64,000 bases of DNA from Closterium sp. NIES-65. Its lineage: Eukaryota; Streptophyta; Zygnematophyceae; Desmidiales; Closteriaceae. Within the stretch, counting starts at the first letter, position 1; every line of letters starts with the position of its first letter. Where the stretch lies: NCBI GenBank assembly GCA_948144175.1, contig CANXME010001453.1, positions 2,790,001-2,854,000 of the forward strand, read 5' to 3'. Positions 1-64,000 of the stretch are shown in pieces. The translations under genes were made by a program, and so were the position numbers. The notes below the pieces were generated by a model, which was not told the origin of the DNA, searched no databases, and saw nothing but the letters and a program-made list of their open reading frames with translations.

Positions 1-338
1 GTCTCTGATGTTGTAGCTGCTGTCATGATATTGTTATGAATGTGATTTCAATGTAAAACCAGCTAAGTAGTCGAATGGTGGCGCTTATAATAAGTACACA
101 AATCTCAGGGGGGGCGCTTCTAATCGAGGTCCGGCCATAAGCGCCATGCTCCAGATAGAGGCGCCAGCGCCTATAATCGGACGGCGCCTATATCCGGGGC
201 GATACGGTATTTAGGATTCGTCTGAAAAGCTAGACAAGGTTACAGTTTTCGTCTGACAATCAGACAAGGAGCCAGGACCCGGTCTTGACATCAGACGGGT
301 CATTTTACTAAAGTTAGCCCTGGTCAAGACACCCCATC
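1..338. other. Non-coding flank of the copia-1 insertion
   Basis: No gene is visible. The stretch is AT-rich at its left end and then carries several gcgcc/ggcgc-containing words. The segment at 184-209, containing tccggggcgatacggta, recurs in slightly diverged form near 61800-61825. The last five bases (334-338, CCATC) are the left copy of the target-site duplication of the following retrotransposon. Confidence 0.6.
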
Positions 339-786
339 TGTTGGAAACAATGGAACTTAAACGCTTCAGCAGTGTCAAAACATTGCACCAGAAGCGAGGC
401 AACCTACACCGAAGCACCTGCGAGTCAACCCTCGGAGGTTGAATCGGCTGCAGGAAGTTACGCGAAAGTCAAAGGTCGCTGACCCTTGACCTGACAAGAA
501 CAGCACGACAGTTAAGGACACACAACTGACTCGTTACAGAGCAGTTGCCCGAGTCGCACTGTATCGAACCGCAACAGCAACAGTAAAAGTAGTTATAACC
601 GTATCTCTTCATATTCCCTGTATTATTATATAAGCTTGTATCCTTTCACTATAATTCAATCTACTTTGCTCTCACACACTAGTGCAAGGTCGGTTCACAA
701 AGCTTCATTAAACGCTTCCGCTATTACAAAGTATCCTACCCAGAGTTATCCTCTGTAAAGATCCTTAGGGCCTTTTCAGCCCAACA
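339..786 (+). repeat. 5' LTR of copia-1
   Basis: This 448-bp LTR has 6-bp inverted ends (TGTTGG/CCAACA). It contains a TATA-like stretch (tattattatataagc, about 620-635) that could be the core promoter. It is almost identical to 6134-6581. Confidence 0.97.
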
Positions 787-798
787 TGGTATGAGAGC
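787..798 (+). other. Primer-binding site of copia-1
   Basis: TGGTATGAGAGC directly follows the left LTR. It differs by one base from TGGTATCAGAGC, the complement of the initiator-tRNA-Met 3' end used by most plant copia elements. Confidence 0.85.
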
Positions 799-2082
799 AT
801 ACAGGGGAAACTCTACCTTTTCAAGATCATTACAAGACATGGCAACAAACAAGGAAAGGAGCTCCCCTAATGGCTCCTCGGGCACTACTCCTACTCCACC
901 GCCAGCCTCTGGCCTGCAGACAGAGGAAGGCACGGCAGCAAGACCAAGGGGAACGTCAACCGAGACCCCCACGAACCATCCTTCTGACTTTGATCAGAGC
1001 ATGATGGAGAAATTCTTCTCCTTCATGTCCTTCTACGAGCAACACCAGCAGTCAGGACCTGCACAGACACACAACAGCAACAACGGAGCGACACCCATGA
1101 GCCTTGATGGGTCGTCATATGCGCGAGGGAATCAACAGCAGCAACCCACCTTCGCCCCGTACGAGCGCGGGTCGATCAGCTTCCTGCCTCAACCTCCACC
1201 TGCGCAAGACAAACCAATGGACGCATTACAAGTTCAGTCGCAATTCGCGCATGTCTTGAAACTGCAAACATCAAGACCTTTTGACGGAAAGGACTTCTTC
1301 ACCTAGTCCTTTGAATTCGAGCTAATGATGGAGGGCGCGCAGATACTCGGTTTCTTCGACGGATCCCTGCAGTATCCAGCAAACGGCACACAGTATGAGA
1401 AGCAGCAGTATACGTATCAATCGATGATGGCGTATACTATTCTACTGAGAAACATCACACCAACTCAGCAGCAGAACATTCGCTCTTACCGGACCTTCGG
1501 CAACTCAGCGGAACTCGCGTATGGCCATCTGAAGAACCTGTATCAAGCAACAGACAGTGTAAACCAGAGCAGGTTAATGGCGCAGTTGACAACAGTTGAA
1601 ATGAAACCAGGAGAAAAGGGGTTGGCGTATATCAGCCGATGTCGCGAATTGCGCGACAAGCTTCTTCGATGCGGAGGATCAATCTCTGAAGACGCCTTCG
1701 TAACAGTCATCATCGGTGGCCTCGGTCCTCAGTGGCGCGCCACCAAAGCAATTCTTCGAGCCCACGGAAGAATTTCTGAAGCAGCACTCTGCGCCGAAAT
1801 ACACGCCGAGCAGCAGGACATGGATCTGCAAGAAGAACGACACAAACGAAAGACGACAACGTCAGAATTCGCTTTCCATACTCAGTGACGACACAACAAC
1901 TACAACAACCGACAGCGGCAGCCGAAGCCAGTACCTCCGTTTTGTCACATCTCCAAGACATCAGGGCACCCACGCACGCACTGCCCGAATCGACAACAGT
2001 TAACTGCCTTGCAGCGGCAACTACGACCTTCAAGCAGTCAAGTGACTTCAACACAGGCGAACCCGACGACTCAGGTCCAAGC
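791..2082 (+). pseudogene. copia-1 gag with two in-frame nonsense codons
   Basis: One reading frame carries the whole Gag but is stopped by TAG at 1304-1306 and TGA at 1886-1888. Between the stops lies the typical copia Gag core (UBN2-like; the YGHLKNLYQ region). After the TGA the same frame continues into a basic Asn/Gln-rich stretch and a zinc knuckle (about 1946-1987) of the form C-x2-S-x4-H-x4-C, with the second Cys replaced by Ser. Each stop is one C-to-T change from CAG or CGA. Gag should coat RNA in the virus-like particle; this copy cannot make a full-length product without readthrough. The frame would run directly into pol if the solo LTR at 2083-2213 and one TSD copy were absent. 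Confidence 0.85.
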
Positions 2083-2213
2083 TGTCAGAACATATAGCTT
2101 ACTTGTTTCTGTAGGCTATAGTGGGGTATCCCATAGGGGGTACAACCCCATAGGGTTTCCTATTTGTACTCACTTCATTTCATAGTCATTCATTCCTGTT
2201 CCTTACTTTCACA
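2083..2213 (+). mobile_element. Solo LTR of a copia-2-like family at the copia-1 gag-pol junction
   Basis: The 131-bp block starts TGTCAGAA and ends TTTCACA. It is flanked by the perfect 5-bp duplication CAAGC (2078-2082 and 2214-2218). It resembles the LTRs at 32725-32850 and 39752-39881, sharing the GTAGGCT-TAGTGGGGTA region, the TAGG-TTTCCTA-TTGTAC region and the CATTCATTCCT-GTT end. It is therefore the relic of an inserted element that lost its interior by LTR-LTR recombination. Removing it with one TSD copy deletes 136 bp, a shift of one base, which puts gag and pol into one frame. Confidence 0.92.
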
Positions 2214-2270
2214 CAAGCCTCAACTTCACCGGGACAACCTGCACAAGGAGCAAGAAACATCATCAGCTGC

Positions 2271-5200
2271 ATGGCAAGACTGAGCGAATCCTGCATCACC
2301 GAGTCACCGCCACATTACTCACCAGAAGACCATCTCGATAACACCACACCTCGCCGCGAAGCACTCAAACCAAATCCAACGTACGCCGCCATCGCCCAAA
2401 GCGAGCCTTCAGGGACAGACATGTGGTTCTTGGACAGCTGTTGCGGACAGCACATGTGCTCTTCAGGACGCTTTGTACAACAAGAATACCAGCTTCAACG
2501 GGAAGTCGTCATAACAGTCGCCAACAACCAGAACCTGCGCACACGATGGCAAGGAATCGTACAACTTCAGTCGCGAGAGACAAACGTCATACTACAGATG
2601 TCAAAGGTTTTAATTGCAGAAGGCCTCGGCTACAACTTACTGAGTGTCAGTCAGCTGATGGCGAAAGGTATTCACCTCGAAGCAGACAGCACCATCCAGG
2701 AGTTCAAGTTGTATCATGGGAGAGGAGGTCTCTACATCGGGAAGGCGGTCCTCAAGAACAACGTCTTCGTCTTGGACTTCGTTCCCGATCTTGGCACCGC
2801 CGACAGTGACGCCATAGTTAACTTCACCAACTGGACACACCCTCCGGACCTTGACCCTGACTTCAGTCCGGGCGGCTTCTGGTATTCGTATACCATCCCT
2901 GAGACAGAGCGAACAAGGGCATTAGCAACAACATCGGCAGCAGCAGAGACAACATCGGGAGCAACAGGAACAACATCGGCAGCAGCAGAGACAACATCGG
3001 GAGCAGCAGGAACAACATCGGCAGCAGCAGAGACAACAACGGCACCAACAACAACACCAGTCGCTGGTCCATCAACGGCACCAGTCCTCGTTGACGACGC
3101 TTCACCGACACCTGCACAACAGTTTCAGCCAGCACCACGAGAGTTTCATCACAGCCCCAACTTCACCACCAGCTTCTACTCCAACTCGGATCTGTACCGA
3201 CGATCACCCGGACACCGTGCCGACGAAGCAACCTGGCACGCAAGAATGGGACATCCAAGCAACACAGTGTTAAACAACACAATACGAGCAGGAGTGCTCG
3301 ACAAAGACTCACTCCTATTAACCAACGGACAAGAACTCCAACGCGTACGCGGCACATGCTTCACCTGCCCAGAAGGAGACCTACCTCATCAACCGTTCCC
3401 ATCGCACCACAACCCAAGTGCACCAGCTTACACACCACTCGAAAAGGTGTACAGCGACATCCTGTACAACCGTGAACCAGGGCAGAATACGTACCTCTAC
3501 ACGATTACCTTCATCGACGCCGCAACACGCTACGTCTGGCACCTGAATCTCCCAAGCAAAGATATGGCGTTCGAGGCGTTCGTCGCGTGGCTTCCCGTAG
3601 CAGAGCGGGAATCGGGCGTCAAGTTAAAAAGCTTCCAAACAGACGGAGGAGGAGAATATACCTCGACGAGGTTCAAGAACTACCTGGCTGAGAAAGGCAT
3701 CAAGCGCCTCATCTCCCTTCCTTACGCCCATCAACAACAGGGTGTAGCAGAAAGGCTGAACAGGACCCTCCAAAACACCATGCGGAAACTGTTACGTGGC
3801 ATGCGGCTTCCCAACCACCAGTGGCCAGAAGCGATGGACCACGCTGTAATGCTACACAACTTGCTCTCCTCGTCGTCACTCCCGAACAACGCATCACCGC
3901 ATCTGCTGTGGACCGGGAAATTGGGCAACACAAAAATGTTACGAGTTTTTGGGTGCATGGTACAGTACCGACCACCATCTGCACGGGCCGGCCGATTTTC
4001 GCAACGAGCACAGTGGGGGCTACACCTGGGCATCGAAAAACACTACAACGCATGGAAAATCTTCGACGTCCACACGAAGGAAACAGTGGCAGCACGTGAC
4101 ATCATCTTCTACGAACGACTCACCATGCAAACTTATCTTGCCAACCTGGACGAGAATCGAGACCCCACAGGTGGTTTCCGCGGCAACCGAGCCTTCGCAT
4201 CGGCAGAAGACGAAGCTGACTGGGACGAGCAGAACGTGGAAGGAGCCTCGGAAGCAGCCGGACCACTCCCGTACTGCTCCGTCAACGTCCCCATGGATGA
4301 CGAAAACCCGCGCGACAGTAACAACGCCGAAATCTACTACCATTTCGCCGACAACGGTTACGTAACACCTGCAAGAGTCAACACCGACGAAGCTGAACGC
4401 ATAGGACCAAACTTCATACCTGATCCAGAAGAGGGAGACGAAGCAGCCTATCCCGAGGACAACACTCTCCCCGGCACACTCCCCCGCTACAAACAGAGTG
4501 GCCTCCAAATCCTTGGACTCGTCACCGCAGTCCATGGCGCCGCCATTCCTAAAGAGCCTGCGACGGTTCAACAGGCTCTGGGGGGGGAACATAGGGAGAA
4601 ATGGCGTGAAGCCATGGACAAAGAGCTGAAGGCACTGGAGGAGCGCAACACCTGGAAAATCGTTCCCATCGGCGTAGCACAAAACAAGACTATCCTTACC
4701 GGGAAGTGGGTCTTCCGTGTGAAGACGAAAGCTGACGGCACCATCGACAAATTCAAAGCTCGCTGGGTCGTGCGCGGCTTTGACCAGGAGCTCGGAAGAG
4801 ACTACACCGAAACCTTCGCTCCGGTCAGCCGTCACACCTCACTCCGAATCCTCATCGCCATCGCCGCCATGAAGAAAAAGAAACTGCGACAAATCGACGT
4901 CGCAAACGCTTTTCTCTACGCACCTGTGGATGCAGAAATCTTCGTCGAGCTCCCGCACGGCTCCCACGGTGAACCCAATCAAGTCTGTCAGCTGCTTAAG
5001 TCGCTCTACGGGATCAAGCAGGCACCGCGACTGTGGCAGCAGTACCTGCACACCCGCCTTATCCGCATCGGTTTTAAACAACTCCCGCATGACCAGGGCA
5101 TGTACCGCCTCACAAAGGAAAGCGACTACGTTCTCCTGATCGTCTACGTGGACGATCTCCTCTACATTGGGTCAACCAACGGCATCGCCACGTGGTTCGA

Positions 5201-6155
5201 AGGGGAGCTGCAGAAGGACCTTACCCTCACCGTCTCATCTACCGTCACGCAATATCTCAGACTCAACATCCGAGAAGGGAAGGACGCGATCTACCTCAGC
5301 GCCGAGAAATACGCCGACACCATCGCGAAACGCTTCGGTCTCACACCAAGCGCCCTCTCCACGCCGTACCGCTACACGTCAGGAACCGAAAAGGAACGAT
5401 CTATTCTACTCAAGCCTGCCGGCATACGCGACTATCAGAAGAAGCTCGGGTGTCTTCTCTTCGCAGCAGTCACATGCCGTCCCGACTTATCCTACTCCGC
5501 GAGTCAGCTCGCCACCTATCTCAAGAAGCCTGGAGCAGAGCATCTGGCGGAACTCGATCGCGCTCTCCACTACTTCGTCAGCACCGCGACGATCGGACTA
5601 ACTTATCACAAAAACGCAACTACACCGACCAAGCTAATCGGCTACGTCGACGCCGATCACGCCGGCGACACCGACAATAGGCGCTCACGCACCGGCTATG
5701 TCTACCGCCTCGAGCCTATCGGTCCTATCTCCTGGCAGTCGAGTAAGCAGGAGTTAATCGCACTGTCTTCAGCTGAAGCGGAATATATCGCACTCTGCTC
5801 AGCCACCAAGGAGGGACTTTACCTTCGCGAACTGCTGGAAGAAGCGAAGTTAGCCGAGTTACCCAGCTTCACCGTGTTCTGCGACAACCAGTCAGCAATT
5901 CACATCGCCAACAAGAACGGCTTCGCAAACAGGACGAAACACATTGCCCTGCGCTATTTCTTCGTGAAGGACGAGATCGAGAAGGGGAAACTCGAACTGT
6001 CATACTGTCCCACGTCTGAGATGGCAGCCGATTACTTGACCAAGAAGCTCGGAAAGCAGAAGTTCGAATACTGCATGCTGCTGACTGGACAGAGCCACGT
6101 CACCAGTAGCGACACTCCAGAAGCGAAGGGGAGTGTTGGAAACAATGGAACTTAA
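2271..6155 (+). CDS. copia-1 pol polyprotein (PR-INT-RT-RH)
   Basis: This 1294-aa open frame contains, in order: a protease region (residues about 50-120) whose expected D-S/T-G motif reads DSC at residues 55-57; a Thr/Ala/Ser-rich tandem insert (about 218-260); a GAG-pre-integrase zinc site (HARMGH then CFTC, about 323-365); an integrase core with D416, D458 and E494 (DD35E spacing); a reverse transcriptase with YVDD at 959-962; and an RNase H domain ending ADYLTKKL. RT, INT and RH look intact. The ATG at 2271 is probably only an internal Met: the frame is open upstream into the former gag-pol ORF, which the solo LTR cut. The stop lies inside the 3' LTR. Loss of the protease Gly makes self-processing doubtful, so movement in trans is likely. 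Confidence 0.93.
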   Translation: MARLSESCITESPPHYSPEDHLDNTTPRREALKPNPTYAAIAQSEPSGTDMWFLDSCCGQHMCSSGRFVQQEYQLQREVVITVANNQNLRTRWQGIVQLQSRETNVILQMSKVLIAEGLGYNLLSVSQLMAKGIHLEADSTIQEFKLYHGRGGLYIGKAVLKNNVFVLDFVPDLGTADSDAIVNFTNWTHPPDLDPDFSPGGFWYSYTIPETERTRALATTSAAAETTSGATGTTSAAAETTSGAAGTTSAAAETTTAPTTTPVAGPSTAPVLVDDASPTPAQQFQPAPREFHHSPNFTTSFYSNSDLYRRSPGHRADEATWHARMGHPSNTVLNNTIRAGVLDKDSLLLTNGQELQRVRGTCFTCPEGDLPHQPFPSHHNPSAPAYTPLEKVYSDILYNREPGQNTYLYTITFIDAATRYVWHLNLPSKDMAFEAFVAWLPVAERESGVKLKSFQTDGGGEYTSTRFKNYLAEKGIKRLISLPYAHQQQGVAERLNRTLQNTMRKLLRGMRLPNHQWPEAMDHAVMLHNLLSSSSLPNNASPHLLWTGKLGNTKMLRVFGCMVQYRPPSARAGRFSQRAQWGLHLGIEKHYNAWKIFDVHTKETVAARDIIFYERLTMQTYLANLDENRDPTGGFRGNRAFASAEDEADWDEQNVEGASEAAGPLPYCSVNVPMDDENPRDSNNAEIYYHFADNGYVTPARVNTDEAERIGPNFIPDPEEGDEAAYPEDNTLPGTLPRYKQSGLQILGLVTAVHGAAIPKEPATVQQALGGEHREKWREAMDKELKALEERNTWKIVPIGVAQNKTILTGKWVFRVKTKADGTIDKFKARWVVRGFDQELGRDYTETFAPVSRHTSLRILIAIAAMKKKKLRQIDVANAFLYAPVDAEIFVELPHGSHGEPNQVCQLLKSLYGIKQAPRLWQQYLHTRLIRIGFKQLPHDQGMYRLTKESDYVLLIVYVDDLLYIGSTNGIATWFEGELQKDLTLTVSSTVTQYLRLNIREGKDAIYLSAEKYADTIAKRFGLTPSALSTPYRYTSGTEKERSILLKPAGIRDYQKKLGCLLFAAVTCRPDLSYSASQLATYLKKPGAEHLAELDRALHYFVSTATIGLTYHKNATTPTKLIGYVDADHAGDTDNRRSRTGYVYRLEPIGPISWQSSKQELIALSSAEAEYIALCSATKEGLYLRELLEEAKLAELPSFTVFCDNQSAIHIANKNGFANRTKHIALRYFFVKDEIEKGKLELSYCPTSEMAADYLTKKLGKQKFEYCMLLTGQSHVTSSDTPEAKGSVGNNGT
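6119..6133 (+). other. Polypurine tract of copia-1
   Basis: AGAAGCGAAGGGGAG lies immediately before the 3' LTR, where plus-strand priming should occur. It is also coding sequence for the pol C-terminus. Confidence 0.8.
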
Positions 6156-6581
6156 ACGCTTCAGCAGTGTCAAAACATTGCACCAGAAGCGAGGCAACCT
6201 ACACCGAAGCACCTGCGAGTCAACCCTCGGAGGTTGAATCGGCTGCAGGAAGTTACGCAAAAGTCAAAGGTCGCTGACCCTTGACCTGACAAGAACAGCG
6301 CGACAGTTAAGGACACACAACTGACTCGTTACAGAGCAGTTGCCCGAGTCGCACTGTATCGAACCGCAACAGCAACAGTAAAAGTAGTTATAACCGTATC
6401 TCTTCATATTCCCTGTATTATTATATAAGCTTGTATCCTTTCACTATAATTCAATCTACTTTGCTCTCACACACTAGTGCAAGGTCGGTTCACAAAGCTT
6501 CATTAAACGCTTCCGCTATTACAAAGTATCCTACCCAGAGTTATCCTCTGTAAAGATCCTTAGGGCCTTTTCAGCCCAACA
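6134..6581 (+). repeat. 3' LTR of copia-1
   Basis: The 448-bp LTR is nearly identical to 339-786 and is followed by the TSD CCATC at 6582-6586. The pol stop codon (6153-6155) falls in its first 25 bp. Confidence 0.97.
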
Positions 6582-6815
6582 CCATCAAGACATCCCATCC
6601 CACACCCCATCCCCCCCTCCCCCCTTCAATCACATCAACGTATCGACCATGTACGGGGCCTCCACCCAGAGTGCCCCGCCTTCCACATCGACATCGTCCC
6701 TCTCCCGATCCACCAAATCTACGTTAATCCCCCCCATGGAAGACGCTGCTCGAAGCAGGATGACACGGGCTTGCGCCCGTTGTAACGCCACCCCGATGAG
6801 CGTCTTCAGTGACCC
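6582..6815. other. Pyrimidine-rich spacer between copia-1 and the LINE fragment
   Basis: C-rich sequence with CCCATCC runs at its left end. It probably includes the 3' untranslated end of the minus-strand LINE relic. No separate gene is seen. Confidence 0.4.
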
Positions 6816-7970
6816 TTAAAGATAAGCCGAAAACACAGAGTCGTCCTCTCGACAAGCCCCCCGCGACACAGCTAGTCCCACGTGCGCATCCCCCTGCTGA
6901 TGAAGCCACCGCTGAAAACGACCGCCGAGACACCCCCACGTCTCAACTATCAAAGGGGTGAACTGCACGCCCCGGTTGCGTGCAAGCAGAGGCGAGTAGT
7001 CACTTGTTTTGCGGCGCTCCCACTCCCTTGCCGCCACACCTATTTGACGCCTGCACTGTCCCAGCAGTGATGGAGACAGCGATAGCGGGTCCGCGACGCT
7101 GATCTCTAGGGCGTGAGCCTCTCCAGCCATTGGACGTCGCACCGCCACATCAACCCGCTTCCCATGCAGCACCACACCATCCTCCATTGTCACCACCCCC
7201 CTCGACGCCTTAGAGATCTTCGCCACCGCAAACTTCACCTCATCATGCACCCGAGAAGGACCATGCTGATGCCTGCATCTCAGGGCATGGTGCGGATCTG
7301 CTGGGTCAACAAACGTTGTGCCACAAACACACCTCCCCGCCACCTGCAGCTGCTGGATTGGGAGGCCGAGCCGTATAGCAGCAGCAATGCCCCACTCAGC
7401 CGCAGTGAATGTGAGATCTGAGTGAGCCGGAACCGCCGAAACCCATGCACCTGCCCCCGGGCCCTGAAGGGATGTGAAACGGGCCAAGGTGGCATCGTCA
7501 CGAGCCAAGCGGCGCAGTGCATGGAGCTCCTCTACAGCTAACTGCCGCTGCCGCGCCTGGAAAAGCCGAACAGGAGGGGCCGCTACACACAGAGGTAAGC
7601 CCGGTATCTCGTGGCGGATAGTCGCTGGCAGCTTCTCAAGAGCCTTGACAAACCACGAGTCAAGAAACTCTGCCCCTGTCGAAGTGGTGAGGTACTCTGC
7701 AAACATCGCCTCCTCACCCGCCACCCCTAACTGTGCAATGTCACGCGCGGCCTGCGCCCACCCACAAACATAGGACAGTGGGCTCAAAGAGGCCGCCGCC
7801 CGGATCCCGAACCCTCCGAGACGCACAGGGAGATGCAGCTGTATGCGTGCGCGCCTAGACTGGTCGGGGTCCTGCTCCCAAGTGCCAGGTGGAAAAAGCT
7901 GCTCAAAGCAATCCTCTAAACAGCTGTCCCAATCCCTAAAAGCCTCAACTACCTCCGGACGCGGCGGCAT
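6816..7970 (-). pseudogene. 5'-truncated LINE (non-LTR retrotransposon) ORF2 C-terminal region
   Basis: The 384-aa minus-strand frame matches the region downstream of the RT domain in plant/algal LINE ORF2 proteins. It has the RLGGFGIRAA block, a Cys/His segment (CVCG ... DPHHALRCRHQHG) and an R-x-D-V-A ... HALEISVADP ... AA-x-EWERRK block that resembles a PD-(D/E)XK-type endonuclease fold. The frame is open a little upstream of the Met (encoding AFHHFLARTM), then hits TAA at about 7998-8000. No RT motifs remain, as expected for a 5'-truncated insertion. It ends at a TGA and the 3' side runs toward copia-1. A domesticated gene is possible but less likely. Confidence 0.75.
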
Positions 7971-7999
7971 AGTCCGGGCGAGGAAATGGTGAAATGCTT

Positions 8000-8190
8000 A
8001 TCCTTTCATGCTGTTAGTCCCTGTTCACCTGGGTTTGCCACGTACGGTAGATTGTTTGCTTTGATCTGCTTTTGATTATCACCGTAGTGAAAATATTTCA
8101 ATGTTTCTTCATGGGAAATAGTTAGGCACAAGGAAAATAGTCATGCAAATTAAATCCAACACTGTCAATACAGTAAGACCAAGAATTTGC
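8000..8190. other. Spacer between LINE fragment and F-box gene
   Basis: AT-richer sequence with no ORF. It should contain the 3' processing region of the minus-strand F-box gene; no clear AATAAA on that strand was identified. Confidence 0.35.
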
Positions 8191-8444
8191 CCTCCCTGAA
8201 ACTAACCAGATTCTGTAATTTGGATGACAGATACCCCACCCTCTGCTCCCCCCTTGTCTCAATCTCCCTCAGACACACTAGAAGCCTTAGCCATCAGGCG
8301 TGCAAGTTAGGCACAACACATTCTCATACTAAGCATCTACTCTCCCTGAAACTAACCAAATCCTGGAGTTTGGAAGACAGATACCCAACACTGTGCTCCC
8401 CCCTTATCTCAATCTCCTTCAATACACTAGGAGCCTTAGCCACC
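8191..8444 (-). repeat. Tandem copy of the F-box gene 3' end
   Basis: 8191-8293 and 8341-8444 are diverged direct copies (offset about 150 bp), both containing CTCCCTGAAACTAACCA and a GACAGATACCC block. The 8341-8444 copy encodes the last residues of the F-box/LRR protein. The other lies beyond its stop codon and is the 3' 'echo' of the coding end. Confidence 0.85.
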
Positions 8445-11400
8445 TCCTCTGGTAACCCAGTCAGGTTGCTCCAGTCTATAAAGCGTATGAGGGAAAGAGA
8501 GGGGGCAAGGGAGAGTGAGGGAGGGATGGTGGTGAGCCAAGAGAGAGGAGGGAGGACGAGAGTGTGGAGGGTGGGGATGAGGTGAAGGGAAGCGAGCAGG
8601 CTGCTGTTGGCATGGATGTTGCAAAGGCGAAGGGTGAGCGGAGGAGCAGCAGCAGTAGCACCTCCTGTAGTCACACTCTCCACAGTCACGTCGGCTGCAG
8701 TCACTGCATCAGCAATTGTGGCACTGTCCAAAGTCACGCTGTCTACAGTCACGCTCTCTTCAGCGTTTTCAATTATCAGGTCTGTGAGGCTTGGAAGGGG
8801 TGCGAGGCGAAGGAAGAGAGGGAGAGGCATGGAGGGGAGGGAGTTCAGCTGCAGCACATGCAGATGGGGGAAAGGGGGAAGGGGTGCGAGGGGAGTGGAG
8901 AGGGAAGGGGGAGCAGCAAGTTGAGCGGAGGACTGGGTGCAGGGAGTTTGAGTGGAGTGTGAGGAATGTGGGGAGTGTGGGGAGAGTGAGGGAGGGAGGG
9001 GTGGGGAGAGGGACAGGTACTTCAGGTTGGGAGCTTCTTGGGCCAAAAGAGTGAGCACCTCTGCTGCCTGCTGCTCCACTGTACCCCGGTCACCGCTGCT
9101 GCTGCTACTGCTGCCAACGCCGATGCTACCACCGCCATCACCCCTGGCGCTGTTTCTTCTGCTACTGCGCCTGCCGGCTTCCTCACACACGCTGATGGTG
9201 AGCGAGCACAGCTGCTCCAATTCACGCTGCTGCTGCTCCCCCTGGCCTGAAGAACACAGCTGATGACGATGGCGCACGTGCCTGTGCGTGTGCAGCAGTT
9301 GGCACAGGCAGAGGGGCGCGGGAGACTCGGTTGCTGCACCGCTACCACTGCTAGCACTGGTAGCACCGGTTTGTGAGGACGAAGCATGCAGGCAGATTGG
9401 CTGCTGGGCCGAGCTCAGTGGTGCTTGCGAGAGAGGGAGAGGGGCTGGGTTGGGGTGGAGAGCGGTGGAGAGGGAGAGGGAGAGGTGGCGCAGGGAGGGG
9501 AAGGCGGAGAGGGAGGCGAGGAGCGCGGAGGGGCAGGCGCGGGTGTGACAGAAGCGGATGGAGTGGAGGGAGAGGCGCGTGACTGAAGGGAGGTGTGCGC
9601 CAAACGAGGGGAGGAGAAGGTAGGCGATGTCTAGCTGGAGCGTGCTGAGGGCCGCGAGTCGTGAGCGCGGGAGGAGGGAGGTTGGAGGGGAGTGTGCAGG
9701 GGTGGAGGCGCGAGGGGAGAGTGGAGGTGTCACTGCCGGACTAGAAGGTTTGTGGCAGCGCAGCTGGGGGTGAAAGGCAGGTAGAGGGTCGCTGGAGGAG
9801 GCGTGGGAGAAGGGGCAGTGCGTGGCGCCGGCAGCACTCACATGGCGCGACGAGAGACCAGCAGCAACGGACGCAACACCAGCTGTAGCACTAGCAGGAG
9901 GAGCAGCAGCCGCAGCAGCACCATCGATAGCAGCAGCTGCACGTGCAGCAGCAGCACGTGGCGGAGAAGGAGAAACGTTCACTCCCTTCACTTTCACCTC
10001 CTCTGACTGCTGCACCTCTCCCTTCAACGGCTCCGATTGCATCTCGCCGCTCGAGTCCGTGTCCTGAATCGGAGGGGCTGAGAGCGGTGCGAGGACCTCG
10101 AGGGTCGTGAGACGGCTCATCCGCGCCACGTGGCAGTACACGTTACAGTCACACTCGCTACAGCACGACCCGGTATCCAGCCGGAGCGACTCCAGGCCAG
10201 TCAGCGACCACAGCGACTCGGGGATGACTGCTGACGTAGAGTGACGGCGGCTCCCTGCGTGGCGACTCGGTTCGTCCTCGTTATAAGACCCTGTAGGCGC
10301 ATGGTGCTTAAAGAAGAGAGCGGTTAACGACGGCGCAAGGCCAGCGAAAAGGGCCGGCGAGAGGACGGCAGGGGAGTGCGGCAGTGCTGCGTCAAGCTGC
10401 GTCGGCAGCTGTAGGCCGGCCATAACGTGCAGCTCGTGCGGAGTGAGCGATACGCTATCAGACGATACGCGATCCGGCGGTGGCGGGTGATAAGTGATCG
10501 TCAGGGAGAGCGACTCGAGGCAGGCGAGATGGGAGAAGGGCGATCCGGATTGTAGGATGGGCTCCGCGGGGAGGGAGAGCGAGAGTGAGAGGCGCTTGAG
10601 ACGCTTAGCTAAGAAAAACGCTTTGGGAAGAAACACGAGCGGGAGAGCAAGGCTCGTGAGGCGGGAAAAGCAGTGCGCGGCGATCCTTGGAAGAAAAACA
10701 TTGCTGCCGTCTCCGCCGTCGCTGCCGCCGCTACCGATGCTGTCGAGTTCGTTCAGCACGGCGAACCTTCCTTGCAGGTACAGCGCCGTGAGTCGCGGAC
10801 AACCTCTCGCTAATGTCTCCAGGCCTTCCGCTAACCTACCCGTGCCTCTCACATCGGGTCGCGATACCACCTCTAAGGCGCACGACTCGAGCGACTTCAA
10901 TCCACCACCGTCCGGCTTTAGTCCTCCCTCGTCAATGCTGCTACCAGCGACACGGCTCTTCCTCTCACCTCCTAGAATCTTCAGGATCGGGCCCAGATGT
11001 TCCGCGCGGCATGCCAAGCCGACGCTTAGCAGGTTGGGGACCTGCCGAACCAGCATCCGAACCTGGCTTGGCGACCATTCCTTTGGGGAGCTCCACAATC
11101 CGTGAGAGAGCAGCGATTCTTCGCCACGTGGCAGAATGCAATTGGCTCCTCCCGGCGCCGTAATCGCCGTCCAGCTCTCGATTATGGAAGGATCGCGACG
11201 CGCGACGAACCCACGGTTGCTGACGTCAGCCAAGAAGAGACTGGAGTGCGCTTGAACGGGATCGAAGACCGTGGACACGTGGCGCACGGCCATTGGAGAG
11301 ACGCGACGCCATGCTTTGCAGACGCAGAGAGCGGAAACGACGTCCTTGCGATCGTGAAGCTTCTGAAGGATCTTCGCGACAATCGCATCGTCCATTCGTG

Positions 11401-11530
11401 AAATGGGGGACTTCAACGACGACTCGTCGTCTTCCGTTACGTGCTTCCGTAATATCGTGCTCTCGCAGCCCATTTCCATTTCTTCGGGTCGCCCGCTGTA
11501 AGGCGATCTCGATGCGCAAAATTGCCACAC
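8324..11530 (-). CDS. F-box / leucine-rich protein, 1068 aa, single exon
   Basis: An F-box-like segment lies at about residues 43-82 (ISRMDDAIVAKILQKL ... ALCVCKAWRRVSP), the usual N-terminal position for binding SKP1 in an SCF ubiquitin ligase. The rest has irregular Leu-rich repeats (LxxLxLxx patterns at about 225-440 and 640-1060) that could bind substrate, separated by Ala/Ser/Pro/His-rich low-complexity inserts, notably 505-640 and 720-840. The start is the first Met; MEMGCES at residue 18 is an alternative. The gene is intronless, unlike its neighbours, and its 3' end is duplicated just downstream (8191-8293). The substrate is unknown. Confidence 0.8.
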   Translation of the reverse strand: MWQFCASRSPYSGRPEEMEMGCESTILRKHVTEDDESSLKSPISRMDDAIVAKILQKLHDRKDVVSALCVCKAWRRVSPMAVRHVSTVFDPVQAHSSLFLADVSNRGFVARRDPSIIESWTAITAPGGANCILPRGEESLLSHGLWSSPKEWSPSQVRMLVRQVPNLLSVGLACRAEHLGPILKILGGERKSRVAGSSIDEGGLKPDGGGLKSLESCALEVVSRPDVRGTGRLAEGLETLARGCPRLTALYLQGRFAVLNELDSIGSGGSDGGDGSNVFLPRIAAHCFSRLTSLALPLVFLPKAFFLAKRLKRLSLSLSLPAEPILQSGSPFSHLACLESLSLTITYHPPPPDRVSSDSVSLTPHELHVMAGLQLPTQLDAALPHSPAVLSPALFAGLAPSLTALFFKHHAPTGSYNEDEPSRHAGSRRHSTSAVIPESLWSLTGLESLRLDTGSCCSECDCNVYCHVARMSRLTTLEVLAPLSAPPIQDTDSSGEMQSEPLKGEVQQSEEVKVKGVNVSPSPPRAAAARAAAAIDGAAAAAAPPASATAGVASVAAGLSSRHVSAAGATHCPFSHASSSDPLPAFHPQLRCHKPSSPAVTPPLSPRASTPAHSPPTSLLPRSRLAALSTLQLDIAYLLLPSFGAHLPSVTRLSLHSIRFCHTRACPSALLASLSAFPSLRHLSLSLSTALHPNPAPLPLSQAPLSSAQQPICLHASSSQTGATSASSGSGAATESPAPLCLCQLLHTHRHVRHRHQLCSSGQGEQQQRELEQLCSLTISVCEEAGRRSSRRNSARGDGGGSIGVGSSSSSSGDRGTVEQQAAEVLTLLAQEAPNLKYLSLSPPLPPSLSPHSPHSSHSTQTPCTQSSAQLAAPPSLSTPLAPLPPFPHLHVLQLNSLPSMPLPLFLRLAPLPSLTDLIIENAEESVTVDSVTLDSATIADAVTAADVTVESVTTGGATAAAPPLTLRLCNIHANSSLLASLHLIPTLHTLVLPPLSWLTTIPPSLSLAPSLSLIRFIDWSNLTGLPEEVAKAPSVLKEIEIRGEHSVGYLSSKLQDLVSFRESRCLV

Positions 11531-12527
11531 TTTCTAATATAGCCCAAGGTCAACGATGGCCAAATGCTAGTGGGTTCCAGTAAGAACAAGCGAGGAGCTT
11601 GACGACAGGCACCTTCTCTGCAGCAATCAGAATTAGAAAACCGTTATCAGAATTTTACTGTATGCACTCGCATGTGCAGAAAGAAGAGACAACTAGGTTG
11701 GGCATGGGCTGGCGGGAGAGCACAGAAATAGGAAGCTTTTAGGAGGGTGGTGGGAGAGGTGGCAGGAAACAGACTACGAGGGGAGATGGTTGGTTTTGAG
11801 GTCAAGAAGGCAGACTAGTGAAATGTTCACGAACTGGTCAGAGCAGTTTGGCAAGGCGACGCGGCGACGTCGTTAGGCGGTGCGGTGAATGCGCACCGCG
11901 CAGAGACAAGGCACCAGTTGTATACCGCTGACCAGCAACAGCCACGTGGCGGAATTGACTAGTCAGCAGCTGTCTCAGTGAGGGAACCAGAAAGCGGCTC
12001 CAATTGGCTGGAGTTTGTGTACGTCTGTCGGTTCACACGTGCTATAAAGACGACAGCACTTTGTGGTTGTGTGGTACGAGGCGCATCGCGGTGCTTTTCA
12101 CGCACTTCACCACCCTGTCGGTGAGCCAACTCAGCATCGAGAAGACGTAGAATTCGTGCGACCAGCACAGCAAATAAAATATTGGTCCCGCTTTGCATTT
12201 TATCGGATTGGGCCCTTGGATGTCACGCCGACCAGAAATGCGCACCGCTTTATAGTGGGCGACCTCGTTAGAGTGTTGAAGTCCTGCCAGTTATCGATCC
12301 GCATCTCGGTACCCCTACAATAAATAAAGACGAATTTTCAGTCTCTATTGCTTAACTCAAACCTTTAAAACCATGTTCCCAGAATCCCAGAATCCCAGAC
12401 TCACCCACATTGGTTTACTTAGCGAGCACATTGCCGCACACTTTGTCGAAATTAGTGTGCACATTGCCTAATCCCAAAACTAAGATGATTTGCAAGATGA
12501 AGATTCAGCAAGCTAACATTGGCCATG
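11531..12527. other. Intergenic region between two minus-strand genes
   Basis: It contains the probable upstream region of the F-box gene. Further along there is a plus-strand promoter-like set: a CCAAT box (about 11999-12003), TATAAA at 12043-12048 and AATAAATAAA at about 12320-12329. An 86-codon frame at 12063-12323 starts too close to the TATA box to be convincing. A short non-coding transcript or a decayed gene is possible. Confidence 0.35.
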
Positions 12528-12973
12528 TCAGTCAGACTTCGAGCTTGCATATGCAAGCAAAATGGCAGACACTACGACAGGAGTAATGATAATCGTGAGG
12601 GCAACAGCCAGGCTGGGTGACTCTGTAAGCTGCGGCACAATGAAAAGGCTTCCGTATTTTATTGCCACCGCTCCCACCACACACCCCCCTAAAGCTTTGG
12701 CGAAGTATGGTCCATCGTCCTGATGCAAGGTTGGAGGGAAATGGGACAAGGTTGAGCAGGGGGGGGGTGCGCACAAAATGTGAGGTGGACACATAGCCTT
12801 GCATAGCCTGATGGAAGGATAGATAGTGCTAGAGCATGATGATGTATAGTAGCACATTATGATATATAGTAGCACATGATGATATATATATATATATATA
12901 TATAGAAGGACATGATGATATAGTAGCACATGATGATAGATAGTAGCACAAGATGATGATGATGATGATAGAT

Positions 12974-13063
<90 letters not shown>

Positions 13064-13770
13064 GGATGGATGGATGGATGGATGGATGGATGGATGGATG
13101 GATGGATGGATGGATGGATGGATGGATGGATGGATGGATGGATGGATGGATGGATGGATGGATGGATGGATGGATGGATGGATGGATGGATGGATGGATG
13201 GATGGATGGATGGATGGATGGATGGATGGATGGATAGATGGATGGATGGATGGATGGATGGATGGATGGATGGATAGATAGATAGATAGATAAATAGCTG
13301 GACAGGCTGGCAAGGCGGCAAGGTAAAATTAGGAGGGACCAGGCAAACCATCTCCATCACCCTTCAAATCTAATAATCTGCCTCCTTCCCCCCTTCCTCC
13401 CCCTTCCCCTCGCTCCCCGCCTCCTCCCTTCCTCCCCCCCCCCTCACCCTCTCACCTCCACACTCCTCCCCCTTTCCCCCTAACGCCTCCCCCACACACG
13501 GCTACCCTCAGCGGGGATTACCTTGGAAAATAGGGGGCGTTTCTCGTCCGCGTGCCCACGTCCCTGTCCGCTTTCACCCTTGCTCGATGCCCTCATCGCC
13601 ACTCCTGCACTCCTGCGCGGAACCCCCAAACTCCGAAGCTGCCGCTGCTGCTGACCCTCGCGCCGCACAGGGAAAAAGAGTGAATGCGACGATAAGGGTT
13701 GACGGGGTGCTGTGAGCACAGCAGAGGCTGACGTCGTTGGTACGGACGTCATTGTTGCTGCTGACGTCAT
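12528..13770 (-). CDS. Small, probably plastid-targeted membrane protein, two exons, 146 aa
   Basis: Exon 1 is 13770-13522 (249 nt) and exon 2 is 12719-12528 (192 nt); both junctions are phase 0, with donor AAG|GTAATC and acceptor CATCAG|GAC. The N-terminal ~60 residues are Ser/Thr/Ala/Arg-rich without acidic residues up to the [11 protein letters not shown] region, which looks like a chloroplast transit peptide. The mature part ([12 protein letters not shown]...) has two hydrophobic segments ([18 protein letters not shown] and [20 protein letters not shown]) and ends ASSKSD. I do not recognise the family; a thylakoid or envelope protein is inferred. The intron holds a large tetranucleotide repeat. 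The gene is divergent from the glycosyltransferase gene at 15020. Confidence 0.7.
12963..13295. repeat. Compound GATA / GATG microsatellite in the intron
   Basis: About 90 bp of (GATA)n passes directly into about 220 bp of (GATG)n with isolated GATA interruptions near 13234, then returns to (GATA)n. It lies in the intron of the small plastid protein gene. The long Ile-His-Pro-Ser and Met-Asp-Gly-Trp frames here are products of the repeat. Confidence 0.95.
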
Positions 13771-14900
13771 CGTCGGTGGTGAGGCACGTGGGTTTTTGTC
13801 AGCGGCGGAGCTGGATGGACGAGGCGGGAGATAGGGCTGGAGGAAGGTGCGGCGGGGATGGTAAGTGGCAGCAATCTAGGGTAAATGTTAGCGGGAGATA
13901 TGGCAGGATTGCTGTAGGTAGCACTGGACCTCAAAGTAAGGAAATTTCGTCGTGGAAGTCGAAAAAGAGTGGGAAACAAACCCGACAATGAGACAAACCG
14001 TTATAGCTCGTCGAGGAAAGTAATTAACAACTAGCAGCTAACTAGGTTCAGACAAATAACAAAACGGAATGAGAGGAAGCTCCTGCGGGCCCTGCTCTGA
14101 AAGGTGCTGCTCGACAGGTCGCCCGATGCGCGGAAACGATTATGTCGGTCTGGACTTTCGATTAGAGCAGCAAGGACGAAATTCTAAATTCTGCCGCTCC
14201 CCACTTTCCCGCACATGGGCGGGGCGCGGAGGACCTCGCGGAAGATTTGGCGGAGGAAAGATGTGGTTCTGGTTTGTGGATCTGTAGTTGACGAATGTAT
14301 CTCAACCTAACGAATATGTACGGAGCGTTACGAAGCTATAGAATGTCGTGAATTCGTGAAGGTTTGGGAACCAAGTATGATGCTCTCCGCAGTCCCGAGA
14401 ACCTTCGGTGTCACAGTTTTCCAAAAAGATCGCGGCGCTCGTAGATGTCAAGGCACAGATAGCCAATCAGGAGAAGACACACACTTCCTCTTTGGTCTAA
14501 TAACTGCATTCTGAACACGCCCTCAAGTGTACACGTCTCTCGAACCAACGATCCATCCCTTTCACCCATCACACTCACACTTCACAGACTGATCAATTCT
14601 CTGACATCGCATTTTTCCCTTTTTGTCCAGTCACCCTGACTGACATCTTTCGTGCCCGACTCCGCCCTTCAGGGGGGATTTTCACAGGAAATCGGCACGA
14701 TTACTATCAGCAAGTCCAACGGCAGTGCGACACAACCCACAGTAGCCACGCAGAACTGCCACGTCTAAATTTTCCCTTCATCCAGTGATCCCACCGACCC
14801 TTGAGCTCATTCGGGCTTCGTTCACGACAAGCAGTCCACCTCTCGGTCCCCATAGCTGCATGATACCTCGATTCTGAGCCGCATCTCACAAATCGGCGCC
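13771..14900. other. Divergent intergenic region (putative bidirectional promoter)
   Basis: About 1.1 kb between the minus-strand plastid-protein gene and the plus-strand glycosyltransferase gene. No convincing coding frame is present. TGACGTC/TGACGT words occur at about 13729-13770, inside and beside the exon-1 start of the minus-strand gene. Confidence 0.4.
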
Positions 14901-15084
14901 ACCAGCGCGTCTCAGTCACCATGTCGCGTAGATCCTCTCCGACATCCATCCCTACTACTATTTCACGCTAGTGCTTCTCGCGTCTCTGAAAATTTGCCCC
15001 AGCAGCGCGTCTCGTCATCATGTCGCGTAGACTCCCTGCCACATCTACCCCTACTACTATCTCTCGCCAGTGCTGCTCGCGGCT
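14901..15084 (+). repeat. Duplicated start region of the glycosyltransferase gene, creating a uORF
   Basis: 14901-14983 and 15002-15084 are diverged direct copies that include the start codon context (CATGTCGCGTAG). In the upstream copy the ATG at 14921 opens a 16-codon frame ended by TAG at 14969-14971. If it lies in the transcript it is an upstream ORF ahead of the main ATG at 15020. Confidence 0.8.
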
Positions 15085-15563
15085 CAGATTCTCCACCCGG
15101 CGCCTCTCCACCCCTTCATCCCCTCTGGTGTCAACCGCCAGAACAGCAGTCTCGCTTCTCACATCCCTCGTTATAGTCATCTCCGTTATACCATCCTCGG
15201 GTCCTCCACAATCAAACTTTCGATCATATTCCGTCTCGTTACTATCACAATCCAATGGCATTCGAGTGTTGGCGGAGGCGTGGCGTTTCAAGGAGAATCC
15301 TCTTGAACATGCGAAACATCCGCGCATGGTTACCCTGTTCTCCGTGGAGTGCGGTCCCTACTTTGACTGGCAGACCGTGGGGCTCATGCACAGCTACAGG
15401 TATGCAGGGGGAGAGTGTGTGCGTGGGTGCGACTTTTGAGGCGCCTCAAAATCGGTTACTCTGTTCTCCGTAGAGTGTACTTTGACTGGCAGACCGGGGG
15501 GCTCATGCACAGCTACAGGTGGGGGGGTGAGTGTGTGTGTGTGAATAGCTTATGCGTACAGGT

Positions 15564-15612
<49 letters not shown>

Positions 15613-18600
15613 CGTGTGTGTGTGTGTGTGTGTGTGTTTCTGTGTGTGCATGTGGGAGGCCGAGGAGAGGGAGAGAGGGGAGTGCGTGTGGGAGGGAGAT
15701 GAGAAGAATGGGAGGGGGAGAGGGGATGTGGTGGTCTGTGTGTGTGAGTGAGGGGAAGGCGGAAGGAGTGGGGTTCATGCATGGCTACAGGCTATATCAC
15801 TGAAATCGTGTGATTGGGCCATATCTTGTCTCTGCCTGCCTGCTGTTCCCCTTACACCAGGCGCAGCCGCGCAGCAAGCAACCGGGCCCCAACACCAGAC
15901 TCCTCAGCTGCACGGAGGAGCAGCCGGGGGATTACCCCAACATGGACCTTGCTCCCACGACGCACACCATCATCTCTCCCATGTGCTGCCTTTCACACGT
16001 CCTGTGTTATGTTCTGTCTACCCGTCTGCCCTTTCCCCTTCTCCAGGCGCAGCAAGCAACCAGGCCCCATCACTCGCCTGCTCAGCTGCACAGAGGAGCA
16101 GCTAAAGGATTACCCCAACATGGACCTCGCTCCCACGCACACCGTGCCCTCCATGTCCCTCGACCCCAAGACTGGCGAGTGGTAGGTCTCTATATGTGTG
16201 GGGAGGTCGAGTGATTCGTACCTGTCTGGCGGGACTGCTTGTGTTCTGCTTGCATCGCAACACAGCAGCTGAGGGACTACCCCAACATGGACCTCGCTCC
16301 CACACACACCGTGCCCTCAATCAATGTCTCTCGACCCCAAGACTGGCGAGTGGTAGGTTGTCTGGGGCTTGGCTTGCTCGCTCTTCTCCTTGTCGTCTGG
16401 TTTCAAACTGAGTCGCATCTCACTCACTACAAGGCAGCAGAGTTAAGGTAGTACCCCAAGATGCACCTCGCTCCCACACATACCGTGCCATGCCATGGTG
16501 ACTTTTGAAATCGACTCAAAAGTCACCTCGCTCCCACACATACCGTGCCATGCCATGCATGAGTGAGTTTCAAACCCAACACTGTTGTGTTGAGTGGTAA
16601 CACACTGGCGAGTGGTATGCCGCCGCTGTTGTGCCCTGTGGCTATGTGGCAGTGCTGTGCTGTGTGTGGCTAGGTTGAGTACGGTTTTTTCTCCCTTCTC
16701 TTCCTTCCTCTTCCTGTCCTCCCCCCCCTTCCCCTCCCCTCCCTCCCTCACCCTCGACAGGTACCCAGCAATCAATAAGCCCTACGGCGTGTGGCACTGG
16801 GTGCAGCACAGCCCACAAGCAAAGCAGGCGGAGTGGGTGGTGATTCTGGACTCTAAACTGTTACCCACTGTCTCTCTCCTCTTCCTCCTCTCCTCCCACC
16901 CCTTCCCCGCCACGCCCTCTCGCCCCCGCTGCAGGTACCCAGCAATCAACAAGCCCTACGGCGTGTGGCACTGGGTGCAGCACAGCCCTTGTCTTCCCTC
17001 CCTCCCTCACTCGCCCCCCTCACACCCCTCTCTCTTACCTCCCTCACCCACTACAGGTATCCAGCAATCAACAAGCCCTATGGGGTGTGGCACTGGGTGC
17101 AGCACAGCCCACAGGCGGAGTGGGTGGTGGTTCTAGATTCTGATGTGTTGCTTGCTCTCTCCCTCTTCTCCCTCTTCTCCCTCTTCTTCCTCCCTGTCTC
17201 CCCCTCACCCACTACAGGTACCCAGCAATCAACAAGCCCTACGGCGTGTGGCACTGGGTGCAGCACAGCCCGCAGGCACAGCAGGTGGAGTGGGTCGTGA
17301 TCCTCGACGCTGACATGGTCATCAGAGCGCCCGTCACTCCTTGGGGCGTGAAAGCAGACAAGGGCAAACCAGTTGCTGCCTATTACGGGTACGTTCGAGC
17401 ATGAAAACCCCAGCGGTATTGTGTTGGGAAAGTGCAAGCACAGCAGGCGGAGTGGGTGGTGATCCTGGACGCTGACATGGTCATCAGGGCGCCCGTCACC
17501 TCGTGGGGCGTGAAAGCAGGCAAGGGCAGGCCAGTTGCCGCCTATTACGGGTACGTAGAGTCTGGTGGGGTAAAGACGGGGCACAGGCACCTTGGCGCAC
17601 CAGTGTGTGCGTTGGAAGAGCAGAAGGCAGAGTGGGCGGTGGTTCTAGACGCTGACATCCCTTGATGTGGTGGGCTATCAGAGCGCCCATCACCCCGTGG
17701 GGCGTCAAGGCAAGGAAGGGCAAACCAGTTGCGGCCTATTACGGGTATGTGCGAGCAAGAAAGCCCTGCAAGGCTCGTGTTTGCAAGCACAGCAGGCGGA
17801 GTGGGTGGGCGGTGGTTCTAGACGCTGACATCCCTTGATGTGGTGGGCTATCAGAGCGCCCATCACCCCGTGGGGCGTCAAGGCAGAGAAGGCAACGTAT
17901 TGGTTGTTTCGCACTCATGGCGGCTGCCTGTCCGTCTCTGTTCTCTCGGCTCCTCACCTCCTCCTGCCCCCTTGTTCCTCCCCCCACTCCCTCCTCTCTC
18001 CCCCTCAGCTACCTCATCGGTTGTGACAACATACTGGCCCAGCTGCACACCAAGCACCCCGAGCTGTGTCCCAAAGTGGGCGGATTCATAGTCATGCACA
18101 TTGACGATCTGCGCCGCTTCGCCCCGCTCTGGCTCAGCAAGACACAGGAGGTGCGCTTTAGGGGGATGTTGATGTGAGCCAAAGGGAGCCACAAGGCAAA
18201 GCAAGGTGAGTTCCGGTGGCGGCCTTGCCACCCTTAAGTGACCAGGTGTGTCCCAAAGTGGGCGGATTCATGGTCATGCACATTGAAAACCTGTGCCGCT
18301 TCGCCCCGCTCTGGCTCAGCAAGACACAGGAGGTGCATTGTCTCATGTCAAAAGGAATCGAGCTGGCTGTGACTAGATTTTATCATGCACAGTTGTCGGA
18401 GTGTCGTCCGCAAGTGCAACGTTTCTCATCTTCTTGTTCGCTTCTCTTGAGGAGCCTCAAAAGTTCTCTCCCTCCCGTTCAGGTGCGAGCGGACAAGGCC
18501 CACGACGTGAGGAACATCACAGGAGACGTGTACTCATCAGGGTGGCTTTAGAGCCGAATCAAATGTCTCTTTATGTCTCATGCGGTTCTCTCTAACTTCT

Positions 18601-21600
18601 CCCCCTCAGGTGCGAGCGGACAAGGCACACTATGCGAGGAACATCACAGGGGATGTGTACTCATCAGGGTGGATCAGCGAGATGTATGGCTACTCTTTTG
18701 GTGTTGCTGATGTGAGTGCGGGGCATGGCATGGCATGGCATGGTATGGCATGGTACACTGTGGTGATAGGAGATTTGAAATAGTTTAGCAAGATGTGTGG
18801 CTACTCGTTTGCTGCCGGTAATGTGAGTCCAAGGCATGGCATGGGATGGCATGGCATGGCTAGGGATGGTCATTTGTGGTGCGATGAGATACGAAGAGGT
18901 TCGGTGAGATGTAGGGCTACTCGTTTGGTGCTGCTGATGCGAGTGCAGGACTGATGTGCTGATGGGAGGGTTAATGCCAACCAACAGAACAGGTGGATCA
19001 ATCAAACCATGACGCTGTACCCGCAGTGTACTGAGTTGACTTTTGAGTCGACTCAAAAGTCGTGCTGATGGGAGGGTTAATGCCAACCAACAGAACAGGT
19101 GGATCACAATGCTTCCTTCCATCAAACCACAATGCTGTACCCCCGGTATACTTCCCCCCTTTTTAGTCGACTCAAAAATCAATCCACGATGCTGTGCTGT
19201 GCCCCCCCGGAGTACGCCCCCTGCCATGCATGCAGCCCTGTCTATCTAACCCGGCCTCTCTTCTCTCCCGCTATGGACTCTCTGCTATCAACCCCCCCTT
19301 GTTGCCTTGCCCCTCCCCACAGGCAGGATTGCGCCACCAGCTGGACCAAAACATGATGCTCTATCTGACATACGTCCCCCCGCCAGCCATGCAGCCCCGT
19401 GTACTGCCCCACCCGCCTTCCTCCTTTCCTCACAAACACAACCCTCCCAATGCTCTATCTGAAATACGTCCTCCCGCCAGGCATGCAGCCCCGTGTACTG
19501 CCCCACCCGCCTTCCTCCTTTCCTCACAAACACAACCCTCCCAATGCTCTATCTGACATACGTCCCCCCGCCAGGCATGCAGCCCCGTGTACTGCCCCAC
19601 CCGCCTTCCTCCTTTCCTCACAAACACAACCCTCCCAATGCTCTATCTGACATACGTCCCCCCGCCAGGCATGCAGCCCCGTGTACTGCCCCACCCGCCT
19701 TCCTCCTTTCCTCACAAACACAACCCTCCCAATGCTCTATCTGAAATACGTCCCCCCGCCAGGCATGCAGCCCCGTGTACTGCCCCACCCGCCTTCCTCC
19801 TTTCCTCACAAACACAACCCTCCCAATGCTCTATCTGAAATACGTCCCCCCGCCAGGCATGCAGCCCCGTGTACTGCCCCACCCGCCTTCCTCCTTTCCT
19901 CACAAACACAACCCTCCCAATGCTCTATCTGACATACGTCCCCCCGCCAGGCATGCAGCCCCGTGTACTGCCCCACCCGCCTTTCTCCTTTCCTCACAAA
20001 CACAACCCTCCCAATGCTCTATCTGACATACGTCCTCCCGCCAGGCATGCAGCCCCGTGTACTGCCCCACCCGCCTTCCTCCTTTCCTCACAAACACAAC
20101 CCTCCCAATGCTCTATCTGACATACGTCCCCCCGCCAGGCATGCAGCCCCGTGTACTGCCCCATCCGCCTTCCTCCTTTCCTCACAAACACAACCCTCCC
20201 AATGCTCTATCTGACATACGTCCCCCCGCCAGGCATGCAGCCCCGTGTACTGCCCCATGTACTGCCCCGTGTACTGCCCCATGTACTGCCCCGTGTACTG
20301 CCCCATGTACTGCCCCATGTACTGCCCCATGTACCGCCCCATTATACTGCTTGCTGATTCCCCAGTTCCCACCCCACCACTCCCGCCCTCCTCCTCCACC
20401 CCCTCTACAGGCCGTCCTACATGCATGCTACACCACCAGTTGGACCAAACAACAATGCCTGGGGGAACAACCCCGTAGTGCTGATACCCGGGGTACGTCG
20501 TCCCCCTGCCAGGCGTGGACCCGTGCCTGCTGCACTACAGCCACTCTTCTTCAACCTGTTCCCCCTCTCTCTCTTCTCTCCCTCCTCCCCTCCCAACAGG
20601 CGGGGTTGCACCATCAAGTCGACCAAACAACCATGCTCTACCCAGGCTACAACCCAACGCCAGGCGTGGACCCCCGCTTGCTGCACTACGGGCTTGCTTT
20701 CTCCGTCGGCAACTGGAGCTTCGGCAAGTCGCAGCATCGCACGGACAAGATTGTGAATGAGTGCAACCGGCTGTTTGACCCGCCTCCATTCCCCTCTGAG
20801 GTGAGATTTTCGAAGGAATTGAGCTTCGGGAAGTCACAGCACCGAACAGACAAGATTGTCAATGAGTGCAACCGGCTGTTTGACCCGCCTCCATTCCCCT
20901 CTGAGGTGAGATTTTTGAAGGAATTGAGCTTCGGGAAGTCACAGCACCGAACAGACAAGATTGTCAATGAGTGCAACCGGCTTTTCGACCCTCCACCGTT
21001 CCCCTCTGAGGTGAGTTGTGGAGTGGTCCCTAATGCGTGAGATGGAGACATCAAGTCAAGTGAGCAACTGGACCTTTGGCAAGTCACATCATCGGACGGA
21101 CAAGATTGTCAACGAGTGCAACCGTCTGTTTGACCCGCCTCCATTGCCCTCTGAGGTGAGGCATTGAGTGCAAGAGTTGGTTGGTTCTGATGTCAGATTG
21201 TTTTTTGAGGCGCCTCAAAAATCGTTTCAACGCAACCGGCTGTTTGATCCTCCTCCGTTACCTTCTGAGGTGAGCCATTGAGGGCAAGAGCTGGTTCTCA
21301 TATCATCAGATTGGGTCTATTTTTGAGTCGACTCGAAAATCGACTCCTCCATTCCCTTCTGAGGTGCAACATTGAGTGCAAGAGTTGGCTCTCATGTCAG
21401 ATTGGTTCTTGAGAAGTGTGCTTTGGCAAGTCACATCATTGCACGGATAAAATTGTGAATGAGTGCAACAGACTGTTTGACCCTCCGCCGTTCCCCTCTG
21501 AGGTGAGGCATTCAGAGGTGTTGAGGTTTGGCATCAGCACTGCACGGATATGTTTGTGAATGAGTGCAACAGACTCTTCAACCCCCCGCCGTTCCCTTCT

Positions 21601-24600
21601 GAGGTGAGACATTCAATGGGGTGAGGCGTTGAGGATGCGTGAGAAGGAGGATCGAGAGACATGTTCTAGCGAGCAGCAGTTAAGGGGAAACAGCTGTAGA
21701 ATAACCTAGCTTCTTTGCGTAGGGTTTTGTACGGCGGGTGAGGCGTTGAGGATGCATGAGAAGGAGAACCCACGTGGTGGGCGTCATGAGAAGGAGAACC
21801 CACGTGGTGGGCGTCATGAGAAGGAGAACCCACGTGGTGGGCGTCATGAGAAGGAGAACCCACGTGGTGGGCGTCATGAGAAGGAGAACCCACGTGGTGG
21901 GCGTCATGAGAAGGAGAACCCACGTGGTGGGCGTCATGAGAAGGAGAACCCACGTGGTGGGCGTCATGAGAAGGAGAACCCACGTGGTGGGCGTCATGAG
22001 AAGGAGAACCCACGTGGTGGGCGTCATGAGAAGGAGAACCCACGTGGTGGGCGTCATGAGAAGGAGAACCCACGTGGTGGGCGTCACTCATGGTTTTGGA
22101 AGAGCAGTAGTGCTAGAGAAAGCGTTTAGCAAGTAAGAAAGAGAGTAAAACTCACGTGGTGGGCTATTGAGGAGCCTTGGGAAGTCTCAGTACCACACGG
22201 ACAGGATTGTGAATGAGTGAAATCGGCTGTTTGACCCTTTGTCATTTCCTTCTGAGGTGGGGCGTGGACTCCACGCTGTGGAGTGGTGAAACGCACTGAA
22301 GGTGTTGCACTAGGTGTGGATGATTTATTGGGGAATTCTATATCTCTAGCGACGTGCATGACGAAGTGTTTTGAGACGTCTCAAAACACTTCTTCATACA
22401 TTCCCTTCTGAGGTGGGGCGTGGAGTGGTGATGCGAGGCACTGAAGGTGATGCGAGGCACTGAAGGTGATGCGAGGCACTGAAGGTGATGCGAGGCACTG
22501 AAGGTGATGCGAGGCACTGAAGGTGATGCGAGGCACTGAAGGTGATGCGAGGCACTGAAGGTGATGCGAGGCACTGAAGGTGATGCGAGGCACTGAAGGT
22601 GATGCGAGGCACTGAAGGTGATGCGAGGCACTGAAGGTGATGCGAGGCACTGAAGGTGTTGCACTTGTGAGAAAGTTTGAAGAAGAACCGATGGTTGCAT
22701 TAGGAAACATGCGGGTATACATAGTTAGCTAGAATGGGAAGTATGGTTGGGAACCTTGCCAACATTATTGGCCCCCACCAATAAGTTGGGTTGAGGAGTT
22801 TCTTGGGGGGACCAATAATGTTGACCAACGTGGGTCAACAGTTCTAAGGGGGAGCAATAATCTCCCAACCTTGGAGGCCCAATATTTGGGCCAAGGTTGG
22901 GTTCCAACAAATTAGGGTTAACCCTAGTTGTGCACCCAAACTAAGTTTGGGAACCTATCTCTAGCCAAAGCTTATAGAATCGATGCAGGTTACAATGAAG
23001 ATGATAATCTGACAGCACTGGGTGTGGATGATCTATTGGGGAACTCTAGATCTGTAGCGTGAGCTTTGGCAAGTTGAGGCACATGACAGAGCGGGTCATT
23101 ACGAGTGTAATGAACTGTTTGACCCCCGCACAAAAACATCGGCACGAGGTGCCTTGAGCGGGTCATTTACGAGTGCAATTGATTGTTTGACCCCCGCACA
23201 AAAACATCGGCACCATGACGTGACGTGAACGAAGAAAATAGTACCATGCTGTAACAAGTCATGCCCTCTGTCCTGTCCCATCCACATTCCCTGCCTTTTC
23301 TCCCCTTTCCGCCCCTCTTTTTTTTTTTTTTGAAACCCCTTACGTGTAGATCATTGAGCGCGACAAAGAGAAGAAGCGGGGCCTTTTATTGAGTTTAGAG
23401 TGCATCAACACATTGAACGAGGGCCTTATGATCCACCATGCCACCCACGGCTGCCCCAACCCAGCCCCCTCCCCCTATCGCTCCATGCTGCTGTGAGTGC
23501 GCCCCCTCCCCCTACCATTGCTTCTATAAGGATGAGTGCATGCACGGCTGCCCCAACCCAGCCCCCTCCCCCTATCTCTAGCCAAAGCTTATAAGAATCG
23601 ATGAACGTCAAGCAATACTTTTGTGTCTACATCTCAATTTCTCTTTCTCTCTCTCTCCCCTCCCATTGTTCCCTTCTCTCCCTCCCCCCTCCCTTTTTTC
23701 GCTTCTCTCCCTTCCACCCCCTTATGGTCAATCTCAAATTCATAATGTTGGGTCTGTCCTCTCTTATTTTGAGGTGCCTCAAAATTCTTTCTTGTTAGCA
23801 GTCATTGCTTGACGTTCACCCTTTAGCAGTCATTGCTTGACGCTCACCCTTTAGCAGTCATTGCTTGACGTTCACCCTTGAGCAGTCATTGCTTGACGTT
23901 CACCCTTTAGCAGTCATTGCTTGACGTTCACCCTTTAGCAGTCATTGCTTCTGTCTGCTTGCCTGTATGCACTCTCATCCACCACACTCTCATCGTTTCT
24001 GTCCGCGCTCCCTTTTGTGAGATCCCTCTACTCTTTCATGTTGGTTTGACTTTTGAGAATTCTCAAAAGTCAAACCTTTTGTGAGATCCCTCTTCTCTTC
24101 CTCTAACCTTCCTTTCTCGCGCTCTACCCTTCCTCGCTCCCCCCTCTCCCCTTTGCGAGCATCCAGTCATCCCTGGGCCCTTCTGCCTTTGGCCCCGGCC
24201 TGTCGTCATTCCACCCTCCACGGCAATGACAGTGAGGGAGAGGGGAAGGGGCATGCTTCACAGTGAGGGAGAGGGGAAGGGGCATGCTTCACAGTGCACA
24301 GGGCCTATTTCTCACGCCCCTCCACCCTTCCCCTCTCCCTCGCCGCTCCCTCTTATCCCTCCCCCTTCCACCAGTGCAAGAATCCAGACGTCTCTGGGAC
24401 CTGCTGCCTTTGGCCCCACTGTCTCTTCCCAGCCCGAAGAGGGCATGCTCCGAGGGGAGGTGAGGGGAGCGGCTGGCAGTGCAGGCGGCCAATCATTCCT
24501 CGCACCTGCCGCCTGCCCATTTCTGACGCCCTTTTCCCCTGCCCTCTCCCATTCCTCTCTTTCTCGCCTCTGCCCTTCCTTTCTCTCTCCCAACCCACCA

Positions 24601-27600
24601 GTGCGAGCATCCAGTCATCTCTGGGCCCTGCTGCCTTTGGCCCCACTGTCTCTTCCCAGCCCGAAGGGGGCATGCTCCGAGGGGAGGTGAGGGGAGCGGC
24701 TGACTGACAGTGCAGGCGTCCACTCATCATCCCTGCCTTTCACCTTTCCGTCTCATCACTCTCTCTTCCCCGCCCACCAGTGCGAGCATCCAGTCATCCC
24801 TCGGACCTTCTGCCTTTGGTCCCACTGTCTCTTTGATCCCTGAAGGGGGCATGCTCCGAGGGGAGGCGAGGGGAGCGGCTGTGGGAGGAGGAGTAAGAGG
24901 GGGGTTAGGAAACTCTGTTGTTGCCAACACCGGCGTTGGGGGTAAGAGCAACAGCAGTGGCAGCAGCAGCAGCGGCGGTGGTGGCAGCGGCAGCAACAGC
25001 AGCAGCAGTGGGATGAAAGGGATTGGGGGGGGTGAGAGTGGGATGGAAGGGGTAGGGGGTGCAGCAGAGGGGGCAGGAGAGAGCGAGGAGGAGAGGGTAG
25101 TGGAGCAGGTTGAGAAGGAGACAGGTGTGGGTTTCTGGGGAGATGATGGTGTTGATAGTAGTGATGGTGCTGATGGGGATGATGGTGGTGCTGATGCTGA
25201 TGCTGATGGGGATGGGAACAACAAGCAAGAACAAGGGAAGGCTGGGGATCAAGCAGAGGGGCAAGCGCAAGGGGAGAGCAGCGAGCAGCAGAAAGGAGGC
25301 AGCAAAGGCAGTCGAAGTAACAGAGGCAGAGGCAAAGGCAGAGGAGGGGATGACAAGTCCCCTCCTCTGGCAGACACTACCGAGAAACTCCATATGTGGA
25401 TGGACAAGTGGAGGAAAACCATACGCTCCCTCCTCCCCTCCTCTTTTCAAGACGCCTCCCGCCTTCCTATTCTCGAAATCGACTCCCCTCCTCCCGTTCC
25501 TCTCCCGCTGCCGAACCTGGGCCCGGACGTGCCTGTTGATCCGGCTCGGGACCCGAACCTTTGGCAGCCGTTTCATGTGAAGGGCACGCCGAGGCTGGTC
25601 ACGCTTTTTTCGGGCGAGTGTACTGCGTATTTCGATTGGCAGACGCTCGGGCTGATGTACAGCTTTCGGAGGAGCGGGCAGCCCGGAAAACTTGTGCGGC
25701 TGCTGGCTTGTAACGAGGACATGCTTAAGGAGTACAAGGGGCTGGACCTGGCTCCGACTATGGTGGTGCCGAATTGGGACCACGACCCCCACAACGGAGA
25801 TTGGTGCGTGTGCATACTTGTTCATTCAGTGAGCTTCGGGATGGGTAGAGTGGGTGAGAGGGGCTGGTGTTGGGTTGGACCTAGCAGCACCAACTATGGT
25901 GGTGCCGAATTGGGACCATGACCCCCACAACGGCGACTGGTGCGTGTGCAGTGCAGTGGGCTTCTGGTGGTGGGACGGGGGGAGGAAGGGGGAGGGTGAG
26001 GGGGGGGGAGACGTGGGTGGAGTTCACCTTAAGGGGTGCAACGACTATGGTGGTGCTAAATTGGGGCTCTGATCCGCAGAACAAGGTGTTTTTAGAGTCG
26101 ACTCAAAAGCATTATTTCTCACCTCCTCCCCTCCCAGTCTGCTTTTGAGTCGACTCTCAAAAGTCACTACAATGACTATGTTGGTGTTGAATTGGGGCGA
26201 GACCCTGATCCGCATAACAGGGACGGGCGGGGCAGGGTACAGGGTTGCTCTGTGGCTTTGGAAATGCGTGGAACGGGCTGGAAAGGGGTATATAAGGGGA
26301 CAACGGCTGCAGAGAGGTGATTTTTGAGGCGACTCGAAAATCACCTCGGTATATAAGGAGACAACGTCAGCAACAGCTACGGTTGCACACCCTGTGTCTG
26401 GATTTCTCAACTAGAGCAACAACAGCACTGCTACCTCTGCCTCACCTTTCCCCACTCCCTCATCCCCCTCCCCCTTTCTTTTTCTCAGGCACTCCGCCAT
26501 AAACAAGCACGTGGGAGGAAAGTTGGCTTGACAACAGCCCCCCCTTCCTCTTTTTTCCTATTCCCTCCCAACCCCATCCCCCTCCTCCTTCTCCCCCCTC
26601 CCCCTTTCTTTTTCTCAAGCACTCCGCCATAAACAAGCACGTAGGAGGAAGTGCCAGCGTGACAACAGCCCTGCACTGTTTTCCCATGAGCACTGTTTTC
26701 CCCACTCTCATTCCCCCCACCGCAACCCCCGCCCCAAGTGTTCTGCCATCAACAAGCCAGTGGGCGTGAAGTACTGGCTTGAGAACAGCCCTGCACCGCC
26801 TTCCCCTGACCTATGTTTTCCCCATTCCCTCCCCCCATTCTCCTCTTCTCCTTCTCAGGTATTCTGCCATTAACAAGCCTGTCGGGGTGAAGTACTGGCT
26901 TGACAACAGCCCCGACGCGCAACAGGTCGATTTTGTCCTCATCCTCGACGCGGATCAGATCCTCCGCCGCCCGATTCTGCCCTGGGAGCTAGGCGCCGAG
27001 CGAGGCCGCCCAGTTTCCGCCGACTACGGGTGCGTGAAGTGAAGTGAGTGTGGTGAGTGAGCGAGGGAGTAGTGGGTTGGAGTGGCCCTCTGATGAGAGT
27101 TGGAGAATTATGAGCGACGATGAGAGTGGATGAGACGATGAGAGTGGATGAGACGATGAGAGTGGATGAGACGATGAGAGTGGATGAGACAAAGAGAGTG
27201 GATGAGACGATGAGAGTGGATGAGGTTAGGGGATACATCCCCATCCACGTGGACGACCTGTTTGTTCGGTCCTCCCCTCTCATTCTTGGTGTCTTCTCAC
27301 CCCCACTCCAGGTACCTGATCGGGTGTGACAACATCCTGGGGTCGCTGCACATGAAGCACCCCAAGCATTGCGACAAGGTCGGGGGGTACATTGCCATCC
27401 ACGTGGACGACCTGCGCCTGCTGGCTCCCCGGTGGATTGCCAAGACGGAAGAGGTAAGTGCGAGAGGAGGCAAGGGAGTGAGTGAGGAGGTAAGGGGGGG
27501 AAGAGGCTGGGGAAGGGACTCGCACTCGAGGTGACTTGACCCATCCTGACCCGACAAGGGACCCGACTGGACCGGACCCATCCTGACCCGACCTGGGCCA

Positions 27601-30600
27601 AACCGGACAGATCTGGCCCGTCCCGGCCAGACCCGACCTGGCCCGACCTTACCTACTCGGCCCGGCCCTACCCACCCCGCCCTAGCCCAACCCGACCCGA
27701 ACCAAACGGACTGGCCCGACCTGGTCTGATGCGACCCGACCCAATGTGGGCCGACCCGACCCCGGCCTGATCCAGCCCGACCCAGCCTGACACGACCCGA
27801 CCCAGCCCGAACCAACCCTACCAGGATAAACCCCAATCGTCTCGGCCCGACCTGACCTGACCCGACCCAACCTGACCCAACCCGACCCGACCCGACCCGA
27901 CCCGGCCCGACCCAATTCGACCCGGCTCTACCCCTCCCAACCGGCCTGACCCGACCTGGCCCTTCTCGGCTCGGCTCGACCCGACCCGACCCGACCCGAC
28001 CTAGACCAACCCGGTCCAACCCATTTCGGCCTGGCCCGGCCTAGACCCATATTAACCCATTCCTACCCGACTCGGCCCGACCCGAACCGATCCGACCTGA
28101 CAGCCCAACGCGACCCGACCCGATCCGACCCTGCCCGGCCCGACCCTACTCGACCCGACCTGAACAGAGCAGACACGGATCACTATGCCACCAACATCAC
28201 GGGCGACGTGAACGGGCAGAGGTGGGTTTTGAGTCAACTCAAACGTCTCATCTCTTCTTGTTTGCTTCTCACTTTCTCCCCTCAGGTGCGAGCGGACAAG
28301 GAGCACTACGCCACCAACATCACGGGCGACGTGTACGGGCAGGGGTGGATCAGCGAGATGTACGGCTACTCGTTTGGTGCCTCCGATGTGAGTATCCCAC
28401 CAAGTGGTTCTCTTCGCACCCCTTAAAGGTTCTAGCTGTGAGAGCAGACAAGAGGGGATTGAGCACTGATGTACGGGCAGCAGTAGATCTGCTGCTGCAA
28501 TAGGTGTATGGCTATTCTTTTCATGCCTCTGATGTGAAAGCCGAGCATTGTGTGGCATGGCATGGCATGGCGTGGCATGGCATGGCATGGCATGGCATGG
28601 CATGGCATGGCATGGCATGGCATGGCATGGCTAGGGACAAACAGTGCCGTATGCATGTGCTGCCACCAGATTACTGTGTGATGGTTGTAGCACCATTCCG
28701 GGTAATAGATGATTAATACGATGTTATTGTGGTCAGCATCTTTCTGTCTATCCCTTTCAGTCCCTCATCCCTCCTCTACTCTCACCCCCTTCATCTCCTC
28801 TCCCTCTTCCTCGCCTCTTTCCTCAAACCAATTTACACCAGGTGGTGATAGACAGGATAATGTTCTACCCGGGCTTTTGAGTTGACTCAAAAGCAGACAG
28901 AATAATGTTCTACCTGGGCTTTTGAGTTGACTCAAAAGCAGACAGGATAATGTTCTACCCGGGCTTTTGAGTTGACTCAAAAGCAGACAGGATAATGTTC
29001 TACCCGGGCTATCGCTGTTGCTCTCACCCGTCTCCCTCTCCTCTCCTCGACCTCTTGCCTGCCCCAACCCTCAGGCCAATCTACACCACGTGCTGATAGA
29101 CAGCATAATGCTCTACCCGGGCTACCCCCCTCTCTCCTCCTTTGCTCTCTGATCTCTCTGTTTCCGGACAACTCCCGCTTCCCACATGCTCTCTTTCCTC
29201 AGCCTCTCCTCTCCGCTCCTCTCCTCCTCTCCTCCTCTGGCCGCCCTCTTCCTCTCTCTGCCTCCCTTTCTCCTCCTCCCACCTCCCTCCCAGGCCAATC
29301 TACACCACGTGGTGATAGACAGCATAATGCTGTACTCAGGGTACCCCTCTGTGCCCAACGTGGACCCTCGTCTCTTCCACTACGGCCTCTAGATCAAACT
29401 GCTCACCTACTCCTGGGATAATTCCCGCTTCCCACGTGCTGCACTCCCATCAATTCCCCACTCATCTCTCCTCTTTTCCCTCTCCTCTTTTCCTTGCATC
29501 CTCTCTCCTCCCCCACTCCTCTCCCTTTCTCCTCCTCCCCCCTCTCCCTCCACAGGCCAATCTACACCATGTGGTGATCGACAATATAATGCTCTACCCC
29601 GGCTATCCCCCTGTACCAAACATCGACCCTCGTCTCTTCCACTACGGCCTCGAGGTTAAAGTTCTGAATTACTCCTGGGACAAGTCCCGCTTCCGAGACA
29701 CCCCCCTAGCCCTCACCTGCGGTTACCATTTCCCCGACCCTCCTGACGTTACGGACTTGCCCCCGTTACCCTCTCTCAATTCTGGTGCTGCTGCTGCTGG
29801 TGGTAAAGGTGGTATTGGCGGTTTATTTGCGGGGCTTAGGGGTGGAGGAGGGGGGGAAGAGGAGAGGGTGAAGAAGCTGAAGGAGTTGCAGGAGGAGCGG
29901 CGGAAAGAGTTCATAGTTATTGAGTGTGTTGCGGTGCTGAATCGTGCTTTAAGAGAGTATCACCGGCTGAGGCTAGGGTGCCCTGCGTCTGGCGAGAAAG
30001 ACGTGGGCGTTATGGATCTTACTGGAGCGTCTTTTATCGAGTCGGGGAGTGGGGGAGGGGGTGTGAGGGAGCTTAGAGCTGATGTGTGGGCGAGAGTGAG
30101 AGATGGGGGAGAAGGGATGGAGGTGGAGGAGGAGAGGAGGACGGGGAGGACTGAGGAGGGGAATGGGGATGTGGAGAGAGTGGGGAGGTTTGTGGTAGAG
30201 AGTGTGGAAGTGAGGGAGAGGGGGGGATTGGAGCGAGGGCTTGTTGTTGGGGTAGAGATGGCAGAAGGGGAGAGAGAGCGGATGGAGGAGAGGATGGAGG
30301 AGAGGATGAGGGAGGAGGATGGGCAGGAGGGAGGGATAGGAGGGGTTGGAGAGGTGGGGGTAGAGGAGCAGCAGGGGCAGAACAAGCAAGGGAATGAAGA
30401 AAACCATATTGAACATCAGCAGGAGCATCAGCAAGGAGAGGAGCAATTGAAAGGCGCAGGAAACGGGGAAGGTGGATTGGTTAGAGATCAGCAAGAAAAT
30501 TCCGGTGTAGAGGAGGTGAATACATTTAAAGGCAGCGGTGGTGGTATCAAAGCACAGAGTGGTAAGATCCAACAAATTCGAGGGCTCTTACGTGGCAGGC

Positions 30601-30890
30601 GATCATTGGTCGGAGGAGATCTGAGCTCCGCAGGTGATAGGGCGGCTGGTGGGGTTGGAGGAGGGGGCGAGGGCACCACAGAAGGTGGGCTGGATTGGGT
30701 GCTGTGGTTGAAGCGGTATAAGAAATGGCTTGCTGCGCCGTGGGTGCTGGCTGCGGTTATGCTGCTGCTGGTGGTTACCAGGAGGCGGCAGCGGAAGCGG
30801 AGGGAGGGGAGGGAGATGAGAGAAGCGCGGCGGGAGAGGAGGGCGAGGAAAAAACGATCGGAGAAGATCCCAAAGGATGTGACAGACTAA
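15020..30890 (+). CDS. Peptidyl-serine alpha-galactosyltransferase-like protein (GT96), 12 exons, 1348 aa
   Basis: Exons: 15020-15399, 16047-16181, 17218-17388, 18009-18150, 18610-18711, 20600-20800, 23350-23492, 24781-25803, 26859-27029, 27312-27453, 28286-28387 and 29556-30890 (4047 nt, phases consistent). The protein matches plant SERGT1/SGT1, which adds galactose to serine in extensin-type glycoproteins in the ER/Golgi. A hydrophobic signal-anchor lies near residues 43-62. Half 1 (about 103-425) has [27 protein letters not shown] at 202-204, IGCDN and [11 protein letters not shown] Gly/Ser/acidic linker follows. Half 2 (about 540-970) repeats the motifs, with DAD at 796-798. A Glu/Gly-rich tail ends in one TM helix (about 1295-1312) and a basic cytosolic end. 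Introns are swollen by exon copies, minisatellites and palindromes. The N-terminal Met choice is moderately sure. Confidence 0.88.
15328..15519 (+). repeat. Exon 1 donor-side echo with palindrome at the junction
   Basis: The end of exon 1 (15328-15399, GGTTACCCTGTTCTCCGTGG to CAGCTACAG) is repeated at 15454-15519 with small losses and its own CAG|GTGGGG donor. The palindrome at 15434-15451 sits at the join between the two copies. Confidence 0.9.
15562..15650. repeat. (GT)n microsatellite in intron 1
   Basis: Nearly pure TG dinucleotide repeat with a few C interruptions, followed by a purine-rich tract. Confidence 0.95.
15862..16560 (+). repeat. Exon 2 with flanking partial copies
   Basis: The working exon 2 is 16047-16181. 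A frame-broken 5' copy lies at about 15862-15965. Donor-side copies lie at about 16257-16353, 16440-16497 and 16523-16560, all with the CCCAACATGGACCTCGCTCC or CACCTCGCTCCCACAC block. The last two are separated by an imperfect palindrome at 16498-16526. Confidence 0.85.
16761..17217 (+). repeat. Three acceptor-side echoes of exon 3
   Basis: Truncated copies of the exon 3 start (AGGTACCCAGCAATCAA ... GTGTGGCACTGGGTGCAGC), each preceded by a pyrimidine tract and AG, begin at about 16761, 16935 and 17057. The full exon starts at 17218. Only the last copy reaches a correct donor. Confidence 0.9.
17435..17900 (+). repeat. Donor-side echoes of exon 3
   Basis: Copies of the exon 3 end (GCGGAGTGGGTGGTGATCCT to TATTACGGGTA) occur at about 17435-17552, 17620-17747 and 17787-17895. 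The first is nearly intact and has a donor; the later ones carry a small insertion (CTTGATGTGGTGGGCTATC) in the middle. Confidence 0.85.
18245..18334 (+). repeat. Donor-side echo of exon 4
   Basis: Repeats the end of exon 4 (GTGTCCCAAAGTGGGCGGATT to CACAGGAG|GTGC); the real exon is 18009-18150. Confidence 0.9.
18445..18950 (+). repeat. Echoes on both sides of exon 5
   Basis: An acceptor-side copy of exon 5 is at 18483-18548, preceded by a degenerate palindrome (about 18445-18464). The working exon is 18610-18711. Donor-side pieces follow at about 18783-18826 and 18897-18940, each with a nearby CATGG repeat. Confidence 0.8.
18955..19106 (+). repeat. 45-bp intron duplication joined by a palindrome
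   Basis: The block beginning GTGCTGATGGGAGGGTTAAT and ending AGGTGGATCA occurs at about 18956-19000 and again at 19062-19106. The perfect 24-bp palindrome 19038-19061 abuts the second copy. Confidence 0.92.
19038..19061. repeat. Palindrome, TCGA core
   Basis: Perfect 24-bp palindrome: GAC/GTC outside the 18-bp unit TTTTGAGTCGACTCAAAA. A diverged member of the same family lies at about 19160-19179. Confidence 0.97.
19352..20245 (+). repeat. 94-bp minisatellite built from an exon 6 fragment
   Basis: About 9.5 tandem copies with a 94-bp period. Each carries ATGCTCTATCTGACATACGT (the LYPGY-encoding part of exon 6) followed by intron-like C-rich sequence. The array starts from an acceptor-side exon 6 echo (AG|GCAGGATTGCGCC at 19321). 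Variation is limited to a few positions, so it is homogenised or young. Confidence 0.95.
20246..20345 (+). repeat. 12-bp repeat extending the minisatellite
   Basis: About eight copies of TACTGCCCCRTG follow directly from the last 94-bp unit, apparently expanded from its GTACTGCCCC segment. Confidence 0.9.
20405..20540 (+). repeat. Frame-broken acceptor-side echo of exon 6
   Basis: ACAGGCCGTCCTACATGCAT ... CACCAGTTGGACCAAAC ... CCAGGCGTGGACCCGTGCC resembles exon 6 (20600-20800) but contains insertions and no usable frame. Confidence 0.8.
20815..21605 (+). repeat. Serial donor-side echoes of exon 6
   Basis: At least six further copies of the exon 6 end (TTCGG-AAGTC-CAGCA ... CCCTCTGAGGTGAG) follow the real exon, at about 20820-20913, 20930-21013, 21070-21157, 21231-21275, 21347-21368, 21420-21504 and 21540-21607. 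They shorten and diverge with distance. Palindromes at 21202-21221 and about 21319-21340 separate some of them. Most keep a GAG|GTGAG donor. Confidence 0.9.
21755..22084 (+). repeat. 30-bp minisatellite, 11 copies
   Basis: Eleven identical 30-bp units containing GAGAAGGAGAACCCACGTGG (a CACGTG E-box/G-box hexamer in each). It lies in intron 6 and has no coding meaning. The absence of divergence implies recent expansion. Confidence 0.97.
22170..22440 (+). repeat. Further exon 6 echoes around a 30-bp palindrome
   Basis: 22170-22260 is a diverged copy of the exon 6 end. A second piece (TTCCCTTCTGAGGTGGGGCG) follows at about 22398. The perfect palindrome 22363-22392 lies between the two copies of the GGTGGGGCGTGGA ... 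GTGGTG-A block. Confidence 0.85.
22363..22392. repeat. Palindrome, ACGT core, 30 bp
   Basis: The 18-bp unit TTTTGAGACGTCTCAAAA is extended perfectly by six bases on each side (GAAGTG/CACTTC). Confidence 0.97.
22428..22656 (+). repeat. 19-bp minisatellite, about 12 copies
   Basis: Unit TGATGCGAGGCACTGAAGG, virtually unchanged across copies. It appears seeded from the diverged ACGCACTGAAGGTG sequence at about 22291. Confidence 0.95.
22715..23005. other. Possible small non-autonomous element in intron 6
   Basis: A block of unusual composition for this intron, rich in CCAA/TTGG words and in short inverted pairs (GGTTGGGAACC near 22747 and TTTGGGAACC near 22945). Its right end, TATCTCTAGCCAAAGCTTATA, recurs at about 23572-23593. 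I could not define TIRs or a TSD. Confidence 0.35.
23490..23600 (+). repeat. Donor-side echoes of exon 7
   Basis: GAGTGCGCCCCCTCCCCCTA and GCACGGCTGCCCCAACCCAG at about 23496-23575 repeat the last part of exon 7 (23350-23492). Confidence 0.8.
23797..23955 (+). repeat. 28-bp tandem repeat, about 5 copies
   Basis: Units begin AGCAGTCATTGCTTGACGTT and end CACCCTTT. They follow the near-palindrome at 23766-23785 (TTTTGAGGTGCCTCAAAA). Confidence 0.92.
24005..24100 (+). repeat. 34-bp palindrome (AATT core) between two direct copies
   Basis: 24043-24076 is a perfect 34-bp palindrome around TTTTGAGAATTCTCAAAA. The sequence CTTTTGTGAGATCCCTCT stands on both sides, at about 24012-24029 and 24076-24093. 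Confidence 0.95.
24150..24715 (+). repeat. Acceptor-side echoes of exon 8
   Basis: Three truncated copies of the exon 8 start (GCGAGCATCCAGTCATC ... GGCATGCTCCGAGGGGAG) at about 24157-24230, 24373-24480 and 24599-24712. The last two keep the CACCAG acceptor. The working exon starts at 24781. Confidence 0.9.
25870..26245 (+). repeat. Donor-side echoes of exon 8 with two palindromes
   Basis: Copies of the exon 8 end (CAACTATGGTGGTGCCGAAT ... GACTGG|TGCGTG) at about 25876-25948, 26040-26085 and 26163-26225. The latter two are flanked by imperfect members of the palindrome family at about 26089-26110 and 26141-26165. Confidence 0.85.
26287..26375. repeat. Near-perfect palindrome between two copies of a TATA-containing block
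   Basis: 26316-26345 is a 30-bp near-palindrome (GGTGATTTTTGAG / CTCGAAAATCACC). GGTATATAAGG-GACAACG lies on both sides (about 26287 and 26348). Confidence 0.88.
26485..26805 (+). repeat. Acceptor-side echoes of exon 9
   Basis: Three copies of the exon 9 start (CACTCCGCCATAAACAAGCA or TTCTGCCATCAACAAGCC, then GGCTTGA-AACAGCCC) at about 26489-26545, 26619-26675 and 26740-26795. The working exon is 26859-27029. Confidence 0.9.
27115..27270 (+). repeat. 18-bp repeat and exon 10 fragment
   Basis: About six copies of GATGAGAGTGGATGAGAC (27115-27222) run into GGGGATACATCCCCATCCAC-GTGGACGACCTG, a fragment of exon 10 (27312-27453). Confidence 0.9.
27533..28165. repeat. Degenerate GACCCGACC repeat tract in intron 10
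   Basis: About 630 bp of imperfect short units (GACCCGACCTG and variants) on the plus strand. The Gly-Arg-Val-Gly-Ser frames on the minus strand are products of it. Confidence 0.95.
28166..28545 (+). repeat. Echoes on both sides of exon 11, one marked by a palindrome
   Basis: An acceptor-side copy at about 28170-28222 (GACACGGATCACTATGCCAC ...) is followed by the near-palindrome 28226-28244 and intron sequence. The working exon is 28286-28387. A scrambled donor-side copy is at about 28437-28540. Confidence 0.85.
28551..28631. repeat. (CATGG)n microsatellite
   Basis: About 15 pentanucleotide units. Shorter tracts of the same unit occur at about 18724-18755 and 18836-18862, beside the homologous exon 5. 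Confidence 0.95.
28836..29010 (+). repeat. 45-bp tandem units each ending in a palindrome (exon 12 echo)
   Basis: A short piece of the exon 12 start (AGACAGGATAATGTTCTACC, CGGGC) occurs four times. Three copies are followed by the near-palindrome GCTTTTGAGTTGACTCAAAA-GC at 28873-28894, 28918-28939 and 28963-28984, exactly 45 bp apart. Confidence 0.95.
29070..29430 (+). repeat. Long acceptor-side echoes of exon 12
   Basis: Copies start at about 29073 and 29293 (CAGGCCAATCTACACCACGT). The second runs for about 130 bp and has a TAG where the real exon encodes Glu in GLEVK, so it cannot replace exon 12 (29556-30890). Confidence 0.9.
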
Positions 30891-31101
30891 CATTCTGAAA
30901 AGAAATACATACAGAGCATTCATGATAGATTTTCTTGTGGTTCTAGTACCAGTAATTGTATGATGGTATTTGTGTGAAAACGATGATGTGTTCAGACGCG
31001 AATGTTCTTGCTGACATGCGTTTATGCTAAAATCAGAAGTTTCTACCAAAAAGAACAGGATTCTAAGACTAACATTCAATTCTAATAATGATTTTGCAAT
31101 G
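30891..31101. other. 3' flank of the glycosyltransferase gene
   Basis: AT-rich 3' region. It ends with CAATG (31097-31101), the left copy of the TSD of the chromovirus. Confidence 0.6.
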
Positions 31102-31444
31102 TGTTACGAGTGCAATTGAGTGAACGAACGAGAATTGCACTATCGAAGCAAGAGTACAATGAGCTAAGGCATGAGCGAAGAATATATAGCGAAACTACAG
31201 TGGTAACGGTAATGGACTGTGGTTGTCGCGCGACGGGCCTGGGACTGAGGTTGGGAAAAAGTGTCGAAGTGGAGGCCCGGAGCGCGGGTTACCCGCCGAG
31301 CCGTGAGGTCGGGGTGCGATGTGTGAAGGTGGCGGGCGGATTGTCGATGCGAGGGTTGCGAGTGGTAACGGTGCTGACTGTGGTGCTACAGTGATGTACG
31401 CGTTGAGCAGGGATGCGAAGTAAGGATAAGGATTTTTCCTTACA
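31102..31444 (-). repeat. 3' LTR of the chromovirus
   Basis: 343 bp; the plus-strand reading starts TGTTACGAG and ends CCTTACA. On the minus strand it is preceded by the purine tract at 31445-31462 (complement of CTTACCCCCCGCCCCCCC), the probable polypurine tract. Confidence 0.95.
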
Positions 31445-31476
31445 CTTACCCCCCGCCCCCCCTAAGGAGGTCCTCC

Positions 31477-32724
31477 TTACGAAAGTGCGTGTACATCCCT
31501 GAAATTTCGGCTGCGTAGATACTCGGTGAGGACGGGGTGGTTTTCGATTCTGTCCAGGGGAACCCAATTGTCTTCGGTGGGTGTACAGTCCTTCCAGCGG
31601 AGTAAGAACTCGATCCTTCGGGCTCCTCGAGGGTCGCGAACTCTGTGACTCAGGATTTTCTCGGGGGTGACGATTGGTTCGGTTGGTGGTCTTGTCATGC
31701 TGGCTGGGCGATTACGTGGCAGTTGGCCCGTGGACGGGACGTAAGGGCGAAGTAGGCTGACGTGGAATGAGGGGCTGACGTACCAGCCAGAAGGGAGGAG
31801 GAGGTGGGCGGTGACGGGTGTAAGCATGTGGCTTATGCGAAATGGCCCGCAGTATCGGGGGCGGAGTTTCGGGGTGATGGGCAGGCGGAGGTTCTGAGTG
31901 TCAAGTAAAACTAAGTCGTCGGGCTGGTAAGTGACAGGTCTGTGGTGGCGGTCGGCGTTGCGTTTAGCGATGATGTTCGATTTTTTTATTGCGTCTGCTG
32001 CCCGGGTCCGTGCTGCTTGTAATATTTTGGCGAACTGTTGTGCTCGTGGTACTGGGTTGTCGGGATTCGGGGTCATGGGTACTGTCGGGTCTTGTCCGTA
32101 GTTTAAATAAAATGGTGACTGTTGGGTCGTGGCGGATGGCGAGTTGTTGTACGCGAATTCGATTAGTGGCAGTTGCTGTTCGCACGTGGTCGGGTCGTCA
32201 CACGTGGCCCTGATGAGCTGTTCCATGGTCTGATTTGTCCGTTCTGTCTGTCCGTCAGTTTCGGGGTGGTATGATGAACTGAACTGTAGTCTCGTGCCGA
32301 ATTGCTGCCACAGGTTCCGCCTGAAGTTGCTGGTGAATTTCGTGTCGCGGTCGCTGATGATCGCGGCTGGTATCCCGTGCAGTCGAACGGCGGTGGAGAT
32401 GAAGAGGCGTGCTGTTTCTTCGGCTGTGATTGATTTTTTGCAGGCTGCAAAATGTGCCATTTTCGTCAGTCGATCGACGACGACCAGGATCGCGTCGTTC
32501 CCACTTGCCCCGGCTAGTAACCCCGTGACGAAGTCCATCGTCACCTGCTGCCAAGCCCGCTCTGGGGATGGTATCGGCTGCAACTGTCCCGCCGGCCGCT
32601 GTCGTGATGATTTCATGAGCTGACAAGTGGGACACGATGCCACGTGTCGTTGTACGTCGGTCAACATTTCGGGCCAGTAATAATACCGCTGCAGCTGCTG
32701 CCGTGTTTTTTCTACTCCGAAATG
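31477..32724 (-). pseudogene. Chromovirus integrase C-terminal part with chromodomain
   Basis: From HFGVEKTRQQLQRYYYWPEM through the zinc-finger remainder (CPTCQLMKSSRQ), the D,D-E core (TMDFVTGL; IISDRDTKFTS; HPETDGQTERTNQ) to a C-terminal chromodomain-like block (EKILSHRVRDPRGARR ... LRWKDCTPTEDNWVPL). The chromodomain directs insertion to marked chromatin in this group. The N-terminal part continues at 39887 beyond the nested copia element; the break falls inside the GHFG motif. Confidence 0.93.
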
Positions 32725-32850
32725 TGTCAAACTTATATGCTATAGTCTGGGTAGGCTGTAGCGGGGTAGACAATATGGGGTATAACACTTTTAGGTTTTC
32801 CTACTTGTACCCACCTGTTTGCCAGTCCATTCATTCCTTGTTCTTTCACA
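32725..32850 (+). repeat. 5' LTR of copia-2
   Basis: 126 bp, followed at 32851-32864 by TGGTATAGAGCAGG, a primer-binding site one base short of the initiator-tRNA-Met match TGGTATCAGAGCAGG. Confidence 0.95.
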
Positions 32851-32871
32851 TGGTATAGAGCAGGTTCCCTA

Positions 32872-33897
32872 GTGGGAAGGTTTCCTAGGGCCCACCGAAA
32901 ATCGACTTTTGTTTTTTTCCTGCCCGGAGCGCGCTTTGCCCCTGCCCGAGTCGCGCCCCGTGTGCCTGCCCTCCCGTCGCGTCCCCTGCCCTTAGCGGCC
33001 CGTCGCGCTCCCTTACGGCCCCGTAGCGGCCCCTCTCTCGGCCCCTCACGACCCCTTTCACGGCCCTTCGCGGCCCCTTCAGGCCCTTCGCGGCCCCTTC
33101 GTGGCCCCTCGCGGCCCCTTCGCGACCCCGTCGCCGCCCTCCGCGGCCCCGTCGCCGCCCTTCGCGGCCCCGTCGCCAACCTTCGAAACCCCTCGCAGCC
33201 CCTTCTCGGCCCCGTCGCCGCCCTTCGCGACCCCGTCGCCGCCCGTCTCGGCCCCGTCGCCGCCCTTCGCGGCCCCGTCGCCACCCTTCTCGGCCCCGTA
33301 GCCACCCTTTGCGGCCCTTCTCGGCCTCGTCGCCACCCTTCGCGGCCCCTCACGGCCCCTTCGCGGCCCCGTCGCCGTCCTTCGCGGCCCCTTCACGGCC
33401 CTTCGTGGCCCCTTCACCGCCCTTGGCGGCCCCTTCTCGGCTCCTCCGCGGCCCCTTCTCGGCTCCCTCCCGGACCTGCCGCCCCGCCGTCGCCGCCCCT
33501 GCAGCAGCAGCCAATGCCGCTCCAGCAGCGGGAGCCGCCACCGCCGGTGCCGCCGACAGCAGGCAGCCACCGCCGCCACAGCAGGGGCCGCATCCGCCGC
33601 AGCAACCTACAGCAGCAGCAGCCGCCGACGGCAGCAGCCGCAGTCGCCACAGCCGGGGCCGCAGCCGCAATAGCCGCCGCCTGCAGCTGCCGTCGCCGTC
33701 GACAGCAGGGGCCGCCGCCGCTGTCCCGGCCCTGCCCTGCAGAGCGGAGCGGCGCTCCTCTGCCGCCCTGTAGCGGCCCCGTCCCTGCCGACGCGCCTCG
33801 GCCCTACCCCACCACTTGCGGCACTCTACCCACCTGCCCTGGTAAGAGCACCACCGAGCCGCGCCCCTCCTGTTGCTACTGCTGCTGCTGCCCCTAG
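32872..33897 (+). CDS. GC-rich leader ORF of copia-2 (341 aa, low complexity)
   Basis: An open frame upstream of gag, rich in Pro, Arg, Ala and Ser. Its first half is made of repeated GCGGCCCCTTCG-like DNA units, with CAG/CCGCCG-type triplets later. The opposite strand is also open, so the ORF may only reflect base composition. A similar GC-rich leader occupies the same place in the short element at 42749-44297, which suggests a conserved untranslated leader or packaging region. No known domain. Confidence 0.4.
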   Translation: MGRFPRAHRKSTFVFFLPGARFAPARVAPRVPALPSRPLPLAARRAPLRPRSGPSLGPSRPLSRPFAAPSGPSRPLRGPSRPLRDPVAALRGPVAALRGPVANLRNPSQPLLGPVAALRDPVAARLGPVAALRGPVATLLGPVATLCGPSRPRRHPSRPLTAPSRPRRRPSRPLHGPSWPLHRPWRPLLGSSAAPSRLPPGPAAPPSPPLQQQPMPLQQREPPPPVPPTAGSHRRHSRGRIRRSNLQQQQPPTAAAAVATAGAAAAIAAACSCRRRRQQGPPPLSRPCPAERSGAPLPPCSGPVPADAPRPYPTTCGTLPTCPGKSTTEPRPSCCYCCCCP

Positions 33898-33915
33898 CCT
33901 GCTGCCACTGCTGTC

Positions 33916-35148
33916 ATGGCTACCCCTAGCGTTCTCGCCTTTGATGCTGAGGGTCGGGCTGTTGACTTTGAGGTCTGGGTCGATGATCTACAGCTTTTCC
34001 TACTGTGCGATAGGAAAGACGGTCTCTCACTGTTCAATCTCACGTTTGGCGCCTCTGCTGCCCCTGCTGCTGATGCTGACATCACTGTTCGCTCGTAGTG
34101 GGCCACACGCGATGCTGCTGCCCGTCTTGTTGTGCGTAGTCACCTGCCGTCCACTGAGCGCGCGCACTTTAGTCAGTACAAGAGTGCTAAGACCTTGTAC
34201 GACGCTGTAGTTGCACGCTACTCTTCCCCTTCCACTGCTGCCCTTAGCCGCCTCATGCTGCCGTACCTGTTCCCTGACCTCGCCGCCTTTCCCACAGTCG
34301 CTGACCTCATTACGCACCTTCGCACTAGTGACACCCGCTACCGCGCTGCGCTTCCTGCTGAGTTCTGCGCCAAGAACCCCCCCCCCATGTACATCACCCT
34401 CTACTACATAGTCACCCGGCTCCCTGACTCCCTTCGCTCGGTCAGGGACCACTTCCTCTCTGTTTGCCCCACCACACTCACCGTTGACCTCCTCGAGGAG
34501 CGCCTCCTGGCAGCTGAGAAGAGTATAGTCGCTGTAGGAGCCTCTCGTGGTGACCCTCGTGCCCCCTTCTTTGAGGGGTGCTCCCCCTCCCCCCTTTTGC
34601 CCTCTGTTGCCTCTGCTTCTTCCGTCGACTTCGTTGGCACCGAGTCGGCCGGCGCTGCGTCTGCCCCTAGCGGGAGACGCCGCACCGGCAAGGGCAAGGG
34701 GGGCAAGGGAGCTAGAGGGGCTGGTGGGGGCGGTGGAGGTGGCGGTGGAGGCGGCGGAGGGAGTGGGGGTGGCGGTGGGAGTGGTGGCGGGGTTGGGGGC
34801 TTCGGTGGCAGCGGTGGAGGCGGAGGCGGCGGCGGCGGTGGCGGTGGGAGCGGAGGAGGAGGCGGTGGCGGCGGTGGCGGAGGTGGCGGCGACGGAGGTG
34901 GAGTTGGTCCTGGTGGCTCTCCGCAGCGGAGCGGCTTCAGTGGTGGTCAGCGCCAGCCGCAGCAACGCACTCGTGACACCCCGCCCCCCCAGCAGCTTCG
35001 TGAGTGGTACGCTGCGCGTCAGCAGGGTGGGGGTGCTGGTCCTTGTGCCTCCGTCCTGCGTACCGTCGACCGCACTGGTGAGCAGTGCGGTGGCCCGCAC
35101 ACCACCCAGCGCTGCTTCGGCCGCCTGACGGACGCTTGGCGTCTCTAG
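33916..35148 (+). pseudogene. copia-2 gag
   Basis: Starts MATPSVLAFDAEGRAVDFEV, a typical copia Gag beginning. TAG at 34096-34098 interrupts it; the same frame goes on through the Gag core (YITLYYIVTRLPDSLRSV) and a very Gly-rich stretch (34720-34910) to CGGPHTTQRCF, a knuckle-like Cys/His segment, before TAG at 35146-35148. That second stop is also in frame with the protease that follows, so an ancestral gag-pol fusion is likely. Confidence 0.88.
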
Positions 35149-37580
35149 TTCCCTGACGCCACTGAGATCCCCCGCTGGGGTGAGCTGCTTAGGTCGGGGG
35201 CTGCTATCTTTGATCTGCATTATGATGCCATTCTTGCTGCCATGTATGTTGTGTCTACTAGTGATGAGGGTGACTGTTACCTGTGTCTCGCGCCTGACCC
35301 GGGCATTGACGCTGCTGCTCTAGGTGCTGGTGAGGCTGCTGCTCTAGGTGCTAGTGCGTCTGCTGCCCCAGGTACTGGTGAGTTTGCTCTCTCAGGGACT
35401 ACGTCGGCTCAGGCCTTACACAACTTCACCCTTGACTCGGGTGCTTCCCGCTCCTTCTTTCCAGACCGCACCACGCTTACGCCGCTTAGTCGGCCAGTTG
35501 CGGTCTCCCTGGCGGACCCCTCTGGGGGTCCCGTCCTTGCCCGCTTCTCCACTGTCTTACCGTGTCCGGCGGCCCCCTCTGGCACCCTGTCCTGTCTCTA
35601 CCTCCCCTCGTTCTCTACGAACTTGGTGAGTGGTGCTGATCTAGAGGATAGGGGGGTTGACCAGTTCACTCCTGCGAGTCAGCGGGTGACCCACTGTACG
35701 TGTGCTCGGACGGGCCGACACTTGGCCACGTTCACCCGTCAGCCGGGGTCGAGCCTGTACACACTGACTACTGAGTCTCCTCCGGTTGCTGAGTCTAGTC
35801 AGGTAGTTGTGTCGGGTCAGGTGTTTGCTGCGGCATCCAGGTCTGGTCCTGAGTCTGCTCCTTGCTCGTGTCGTCTCCTGTCCCACAGGACTCTCCTCTG
35901 GCACCACCGCCTTGGTCACCCCTCCCTGCCTCGTCTCTGAGACATGGCCTCCCGTTACCTTGTCTCTGGTCTCCCCCGGTACCTCCCTCCCCTTCCTCCG
36001 GGGCCTGCCCCTACCTGCGTTCCCTGTGTCGAGGGGCGGCAGCGCGCCGCCCCTCACTCCTCCGAGTTTCCTCCGACAGAGGCTCCGCTGCAAACTCTTC
36101 ACATGGACGTGTGGGGCCCCGCCCACGTCCGTGGCCAGGGTCACGAGCGTTACTTCCTGTTGGTGGTTGACGACTACTCGCGTTACACCACGGTGTTCCC
36201 CTTGCGCAGCAAGGGTGACATCACTGAGGTGTTGATCGACTGCATCTGCGCGGCTCGTCTCCAGCTCAGAGAGAGTTTCGGCTCGGACTTTCCTGTTCTG
36301 CGTCTGCACTCTGACAAAGGCGGGGAGTTTTCCTCTGCCCTTCTGGGAGCCTTCTGTCATGCACAGGGCATCCGCCAGATGTTCACGCTTCCGGCCTCTC
36401 CGCAGCAAAATGGGATTGCTGAGCGCTGCATTGGCATGGTCATGGACGTCGCTCGTACGTCCATGATCCATGCGGCTGCTCCTTATTTTCTGTGACCGTT
36501 TGCGGTTCGGTACGCAGCGCATCAGATCAACCATCAGCCCCGGGTCTCCTTGCCGGAGACCTCCCCCACCTTGCGATGGACGGGGAAGGTTGGCGATGCG
36601 TCTGCGTTTCGTGTCTGGGGATCTCGGGCAGTTGTCCACGACTTGTCTGCGGACAAGATGTCCCCCCGTGCTGTTCCCTGCGTCTTCCTTGGCTTCCCCC
36701 CCTGATGCTCAGCACACCCGAGCTGAGCCTGGGGGTGCTGAGCCTGGGGGTGCGGAGCCTAGGGGTGCTGAGCCTAGGGTGATGAGCCTGGGGGTGCAGA
36801 GCCTGGGGGTGCGGAGCCTGGAGGTGCTGAGCCTGGGGGTGCGGAGCCTGGGGGTACAGGGTCTGCTCGTGTGGCCTATGGCGGTGCTGGGTCTGGGGGT
36901 CCTTCGGGTGCTTCGTCTCGGCGGGAGCTACCCTCTCCACAAGAGCTGCGCGAGTGGTTTGCCCGGCGCTGGAGCCGTGCTGCGGGAGCTGGAGGTGCTA
37001 CTATTGCTGCTGACCGTGGAGTCGGCACTGGAGGTACTGTCCTCGAGGTGCTCGTACTGGCGGTACTGGAGCTGCTGGGACTGGGGGTGCTGCTGGGGCT
37101 ACTGGAGTTGGTCCTGCTGGAGGTGCTGCGGGTGGTGCTGGAGGTACTGGAGCTGCTAGGGGTGTTGGCGCTGGAGGTGCTTCTGGCGCTGGTACTTTTG
37201 AGGGTGCTGGATTTGGCGCTGCTAGAGCAAGAGGTGCTACTGGCGCTGGTGCTGCCGCTGGGGGTACTGGTGCTGTCCCTGCTGTTTCAGGAGGCGCTGG
37301 GCGGCCGCAGCCGTACTTTGTTCCACTCCTTGAGCAGGTTCTTGGTCTCTCGCCCTCTCCTGGTCCTACTCCTCCCTTAGGGTGTCCACAACTTGTCCAG
37401 TCGAAGTCACAGTTACAGCCCTCCTCTCCCCTGCCTGCTCCTTCTCCCTACAGTGGTCCTACTCAAGGTCTTGCTAAGCGTCGTGAGCCTGCGTCTCGTC
37501 CTGCGTCGCCTGTTCATGCTGCTCGCACTAGTGGTCGTGTTCCACGTCCGTGTCCTCCTGCGGTCCCAGGCACACACCAG
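35149..37580 (+). pseudogene. copia-2 protease and integrase, with hinge repeats
   Basis: The gag frame continues with the protease (LDSGASRSFFP at about 35431-35463, DSG intact), the GAG-pre-integrase HHRLGHPSLPRL, TGA at 35938-35940, and the integrase core (HMDVWGP; LHSDKGGEFSS; SPQQNGIAERCIG). TGA at 36493-36495 stands where the motif PYFL-x-PFAV normally has Trp. After CVFLGFPP the frame ends at 36703-36705 and a region of short tandem repeats (GGTGCTGAGCCTGGGGGTGC-type, 36720-37270) bears frameshifts before RT begins in another frame. Confidence 0.88.
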
Positions 37581-39500
37581 ATGGCACTGCGTCCTTCCAC
37601 TGCTCCTCTGCGTGTCCCGTTGCCGTCTCCTCCAGAGTCCTCTCTTCCTGCTCTTGCTGACCCGGAGTCTGACTCTCTTCGTGCTCCCAGTCCTACTGTC
37701 ACGCGTCTCCTGGCTACTGTTGTCACTGACCCTTCCTTTGAGTCCACTCCTGCGTCTGCCCTAGTTGCTGAGCTTGTCGACTTTGCTGCTCGCTGTTGTC
37801 TAGACTACGCCGCTAGTCTCGTTGCTAAGTCTGAGTCTGTCTGTCCTCCGTCTGTCGGCGGTGAGTGTGCCTTGAGCACGGACGTCCTTGAGGACAGGCA
37901 GGAGGAGTTCCAATGTTTTGCTGCTGCTTTGCCTCATCTCGTGTCCATGCTGATTGCCCCTGAGCGAGACCCGGTTGCACTAGACATCCCGACTCCTCAA
38001 TCGTACGATGAGACGATCAGGGGTCCCTACTCCTCTCAGTGGCAGTCAGCCATGGACGCAGAGATGGCTTCCTGGAAGTCCACAGGCACCTACGTCGACG
38101 AGGTTCCCCCACCTGTGGCGAACATCGTCAGTGGCATGTGGATTTTCAGGGTGAAGCGGCCGCCGGGTTCTCCGCCTGTCTTCAAGGCGCGTTACGTGGC
38201 TCGAGGCTTCAGTCAGCGGCAGGGAGTTGACTACTTTCAGACCTTCTCTCCCACCCCGAAGATGACCACTCTTTGGGTGCTGCTGCACATAGCCGCTCAG
38301 CGCGACTACGAGCTTCACTCTCTTGACTTCAGCACTGCTTTCTTGCAGGGCAGCCTGCACGAGGAGATCTGGCTGCGCCGCCCACCTAGCTTCACTGGGT
38401 CGTTTCCTCCTGGTACCCAGTGGAGCCTCCGGCGGCCAGTCTACGGTCTCTGCCAGGCGCCCTGTGAGTGGCACGACACACTGAGGACTACACTTGCGGC
38501 TCTTGGGTTTGCTCCTTCTACTGCCGACCCGTCGCTGTTTCTGCGCACCGACACCTCTTTGCCGCCGTTCTACATCCTCGTGTACGTCGACGACTTGGTT
38601 TTTGCCACTGCTGACACTGCTGGACTCGCCCACGTGAATTCGGAGCTGCAGAAGAGACACACGTGCACTGACCTGGGTGAATTGCGGAGCTACCTTGGCT
38701 TGCAGATCACCCGGGACAGAGCACAGCGCACCATTACCCTGACTTAGTCACACATGGTGTAGCAGGTCCTTAAGCGCTTCGACTTCACGTACTCCTTGCC
38801 TCAGGCCACTCCTCTGCCTACTCGCCACTCGCTCTCAGCTCTGCCTTCGGATGAGTCCGTAGAGCCGAGTGGCCCGTACCCAGAGCTTGTTGGCTGCCTC
38901 ATGTACGTGATGACCTGCACTCGACCTGACCTTGCATACCCTCTTAGCATCTTGGCACGCTATGTTGCTCCTGGGAGACACCGACCAGAGCACATGGCTG
39001 CAGCGAAGAGGGTGTTGCGCTACTTGTGCAGTACGTCAGGCATGGGGCTAGTCCTTGGAGGGCGTCGTTCAGTGGTCCTCACCAGTCACGCAGACGCTTC
39101 TTGGGCCGACGACCAGGCTACGCAGTGGTCGTCACAGGGTTACACCTTCAGCCTTGGTTCCGGCTCTGTTTCGTGGCGGTCCACCCGCTCGTCTTCTGTT
39201 CTCGGCTCTAGCTGTGAGGCTGAGATCTACGCGGGGGCCATGGCTGCAGAGGAGCTACGCTGGCTCACCTACCTGCTGACCGACCTGGGAGAGCCGCCTC
39301 GTTCTGCTCCAATGCTGTGCGTAGACAACAAGGCCATGCAGGCCTTGTGTCGGGAGCACAGAACGAAGCACATTGCTCTTCGTTACTTCCTTGCTCGTGA
39401 GCTGCAGCAGCGTGGTTAGCTGCGCCTCTCTTACGTGGCCTCTCAGGCCAACACTGTTGATATCTTTACTAAGGCACTTCTGCCTTGTGATCATCAGCGC
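37581..39500 (+). pseudogene. copia-2 reverse transcriptase and RNase H
   Basis: Contains the copia RT (WQSAMDAEMASWKSTGTYV, FKARYVARGFSQ, LDFSTAFLQG, YVDDLVFAT intact) and RNase H (SHADASWADD, SSCEAEIYAGAMAAEEL, VDNKAMQALCREHRTKHIALRY, ANTVDIFTKALLP). TAG codons at 38745-38747, 38760-38762 and 39417-39419 interrupt a single frame. Each is one transition from CAG, and Gln is plausible at each place. Confidence 0.9.
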
Positions 39501-39751
39501 TGCTGTACGATGGTAGGTCTTGTGCCTACCTGGCCTCACTTGCTCACTTCTTGACCTTGCTTGTACTGTGATCTATCTATACCTGCACTTGCTCGTTTAC
39601 CTTTATATATGATCTTGCATGTGAACTGGCCTTGTGGCCTTAAACTTGTGCTCGGAATGTGTGGTGACGTTGTGATCCACCCTGAGCCTGCTTTGCTTTG
39701 CTTGACTGGTCTTGTGACCTCTTGTTCTCCCCCACTGTGCCTATGGGGGTG

Positions 39752-39881
39752 TGTCAAACTTATATGCTATAGTCTGTGTAGGCTGTAGTGGGGTAGACAA
39801 TATGAGTGAGGTACAACACTTTTAGGTTTTCCTACTTGTACCCACCTGTTTGCCAATGCATTCATTCCTCGTTCTTTCACA
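39752..39881 (+). repeat. 3' LTR of copia-2
   Basis: 130 bp, preceded by the purine-rich ATGGGGGTG (39743-39751) that serves as polypurine tract and is shared with the short element at 44114-44122. Confidence 0.95.
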
Positions 39882-39886
39882 AAATG

Positions 39887-41500
39887 GCCCAAGGTAACTC
39901 CGTCGTGTGCCTCTTGTAACAGTTATTCCCGTAGCAGTGTATACCCAGGTACCCAAATGCGGTCAGTCCCGGTTTTTACCTCATAGACTCCCTTTGCTGC
40001 TGCGAACTGCTGCGAGTTTCCTCATGTGAAGAGTGGATCTGTCTGGTACCCATGGGTGAATAGGCCTGTCAGTAGCGGGCTTGTCTGGGCGAGTAGTATT
40101 GCGTGGATCTGGGCAGTGGGTCGGGTCAGTGCGTCGGCGATGTTCGAGGCTCTCTTTTTGTAAGTGACCGTGTAGTGAAAGTTGGACTCGAGGAAATCGA
40201 GCCAGCGAATCTGTCGTGGGTTGAGGTGTGGCTATGCGCGAAGGTACTGTAGTGATTTATGGTCTGTCCGTACTGTCACGTCCGCGCCAGTCAAGTAACA
40301 GCGCCATATTTTGAACGCGTGCACGATCGCAAGCATTTCGCGGTCGTGTATCGGGTAATTTTTCTCGGGCGAATGCAGTTTTCGTGACTCGTATGCGATA
40401 GGCTGTAGGCCATTGCCAAATTCCTATAGGAGTACGGCTCCGATGGCGATATTGCTTGCGTCGGTAACTACTTCGAATGGGCGGTGTGGGTCGGCGATGC
40501 GCAGGACGGGCGGTGAACAGAGAACATTTTTCAGGGCAGAAAAGGCAGCATGCTCTTTCTCCCCCCACGTAAAAGCGTCCCCCTTTCGTAGTAAATCCGT
40601 CAGTGGGGCAGTTAACCGTGCCATATCGGGGACGAACCGACGCACATAATTAACGAACCCTAAAAAGCTCTGCAGCTCCGTGATGTTTGTCGAGGGATGC
40701 CACGCTTTTACCGTATCTAGCTTCTTTGGGTCGATTTCAACTCCAGCCTCCGAAATAACGTGCCCCAAAATTCTAACCTATCCTGGAAGAACTCGCACTT
40801 GGAACCCTTGGTCAGTAATCTGTGCTCGTCTAAAACCTTAAACACTGCTTCCAGATCTGCTAAGTGCTGCTGCTTATCCCGACTGTACACTAGAATGCCG
40901 TCGAGGTAAACTATTACGCATTTATCTAAGAGCGGCCTAAACGCCTCGTTCATGGTCATCTGAAAAGTCGCCGGTGCGTTGGTCAGCCCGAATGGCATCA
41001 CAGTGTACTCGAACGACCCGTACCTAGTCCTGAAAGTTGTTTTGGCGCAGTCCGATGGTTCGACCCTAATCTGATGGTAACCTCCCCGTAAATCTATTTT
41101 CGAAAAAACCCCGTGCTGTTCGCAGTTGGTCAATCAGTTCGTCGGCGCGGGGAATGGGGTACCGCGATTTGACTGTTACCCTGTTCAGTGCTCTGTAGTC
41201 GATACACATGCGAAAACCCCCGCCTTTTTTTGGCGTGAATAGTATCGGTGCGGCGAACGGTGACGAGCTCGGTCTGATGAATTTTTCTTGTAACAGGCAA
41301 TCTAACTGCTTTCTTAGTTCGTCGAGCTCGGGCAGTGTCAGTCTGAACTGGCGCTGTACGGTTGGCTGTGCCCCCGGTTCTAATTCGATTCGGTGGTCAT
41401 GTGCTCGCTGAGGTGGCAATCCTTCCGGTAAGTCGTCGGGGAAATTTCCGGGGTATCGTTTCAACAGTTCCTGTAATCCGGGCGGTATGGCTGCCAGCAT
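39887..41500 (-). pseudogene. Chromovirus reverse transcriptase, RNase H and integrase N-terminus
   Basis: Minus-strand pieces in shifted frames: RT N-terminal part (41500-41066: KFIRPSSSPFAAPILF ... MCIDYRALN), RT middle (41133-40717: FSKIDLRGGYHQIRV ... GLTNAPATFQ ... YLDG) and thumb/RNase H (40768-40424 and on: [21 protein letters not shown]). Frameshifts lie near 41100 and 40770. The catalytic YxDD reads YLDG. A TAG follows AIGAVLL where Gln is usual, and another stop precedes the integrase zinc finger. Non-functional. Confidence 0.9.
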
Positions 41501-42748
41501 GTTCTTGAAATCACTCGGCTGCTCCGCTTCCTCCTACTGCAATGTCTACAGCGTACACGTTAGCTCCAGCAGCGACAGCCCGTTTCATTGTGATGGCGTT
41601 GACGTGTACCTTTGAAGACTCGAGCGACTGCCAGCGAGGTAGCTCGACCCAGTTACCACTACTTCGCACGGTGCAGTACTCGTCGTCCAGTCAATTCGCG
41701 GGTTATACCGTCGCAGCCAATCACGTCCCAGTTAAATATCGTGCCCATCCAGTGTCGTTGCGAGCATTTCCTGTGTAAACCCGAAATTTCCCCCGCAGCG
41801 GACTTTGACTCTCTCTACCTTTTCCCATATGGCCAGTGGCGTGCTGTCGACTAAGCGTGCATCTATCTCCGGTAAGCAACGGCTAAGTGTCAGCTACAGT
41901 TTAAGTGCGGTTGCGGTATTAACTATACTGTGGCTTGCTCCTCCGTCGATAAAAATCTTCACTGCTGCTCCCTGTATTTTCCCGTGGATCAGTACTGGGC
42001 AATCCGTCGCTGTACCCTCCTTATTCGTCCGAGTCTGCTCGATAGCATGAATCGGTACTGTGAATCGGTGAGGGTCGGTGGGGTTGGGCGAGCAGGCAGT
42101 CTCGTCAGTAGCTGGCCCGATTCCTACTGACTGCTGGCGTTTCCCTGCTTTGGAGACTCCCTCCCCTGCTCTGCTCCGTGACGCCTTAGCTCCTCTAGGC
42201 ATTCGCTCTTGCGATGGCCCGGCCTGTTGCAAGCAAAGCAGCGCCCCTTAAACGACGCGACAGCTGCATTCGTCGCAACAGCGTGTACAGTGGCGTGCTC
42301 GATCGGTCCCCGAGGACGATATCCATAGTAGGACCCCGGTCTCGGGCGGCGTAAAATGTCGATTTTCTCGGCGAGCGCGAGAATCTCGTTGAAGTTCGAG
42401 AGCCCGCGTAGCATGATTTCGTGCGAGATGTCCGGCTTCAGCCCTCCGACGTAACGGTCCACCCTCTCCGCTTCGCGCATGTAGCCGACTTGCCCGCATA
42501 ATGCGAGAAAACCACTCGTATAGTCTTGAATCGATCCAAGCTGCCGCCAAGTGCGCAATCTCTAACGCGCCGAAATAGAAGCCACGATCGGCTCAAAGCG
42601 CGCCCAAAGCCCTGCGCACCACGCATCCCACGTGCTGTATTGGGCGGTCTCGCAGAATGAACTCCAGGTGACAGCTGGGCCCGTGGGCCCTTCCTCTTGC
42701 GACGGTGGCTCGTAGGCGCGTGGCGACGTCACGATGACTCGCCACCTG
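41501..42748 (-). pseudogene. Chromovirus gag C-terminus and protease
   Basis: 42558-42124 ends gag with the knuckle CFACNRPGHRKSEC. The overlapping frame 42232-41894 carries the aspartic protease with FIDGGASHSIVN (DGG in place of the usual DSG). The frame decays between 41890 and 41500. The gag frame continues across the 42749-44297 insertion into 44303-44922. Confidence 0.85.
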
Positions 42749-44297
42749 TGTCAGAATGTTATTATCTAGCCTGTAGTGGGGTGCTCAATAGCGAGTACAA
42801 CCCTGTTAGGGTTTGCTATATGTATCCCAACTGCTGCTAGTGAAACCCTCCTTTGTTCATTTCTCTCTTGCCTAGCTAGGTAAACCCTAGATAGTGCTCT
42901 TCACTATGCTCACTATTCTCACATGCTATCAGAGCATCTACGCTCCTGGCCTGTGGGCCCACCTAACTGCTTCCGCTGCTACTCTGTGTGTTGCACGCCC
43001 CGTGGCGTGCGACGGACTTTTCTTCCCGCCGCGCGCTCGGAGCGTGCGGCGGTTTTCTGCCCGCCGTGCGCCCCGAGGCGCGCGGCGGTTTTCTGCACGC
43101 CGTGCGCCCCGGGGCGTGCGGCGGTTCTCTGCTCGCCGTGCGTCCTGAGGCGCGCGGCGGCTTTCTGCCCCATCGGTCTGCACGTCGCCCCCGGGGGGCG
43201 CTTCGACGTGCGACGGGGACCAGCCCGCCGTCCCCCGTCGCCCGTCCCGACCAGCGCGGGCTGCGCTAGCCCCGAGCGCGGCTTGTACGGGCTGCGCTCG
43301 GCCCGCGCGCGGCCTGTACGGGCTGCGCCAGGCCCGCGCGCGGCCCGTATGGGCTGTGCCAGGCCCGCGCGCGGCCCGTACGGGCTGCGCCAGGCCCGTA
43401 CGGGCTGCGCCAGGCCCGCGCGCGGCTCGGGCCGCCTGCGCGCGGTTCGTCGGGCTATGCCAGGCCCGTGGGCGGCCCGTTCTTCTCTGGCCCTGAGCTG
43501 CTCGCTGTCCCCCGTGCTTCTGACGGTGCCCCACCCCTGCTGCTGCCCGTTCTCTTGAATTAGGGTTTGGGGGTGGGGGTTATGGGGGTGCAGTTTCTGT
43601 GCGCCGTTCCACTACTCCTCCTCCTCCTCCGTCTCCCGCTGCTGCAGCTGCCGCTCAGGGGGGTGGGTGTGTGGGAGCCGAAGGAGTGGTGCTAGGGGGG
43701 TGACGTGGGAGTGGAGTTCGGGGTTCAGCAGGGGTGTGTGTCAAGGGTGTTGGTCAGTTGGAGGAGGTTGTGTGGAGGTAACTATCGTGTCGCCTGCAGC
43801 GCCTGTAGTCCGTCGCCCTTGCTTTGGTAGCAAGTGAGCCTGTTGCACCAGTCGCCAGTGGGTCCGTTGCTCCTGCCGCTCGTCTTAGCCGCGGAGCCAG
43901 TCACTCCAGTAGTCCGTCGCCCTTGCTTCGGTAGCCACTAAGTCAGCCGCTCCTGTGCCCGTGCCTCTGCAGCTTCAGTCGCTGCCTCCCATCTTCTCTC
44001 CTTCCACAGTTCCTCCTCCTCCTCACTTACCTCTGTGATAGCCTCTAGCTTTGCTTGCATTTGTGAACCTGCTCTATGACTGCGTGCTCTGCTTATTACA
44101 CCCCACTTTGGCTATGGGGGTGTGTCAGAATGTTATTATCTAGCGTGTAGTGGGGTGCTCAATAGCAAGTACAACCCTGTTAGGGTTTGCTATATGTATC
44201 CCAACTGCTGCAAGTGAAACCCTCCTTTGTTCATTTCTCTCTTGCCTAGCTAGGTGAACCCTAGCTAGTGCTCTTCACTATGCTCTCTATTCTCACA
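42749..44297 (+). mobile_element. Short LTR element without gag-pol, nested in chromovirus gag
   Basis: 175-bp LTRs at 42749-42923 and 44123-44297 start TGTCAGAATG and end TTCTCACA. They differ at six positions. TSD ACCTG is at 42744-42748 and 44298-44302. A primer site TGCTATCAGAGCAT (42924-42937) follows the left LTR and ATGGGGGTG precedes the right. The 1.2-kb interior has no RT, integrase or protease. LTR layout, polypurine tract and GC-rich leader match copia-2, so it is a non-autonomous relative probably moved by such an element. Confidence 0.93.
42924..44122 (+). other. Interior of the short LTR element
   Basis: 42923-43558 is an open, Cys/Arg/Pro/Ala-rich frame made of repeated GCGCGCGGCCCGTACGGGCT-like DNA. 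The rest (43560-44122) is Ser/Pro-like sequence resembling the hinge and 3' non-coding ends of copia-2. No catalytic domain is seen. Confidence 0.55.
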
Positions 44298-44302
44298 ACC
44301 TG

Positions 44303-44922
44303 CCCATGGCGGGGCCCCTTAGCAGCGAAACGGCATACCGAATCTTCGCTGCGTCCGACTCGACGTAATTCGCGTCGAAGAAGACGTTCATCGTGAAGAC
44401 CCACGATTGAACCGTCGGACCTCCACGCTGGCTCGGGTCGAAGCAGGGCGGGCGTTGCGGCTTGAGTGGCATTGGTGCCATGATGGCCTGTTCGCCACTT
44501 GTCGCCGCGAACTCCATGTGCCGACGGGCTTCACGAGGCTCCCGCGGGCTTGGTGCGACCCTGTTTCCTCCCATGCCAGGCATCGGCTGGGCGGCGCCAT
44601 CGCTAGCTGTGCCTGAGCGCTGTCCCACGCTGTTGTTTTGTGTTGGTGTGCTGGACGAGATGACGATCGGCTCGTCTGATTGTGCAGATGCATTTGTCGG
44701 TGCGTGTGGTGGCGCTAGAGTGTTCATCGTTGATTGCTGACACGCAGAGTCACGTTCCGCCGTAAGCGTCGCAATTTCGAGCGCCGAATCTTCAAGTTGG
44801 CGCACCAGACGGTCGAGCTGCTCCTGCGTCAAGGTGGCGAGCGTGAATTCGGCCATGGCGGGGGTGTCGGGCGAGCTCAGCGAGAGCCTCGGTCGTGGCC
44901 ATGCGTGCTTACGAGAGAGCAC
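44303..44922 (-). pseudogene. Chromovirus gag N-terminal part
   Basis: Frame from MLSRKHAWPRP (or MAEFTLATLTQEQLDRLVRQ, which looks like the true start near 44856) through a coiled-coil-like Glu/Leu segment and a Pro/Ser/Thr linker to the Gag core (WVFTMNVFFDANYVESDAAK). It is cut at the ACCTG target site by the short LTR element. Confidence 0.85.
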
Positions 44923-45019
44923 TACGAGCGGCGGTGCTGTGTCGCTGAGAGACGTCTACCCCCCCCAAAAATTGAGATAGTGGGGAAACGAAGGTGTGGG
45001 TGCGGTTCGAGAGGAGATC

Positions 45020-45038
45020 GTAGGCTCTGAATACCAGG
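45020..45038 (-). other. Primer-binding site of the chromovirus
   Basis: On the minus strand the bases just inside the 5' LTR read CCTGGTATTCAGAGCC, close to the initiator-tRNA-Met complement TGGTATCAGAGC with one extra base. Confidence 0.7.
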
Positions 45039-45381
45039 TGTTACGAGTGCAATTGAGTGAACGAACGAGAATTGCACTATCGAAGCAAGAGTACAATGAG
45101 CGAAGGCATGGGCGAAGAATATATAGCGAGACTACAGTGGTAACAGTAATGGACTGTGGTTGTCGCCCGACGGGCCTGGGACTGAGGTTGGGAAAAAGTG
45201 TCGAAGTGGAGGCCCGGAGCGCGGGTTACCCGCCGAGCCGTGAGGTCGGGGTGCGATGTGCGAAGGTGGCGGGCGGATTGTCGATGCGAGGGTTGCGAGT
45301 GGTAACGGTGCTGACTGTGGTGCTACAGTGATGTACGCGTTGAGCAGGGATGCGAAGTAAGGAAAAGGAATTTTCCTTGCA
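45039..45381 (-). repeat. 5' LTR of the chromovirus
   Basis: 343 bp, about 97% identical by eye to 31102-31444, followed by TSD CAATG. Confidence 0.95.
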
Positions 45382-45386
45382 CAATG

Positions 45387-46361
45387 TCTCAATTGAGATA
45401 ATAGTTATCTTCTGAGCATTTTACTTGAATCGAACTGGTGTACTTTCCAAGGAGGTTGCTTTCAAGGCGTGTTTACATGTCAGATCCAAAAATATAGGAG
45501 TACAGCAACGACGTCATTTGACAATCTTCCTGAGAGCAGAAGCTTTTTTGTGGGTTTTCCTGAGCACGGTTCAGTTTCAGTAGCGAGTACGGTTCAGTTT
45601 CAGTAGCGATGTATCTGTGCCCGAATTTCATCAGAAACGCGGCTTACCTTTACGAGAGACTGACACACACGCGATGCCCGCCATTGGTGGTTGGTTTCAG
45701 TCCACGTCTCCTCCAGGCACAGTTCTCTAGAGGGTTTTGAGTTGATCACGCACACTTCTCGCCAAAAGCGCAGCACTGTAGCTTCTGGCGCAGCTTTTTG
45801 GCCAGTTCTTCGCTCATAGCGCAGAATTAGCTCCATTCAACGCAGAATTAGTTCCTGCGTGTTTATGCTACTGGAACACATTGTCGGGGACTTACTCCTC
45901 GGCTGCACCGTGGTTCGCAAACGGCAAGAGTTCTCCACTGCTAGCAAGATCGCGTGGTTCTCTTATTCATCACCGTCCGTACATCAGGTAGCCATTGTTT
46001 TCTATTTTGTCGGTTTTATTCAACTATTTCGCCTTTCTGTCTTGGAACAATCGTGGCTGACGGGATGTTTTTCATGTGCTCTCTTGTTCCCCTTTGTGAG
46101 ACCCCTTCTTCACAAACACTATACCAACATGCCGGACATTAATAGCTTCGCTGCTCCCCTGTCGCCGGACATCATCAATTCCTGCACTGCGTTTCCGTCG
46201 CCGAACACCAATTTTACTGTTACCGTCACTGTATTGCCGTCAGCGGAAGCCGTTTATAAGCCGGCCGTCAACACTTGTCGGCCGATTGTTCCGAAATTCA
46301 TAAATTCGCGTTTCAAGGCGTCTCGAAATACGCCGGTGGGGTCTAACTACACCGGTCCGCC
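45387..46361. other. Upstream region of the RS-rich protein gene
   Basis: Contains a 21-bp tandem duplication (ACGGTTCAGTTTCAGTAGCGA, about 45568-45608). A 191-codon frame (45859-46434) overlaps the gene start in another frame and has no recognisable features; it is taken as 5' UTR and promoter. Confidence 0.45.
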
Positions 46362-47956
46362 ATGGACAAAAAGAAATTTCTCGAGATGGTCAAGAAGAAG
46401 AAGGAGCGCGCGGAGATGCGGAGCGGCGGGATGAGCAGCGAGTGGGCGAAGAAGCTGGAGCAGGTGGCGATGCAGGCCGCGGAGGAGGACGCGAAGAAAC
46501 GGGAGGAGAAGGAGAAGAAACGGCGAAAGAGGAGGAAGGAGAGGAAGAGTCGGAAAAGCCGTTCGCGAAGAGACGATTCTTCTGATTCGTCGGATTCGTC
46601 GGATTCGTCTTCGCATGATGAAGATTTGCGCTCGTCCGATCTGGAGTCTAGTTATGATAGCTCGTCGGATTCAGAGCGGGAGGAGAGGAGACGGAGGAGA
46701 AAGAAGCGGCGCGGGAAGAAGCAGAGGAGAGCGCGGAGGAGTGAGTCGGATAGCGAGGAGGAACGGGAAGGAAGGGAGAAGAAGCGGAGGAGGAGGCGAC
46801 GGAAGAGAAGAGCGTCAGACTCTGATAGTGACGCTGATGCTGACGGGTACGTCAAATAAAATACTAATTTTTCATTTTGAAGCTCCTGGATATGTCGTAG
46901 CTGATTAGGAAGACATTTCGGGGTCAACAGGTGCTCAATTCGCTTTTGCACGACCTTTACAGGTCAAAAATTTCCTCTGCCAACGAGCCGAGAGAGAGAT
47001 AGTAATGGTTGTGCATCAACAAGACGTTGTAGCATTCATCCATCCGCGACAGTAGTTCAATTCTTTAGGATACTGGCCTGTTGGCATCATGTAGTGTGTT
47101 CCTGACATGGCAGTGAGGTTTATCTGTGTTACTTTGCAGTGATGGTGATGGTGCTAAGAGGAAGCGCAAAGCTCGCTCGACCTCTCGAGATGGCTACAGC
47201 TCAGATGACGATGATGACGACGAGAAGCGGGAGAGGAGCAGAAGCAGGGGCAGAAAGAAGGAGAAAGGACGGAGCAAGAGCAGGGATCGCAGCCGCAGCC
47301 GATCGAGCGACGATAACCACAAGAGGAAGCGCAAGAGTAAGAGCAAGAGCAAGAGCCGGAGCAGCACGCCGGATGTGCTTTCTCACAGGCGCAAAGGTGC
47401 CAAGTGCAGGAGTCGAACTCCCGACCTGAAGGGGATACAGGAGGAGCGTGAGCGTGGCATGGGCAGGGGCAAGAGCAAGAGCCGCACCCCGGAGGTTGAA
47501 AGGGTTGGATTTGAGGCGCCTGAGAAGATCGGTTCTGGGAATGAGGGTGGAATGGGAGAGGGTGAAGGAACGGGGTGTGTTGGTGGTGGGGTTGGAGAGG
47601 GAGCAAAGGCAGTAATGGGGGAGGAGGAAAAGGGAAAAGTTGGAGTGGGAGGCGAGGAGGACAAGGGAGAAAAGGGAATCGAAAATGGTGGTGAGAGTGG
47701 GAATGGACATGAGAAGGAGGGGGAGAGCGGGAAAATGGCGTTGGAGAGTGGCGGTTGCGAGGAGGGAGACACTGTGGTTGGAGGGAAAATGGGAAACGGG
47801 GAGGTGGAAAGAGGGGAAGAAGGGGGAAAGATGGTTGAGGGAGAGGGAAATGGGGTTGAGGGAGAGGGTAAGGGAGGTGAGGGAGAGGAAAGAGGGGACG
47901 AGGGAAAGGGGAAAGTGGAAGAGAGAGAGTATGGGGCTAATAAGCGGGAAGCTTGA
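46362..47956 (+). CDS. Arg/Ser- and Lys-rich nuclear protein, two exons, 433 aa
   Basis: Exon 1 is 46362-46846 and exon 2 is 47140-47956; junction phase 2 (GACGG|GTACGT ... TTGCAG|T), total 1302 nt. The start has good context (CCGCCATGG). The N-terminus MDKKKFLEMVKKKKERAEM ... SSEWAKKLEQVAMQAAEE is a charged helical head. The middle is Arg/Lys-rich with Ser-Asp runs, then RS-like (RSKSRDRSRSRSSDD), with two SRTP motifs. The tail is Gly/Glu/Lys-rich. Such composition is typical of splicing-speckle proteins, and the next gene encodes a spliceosome subunit, but I cannot assign a family; resemblance to FAM133-type proteins is only general. Confidence 0.72.
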
Positions 47957-48496
47957 GTCAGGGTGGGTGTGCTAGAGCAGCAGGGAGCCTGAAATCAAGG
48001 TGGGAGAAGGAGAAGATAGAGACAGTGGGCAGTATGTGTCCGTTCCGTATGAAGGCAAATGCATGAGAAGAAATTGGAGGAACAGCGCGGATATGGGTTT
48101 CCAGGACAGCTAATGGATGGGTGACTGGTTTCGCTAGTACCTACCCTAAGACGAATACTAAGACGAATTAAATGACTCGGTGAGATTACCATGCATTGCA
48201 TATGTGCTTAGAAGTTATTACGGTAGTCGTTTTACAAAAACGAGACATTTGATGTCGGAACACTGTCCACGGGCTTGTCTTTTTATCGGAGTACGGTGCA
48301 GCGAGGGTCCACTGCGTGCTCCACCCGCGAGGTGGTGCTGGTCCCCTGCTTGCTCCACATCCACGCTCGATCTCAGGGTGTGCTCGCTAGAGGTTACAGT
48401 AAGGGAAGCGAGCAGCATAGGATTCTAGGAATCCTGTTAGTAGATTCAATTTCTATATTACGATCGACCCACCGTCTGTAGCTATTAACCGCTCCC
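47957..48496. other. Intergenic region between the RS-rich gene and SPF27
   Basis: About 540 bp, presumably 3' UTR of the upstream gene and promoter of the next. Nothing else is recognised. Confidence 0.4.
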
Positions 48497-51400
48497 ATGG
48501 CCACGTTGCTTCTAGAAAGCCGCGACGCGCAGGAGCGGCGCGAATGGCGGCGGTCGGCGGCGGCGGAAGCCGAGGCGCAGGTGGACGCGCTGCCGTACCT
48601 AGACAAGGAGTACGAGGACCCCGCGGTGCGCGCGGAGGTTAACCGACTCGTGCAGGAGGAGATGCGCGGCAGCCCGCGCACCCCCGCGGACATTCTCGCG
48701 GAGCTTCCGCCGGTGCCGGAGTTGCGGAGCGAGGTAAGGCACAACTCAAGTTAAATCTTCGCCAGTGTCGGTGCTGAGAGTTGAGGTGGTTGTACCGTAA
48801 CCCTAGCATTATCAGCAATATGAGAACGGGCACTGATATACTGTAACCCTAAACTCCGATAACCCTAGTCCTACCGTAATCTGGTTTTCGTGTTACCGTT
48901 ACTAGGTCAAGGGTTTCCCTTCTCTTCTTCCTCCTCCTCCTCTCCTCCCTCCCTCTTCCCTCCTCCCTCCTTACCAGCTCCTCCCCATGTTCGCCCGGGA
49001 ATGCGAAAACTGAGAGCCGGTCGGCTTCCAACCCTAGCAGTGGACACGGGGCGATATGAGGGCGCGAGGGGAACGACATGTGCCTGTCTTACCCTCCTTC
49101 CAACGTGCCTCCCTCCCTCCCATTCCCCCCCATTCTTCCCACCTCCTCCCCAGCTGCCCCCCATGTTCGTCCGGGAGTGTGAGAGGGTGAGGGCAGCGCA
49201 GCCCCCAACCCTAGCAGTGGACACGGGGCGGTACGAGGGCGCGAGAGGAAGGGCATGTGCCTGTCCTTGCCTCCTTCCAAAGTGCCTCCCTCCCTCCCAT
49301 TCCCCCCCATTCTTCCCACCCCACCACCAGCTGCTCCCCATGTTTGCTCGGGAGTGTGAAAGAGTGAGGGCGGGTCGGCCCCCAACCCTAGCGGTGGACA
49401 CGGGGCGATACGAGGGCGCGGGGAAGGGGCCGGCAGGGCGGGGGGCGGAGGACCCAAACGCGTGGAAGGGGGCGGTGAAGGCGGCGATGGTTCAGCTGCA
49501 ACACCAGGATACCCGGTGAGAGGGGAGGGGAGGGGACGGTAGGGCGGGGAGCGGAGGACCCGAATGCATGGAAGGGAGCGGTGAAGGCGGCGATGGTTCA
49601 ACTGCAGCACCAGGATACCCGGTGAGAGAGAGGAGGGGAGAAGGAGAGAGTGGGAGGGCAAGGGCCGGTATGAGGGCGCCGGGAAGGGAGTGGGACGGCG
49701 AGGGGCGGAGGACCCGAACGCTTGGAAGGGGGCGGTTATGGCTGCAATGGTTCAGCTGCAACACCAAGGTAAACGGTGGGAGGAGGGGGGAGGGGAGAGA
49801 GACAGGAGGGAGAGGAAGGCACTAAGACTTAGGGGCGGTTAAGGTGGCGATTGTTCAGCTGCAGCACCAGGATACACGGTGAGAGGAGGGGGGAGGAGAG
49901 AGAAGATGGCAGGGGAGGGAGGAGAGGAGAGGGGAGAGGAGAGAGGAATGGAGAGGGGAGAGGCAAGTAGAGGAGTGGTGAGGATATGATAGGAAAGGAG
50001 GAGAGCAGAGGAGAGCGGAGTAGAAGAGAAGGGTACGAATGTTTGCGTTTATGCCTTTCATGTGTGCGCCCATGTTGCCTCGTGTGCGCCCATGTTGCCT
50101 CGTGTGCGCCCATGTTGTCTCGTGTGCGCCCATGCTCCCATGTGTGCACCCTTGATCCCATGTGTGCACCCTTGATCCCATGTGTGCACCCTTGATCCCA
50201 TGTGTGCATGCAGGCATGAGAATCTCGATCTGATGCTTTGCTTCGGCCCCAACGCATGGAAAGTGCACAACCAGCATCTCGAGGCCTTCCTAGCCAAGTG
50301 AGTCCGAGTAAAAGTCGTTCAGGTGCCATGGAATCGAAGTCTCGAGATGAAGGTCATCAATCGAATCGATGTCATCGCTCGAAATAAAGTTGACTTTTGA
50401 GTCGACTCAAAAGTCAACTCGAAATAAAGGGCACAGCCTGCAACTCGAGGCCTCCTTAGATAAGTGACCCCCCCCCCCCCCCCCCCCACCCCCCTCGCCC
50501 CCCAATCCTCCCTCCTCCTCCCCCCCCTCCCTCTTTTCATGTAATTTCCGTCCATTCTCGAATTGAGAAGCAGCAGCTCATCTGGTGCACACGTTTCCCA
50601 TTGTTTTTCATGGATTTTCATTGCGTTTGGGTTACAAGATTAGCTAATTCTATGCGCCCATAACCGGCATGCCCCCCAAGCAGAGCACAAAGGGAGGTGG
50701 CAGAGAGGAAGCGAGAGATTGAGCTGCTCAACAGAGACAGGCGGCTGAACCAGGTGCGGTGGGATGAGGGTTGAGTGGAAGGAGAAGGGATGGTAGAGGC
50801 AGGTATGTCACACGTACCCTAGTGATACTTCGGAATGTCGCATATGCCTTGGGAATTATTAGAATCATCGCGCGTGGTGGGGGTGGCATGACGTTCTAAC
50901 GCCGCGCTGGTATTCAGTATTGGATGCCACTGGTAAAAGAAATGGGAAGGCTGGAACTGCACTCCATACAGCTTCACAATGATTGAATGCTTGGAGTTAT
51001 TACTCTAGCACGCTTACACGCCACGTCACACCATCGCCCATGCTCATTGTACTGTGGTGTGAGAACGATGAGCGTGGGCGATGGTGTGACGTGGCGTGCA
51101 AGCGTGCTAGCGTACTAACTCCACCATGAATACTAATAATTCCTAAGGTACCTGTGACATTCCCAACTATTCGTCGTCTGCAGCTAGTAGCAGCGGTGAG
51201 GCTGGGGCGGCTGGAGCAGGCATGGAGGGAGGGCGTGCAGAAGAACAGAAGCGTGCTCGTCTAGCAAGCAACACACCCCACCCTTTTCCTCCTGCTTCTC
51301 TTCCCTTCCTTTGCCTTCAGCAAGCAGCAGCGGTGGAGCTGGGGCGGCTGGAGCAGACGTGGAGGGAGGGTGTGCAGAAGAATGCGGACATCCAGGCGGC

Positions 51401-53521
51401 ATGTGCTCAGCTGGAGGCGCAGATTGAAGGATTGAAGGCAGAGGCGCGAGCGCTGTGAGTGTTTCGGCTGGGTGGGCGGGAATTTTTTGAGTAAACCGGG
51501 TGTGTAGAAGAACGGAGATTTCTTGGCGGCATGTGCTCAGCTGGAGGCGCAGATTGAGGTGCTCAAGTCAGAGGCGCGAGCACTGTGAGTTGAGGGTTCA
51601 GGGTTCAAGGCTTAGGTTTCAGGGTTTAGGGTGGGAAAGCAGCTACTCAAGTGAGAGGGATATCCAGGCGGCAGGCGCTCAGCTGGAGGCGCAGATTGTG
51701 GGGCTCAAGACAGGGGTGCGAGCACTGTGAGTTGAGGGCTCAGGGTTCAGGGTTTAGGGTTTGGGGTGGGAGCATACCTGCTTGAATAGGACGGATATCC
51801 AGGCGGCAGGCGCTCAGCTGGAGGCGCATATCGAGGGGCTCAAGGCAGAGGCTCAAGGCAGAGGCTCAAGCATTGTGAGTTGAGGTGAGGTCTTAGGGTG
51901 TAGGGTTGAAGGTTTGAGTTCGGTGTTGAGGGACTATGATGCGAAAGACGCGTCCTGCGTCCTGGACGCATGCGTCCGGACGCAGGACGCTTCACCAGGA
52001 CCAGAAAGACGCACCAAAAGACGCAGTCCCGGGCAGGCAAAAAAAACCCCCGGGCAGGCAAAAAAACTTGTTATAGGGCATGGGATGAGGGGGGGGGGGG
52101 GGGGGGGGGGGAACGTTCCACACTTTCAAGGCAAACTTGGCCCCAACATCAATTTTTCCCCCAAATCTCAAGATTAAGGTGAGTCACGTATTGACACACA
52201 CATGTCCCAAGGTCACATGCACAGTTTATCGTATCACTGAAGAACACACATACTATTAAACTACCACCACAGCACTGCATGCAGGCAACCAGTCATCTCA
52301 TCCCATTAAATATGGTGTTTGGGCTTTTGCGGTTTCTTCTCCACCCCATCACTAGTGAAACGCTGCGGGGGAGACTCGTCCTCGGCATGAACATCCCTAG
52401 ATGCGTTAGATGACGTAGGGTTGCTTGAGGAAGCCATAATGGAGCTAAGCTATGCTTGTAGGCTAAAACCTCTAGGGTTTTCGAAAGAGAATTGGTTGGG
52501 TGGGTGAAATGAGAAATGACTTGGTTGGATTGCTAAATGGGCTTGGTGGTAGGCACCTTGGTTGGGTTTTCTAGATGTGAAGTGGTTGAGAGGTATTTGG
52601 AATTCAATTGTTGCATGGGGGGGTATGAAATGTTGGGGGGGGGGCTGTTTTTCAATGTCGAATTGGGCAATGGGGGGTCAAAATTTCGCGATTTCGACAG
52701 TCGCGTCGAAATCGCGAGATTGAAATTCGTAATCTGGAAAAAAAAAAATCGGGGCAGCCCGAAAATTTTTCGATCTGCGTCCTGCGTCTGGACGCGCGTC
52801 TTGCGTCCTAGCGTCCAGACGCTGCGTCCAGACGCAGGACGCAGCGTCCTCTGAGCGTCTTTCGCATCATAGTTGAGGGATAGTGTGGGAACATCTTGGC
52901 GGCATGTGCTCAGCTGGAGGCGCAGATCGAGGGGCTCAAAGCAGAGGCTCTTTTCAAGCACTGCGGGTTTAGGGTTTTGGAGGGGCTTAATGTTAGAGTT
53001 AAGGGTCCAGGGTTTAGGGTGGGAATATGGCTAGTGTAGTGGGAGGTATATGCAGGCGGCATGTGCGCAGGCAGTATGTGCATAACTGAAAGCACAAAAA
53101 AGGGGAGGGGGGAGGGGGGCTAGTGTTTGAAGGGAGAAACTTAAGCAGTGCGAGTGAGTGTGTTTGGCAGGTGGAAACATATTTGGTCTAGTGGGCGGAT
53201 GCGTCCAGGTGGCATGTGTTTCAAGGCAAAAGCCCGTGCAGTGTGAGTGTATGTCGGGATCGAAAAACTGCTCGGTTTTGTGGGTGCACAAAAGACCACC
53301 TGAACATGCGTGCGGGCGGTGTGTGGGTGGCTAGGAACGAAAGAGATTAGCAGGCGTTGTAATGCTGATCGGCGACAAGCTGTCTCTGCAATGGCTACAT
53401 TAGCATCTGTCTATCCGATTTTTTTGCGGCTTCATATTGTATGAAAGTCTCTTGATGTGTTCATGTCGTTCTCTCTTTGCACAGGGGTGTTGTCATGGAT
53501 AATTCGATGCGAGAAGATTGA
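48497..53521 (+). CDS. Pre-mRNA-splicing factor SPF27 / BCAS2 (MOS4) homologue, six exons, 248 aa
   Basis: Exons: 48497-48733, 49331-49515, 50214-50297, 50684-50753, 51321-51454 and 53485-53521; total 747 nt, all phases consistent and GT-AG. The protein matches the BCAS2 family: EAQVDALPYLDKEYEDPAVRAEV at residues 26-48, RLVQEEMR, a middle ENLDLML-NAWKVHNQHLEAFL block, and a coiled-coil C-terminal half (EVAERKREIELLNRDRRLNQ ... ELGRLEQTWREGVQKNADIQ). BCAS2/MOS4 is a core subunit of the Prp19/NTC complex in the spliceosome and, in plants, acts in immunity. Length fits the family (human 225). The last exon (12 codons with stop) is less certain than the rest. Exons 2 and 5 have several partial copies nearby. 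Confidence 0.88.
48978..49330 (+). repeat. Two tandem acceptor-side echoes of exon 2 (SPF27)
   Basis: Copies of the exon 2 start (CATGTTCG-CCGGGA-TG ... CTAGCAGTGGACACGGGGCG) begin after AG at 48978 and 49154; the real exon begins at 49331. The period is 176-177 bp and includes intron sequence, so this is a tandem triplication. The first copy has a TGA in the exon frame. Confidence 0.92.
49552..49880 (+). repeat. Three donor-side echoes of exon 2 (SPF27)
   Basis: Copies of the exon 2 end (CGGAGGACCCGAA-GC-TGGA ... CAGCACCAGGATACCCGGTG) at about 49552-49620, 49706-49775 and 49832-49878, decreasing in length and similarity with distance. Two keep a usable GGTGAGAG donor. Confidence 0.9.
50060..50207. 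repeat. 20-bp minisatellite in SPF27 intron 2
   Basis: About seven units of two alternating types, GTGTGCGCCCATGTTGCCTC and GTGTGCACCCTTGATCCCAT. The array ends just before the exon 3 acceptor. Confidence 0.93.
50378..50429. repeat. 32-bp perfect palindrome inside a 12-bp direct duplication
   Basis: 50388-50419 is a perfect 32-bp palindrome around TTTTGAGTCGACTCAAAA. CTCGAAATAAAG stands at 50378-50389 and 50418-50429, overlapping its ends by two bases. This is the shortest duplication seen with the family and the simplest example. Confidence 0.97.
50815..51175. mobile_element. Foldback / MITE-like element in SPF27 intron 4
   Basis: Two inverted arms: the right arm (about 51064-51170) pairs with segments near 51009-51050 (CACGTCACACCATCGCCCA and its complement) and near 50833-50870 (GGAATGTC ... 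GGAATTATTAG). The left arm has an extra ~100 bp in the middle. Ends and TSD were not resolved. Confidence 0.6.
51183..51876 (+). repeat. Echoes on both sides of SPF27 exon 5
   Basis: An acceptor-side copy is at about 51183-51250 (GGCTGGGGCGGCTGGAGCAG). Donor-side copies (CAGCTGGAGGCGCAGATTGA ... GCACTGTGAGTTGAGG) are at about 51500-51590, 51660-51732 and 51795-51880, and more beyond the MITE at about 52890-52965 and 53041-53085. The arrangement shows the MITE inserted between existing echoes. Confidence 0.88.
51934..52872. mobile_element. hAT-like non-autonomous DNA transposon, 939 bp, 8-bp TSD
   Basis: Perfect 18-bp terminal inverted repeats CTATGATGCGAAAGACGC are flanked by the 8-bp duplication TTGAGGGA (51926-51933 and 52873-52880). 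An 8-bp TSD is typical of the hAT superfamily. Subterminal regions carry many copies of GACGCAGGACGC and inverted forms. No transposase domain is present; a 43-codon frame is described separately. Poly-G (52090-52110) and the intact ends suggest a recent insertion in the last intron of the SPF27 gene. Confidence 0.93.
52306..52437 (-). CDS. 43-aa ORF inside the hAT-like element
   Basis: A short minus-strand frame, MASSSNPTSSNASRDVHAED ... ending KPKHHI, with a polar N-terminus like the start of a plant hAT transposase. It may be the remaining first coding part of the autonomous parent. Function unproven. Confidence 0.4.
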   Translation of the reverse strand: MASSSNPTSSNASRDVHAEDESPPQRFTSDGVEKKPQKPKHHI

Positions 53522-54640
53522 GTCTGTTTATTGTAATAAGCAGGCAAGCATGGCTTTATTTAGGAGGGCTGCAGTGCAGCCTCCAACACAAGGTGTGGTC
53601 AAATTTCTAGCTTCACCTATGTAGGGTTCTGCAATCTGTAGAAGTAATATCGTACAAGTCATCAGCACCTAACGCGCGAGGTTCTATCGAGACTCATTTC
53701 AATCAACAGAATTACTGTTTTTCCATGTTGACGCTGTCGTCCTTTTCTTCAGCTTGGGCAGTGCCCGAACAAGCCAAAACCAGACCGAGGAATGGTTGTT
53801 CGAGACCAAGAGCAGTCGAATAAAAAAAAGAACGTTTTCCGGCAACCTGATAAAAACACCTTCCGTATTCACTTCTCGTGTTTTCTTCAGCTTTCCTTTT
53901 CTGCCTGCGGTCAGCACCTGGGTTGATGTTTCGTGGGCACTACGAGATTTCTTGGCTCGGCTCAGCTGCACACTGTGGGCTTTTGCCGAACCAAGCCCAC
54001 ACGTGATTTCCGACCAAAGCAATCTCGAAGTTGACTAGCCGAAGCTACAATCACAACACAGACCACCTGACAAAATCCACGACTCGGTGAAAACAGCAAT
54101 TGACAATCTGCTCAGCTGCCCTCTGCCCGCATCCTCGACTAGTTTTCCCACCAGGGCCTCAAAAACTTAACTACGAGGTTGGAATGAACTGCTTGTCCTT
54201 TGCCAAACCGGTAGGGAAGTAGGGAGCTGAAGGAATTTTGTGACGCGACCTTAATTAACCGGGCACACGATGTTCGTTCCCGAAACATGATGGGTGGTTT
54301 GCCAATCTAGAGTGGCGGATCTTCTGTCTCCAAGCTCCAATCTTCACCTCCATCCCGCCCGAAGATTGCGTTTGTAAAGTGTGCGTCAATGTTTAGATGT
54401 ATTTTTAACGTTTCAAAGCGGTGGTGAGGCTATCAGACTGCTCTGAAATTCACAGCAGCACATTCAACCGTTTTTCACCAAGCAGAGTTAACTCACTCCA
54501 GTAACACATCCTTATTATGGCCATGCAGTAGTGCTTACTAAAACTAGGGTGGTTGTGGTGAGTGGAATGTCGTATAGTTTATTTATGCACGATAGCGAAT
54601 TTCTACCCTTCCTGTACAGAGTGCAACAGGTATATAAGTT
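53522..54640. other. Intergenic region between SPF27 and the U-box gene
   Basis: About 1.1 kb. Overlapping short frames on both strands (53699-54038) lack any recognisable feature. TATATAAG at 54631-54638 lies too close to the ATG at 54641 to be its TATA box, so the transcription start is probably further upstream. Confidence 0.4.
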
Positions 54641-56781
54641 ATGGCGACAACATTCGGGAGTAATGGCGCCAGCGGCGGCGGGAGCCCGAATCAAGGCAAC
54701 GGCCAAACCAGCGAAGGAGCTGGAAGTATCAAGAGCGACGCGAAGAGTCACAGCGTTATTGGCCTGCGTCGTTTCTTGTCGTCTAGCAAGCACGCGCTGC
54801 ACTCAGTCTTCGATCACCATCATCATGACCGGCGAACCCGCTCCGATAAAGAACGACCCGATAAAGGAAGCCAGCCCGAAGGCCGGGCAGGCCAGACCCG
54901 AGCGGCTTTTACGGCGTCGTTTTCGGGCTCGGCGAATATGTCGATAGAGGATATTGCGCTACCTGCCAGCGCGCTTCGCGGCTCGGAAGAGCAGGCGAAC
55001 GCGATGCGGCGACAGCTGGAGCGACAGGCTAACGCGTATCGGCTCAGCTCGGCGAGTAACAGTTTGTCCTCGATAGAAGGCGCAGGCCGGCCTGAAAACG
55101 GGGCAACAGAGATTTCAGCAGAGATGGTTAGCAGCGCACCCCCGGGTTCACTGGCAACCGTTGATTCGAACGACGCAAGTCCACCATCAACGGCGGAGAG
55201 GGGCGGCGCGGCGGAACAACCGGAACCATCCGCCGACTCGGCGCAGCCATTGGCGGAACTGGCGCAGCCATCAGCGGAATTGGCGGAGCAGTCCGCGGAC
55301 GGCCGAGTGCCCTCCGGCGCCGAGGAAAGCGGGGGGAGAGAGGGTAACGAAGGTTCTTGTAACGAATCAACGCCGACAGGCTCCGCGGAATTGCCCCCCG
55401 CGGAGTTGGGCTCTGCGCCGTTGGACTCCGCGGAGTTGGCTTCCGCCGTTTCCGCGGACACCGCGGAGGGCGACCCCAGCGCCCCCAGCGCCTCTAGCGC
55501 GGAGGCCGTTGCTAGCGCCGAGGAAGGTCAAAAGGGAGAAAACGGTCCTTCTAACGAGGATGCTTCTAGCGCGGATGACGCGTCATCCGTTAGTAGCGAT
55601 CAGCCCGAGCCGCCGGAGGAGTTCATTTGCCCGCTCTCCCTCGATATTATGTTCGACCCCGTTATAGTGGAATCCGGGCAGACGTACGAGCGTGCTTTTA
55701 TCGAGCGCTGGGTCGCGGACGGCCACAAGACGTGCCCTAAAACGCGCCAGCCGCTCCCGTCCGGCGCAATTATACCGAATCAGATCCTCCGCGCGCTGAT
55801 CACCGATTGGTGCAAGCGGAACCGCGTTGCTCCCCCGACTCCGATCTCCGCGGACGATGTTGCGCTCGCGTTCTCCGCCGGCGGCGCAAAGGGCGCGGAA
55901 GCGGGCGCGGGGGGGCTGGCGGCGCAGCGGAGGCGGGAGTATGCGGCGGCGGCGGTGCGCGCGGCGGCGGTGGCGGTGGAATCGGAGCGCAGGCAGCGCG
56001 CGCTGATGGAGCAGGTGATGGCGGACCGCGCGGCGGCGGCGGCGGAAGGGCGGAGGGCGGACGGGCGGCCGGGGGACCGCGCGGCGGTGGACGAGCGCGC
56101 GACGCGTCAGGCGCGCATTCAGCAAATGCGCGCAGCCGCGGGGCAAGGGCAAGGTCGCGGAGGGGGGAACGCGGGTGCGGACGCCCGCGGAACTGCAGCT
56201 GGGGCGGCTGCGGAGACAGGAAGGGGAGGGGCGGCGGAGGAGAGGGCGGGACAAGCCGGCGCGGGGGGAGACATGGGGGGAATGGCGGAGAGAGCCACTG
56301 GGGTTTCCGCTGGTGCTTCCGCTGGTGCGCCTCCTCCTGCCGAACCTCCCTCCAGATCTGCCGCAGCTCGCGTGGCGGCTCGGACGGCGGCTCGGGAGGC
56401 CGACGATGCTGAGGATCGGTACGGGAATGGGATTCCGGACCACCTGTTAGCAGGCTTGGGAGGAGGCTCTGGAGGAGGTTTGGGAGGGGCCGGGGGAGGT
56501 TTGGCCCTAGCCGGCTGGCCTGGAAAACTAGCCATGAAAGCCGCTATATTTAAAACTCAGGCTTGGCCGAACCCGAAAGATAAAGAGGGTGAGGGAGGGG
56601 CAGGGGGGAGTGGGGGAGGGGCAAGAGCAGATGTGACTATGTCGGGGCCGATTGGGGTGGGGGCAGGGGGAGCAGGGGGGGCAGGGGGAAGCGGAGGGAG
56701 TGGGGGAAGCGGGCAAGGTTCGGCTGGGAGGACAGGTCTGAAGTTTGGAGGTCTTAGGCATTCCAGGTTCGCTGCTGGTAG

Positions 56782-56864
<83 letters not shown>

Positions 56865-59800
56865 ATGGTGCTGCGTCCACTGGTGGTGCTGAAGCATCTT
56901 CTGCTGCTACAGCTGCTGCTACAGCCGCTGCTACTGCTGCTGCTGCTCCTTCTGCCGCCACAGCTTCTGCTGCTACAGCCGCAGCAGCTGCGTCTACTGC
57001 ACCCGCGCCTGTCCGTCCCAGGCCAGGCGCCCTCACTGCCACCGGACCTACTTCCGGACCTGTTTCCGGACCTGTGAGCCCCGGACCTACTGCGACTGCC
57101 GTGCCTCTGAGCCCCAAGCCTCGGATCCCGGGCCAGTCCGAGGGTCGGGTTTCCAAGGGTCGGAAGAAGATGGAACGGGAAATTGCGAGGCTGTTGGCTC
57201 GGGAAGACAGTGCCTCGAGAGAGCATAGTAAGGACCACGGGGGAGGAGGAGGGGAAGGAGGGGGAGGAGGTTGGGGGCATGAGCGCGGGTTGAGTACTAG
57301 CAGCAGCGTGGACGGGGGGCAGTGGGAGTCGATTCCGTACCAGTTCCCGTCCTCACGCTCCCTCGATCCCAACCAGGGCACCCACCAAAGCTTCCCCTCC
57401 TCTGCCTCTGTTGACGGCGGCTACAGTGGAGCATTCTCCTTCGCCTCTGCGTCTGTCTCTGGCCCTGCCTCTCCCCCTCCTGCTGCTGCTGCTGCTGGTA
57501 GTGCTGCTGCTGCTGCTTCTCTCCCCCCCCGCGCGTCTCTCCCCCTCCCCTCCTCCCACCACTCCATCCTCTCGCAAGCCTCCTTCGCCCCCTCCCCCCC
57601 TTCCCCTCTCCCCCCCCACCCCCGCGGCTCCCACTCCAAAGCCCCCTCCTACGCCTCCTCCTCCCACGCCCCCGCCTCCTCCTCCTCCCTTACCCCCTCC
57701 GAACCCCCAGAGGAATTCCAAATGCTAGATGTGGACAATCTAGTCAACCACATGCGCACCGGACCGCCCGAGGAAAAAGCCGCGGCCGCCGCCCTGCTCC
57801 GGGTCATGACCCGGCACGGGTTCGCGTGCGGGCGGCGGGTTTTGGAAGCGGGCGGCGTGGCGCCACTCGTCGACCTCCTCTGGTCGGACGACGAACCCAC
57901 CGCAGAGCACGCAACCACCTCGCTCTTCAACCTTGCTCTAGAAGCGTCCGCAAGAATGCGTATTGTGGTTACCACCGGGAGTAGAGTAGTTGAAGGACTC
58001 GTTCACGTGCTTTCCGCCGGTGCTCCCGCCGCCAGAGCCAACGCAGCAGCAGCTCTCTTTCTCCTTTCCCGCGACACCGGCGCCAACAGCAGTATTAACA
58101 GCGGGGCGCGAGCAGCAGCTGAGGCGAACTCGTTCCGGGAAGCCGTGGTAACCGCAGGCGCGTTACAGCCGTTACTAGACCTGCTCCTGGACGGCCCCAC
58201 CCGGGCCAAAAAAGACGCCGCGAACCTCCTGGTTTCCCTCTGCATGGCCCGGCCGAACCGGTCCAGCGTGGCTAAAGCCGGTGCAGTGCGGTGCTTGTGC
58301 CAGTTGCTGAGTGAAGGGGTGGAGGTGGTAGAGGAGCAAGCAGCAGCGGTGTTTGCGGCTCTTGTGAGGGATCCCGAGGGGAGAGAGGTGCTGGTGGAAG
58401 AAGGGGCGGTGCCGGCATTGGCTGAGTTGGTGGAGGGGGGCACGCAGGGCAGGGCGAGGGAGTATGCGGTGGGGACGCTGCTGGGACTGGGTGCGAGCAG
58501 CAAGGAGTGGCTTGTTGCGATCGATGAGGAGGGAATTTCGGCGTCCGTTGATGTGCTGACCCGTGTTGGCACGGGGAAGACTCAAGCCAAGGTGAGTGTT
58601 GAGTCTTGAGTAAGGGAACCAAGGGCTGGGTGGGGGCCAAGGCCGGGAACGCTCCTGTTGAAACTGGGCGCGAGCAGCAAGGAGTGGCTGGTTGCTATCG
58701 ATTAGGAGGGGATTTCTGCATCCGTTGATGTGCTGACTCGCGTTGGCACGGGGAAGACTCAAGCCAAGGTGAGTCGTGTCAAGGCAAGGGATGGGAGACG
58801 CAGATAGCAAGGCTGCATTGCATTGAGCGAGGGAGTATGCGGTGGGCACGCTGCTGGGGCTGGGTGCGAGCAGCAAGGAGTGGCTGATTGCGATCGATCA
58901 GGAGGGGATATCTGCTTCAGTCGATGTGCTGACTCGCGTTGGCACTGGCAAAACTCAGGCCAAGGTGAGTCGCAGCGCAGCTAGGTGGGCAGGGCTGGGA
59001 GTTCACTGCTAAGGCTTGCGGGGATTGATGAGGAGGGGATATCGGCTTGAGTGGACGTGCTGACTCGCGTTGGCACTGGCAAAACTCAGGCCAAGGTGAA
59101 TCCCGGCTGGGGTTGTGAAAGGGGGGCTGGGCTGAGAGAGGGAGGTTGAAGAGTGAGGAGGGGGTTCAAGGCGCCACACAAAGGGAGGGAGTATGCGGTG
59201 GGGACGCTGCTGGGGCTGGGTGCGATCAGCAAGGAGTGGCTGGTCGCGATCGATGAGGAGGGGATATCTGCTTCTGTTGATGTGCTCACATGCGTGGGGA
59301 CAGGGAAGAAGACACAGGCCAAGGTGAGTCATGACTGCGAGGTGCTGCTGAGGGGCTGGGGGCGAGCAGCAAGGAGTGGCTGGTCGCGGTTGACGAGGAG
59401 GGGATATCGGCGTCGGTTGATGTGCTCACACGCGTGGGAACAGGGAAAACGCAAGCCAAGGTGAGTGTTGTCTGGAGAAACTGGGGTTTGGGGGCCAAGG
59501 CTGAGTGCGAGCAGTAAGGAATGGCTCGTTGCGATTGATGAGGAGGGGAGTTTTGCTTCTGTGGATGTGCTGACCCGTGTTGGCACGGGGAAGACTCAAG
59601 CAAGGTGAGTCTTGACTGGAGATGGGAGGGGCCGGGGGTGTTGCTGGGCTTAGGGTTTGAGACCTGGGGGCGAGCAGCAGGGAGTGGCTGGTTGCGACTG
59701 ACGAGGAGGGGGTATCGGCCTCGGTTGATGTGCTCACACGTGTGGGAACCAGCAAAACGCAAGCCAAGGTGAGCCTTGAGTGGGGGTGTGAGCCTGGGGT

Positions 59801-60750
59801 TGGGACATTAAAGGATCAGGCCAAAGGGAGTATGGGCTGTTGGTGAGAGGCTGAGTCTGGTGATGTGAGTGTGCGTGGTTGAGGTTGGAACGGTAAGGGT
59901 GGGTGGGGGTGTGAGGCGAATTTTGAAGCGCTTCAAAAGTGAGTCTGTCGTGTTTTCCATTTGCTGCATTCCAATGTATGCCCTCCTTCGCTTCCCGTTT
60001 TTTTTCAGAAGATATCTCAAAAAACTCTTGAGGCTTTTAGATTGCGCTGCAGCCCTTGCAATACGAGTAGGGAAGCCTGCCGCACTGCACTGCCTCACCT
60101 TTCCCGTCCCCCTCCCCATCTCTCCCAACCGCTCTGTCCCTCCTCCACGCTCCCCCTGCCACCCCCTTCCCTTCGACCCACACCCAGCTCCCCCCCCCTT
60201 CTGTTCCTTCCCCTTCCCTCTCCCTTACACAGCCAGGTGCCTCAAAGTATTCCCCTGCCTTCTCCCTTAGGCTTCAACTACTGGAGCTGCTACTTCCGTG
60301 CCTCACCTCTCTCTCCCCTCCCTTCTACCCTTTCTTACTCTCCGTGCTTCCCTGCCATCCCCTCCCCATGTGACCTCGCTCCCCTTCCCCCTGCTGTTCT
60401 TGTCTCCCTTTCAGGCGCCAGCACTGCTGGAGCTACTCAGGTCCTACCAGGCACAGGAGGGTGGTTTGAGGGTGGGGCCCTGGATGGCATGTGGTGATGA
60501 TACTGGTTGACGCATGCTCTTCCTGCTACCCGCTCCCCTCCCCTCCCCCCTGCTGCTCTCGTCTCCCTTTCAGGCCGCAGCACTGCTGGAGCTCTTACAG
60601 TCGTGCCAGCACAGGAGGGTGGATAGAAGGAAGGCCGGATGTAATGTAACCCCCTTCCCTTTCCCCTACTTCCCTCTGCTGCTCTCGTCTCCCTTTCAGG
60701 CGGCTGCACTGCTTGAGCTACTCAGGTCCTGCCAGGCACAGGAGGGTTAG
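54641..60750 (+). CDS. U-box / armadillo-repeat E3 ubiquitin ligase (plant PUB type), 1333 aa over two exons as modelled
   Basis: Exon 1 is 54641-58591 (1317 codons) and exon 2 is 60700-60750 (16 codons and stop); phase 0, CCAAG|GTGAGT ... TTTCAG|GCG. A long disordered Ser/Glu/Ala N-terminus is followed by a U-box at about residues 326-395 (EEFICPLSLDIMFDPVIVES ... TCPKTRQPL ... LITDWCKRN), which binds the E2. Ala/Gly-rich linkers include about 30 Ala from (GCT)n near 56780-56863. ARM repeats fill about 1028-1317 (EAGGVAPLVDLLWSDDEPTA; AGALQPLLDLLLDGPTRAKK; EEGAVPALAELVEGG), the substrate-binding part. The layout fits plant U-box (PUB-ARM) ligases. The exon end ...VGTGKTQAK is echoed seven times downstream and exon 2 at least twice upstream, so alternative C-termini are conceivable. 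Confidence 0.88.
56777..56865 (+). repeat. (GCT)n trinucleotide repeat coding for polyalanine
   Basis: About 28 uninterrupted GCT codons within the U-box/ARM gene, followed by further Ala-rich sequence with interruptions. Pure codon use indicates slippage. Confidence 0.95.
58655..59768 (+). repeat. Seven donor-side echoes of the U-box/ARM exon 1 end
   Basis: Copies of the segment encoding GASSKEWLVAIDEEGISASV through KTQAK, with their own AAG|GTGAG donors, end at about 58768, 58964, 59096, 59323, 59460, 59604 and 59768. Stops and small losses (for example TAG in ATCGATTAGGAGG at about 58700) mark most as non-coding. Similarity is about 85-95% by eye. Confidence 0.93.
59921..59938. repeat. 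Palindrome with TTTTGAA arms, GCGC core
   Basis: TTTTGAAGCGCTTCAAAA is perfect and has a compensated change in both arms (GAA/TTC instead of GAG/CTC). No clear duplication flanks it. Confidence 0.92.
60264..60650 (+). repeat. Acceptor-side echoes of the last U-box/ARM exon
   Basis: Copies of AG|GCGGCTGCACTGCTTGAGC occur at about 60270 (diverged), 60415-60470 and 60573-60625. Each follows a pyrimidine tract (CTCGTCTCCCTTTCAG). The model uses the last copy (60700), which has the complete frame to TAG. The 60415 copy also stays open for several codons. Confidence 0.88.
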
Positions 60751-61560
60751 AGGGAAGTGAGGGGAGGGGGTGACTTGTTGTGATGGTGGTTTAAAGTGGG
60801 GGCGAGTGGTGTGGTAGGTGGGATGGGGTTGGTACCGGTACCTGGTGGTGGTGCTAGTGATTGGTGAGGAATGGCAAGTGAGGATGCTGGGGGTAAGTGA
60901 GGATGCTGGGGTTAAGTGAGGATGCGAGTGTGTGTGTGTGCGTGTGGAGTGAGGGATTGATGGACAGTGAAGGTGTGCAGGGCACTGTGCCTCTCGTCGG
61001 TGTTGGTAGGGCACACACAGAGCCAACAGAGCGAACAGAGCGGGGTGATGGTTTTGATAGGTGGTAGCGGTACTGGTTGTCTTGTTTCTCTGTGCGATGA
61101 TGACTTGACTGCAAATCTGAGCAAATGTTTATGCTGATGCGTGCATTTAGCGTCGTATGATATGCAATGTGTTTCTAAAATTGCTGGTACTTGTATTTCG
61201 ACCCTATGCTACATAATTACATCAACCATGAGTGAACGCATCCTCTCCTCCTGATGTCACTGCTGCATGCCATATCATGGTTGGGCTTAGGATGATGAGG
61301 GAGAAGACAGCAGAGCTGTGCTGGATTTTGTTTCAGACTAGCCTGGGTTGTTTATGCCCTTTTCCAGCTTCCAAATGAAGTTCCTGCTGCAACACCGTAT
61401 CAAAGTTGGAAACAACTTTTCTTACGCTTCAACCAAAATCATGCCGTAGCTGTTTAAAAAAATACTTAATACTGCGACATCAGCCTCCCACATAACCAGG
61501 ATTTTACACTGGGTTTGATAGGGCGACGCGAGGGTGTCAAACTGTAACAAATCGCGTTAC
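60751..61560. other. Convergent 3' region between the U-box and RRF genes
   Basis: G-rich short repeats (GTGAGGATGCTGGGGTTAA-type, 60885-60930), then AT-rich sequence. Both genes point toward this stretch. No other gene is recognised. Confidence 0.4.
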
Positions 61561-61561
61561 G

Positions 61562-62031
61562 ACCAGTACACTACCCCTTGAGCTCTTTCTCCTTGGCCTC
61601 ACAAGAAGAAGGATTACATTTTACTAAACGTAAAAATCACGTTACCGGTACCACCACTAAGTACACTACCCCTTGAGCTCTTTCTCCTTGGCCTCGCATA
61701 TAGCATCCAGCTGCTTCTTTGCTGCTGCTACAGCATCCTCCACCTGCCACACACATACACACACACAAGAGGTATTGCAAGGTGATAGGGGCCTGCGCTT
61801 CTATCCGGGGTGATACGGTACAAGGGGTATTGCAAGGTGAGTGATGCAGGGGTGAGAGTCAAGGAAGCGCCCCTATAGCTGCTCCTTTGCTGCTGCTGCC
61901 TCCTCCACTTGCCACACACGCACACACTCACATGCACAGCAGAGACAAGGGGTGTTGCGGGGTGAGAGTAAAGAAAGCGCCCCTATAGCTACTCCTTAGC
62001 TGCTGCTGCTGCCTCCTCCACTTGCCACACA
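61562..62031 (-). repeat. Echoes on both sides of the last RRF exon
   Basis: The 3' end of the last exon, with its stop codon (CACTACCCCTTGAGCTCTTT ...), is repeated at about 61568-61606. Its 5' part (GCTGCTGC-CCTCCAC-TGCCACACAC) is repeated at about 61876-61920 and 61986-62031. Confidence 0.88.
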
Positions 62032-62748
62032 CAGCAGACAAAACGCCTGCTCGTTTACTGGAGAACAGTGTAGTGCGGTATGTTGAGAAACCATGTGGTA
62101 CAGTGTGGTGAAGGGCGATGGAGAGGGGTAGAGAACTGTACCTTCTTTTCCGCCCGCTTGCGCTCGTCCTCGGGAATCACATCTGCTGCTTTCTTTATAG
62201 CGTCCATTCCCTATAAGCACAGGTAAGTTGGTTTGTATTGCAGGAGACGAGGAGGACAATGGAGAAGAGCGGCGCCTTCTGAGACAGGACAGAGATCCTA
62301 ATTACAAAAGACTTGGGGTTTAAGTCTAGACAAACAGGTGGAGTGAATTTGTATTGCGAAAGAGATTGAAATTCTGAACAATGCGAGAACAGGATAAACA
62401 GGGTATTGCAGGCAAAGAGTGTGTCGCAGTCTCCCATTGCAGGGGGACAATCGAGACGAGTGACGCAAAAACAAGAAATTCGCCATACATATGAGATTTA
62501 TTAAAGTGGAAAAAAACCTTGCACTAGTGGAAAATGCGTGCATCAGCACAGCAAGCCACCCTGACTCACCTCCTTCCTCGCCCGCCGTGACTTTTGAGTC
62601 GACTCAAAAGCCACCCTCACTCACCTCCTTCCTCGCCCGCCGTGACTTTTGAGTCGACTCAAAAGCCACCCTCACTCACCTCCTTCCTCGCCCGCCGCAA
62701 GCTCACTCTCGCAGACTCCGCTGCCTTTTGCGCCAGCTTGAACATAGC
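61666..62748 (-). CDS. Organellar ribosome recycling factor, C-terminal three exons (partial)
   Basis: Exons on the minus strand: 62748-62680, 62210-62142 and 61743-61666 (69, 69 and 78 nt with stop; all phase 0). The 71 residues run AMFKLAQKAAESARVSLRRA ... GMDAIKKAADVIPEDERKRA ... VEDAVAAAKKQLDAICEAKE-KELKG. This is the C-terminal helix bundle of RRF (frr family), which splits post-termination ribosomes; a nuclear gene implies plastid or mitochondrial import. The N-terminal exons were not found before the window edge, partly because the next intron is full of copies of the first listed exon. The family call rests on the RVSLRRARKEGMDAIKKA block and the Lys/Glu-rich end. Confidence 0.72.
62545..62690 (-). 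repeat. RRF splice-donor segment tandemly triplicated with palindromes between
   Basis: CTCACCTCCTTCCTCGCCCG (complement of the exon end with its GTGAGT donor) occurs three times with 55-bp spacing. The perfect 20-bp palindromes 62591-62610 and 62646-62665 (core TTTTGAGTCGACTCAAAA) lie between the copies. Confidence 0.95.
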
Positions 62749-62824
62749 CTGGGGAAGAGAGGGGGGTGGGGGGGAGGGGGAAGGGGATGGGGAGGGGGAT
62801 GGGGAGGGGCTGAGCTAGTAACTT

Positions 62825-63095
62825 CTAAGAGGCCTCAAGCTCACTCTTGCAAACTCAGCTGCCTTTTGAGCCAGCTTGAACATGGCCTGGGGAAGGGGAG
62901 AGGGGGGGAAGAGTAGAGGGGACATTCAGAAAATTCCGCTGCCATTTGCGCGAGCTTGAAAAAGGCCTGGGGAAGGGAGGGGAAGAGGGGAGGCCAATGG
63001 GGAGAAGGATACGGAAGGGCAGAGAGGAGGGAAAAGAGCAATCTTGCAGACTCTGCTGCCTTTTAAGCGCTCTTAAACATGGCCAGGGGAAGGGA
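62825..63095 (-). repeat. Acceptor-side echoes of an RRF exon
   Basis: Three copies of the 62680-62748 exon start (complement of GCTGCCTTTTG-GCCAGCTTGAACATGGCC) lie at about 62833-62892, 62925-62972 and 63040-63092, each with a CCTGGGGAAG-type acceptor, separated by purine-rich tracts. Confidence 0.88.
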
Positions 63096-63685
63096 GGTGT
63101 GAGCAGGATGTGGAAGGACAGAGAGCGGAGGGAGATGTAGAGGTCTCAAAGGCAGTCTCGCGGAGACAACAAAGGAAGATGGAAGTTGATGATTGAGAGA
63201 AAAGAGGGAAGAGGGGGGGTAGAAGACACAGCTTTCACTCCTCTCCTCTTAACTCCCTCACTTCCTGCTTCTCACCTCCCTCACTTCCCCTCCTCTCACC
63301 TTCACTCCCCCCTTCTCACCTCTCTCACTTCCTTGGTCAGTCTTGAAGGTGGGGGAAGTAAAATGCGCATGCAACAAGGGGAGGGAAAACGGGGAAGAAG
63401 GGGGAGAAGCAGGAGGGTAAGTTGAAGGTAATTTCATTGATAGTAACTGTGTTTTGAGACCAATGATATGAAGCATAGGAATCTAAATAGTAACTGGAAC
63501 CAAAAAGGAAAATGAGATACGATAAAGTCAAGGTTCGGTTCGAACAAGGGAAGAAGGATTTTGGAACATATATTTAATAAACAATTTGTACATGAGGTGC
63601 TTTTTTTTCCAGTCGACTCAAAAGATCAATGGTTGAACAAGTAGAACACGTTGCAAGCTACTGCCAAAAGATCAAAGGCTCTGCC
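63096..63685. other. Purine/pyrimidine-rich intronic sequence upstream of the RRF exons
   Basis: Low-complexity AG- and TC-rich tracts (63120-63420) followed by AT-rich sequence. A half-decayed palindrome (AGTCGACTCAAAA, 63611-63623) follows poly-T. AAAAGATCAA at 63620 recurs at 63666. No exon was recognised. Confidence 0.45.
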
Positions 63686-63687
63686 AA

Positions 63688-63778
63688 TTCCTGTTATTGA
63701 TGTACAATGATGGCAACGGAAGGACTTTTGAGGCGCCTCAAATTTCCTGCTATTAATGTACAATGATGGCAACGGAAA
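63688..63778. repeat. 34-bp direct duplication joined by a palindrome (GCGC core)
   Basis: TTCCTGTTATTGATGTACAA ... GGCAACGGAA occurs at 63688-63721 and, with two changes, at 63745-63778. TTTGAGGCGCCTCAAA (63727-63742) is at the join. Confidence 0.95.
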
Positions 63779-64000
63779 GAATGATGGGCATGGTATGACA
63801 GCCACGGTAAGCCAAGACTCACTCTTGGCTCTCTATTATCAAAATACCTGCTCACCTGGGAGGAAATGGGAAGGAGGAAAACGGTGCTTACCTGGGGATG
63901 GGCGCAAGGATGGCAGTGTGCGAGGTGTGAGAGGGGTTCAGCCCCATGGGCGAATTTAAGGAAGCATGTGTGGGAGGAGTGAGAGGGAAGCGAAGCTCTC
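63779..64000. other. Right end of the window, no gene recognised
   Basis: Short frames only. It could hold further intron of the minus-strand RRF gene. Confidence 0.35.

What the first reader, a model, noticed from the sequence alone, without database searches (positions are those of the whole stretch)
15328..63778. The palindromes mark the joints of direct tandem duplications
In most cases the sequence on the two sides of the palindrome is a direct repeat: exon 1 end (15328/15454), exon 2 piece (16470/16523), intron block (18956/19062), exon 6 ends (around 21202 and 21319), 22250/22398, CTTTTGTGAGATCCC (24012/24076), TATATAAGG-GACAACG (26287/26348), exon 11 piece (28170/28286), three 45-bp units (28873-28984), a 12-bp repeat (50378/50418), three RRF donor units (62556-62690) and 63688/63745. 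Duplication length ranges from 12 to over 100 bp, so this is not an ordinary fixed-length TSD. Candidate mechanisms are fill-in of staggered breaks with a hairpin as filler, or a tiny hairpin element that inserts at widely staggered nicks.
Basis: partly seen in the sequence, partly recalled or inferred. Interest (0 to 1): 0.92.

Follow-up and report, generated by a model that had tools for sequence, protein, structure and literature searches.

The report
Tiny palindromes inserted with tandem duplications
The genome of a green alga (Closterium) carries tens of thousands of copies of a DNA palindrome only about 18 to 40 letters long; most well-kept copies that were sampled sit exactly between two copies of the neighbouring DNA, and three sites where a near-identical sequence lacks both the palindrome and the extra copy suggest that the two arrive together, which fits no known class of mobile element well.

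Summary
The core TTTTGAG-NNNN-CTCAAAA (<=2 mismatches) has 23 matches in the window (0.28 expected). Genome-wide exact 18-mers: 13,080 with TCGA centre, 5,851 with GCGC. Outside the window 48 of 52 exact-arm loci have direct repeats abutting the palindrome (controls 14-20%); among solitary palindromes 44 of 47 outside and 6 of 10 in the window; duplicated length 11-253 bp, median 57.5. Three empty sites in near-identical contigs have a single copy of the target and no palindrome (duplications of 13, 57 and 55 bp). This speaks against 'duplication first' and 'palindrome first'. Outer arms vary and inserts can be composite. I read it as a hairpin filler or nano-element joined into staggered breaks whose overhangs are filled in on both sides (mechanism inferred); an element-specific nickase is the main rival. 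Against: in-window significance is modest, four window palindromes lack a duplication, decayed copies do worse (5 of 10 in 200 kb of unselected sequence), most tandem repeats here have no palindrome, and empty sites could be precise losses. Source and enzymes are unknown.

The parts
15433..15452 (.). palindrome (GCGC centre); repeats 15328-15425 / 15454-15541
16497..16527 (.). palindrome (TCGA type, asymmetric centre); perfect repeats 16464-16497 / 16524-16557
18444..18463 (.). decayed palindrome, no flush repeat found
18546..18565 (.). strongly decayed palindrome between repeats 18472-18545 / 18599-18672
19038..19061 (.). perfect 24-bp palindrome; repeats 18956-19032 / 19062-19152
19159..19178 (.). 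second palindrome at the end of the right copy; weak third copy 19179-19221 (score 9.5)
21202..21221 (.). palindrome (GCGC); repeats 21118-21200 / 21232-21313
21319..21340 (.). palindrome (TCGA, one arm mutated); repeats 21250-21318 / 21344-21409
22363..22392 (.). 30-bp palindrome (ACGT, GAAGTG arms); left copy 22243-22351, right copy split 22399-22453 and 23015-23059
23766..23785 (.). palindrome, no flush repeat found
24043..24076 (.). 34-bp palindrome (AATT); repeats 24011-24035 / 24075-24099
26088..26163 (.). composite insert: palindrome 26088-26109, 32 bp, palindrome 26142-26163; outer repeats 26039-26086 / 26170-26222 (77%)
26314..26347 (.). palindrome with 2 one-sided core changes; repeats 26287-26311 / 26348-26372
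28226..28245 (.). palindrome; repeats 28167-28225 / 28290-28348 (right copy 44 bp away)
28873..28984 (.). three palindromes separating four ~23-bp copies (28850-29007); last copy has no palindrome after it
50388..50419 (.). 32-bp perfect palindrome; 12-bp repeat CTCGAAATAAAG 50378-50389 / 50418-50429
59919..59940 (.). palindrome (GAAGCGCTTC), no flush repeat found
62556..62697 (.). three 32-35-bp copies separated by palindromes 62591-62610 and 62646-62665; last copy has none
63605..63624 (.). half-decayed palindrome, no flush repeat found
63721..63748 (.). palindrome (GCGC); repeats 63688-63721 / 63744-63777

Best explanation
Shown: the palindrome (recurring 18-bp core, variable outer arms) and a duplication of 11 to ~150 bp of the target form one joint unit, L-palindrome-L, at most exact-arm loci sampled, and three near-identical paralogous sites have a single L and no palindrome. 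Inferred: a double-strand break with long overhangs (two nicks 11 to ~150 nt apart on opposite strands) is filled in on both ends, which copies L twice, and the two ends are joined through a short self-complementary filler, the palindrome. Because the same core recurs >18,000 times with a few centre variants, the filler must come from a propagating source (existing genomic copies, or a hairpin DNA or RNA made from them), so it behaves as a minimal mobile element spread by break repair. Later unequal exchange between L copies expands the unit to (L-palindrome)n-L arrays.
For: Genome-wide counts 13,080 and 5,851 (reversed-pattern controls 0). Flush repeats at 48 of 52 exact-arm loci outside the window (8 of the 33 are first members of arrays) and, for solitary palindromes, 44 of 47 outside and 6 of 10 inside the window. 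Empty sites: C1787 against C13/C626 (13-bp L + 35-bp insert; 100% identity over 445 + 468 bp) and two in C975 against C14 (57-bp L + 21 bp; 55-bp L + 40 bp; blocks of 442, 176 and 291 bp at 99.8, 98.9 and 99.3%). Array polymorphism: C21 one unit, C1893 two units. Terminal L without palindrome in the arrays at 28873, 62591 and L060/L068 speaks against a palindrome that was there first. Conservation fades outward from position 10: 70% down to 41-52% at 14-17, background from about 18 (positions 3-9, 97-99%, are the search motif itself). All 13 AGTCGACT in 264 kb of sequence not chosen for palindromes lie in the palindrome with at least one intact arm. Composite inserts (L064, L039, L028, window 26088-26163). 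Size range like rice patch-repair tandem duplications, whose share drops beyond 125 bp (PMC7971508, passages). A palindrome-free 38-bp tandem copy is polymorphic between C9 and C1759, so such duplications also differ without it. Arm mismatches (7 of 108 pairs) fit the divergence of the flanking copies (10.1 expected), as for a single origin in time.
Against: No polymerase, nuclease or source molecule is identified. Ordinary end-joining fillers are not one recurring sequence (recalled). 7 of 57 solitary loci lack a flush repeat; in the 200 kb not chosen for palindromes only 5 of 10 non-array loci with <=2 mismatches are positive (3 of 4 exact ones). Palindromes mark only a minority of tandem repeats: 11 of 91 close repeat pairs in the window and 6 of 178 in 264 kb, though many of these are low-complexity arrays. 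The recurring core argues for recognition by something specific. An empty site could be a precise loss by recombination between the L copies. Most sampled loci came from the first contigs in the hit lists, not from a random draw.
Confidence: 0.5

Rival explanations
1. A true mobile element: an element-specific enzyme (transposase, or LINE-like endonuclease plus reverse transcriptase copying a hairpin RNA) recognises the 18-bp core and inserts it at two nicks made far apart, so the duplication is a long, variable target site duplication.
For: Very high copy number of one core; duplication at 48 of 52 exact-arm loci sampled; clean empty sites; compensating changes: in the window, where both outer arms depart from consensus they still pair in 17 of 25 cells, as if each copy or subfamily derives from a perfect hairpin.
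Against: Outer ends are not fixed; duplication length spans 11 to >150 bp, unlike the fixed-length duplications of DNA transposons or the short ones of LINEs (recalled); no poly-A or other tail in the inserts; composite inserts; no larger relative seen in the window (unpaired core arms there about as expected by chance: my own count from the list).
Confidence: 0.35
2. The palindrome was there first; hairpin extrusion stalled replication or was cut, and repair duplicated the neighbouring DNA.
For: Palindromes are described as fragile sites (PMC7999016, start of abstract in the listing).
Against: The three empty sites lack the palindrome as well as the duplication; the arrays looked at end in an L without palindrome, whereas duplicating L-palindrome would leave one after each copy.
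Confidence: 0.06
3. Tandem duplications arose first and palindromes inserted later at their joints.
For: The genome is rich in ordinary tandem repeats without palindrome.
Against: Insertion exactly at the joint of a two-copy repeat would be a coincidence at 50 of 57 solitary loci; no empty allele with the duplication alone among 3; arm and copy divergence agree.
Confidence: 0.03
4. Assembly or library artefact.
For: PacBio CLR assemblies can hold inverted artefacts (recalled).
Against: Copies of L have diverged 0-29%; several centre types and decay states; the same insertions are present in paralogous contigs C9/C1759 with point changes; the assemblies used PacBio plus linked reads (PMC10407611, passages).
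Confidence: 0.02

Closest known systems
Patch-mediated tandem duplications (rice; Vaughn and Bennetzen 2014, not held, known to me from recall and from its citation in PMC7971508; CST-Pol alpha fill-in, PMC8355091, abstract and introduction)
   Same: Direct duplications mostly up to ~125 bp, attributed to repair of adjacent nicks or to fill-in of overhangs and end joining; a palindrome-free tandem copy is polymorphic here too.
   Different: Here 48 of 52 sampled exact palindromes sit at such joints and share one core; a recurring insert is not described in the passages I saw.
Mitochondrial GC clusters of yeast (GC42; PMC4478555, passages)
   Same: Short palindromic, dispersed, variable, thought mobile, with shuffling and merging of units.
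   Different: Mitochondrial; flanked by short repeats (AG or ACT); here nuclear with 11 to >150-bp duplications.
LIMP palindromes of Lobosphaera mitochondria (PMC4524435, passages)
   Same: Repeated palindrome in a green alga.
   Different: Internally repetitive, 19 copies, mitochondrial; no flanking duplication in the passages seen.
MITEs / DNA transposons (recalled)
   Same: Short, inverted-repeat, non-coding, many copies, target duplicated.
   Different: No fixed-length duplication, no fixed ends, far shorter than any MITE that I recall.

Membership tests
DNA transposon / MITE | fixed-length target site duplication | tested here: not met
   L lengths 11-253 bp, median 57.5, in 50 solitary loci
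DNA transposon / MITE | conserved terminal inverted repeats with fixed ends | tested here: not met
   conservation fades outward from position 10; minimal inserts vary in length
DNA transposon / MITE | empty sites with one copy of the target | tested here: met
   three sites; 12 loci queried, 2 of them empty in a paralogous contig plus one neighbouring locus
LINE/SINE-type retroposition | 3' tail and one fixed, one ragged end | tested here: inconclusive
   no tail in the inserts; a palindrome hides its orientation
LINE/SINE-type retroposition | reverse transcriptase dependence | not testable with these tools
   needs experiment
Patch-mediated tandem duplication | abutting direct duplication, mostly up to ~125 bp | tested here: met
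   size limit from PMC7971508
Patch-mediated tandem duplication | no recurring insert sequence (recalled as the norm) | tested here: not met
   same core in 13,080 and 5,851 places
Patch-mediated tandem duplication | adjacent opposite nicks as the cause | not testable with these tools
   needs experiment
Mitochondrial GC clusters | 2-3-base flanking repeats, mitochondrial location | tested here: not met
   intron-rich nuclear genes, copia and gypsy elements around; duplications 11 bp or more at the 50 positive solitary loci

The most novel reading that the evidence does not exclude
To my knowledge the smallest nuclear mobile element: a self-complementary hairpin with an 18-bp core, tens of thousands of copies, that spreads as the filler of widely staggered breaks and at each insertion duplicates 11 to ~150 bp of its target, thereby seeding exon, splice-site and intron duplications and tandem arrays.
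Probability: 0.5. Interest if true: 0.93.

Novelty: categorically new. Interest (0 to 1): 0.86.

Why it matters
Each palindrome tags a past tandem duplication, so one genome may hold on the order of 10^4 marked duplication events (extrapolated from the sample), some with polymorphic empty alleles. That would make the mechanism of small tandem duplications, a main class of short insertions, directly testable in an organism close to land plants. It may also be a new way of moving DNA, and a natural engine of exon and intron duplication: in the one gene studied none of the listed palindromes lies in the stretches matched by the annotated protein.

Tried and rejected
Symmetry of arm lengths: an apparent correlation (r=0.83) was an artefact of my symmetric search; redone freely it is rho 0.30, p=0.06, so it is not claimed. 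Core conservation is partly built in, since positions 3-9 are the motif searched; 22,311 places hold the inner 12 bases against 13,080 with the exact 18, so many copies are changed in the outer core, by decay or by truncation, which I did not separate. Palindromes outside this genome: no exact match in the viral and GTDB contigs. Rfam: no match at gathering scores. Candidate empty site at L030:412: the C1759 copy is occupied but decayed. Outward pairing beyond position 14 in the window is near chance (21 of 68 cells). Comparison with other close repeat pairs in 264 kb (154 with other filler, 17 abutting, 6 with the palindrome, 1 with another palindrome) could not be interpreted, because many hits are low-complexity arrays. 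Literature searches (listings) showed no description of such an element among the titles and abstract starts listed; most subscription journals are not held.
Full report
What the window is. The window is nuclear DNA of a zygnematophyte alga. The U-box/ARM protein at 54.6-58.6 kb is 96-100% identical over ~30% of the query to proteins of Closterium sp. NIES-64, Naga37s-1 and Yama58-4, and the gene at 15-30 kb is a peptidyl serine alpha-galactosyltransferase-like gene. The genome searched as 'own' has 874,075,685 bases; by size this is most likely strain NIES-65 (876 Mb in table 1 of PMC10407611, passages), a haploid alga in which more than half of the ortholog groups are duplicated. That duplication is why paralogous sites could be compared within one genome.

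The palindromes. The core TTTTGAG-NNNN-CTCAAAA occurs 23 times in the window with up to 2 mismatches against 0.28 expected in shuffles. Exact counts in the genome are 13,080 for the TCGA centre, 5,851 for GCGC and 22,311 for the inner 12 bases TGAGTCGACTCA; the reversed-pattern controls are 0, 0 and 34. A profile of 58 loci (window plus sample, <=1 mismatch) shows positions 3-9 from the centre 97-99% conserved (by construction, they are the motif searched), positions 10-17 falling from 70% to 41-52%, and near background from position 18; the two centre positions vary but remain paired in 91-95%. Subfamilies differ in centre and outer arms together (for example GAGTGTTTTGAGAC and GAGTGACTTTTGAGAA). 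In 264 kb of sequence not chosen for palindromes, all 13 AGTCGACT lie in such a palindrome with at least one intact arm, so copies cut inside both arms of the core were not seen there.

Flush direct repeats in the window. A dovetail score (end of left flank against start of right flank) was used. With 10-base slack 14 of 24 listed palindromes (one of which, 53275, lacks the core and is probably chance) score >=17.5. The 15-30 kb region is so rich in tandem exon copies that 32% of its 1,250 control positions also score; after removing control elements that resemble their surroundings this is 21%, and 4.3% outside the region. Merging arrays, 9 of 14 loci in the region (p=7e-4) and 2 of 6 outside (p=0.025) are positive. 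With 3-base slack and threshold 12 the figures are 9 of 14 against 23% (p=1.4e-3; the decayed, positive 18546 is not among the 14) and 3 of 5 (53275 left out) against 4.6% (p=1.0e-3). Two more loci, 22363 and the composite 26088-26163, prove to have flanking copies on inspection. Four, 18444, 23766, 59919 and 63605, do not.

Flush repeats in the rest of the genome. This is the independent test. I fetched stretches around places from the pattern lists and 200 kb of the window's contig chosen without regard to palindromes. 31 of 33 independent exact-arm loci (38 of 46 with up to 2 mismatches) score >=12; 8 of the 33 are first members of arrays, which score easily, and one of the two misses, L039 with score 11, was later proved to be a real 13-bp duplication. 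From the GCGC list 20 stretches were fetched; 17 of the 19 loci scored are positive, and the twentieth, L050, whose first palindrome lies too near the edge, scores 56.5 at its second one. Control positions score in 20% (n=900, same loci) and 14% (n=800, random in the contig); Fisher p for 48 of 52 against these rounded control counts is 3e-27 and 9e-33. Restricting to palindromes with no other within 130 bp (<=1 mismatch, score >=11), 50 of 57 are positive, 44 of 47 outside and 6 of 10 in the window, with L from 11 to 253 bp, median 57.5, identity 71-100%. Weaker result: in the 200 kb chosen without regard to palindromes, 5 of 10 non-array loci with <=2 mismatches are positive, 3 of the 4 exact ones. 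Examples: a perfect 60-bp repeat around a 23-bp insert (L004), a perfect 23-bp repeat around the same 23-bp insert (L026), and a 37-bp repeat around exactly the 18-bp core (L044, the first unit of an array).

Not every tandem repeat has a palindrome. Of 91 close direct-repeat pairs in the window 11 hold the palindrome, and of 178 in 264 kb 6 do; many of the others are low-complexity arrays.

Empty sites. Twelve loci were queried as joined flanks with a single L. For L039 two contigs are occupied and a third, C1787, is identical over 445 + 468 bp but lacks exactly 48 bp: a 35-bp palindromic insert plus one copy of a 13-bp L. For L042 the contig C975 lacks the queried insertion (57-bp L + 21 bp) and also a second one about 200 bp away that was not itself queried (55-bp L + 40 bp), with 98.9-99.8% identity in the aligned blocks. 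At the other 10 queried loci no empty site was seen: the paralogous copies that span the site read as occupied by their length or split matches, except that for L029 the two L matches in C1759 lie about 600 bp apart, which I did not fetch. For L060 the second copy, C1893, holds two units instead of one. At L030 three insertions are shared by C9 and C1759, one of them decayed by two one-sided changes in C1759. So at the three polymorphic sites the palindrome and the duplication are gained (or lost) together, and arrays grow afterwards.

Order of events. If the palindrome had been there first, duplicating the region would leave a palindrome after each L; instead the arrays that I looked at end with an L without palindrome (28873, 62591, L060/L068). 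If the duplication had been there first, the palindrome would have to hit the joint of a two-copy repeat each time. In the window the mismatches between the two arms (7 of 108 pairs at 12 loci) fit the divergence between the flanking copies (10.1 expected), as expected if both date from one event; this is weak evidence, since strongly decayed palindromes would be missed.

Mechanism. What is shown: joint units L-palindrome-L, variable L, recurring core, variable ends, composite inserts, presence/absence polymorphism. What is inferred: staggered breaks filled in on both ends, then joined through a hairpin or short duplex filler. This matches the repair model for plant tandem duplications (rice: share of tandem duplications falls beyond 125 bp, PMC7971508, passages; fill-in by CST-Pol alpha at breaks with 3' overhangs, PMC8355091, abstract and introduction). 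What ordinary repair does not explain is why the filler is the same core; hence either a propagating hairpin or a dedicated enzyme. I give 0.5 to repair capture and 0.35 to an element-specific enzyme.

Small hints. At the C14/C975 site the left copy equals the empty allele and the right copy differs at 2 of 57 positions, while the 442-bp block ending with the left copy differs at 1; this could be error-prone synthesis of the new copy, but is one case. Where both outer arms depart from the consensus in the window they still pair in 17 of 25 cells (1/3 expected, p=4e-4), as if each copy, or subfamily, comes from a perfect hairpin.

Novelty. It fails the tested defining features of MITEs (fixed duplication length, fixed ends), of mitochondrial GC clusters (location, 2-3-base repeats) and of plain patch-repair duplications (no recurring insert). 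My literature searches listed no description, and the Closterium genome paper has no occurrence of 'palindrom' in the count. I therefore rate it categorically new as a kind of insertion, while its repair half may be known.

Noticed in passing
L030:1271-1352 (C9), about 30 other contigs: An ~80-bp inverted-repeat element (CCTGTTCGGTTCGCCTCGAACGTGTTCGAGGCGAACCGAACAGG inside) with many 93-99% identical copies: a second, MITE-like palindromic family.
   Followed up: no
window 62400-63000: A 100% identical copy lies on another contig, C1584:750010-750610, so this stretch seems recently duplicated or present on two contigs.
   Followed up: no
L030 against L065 (C1759), alignment columns 574-611: A 38-bp tandem copy without any palindrome is present in C1759 and absent in C9.
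   Followed up: partly
window 339-6433: Copia-type retrotransposon (RVT_2, rve) with direct terminal repeats of at least 300 bp, 99% identical, hence young.
   Followed up: no
window 31477-32739: Gypsy/Tf2-type integrase with a chromo domain on the minus strand. No palindrome of the family (<=2 mismatches) in 1-15 kb or 29-50 kb, where the retroelements are.
   Followed up: no
window 15240-30890: Galactosyltransferase gene full of duplicated exon pieces; none of the listed palindromes lies in the stretches matched at >=88% identity by the annotated NIES-64 protein.
   Followed up: partly
window 27540-28160: Imperfect CCCGA-type satellite directly before the left copy of the 28226 duplication.
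   Followed up: no
G000:C139:1503238-1506065: A long array with a 56-base step matching the window's palindrome-bearing unit at about 62586-62668 at 78-79%: palindrome units may grow to large satellites.
   Followed up: no
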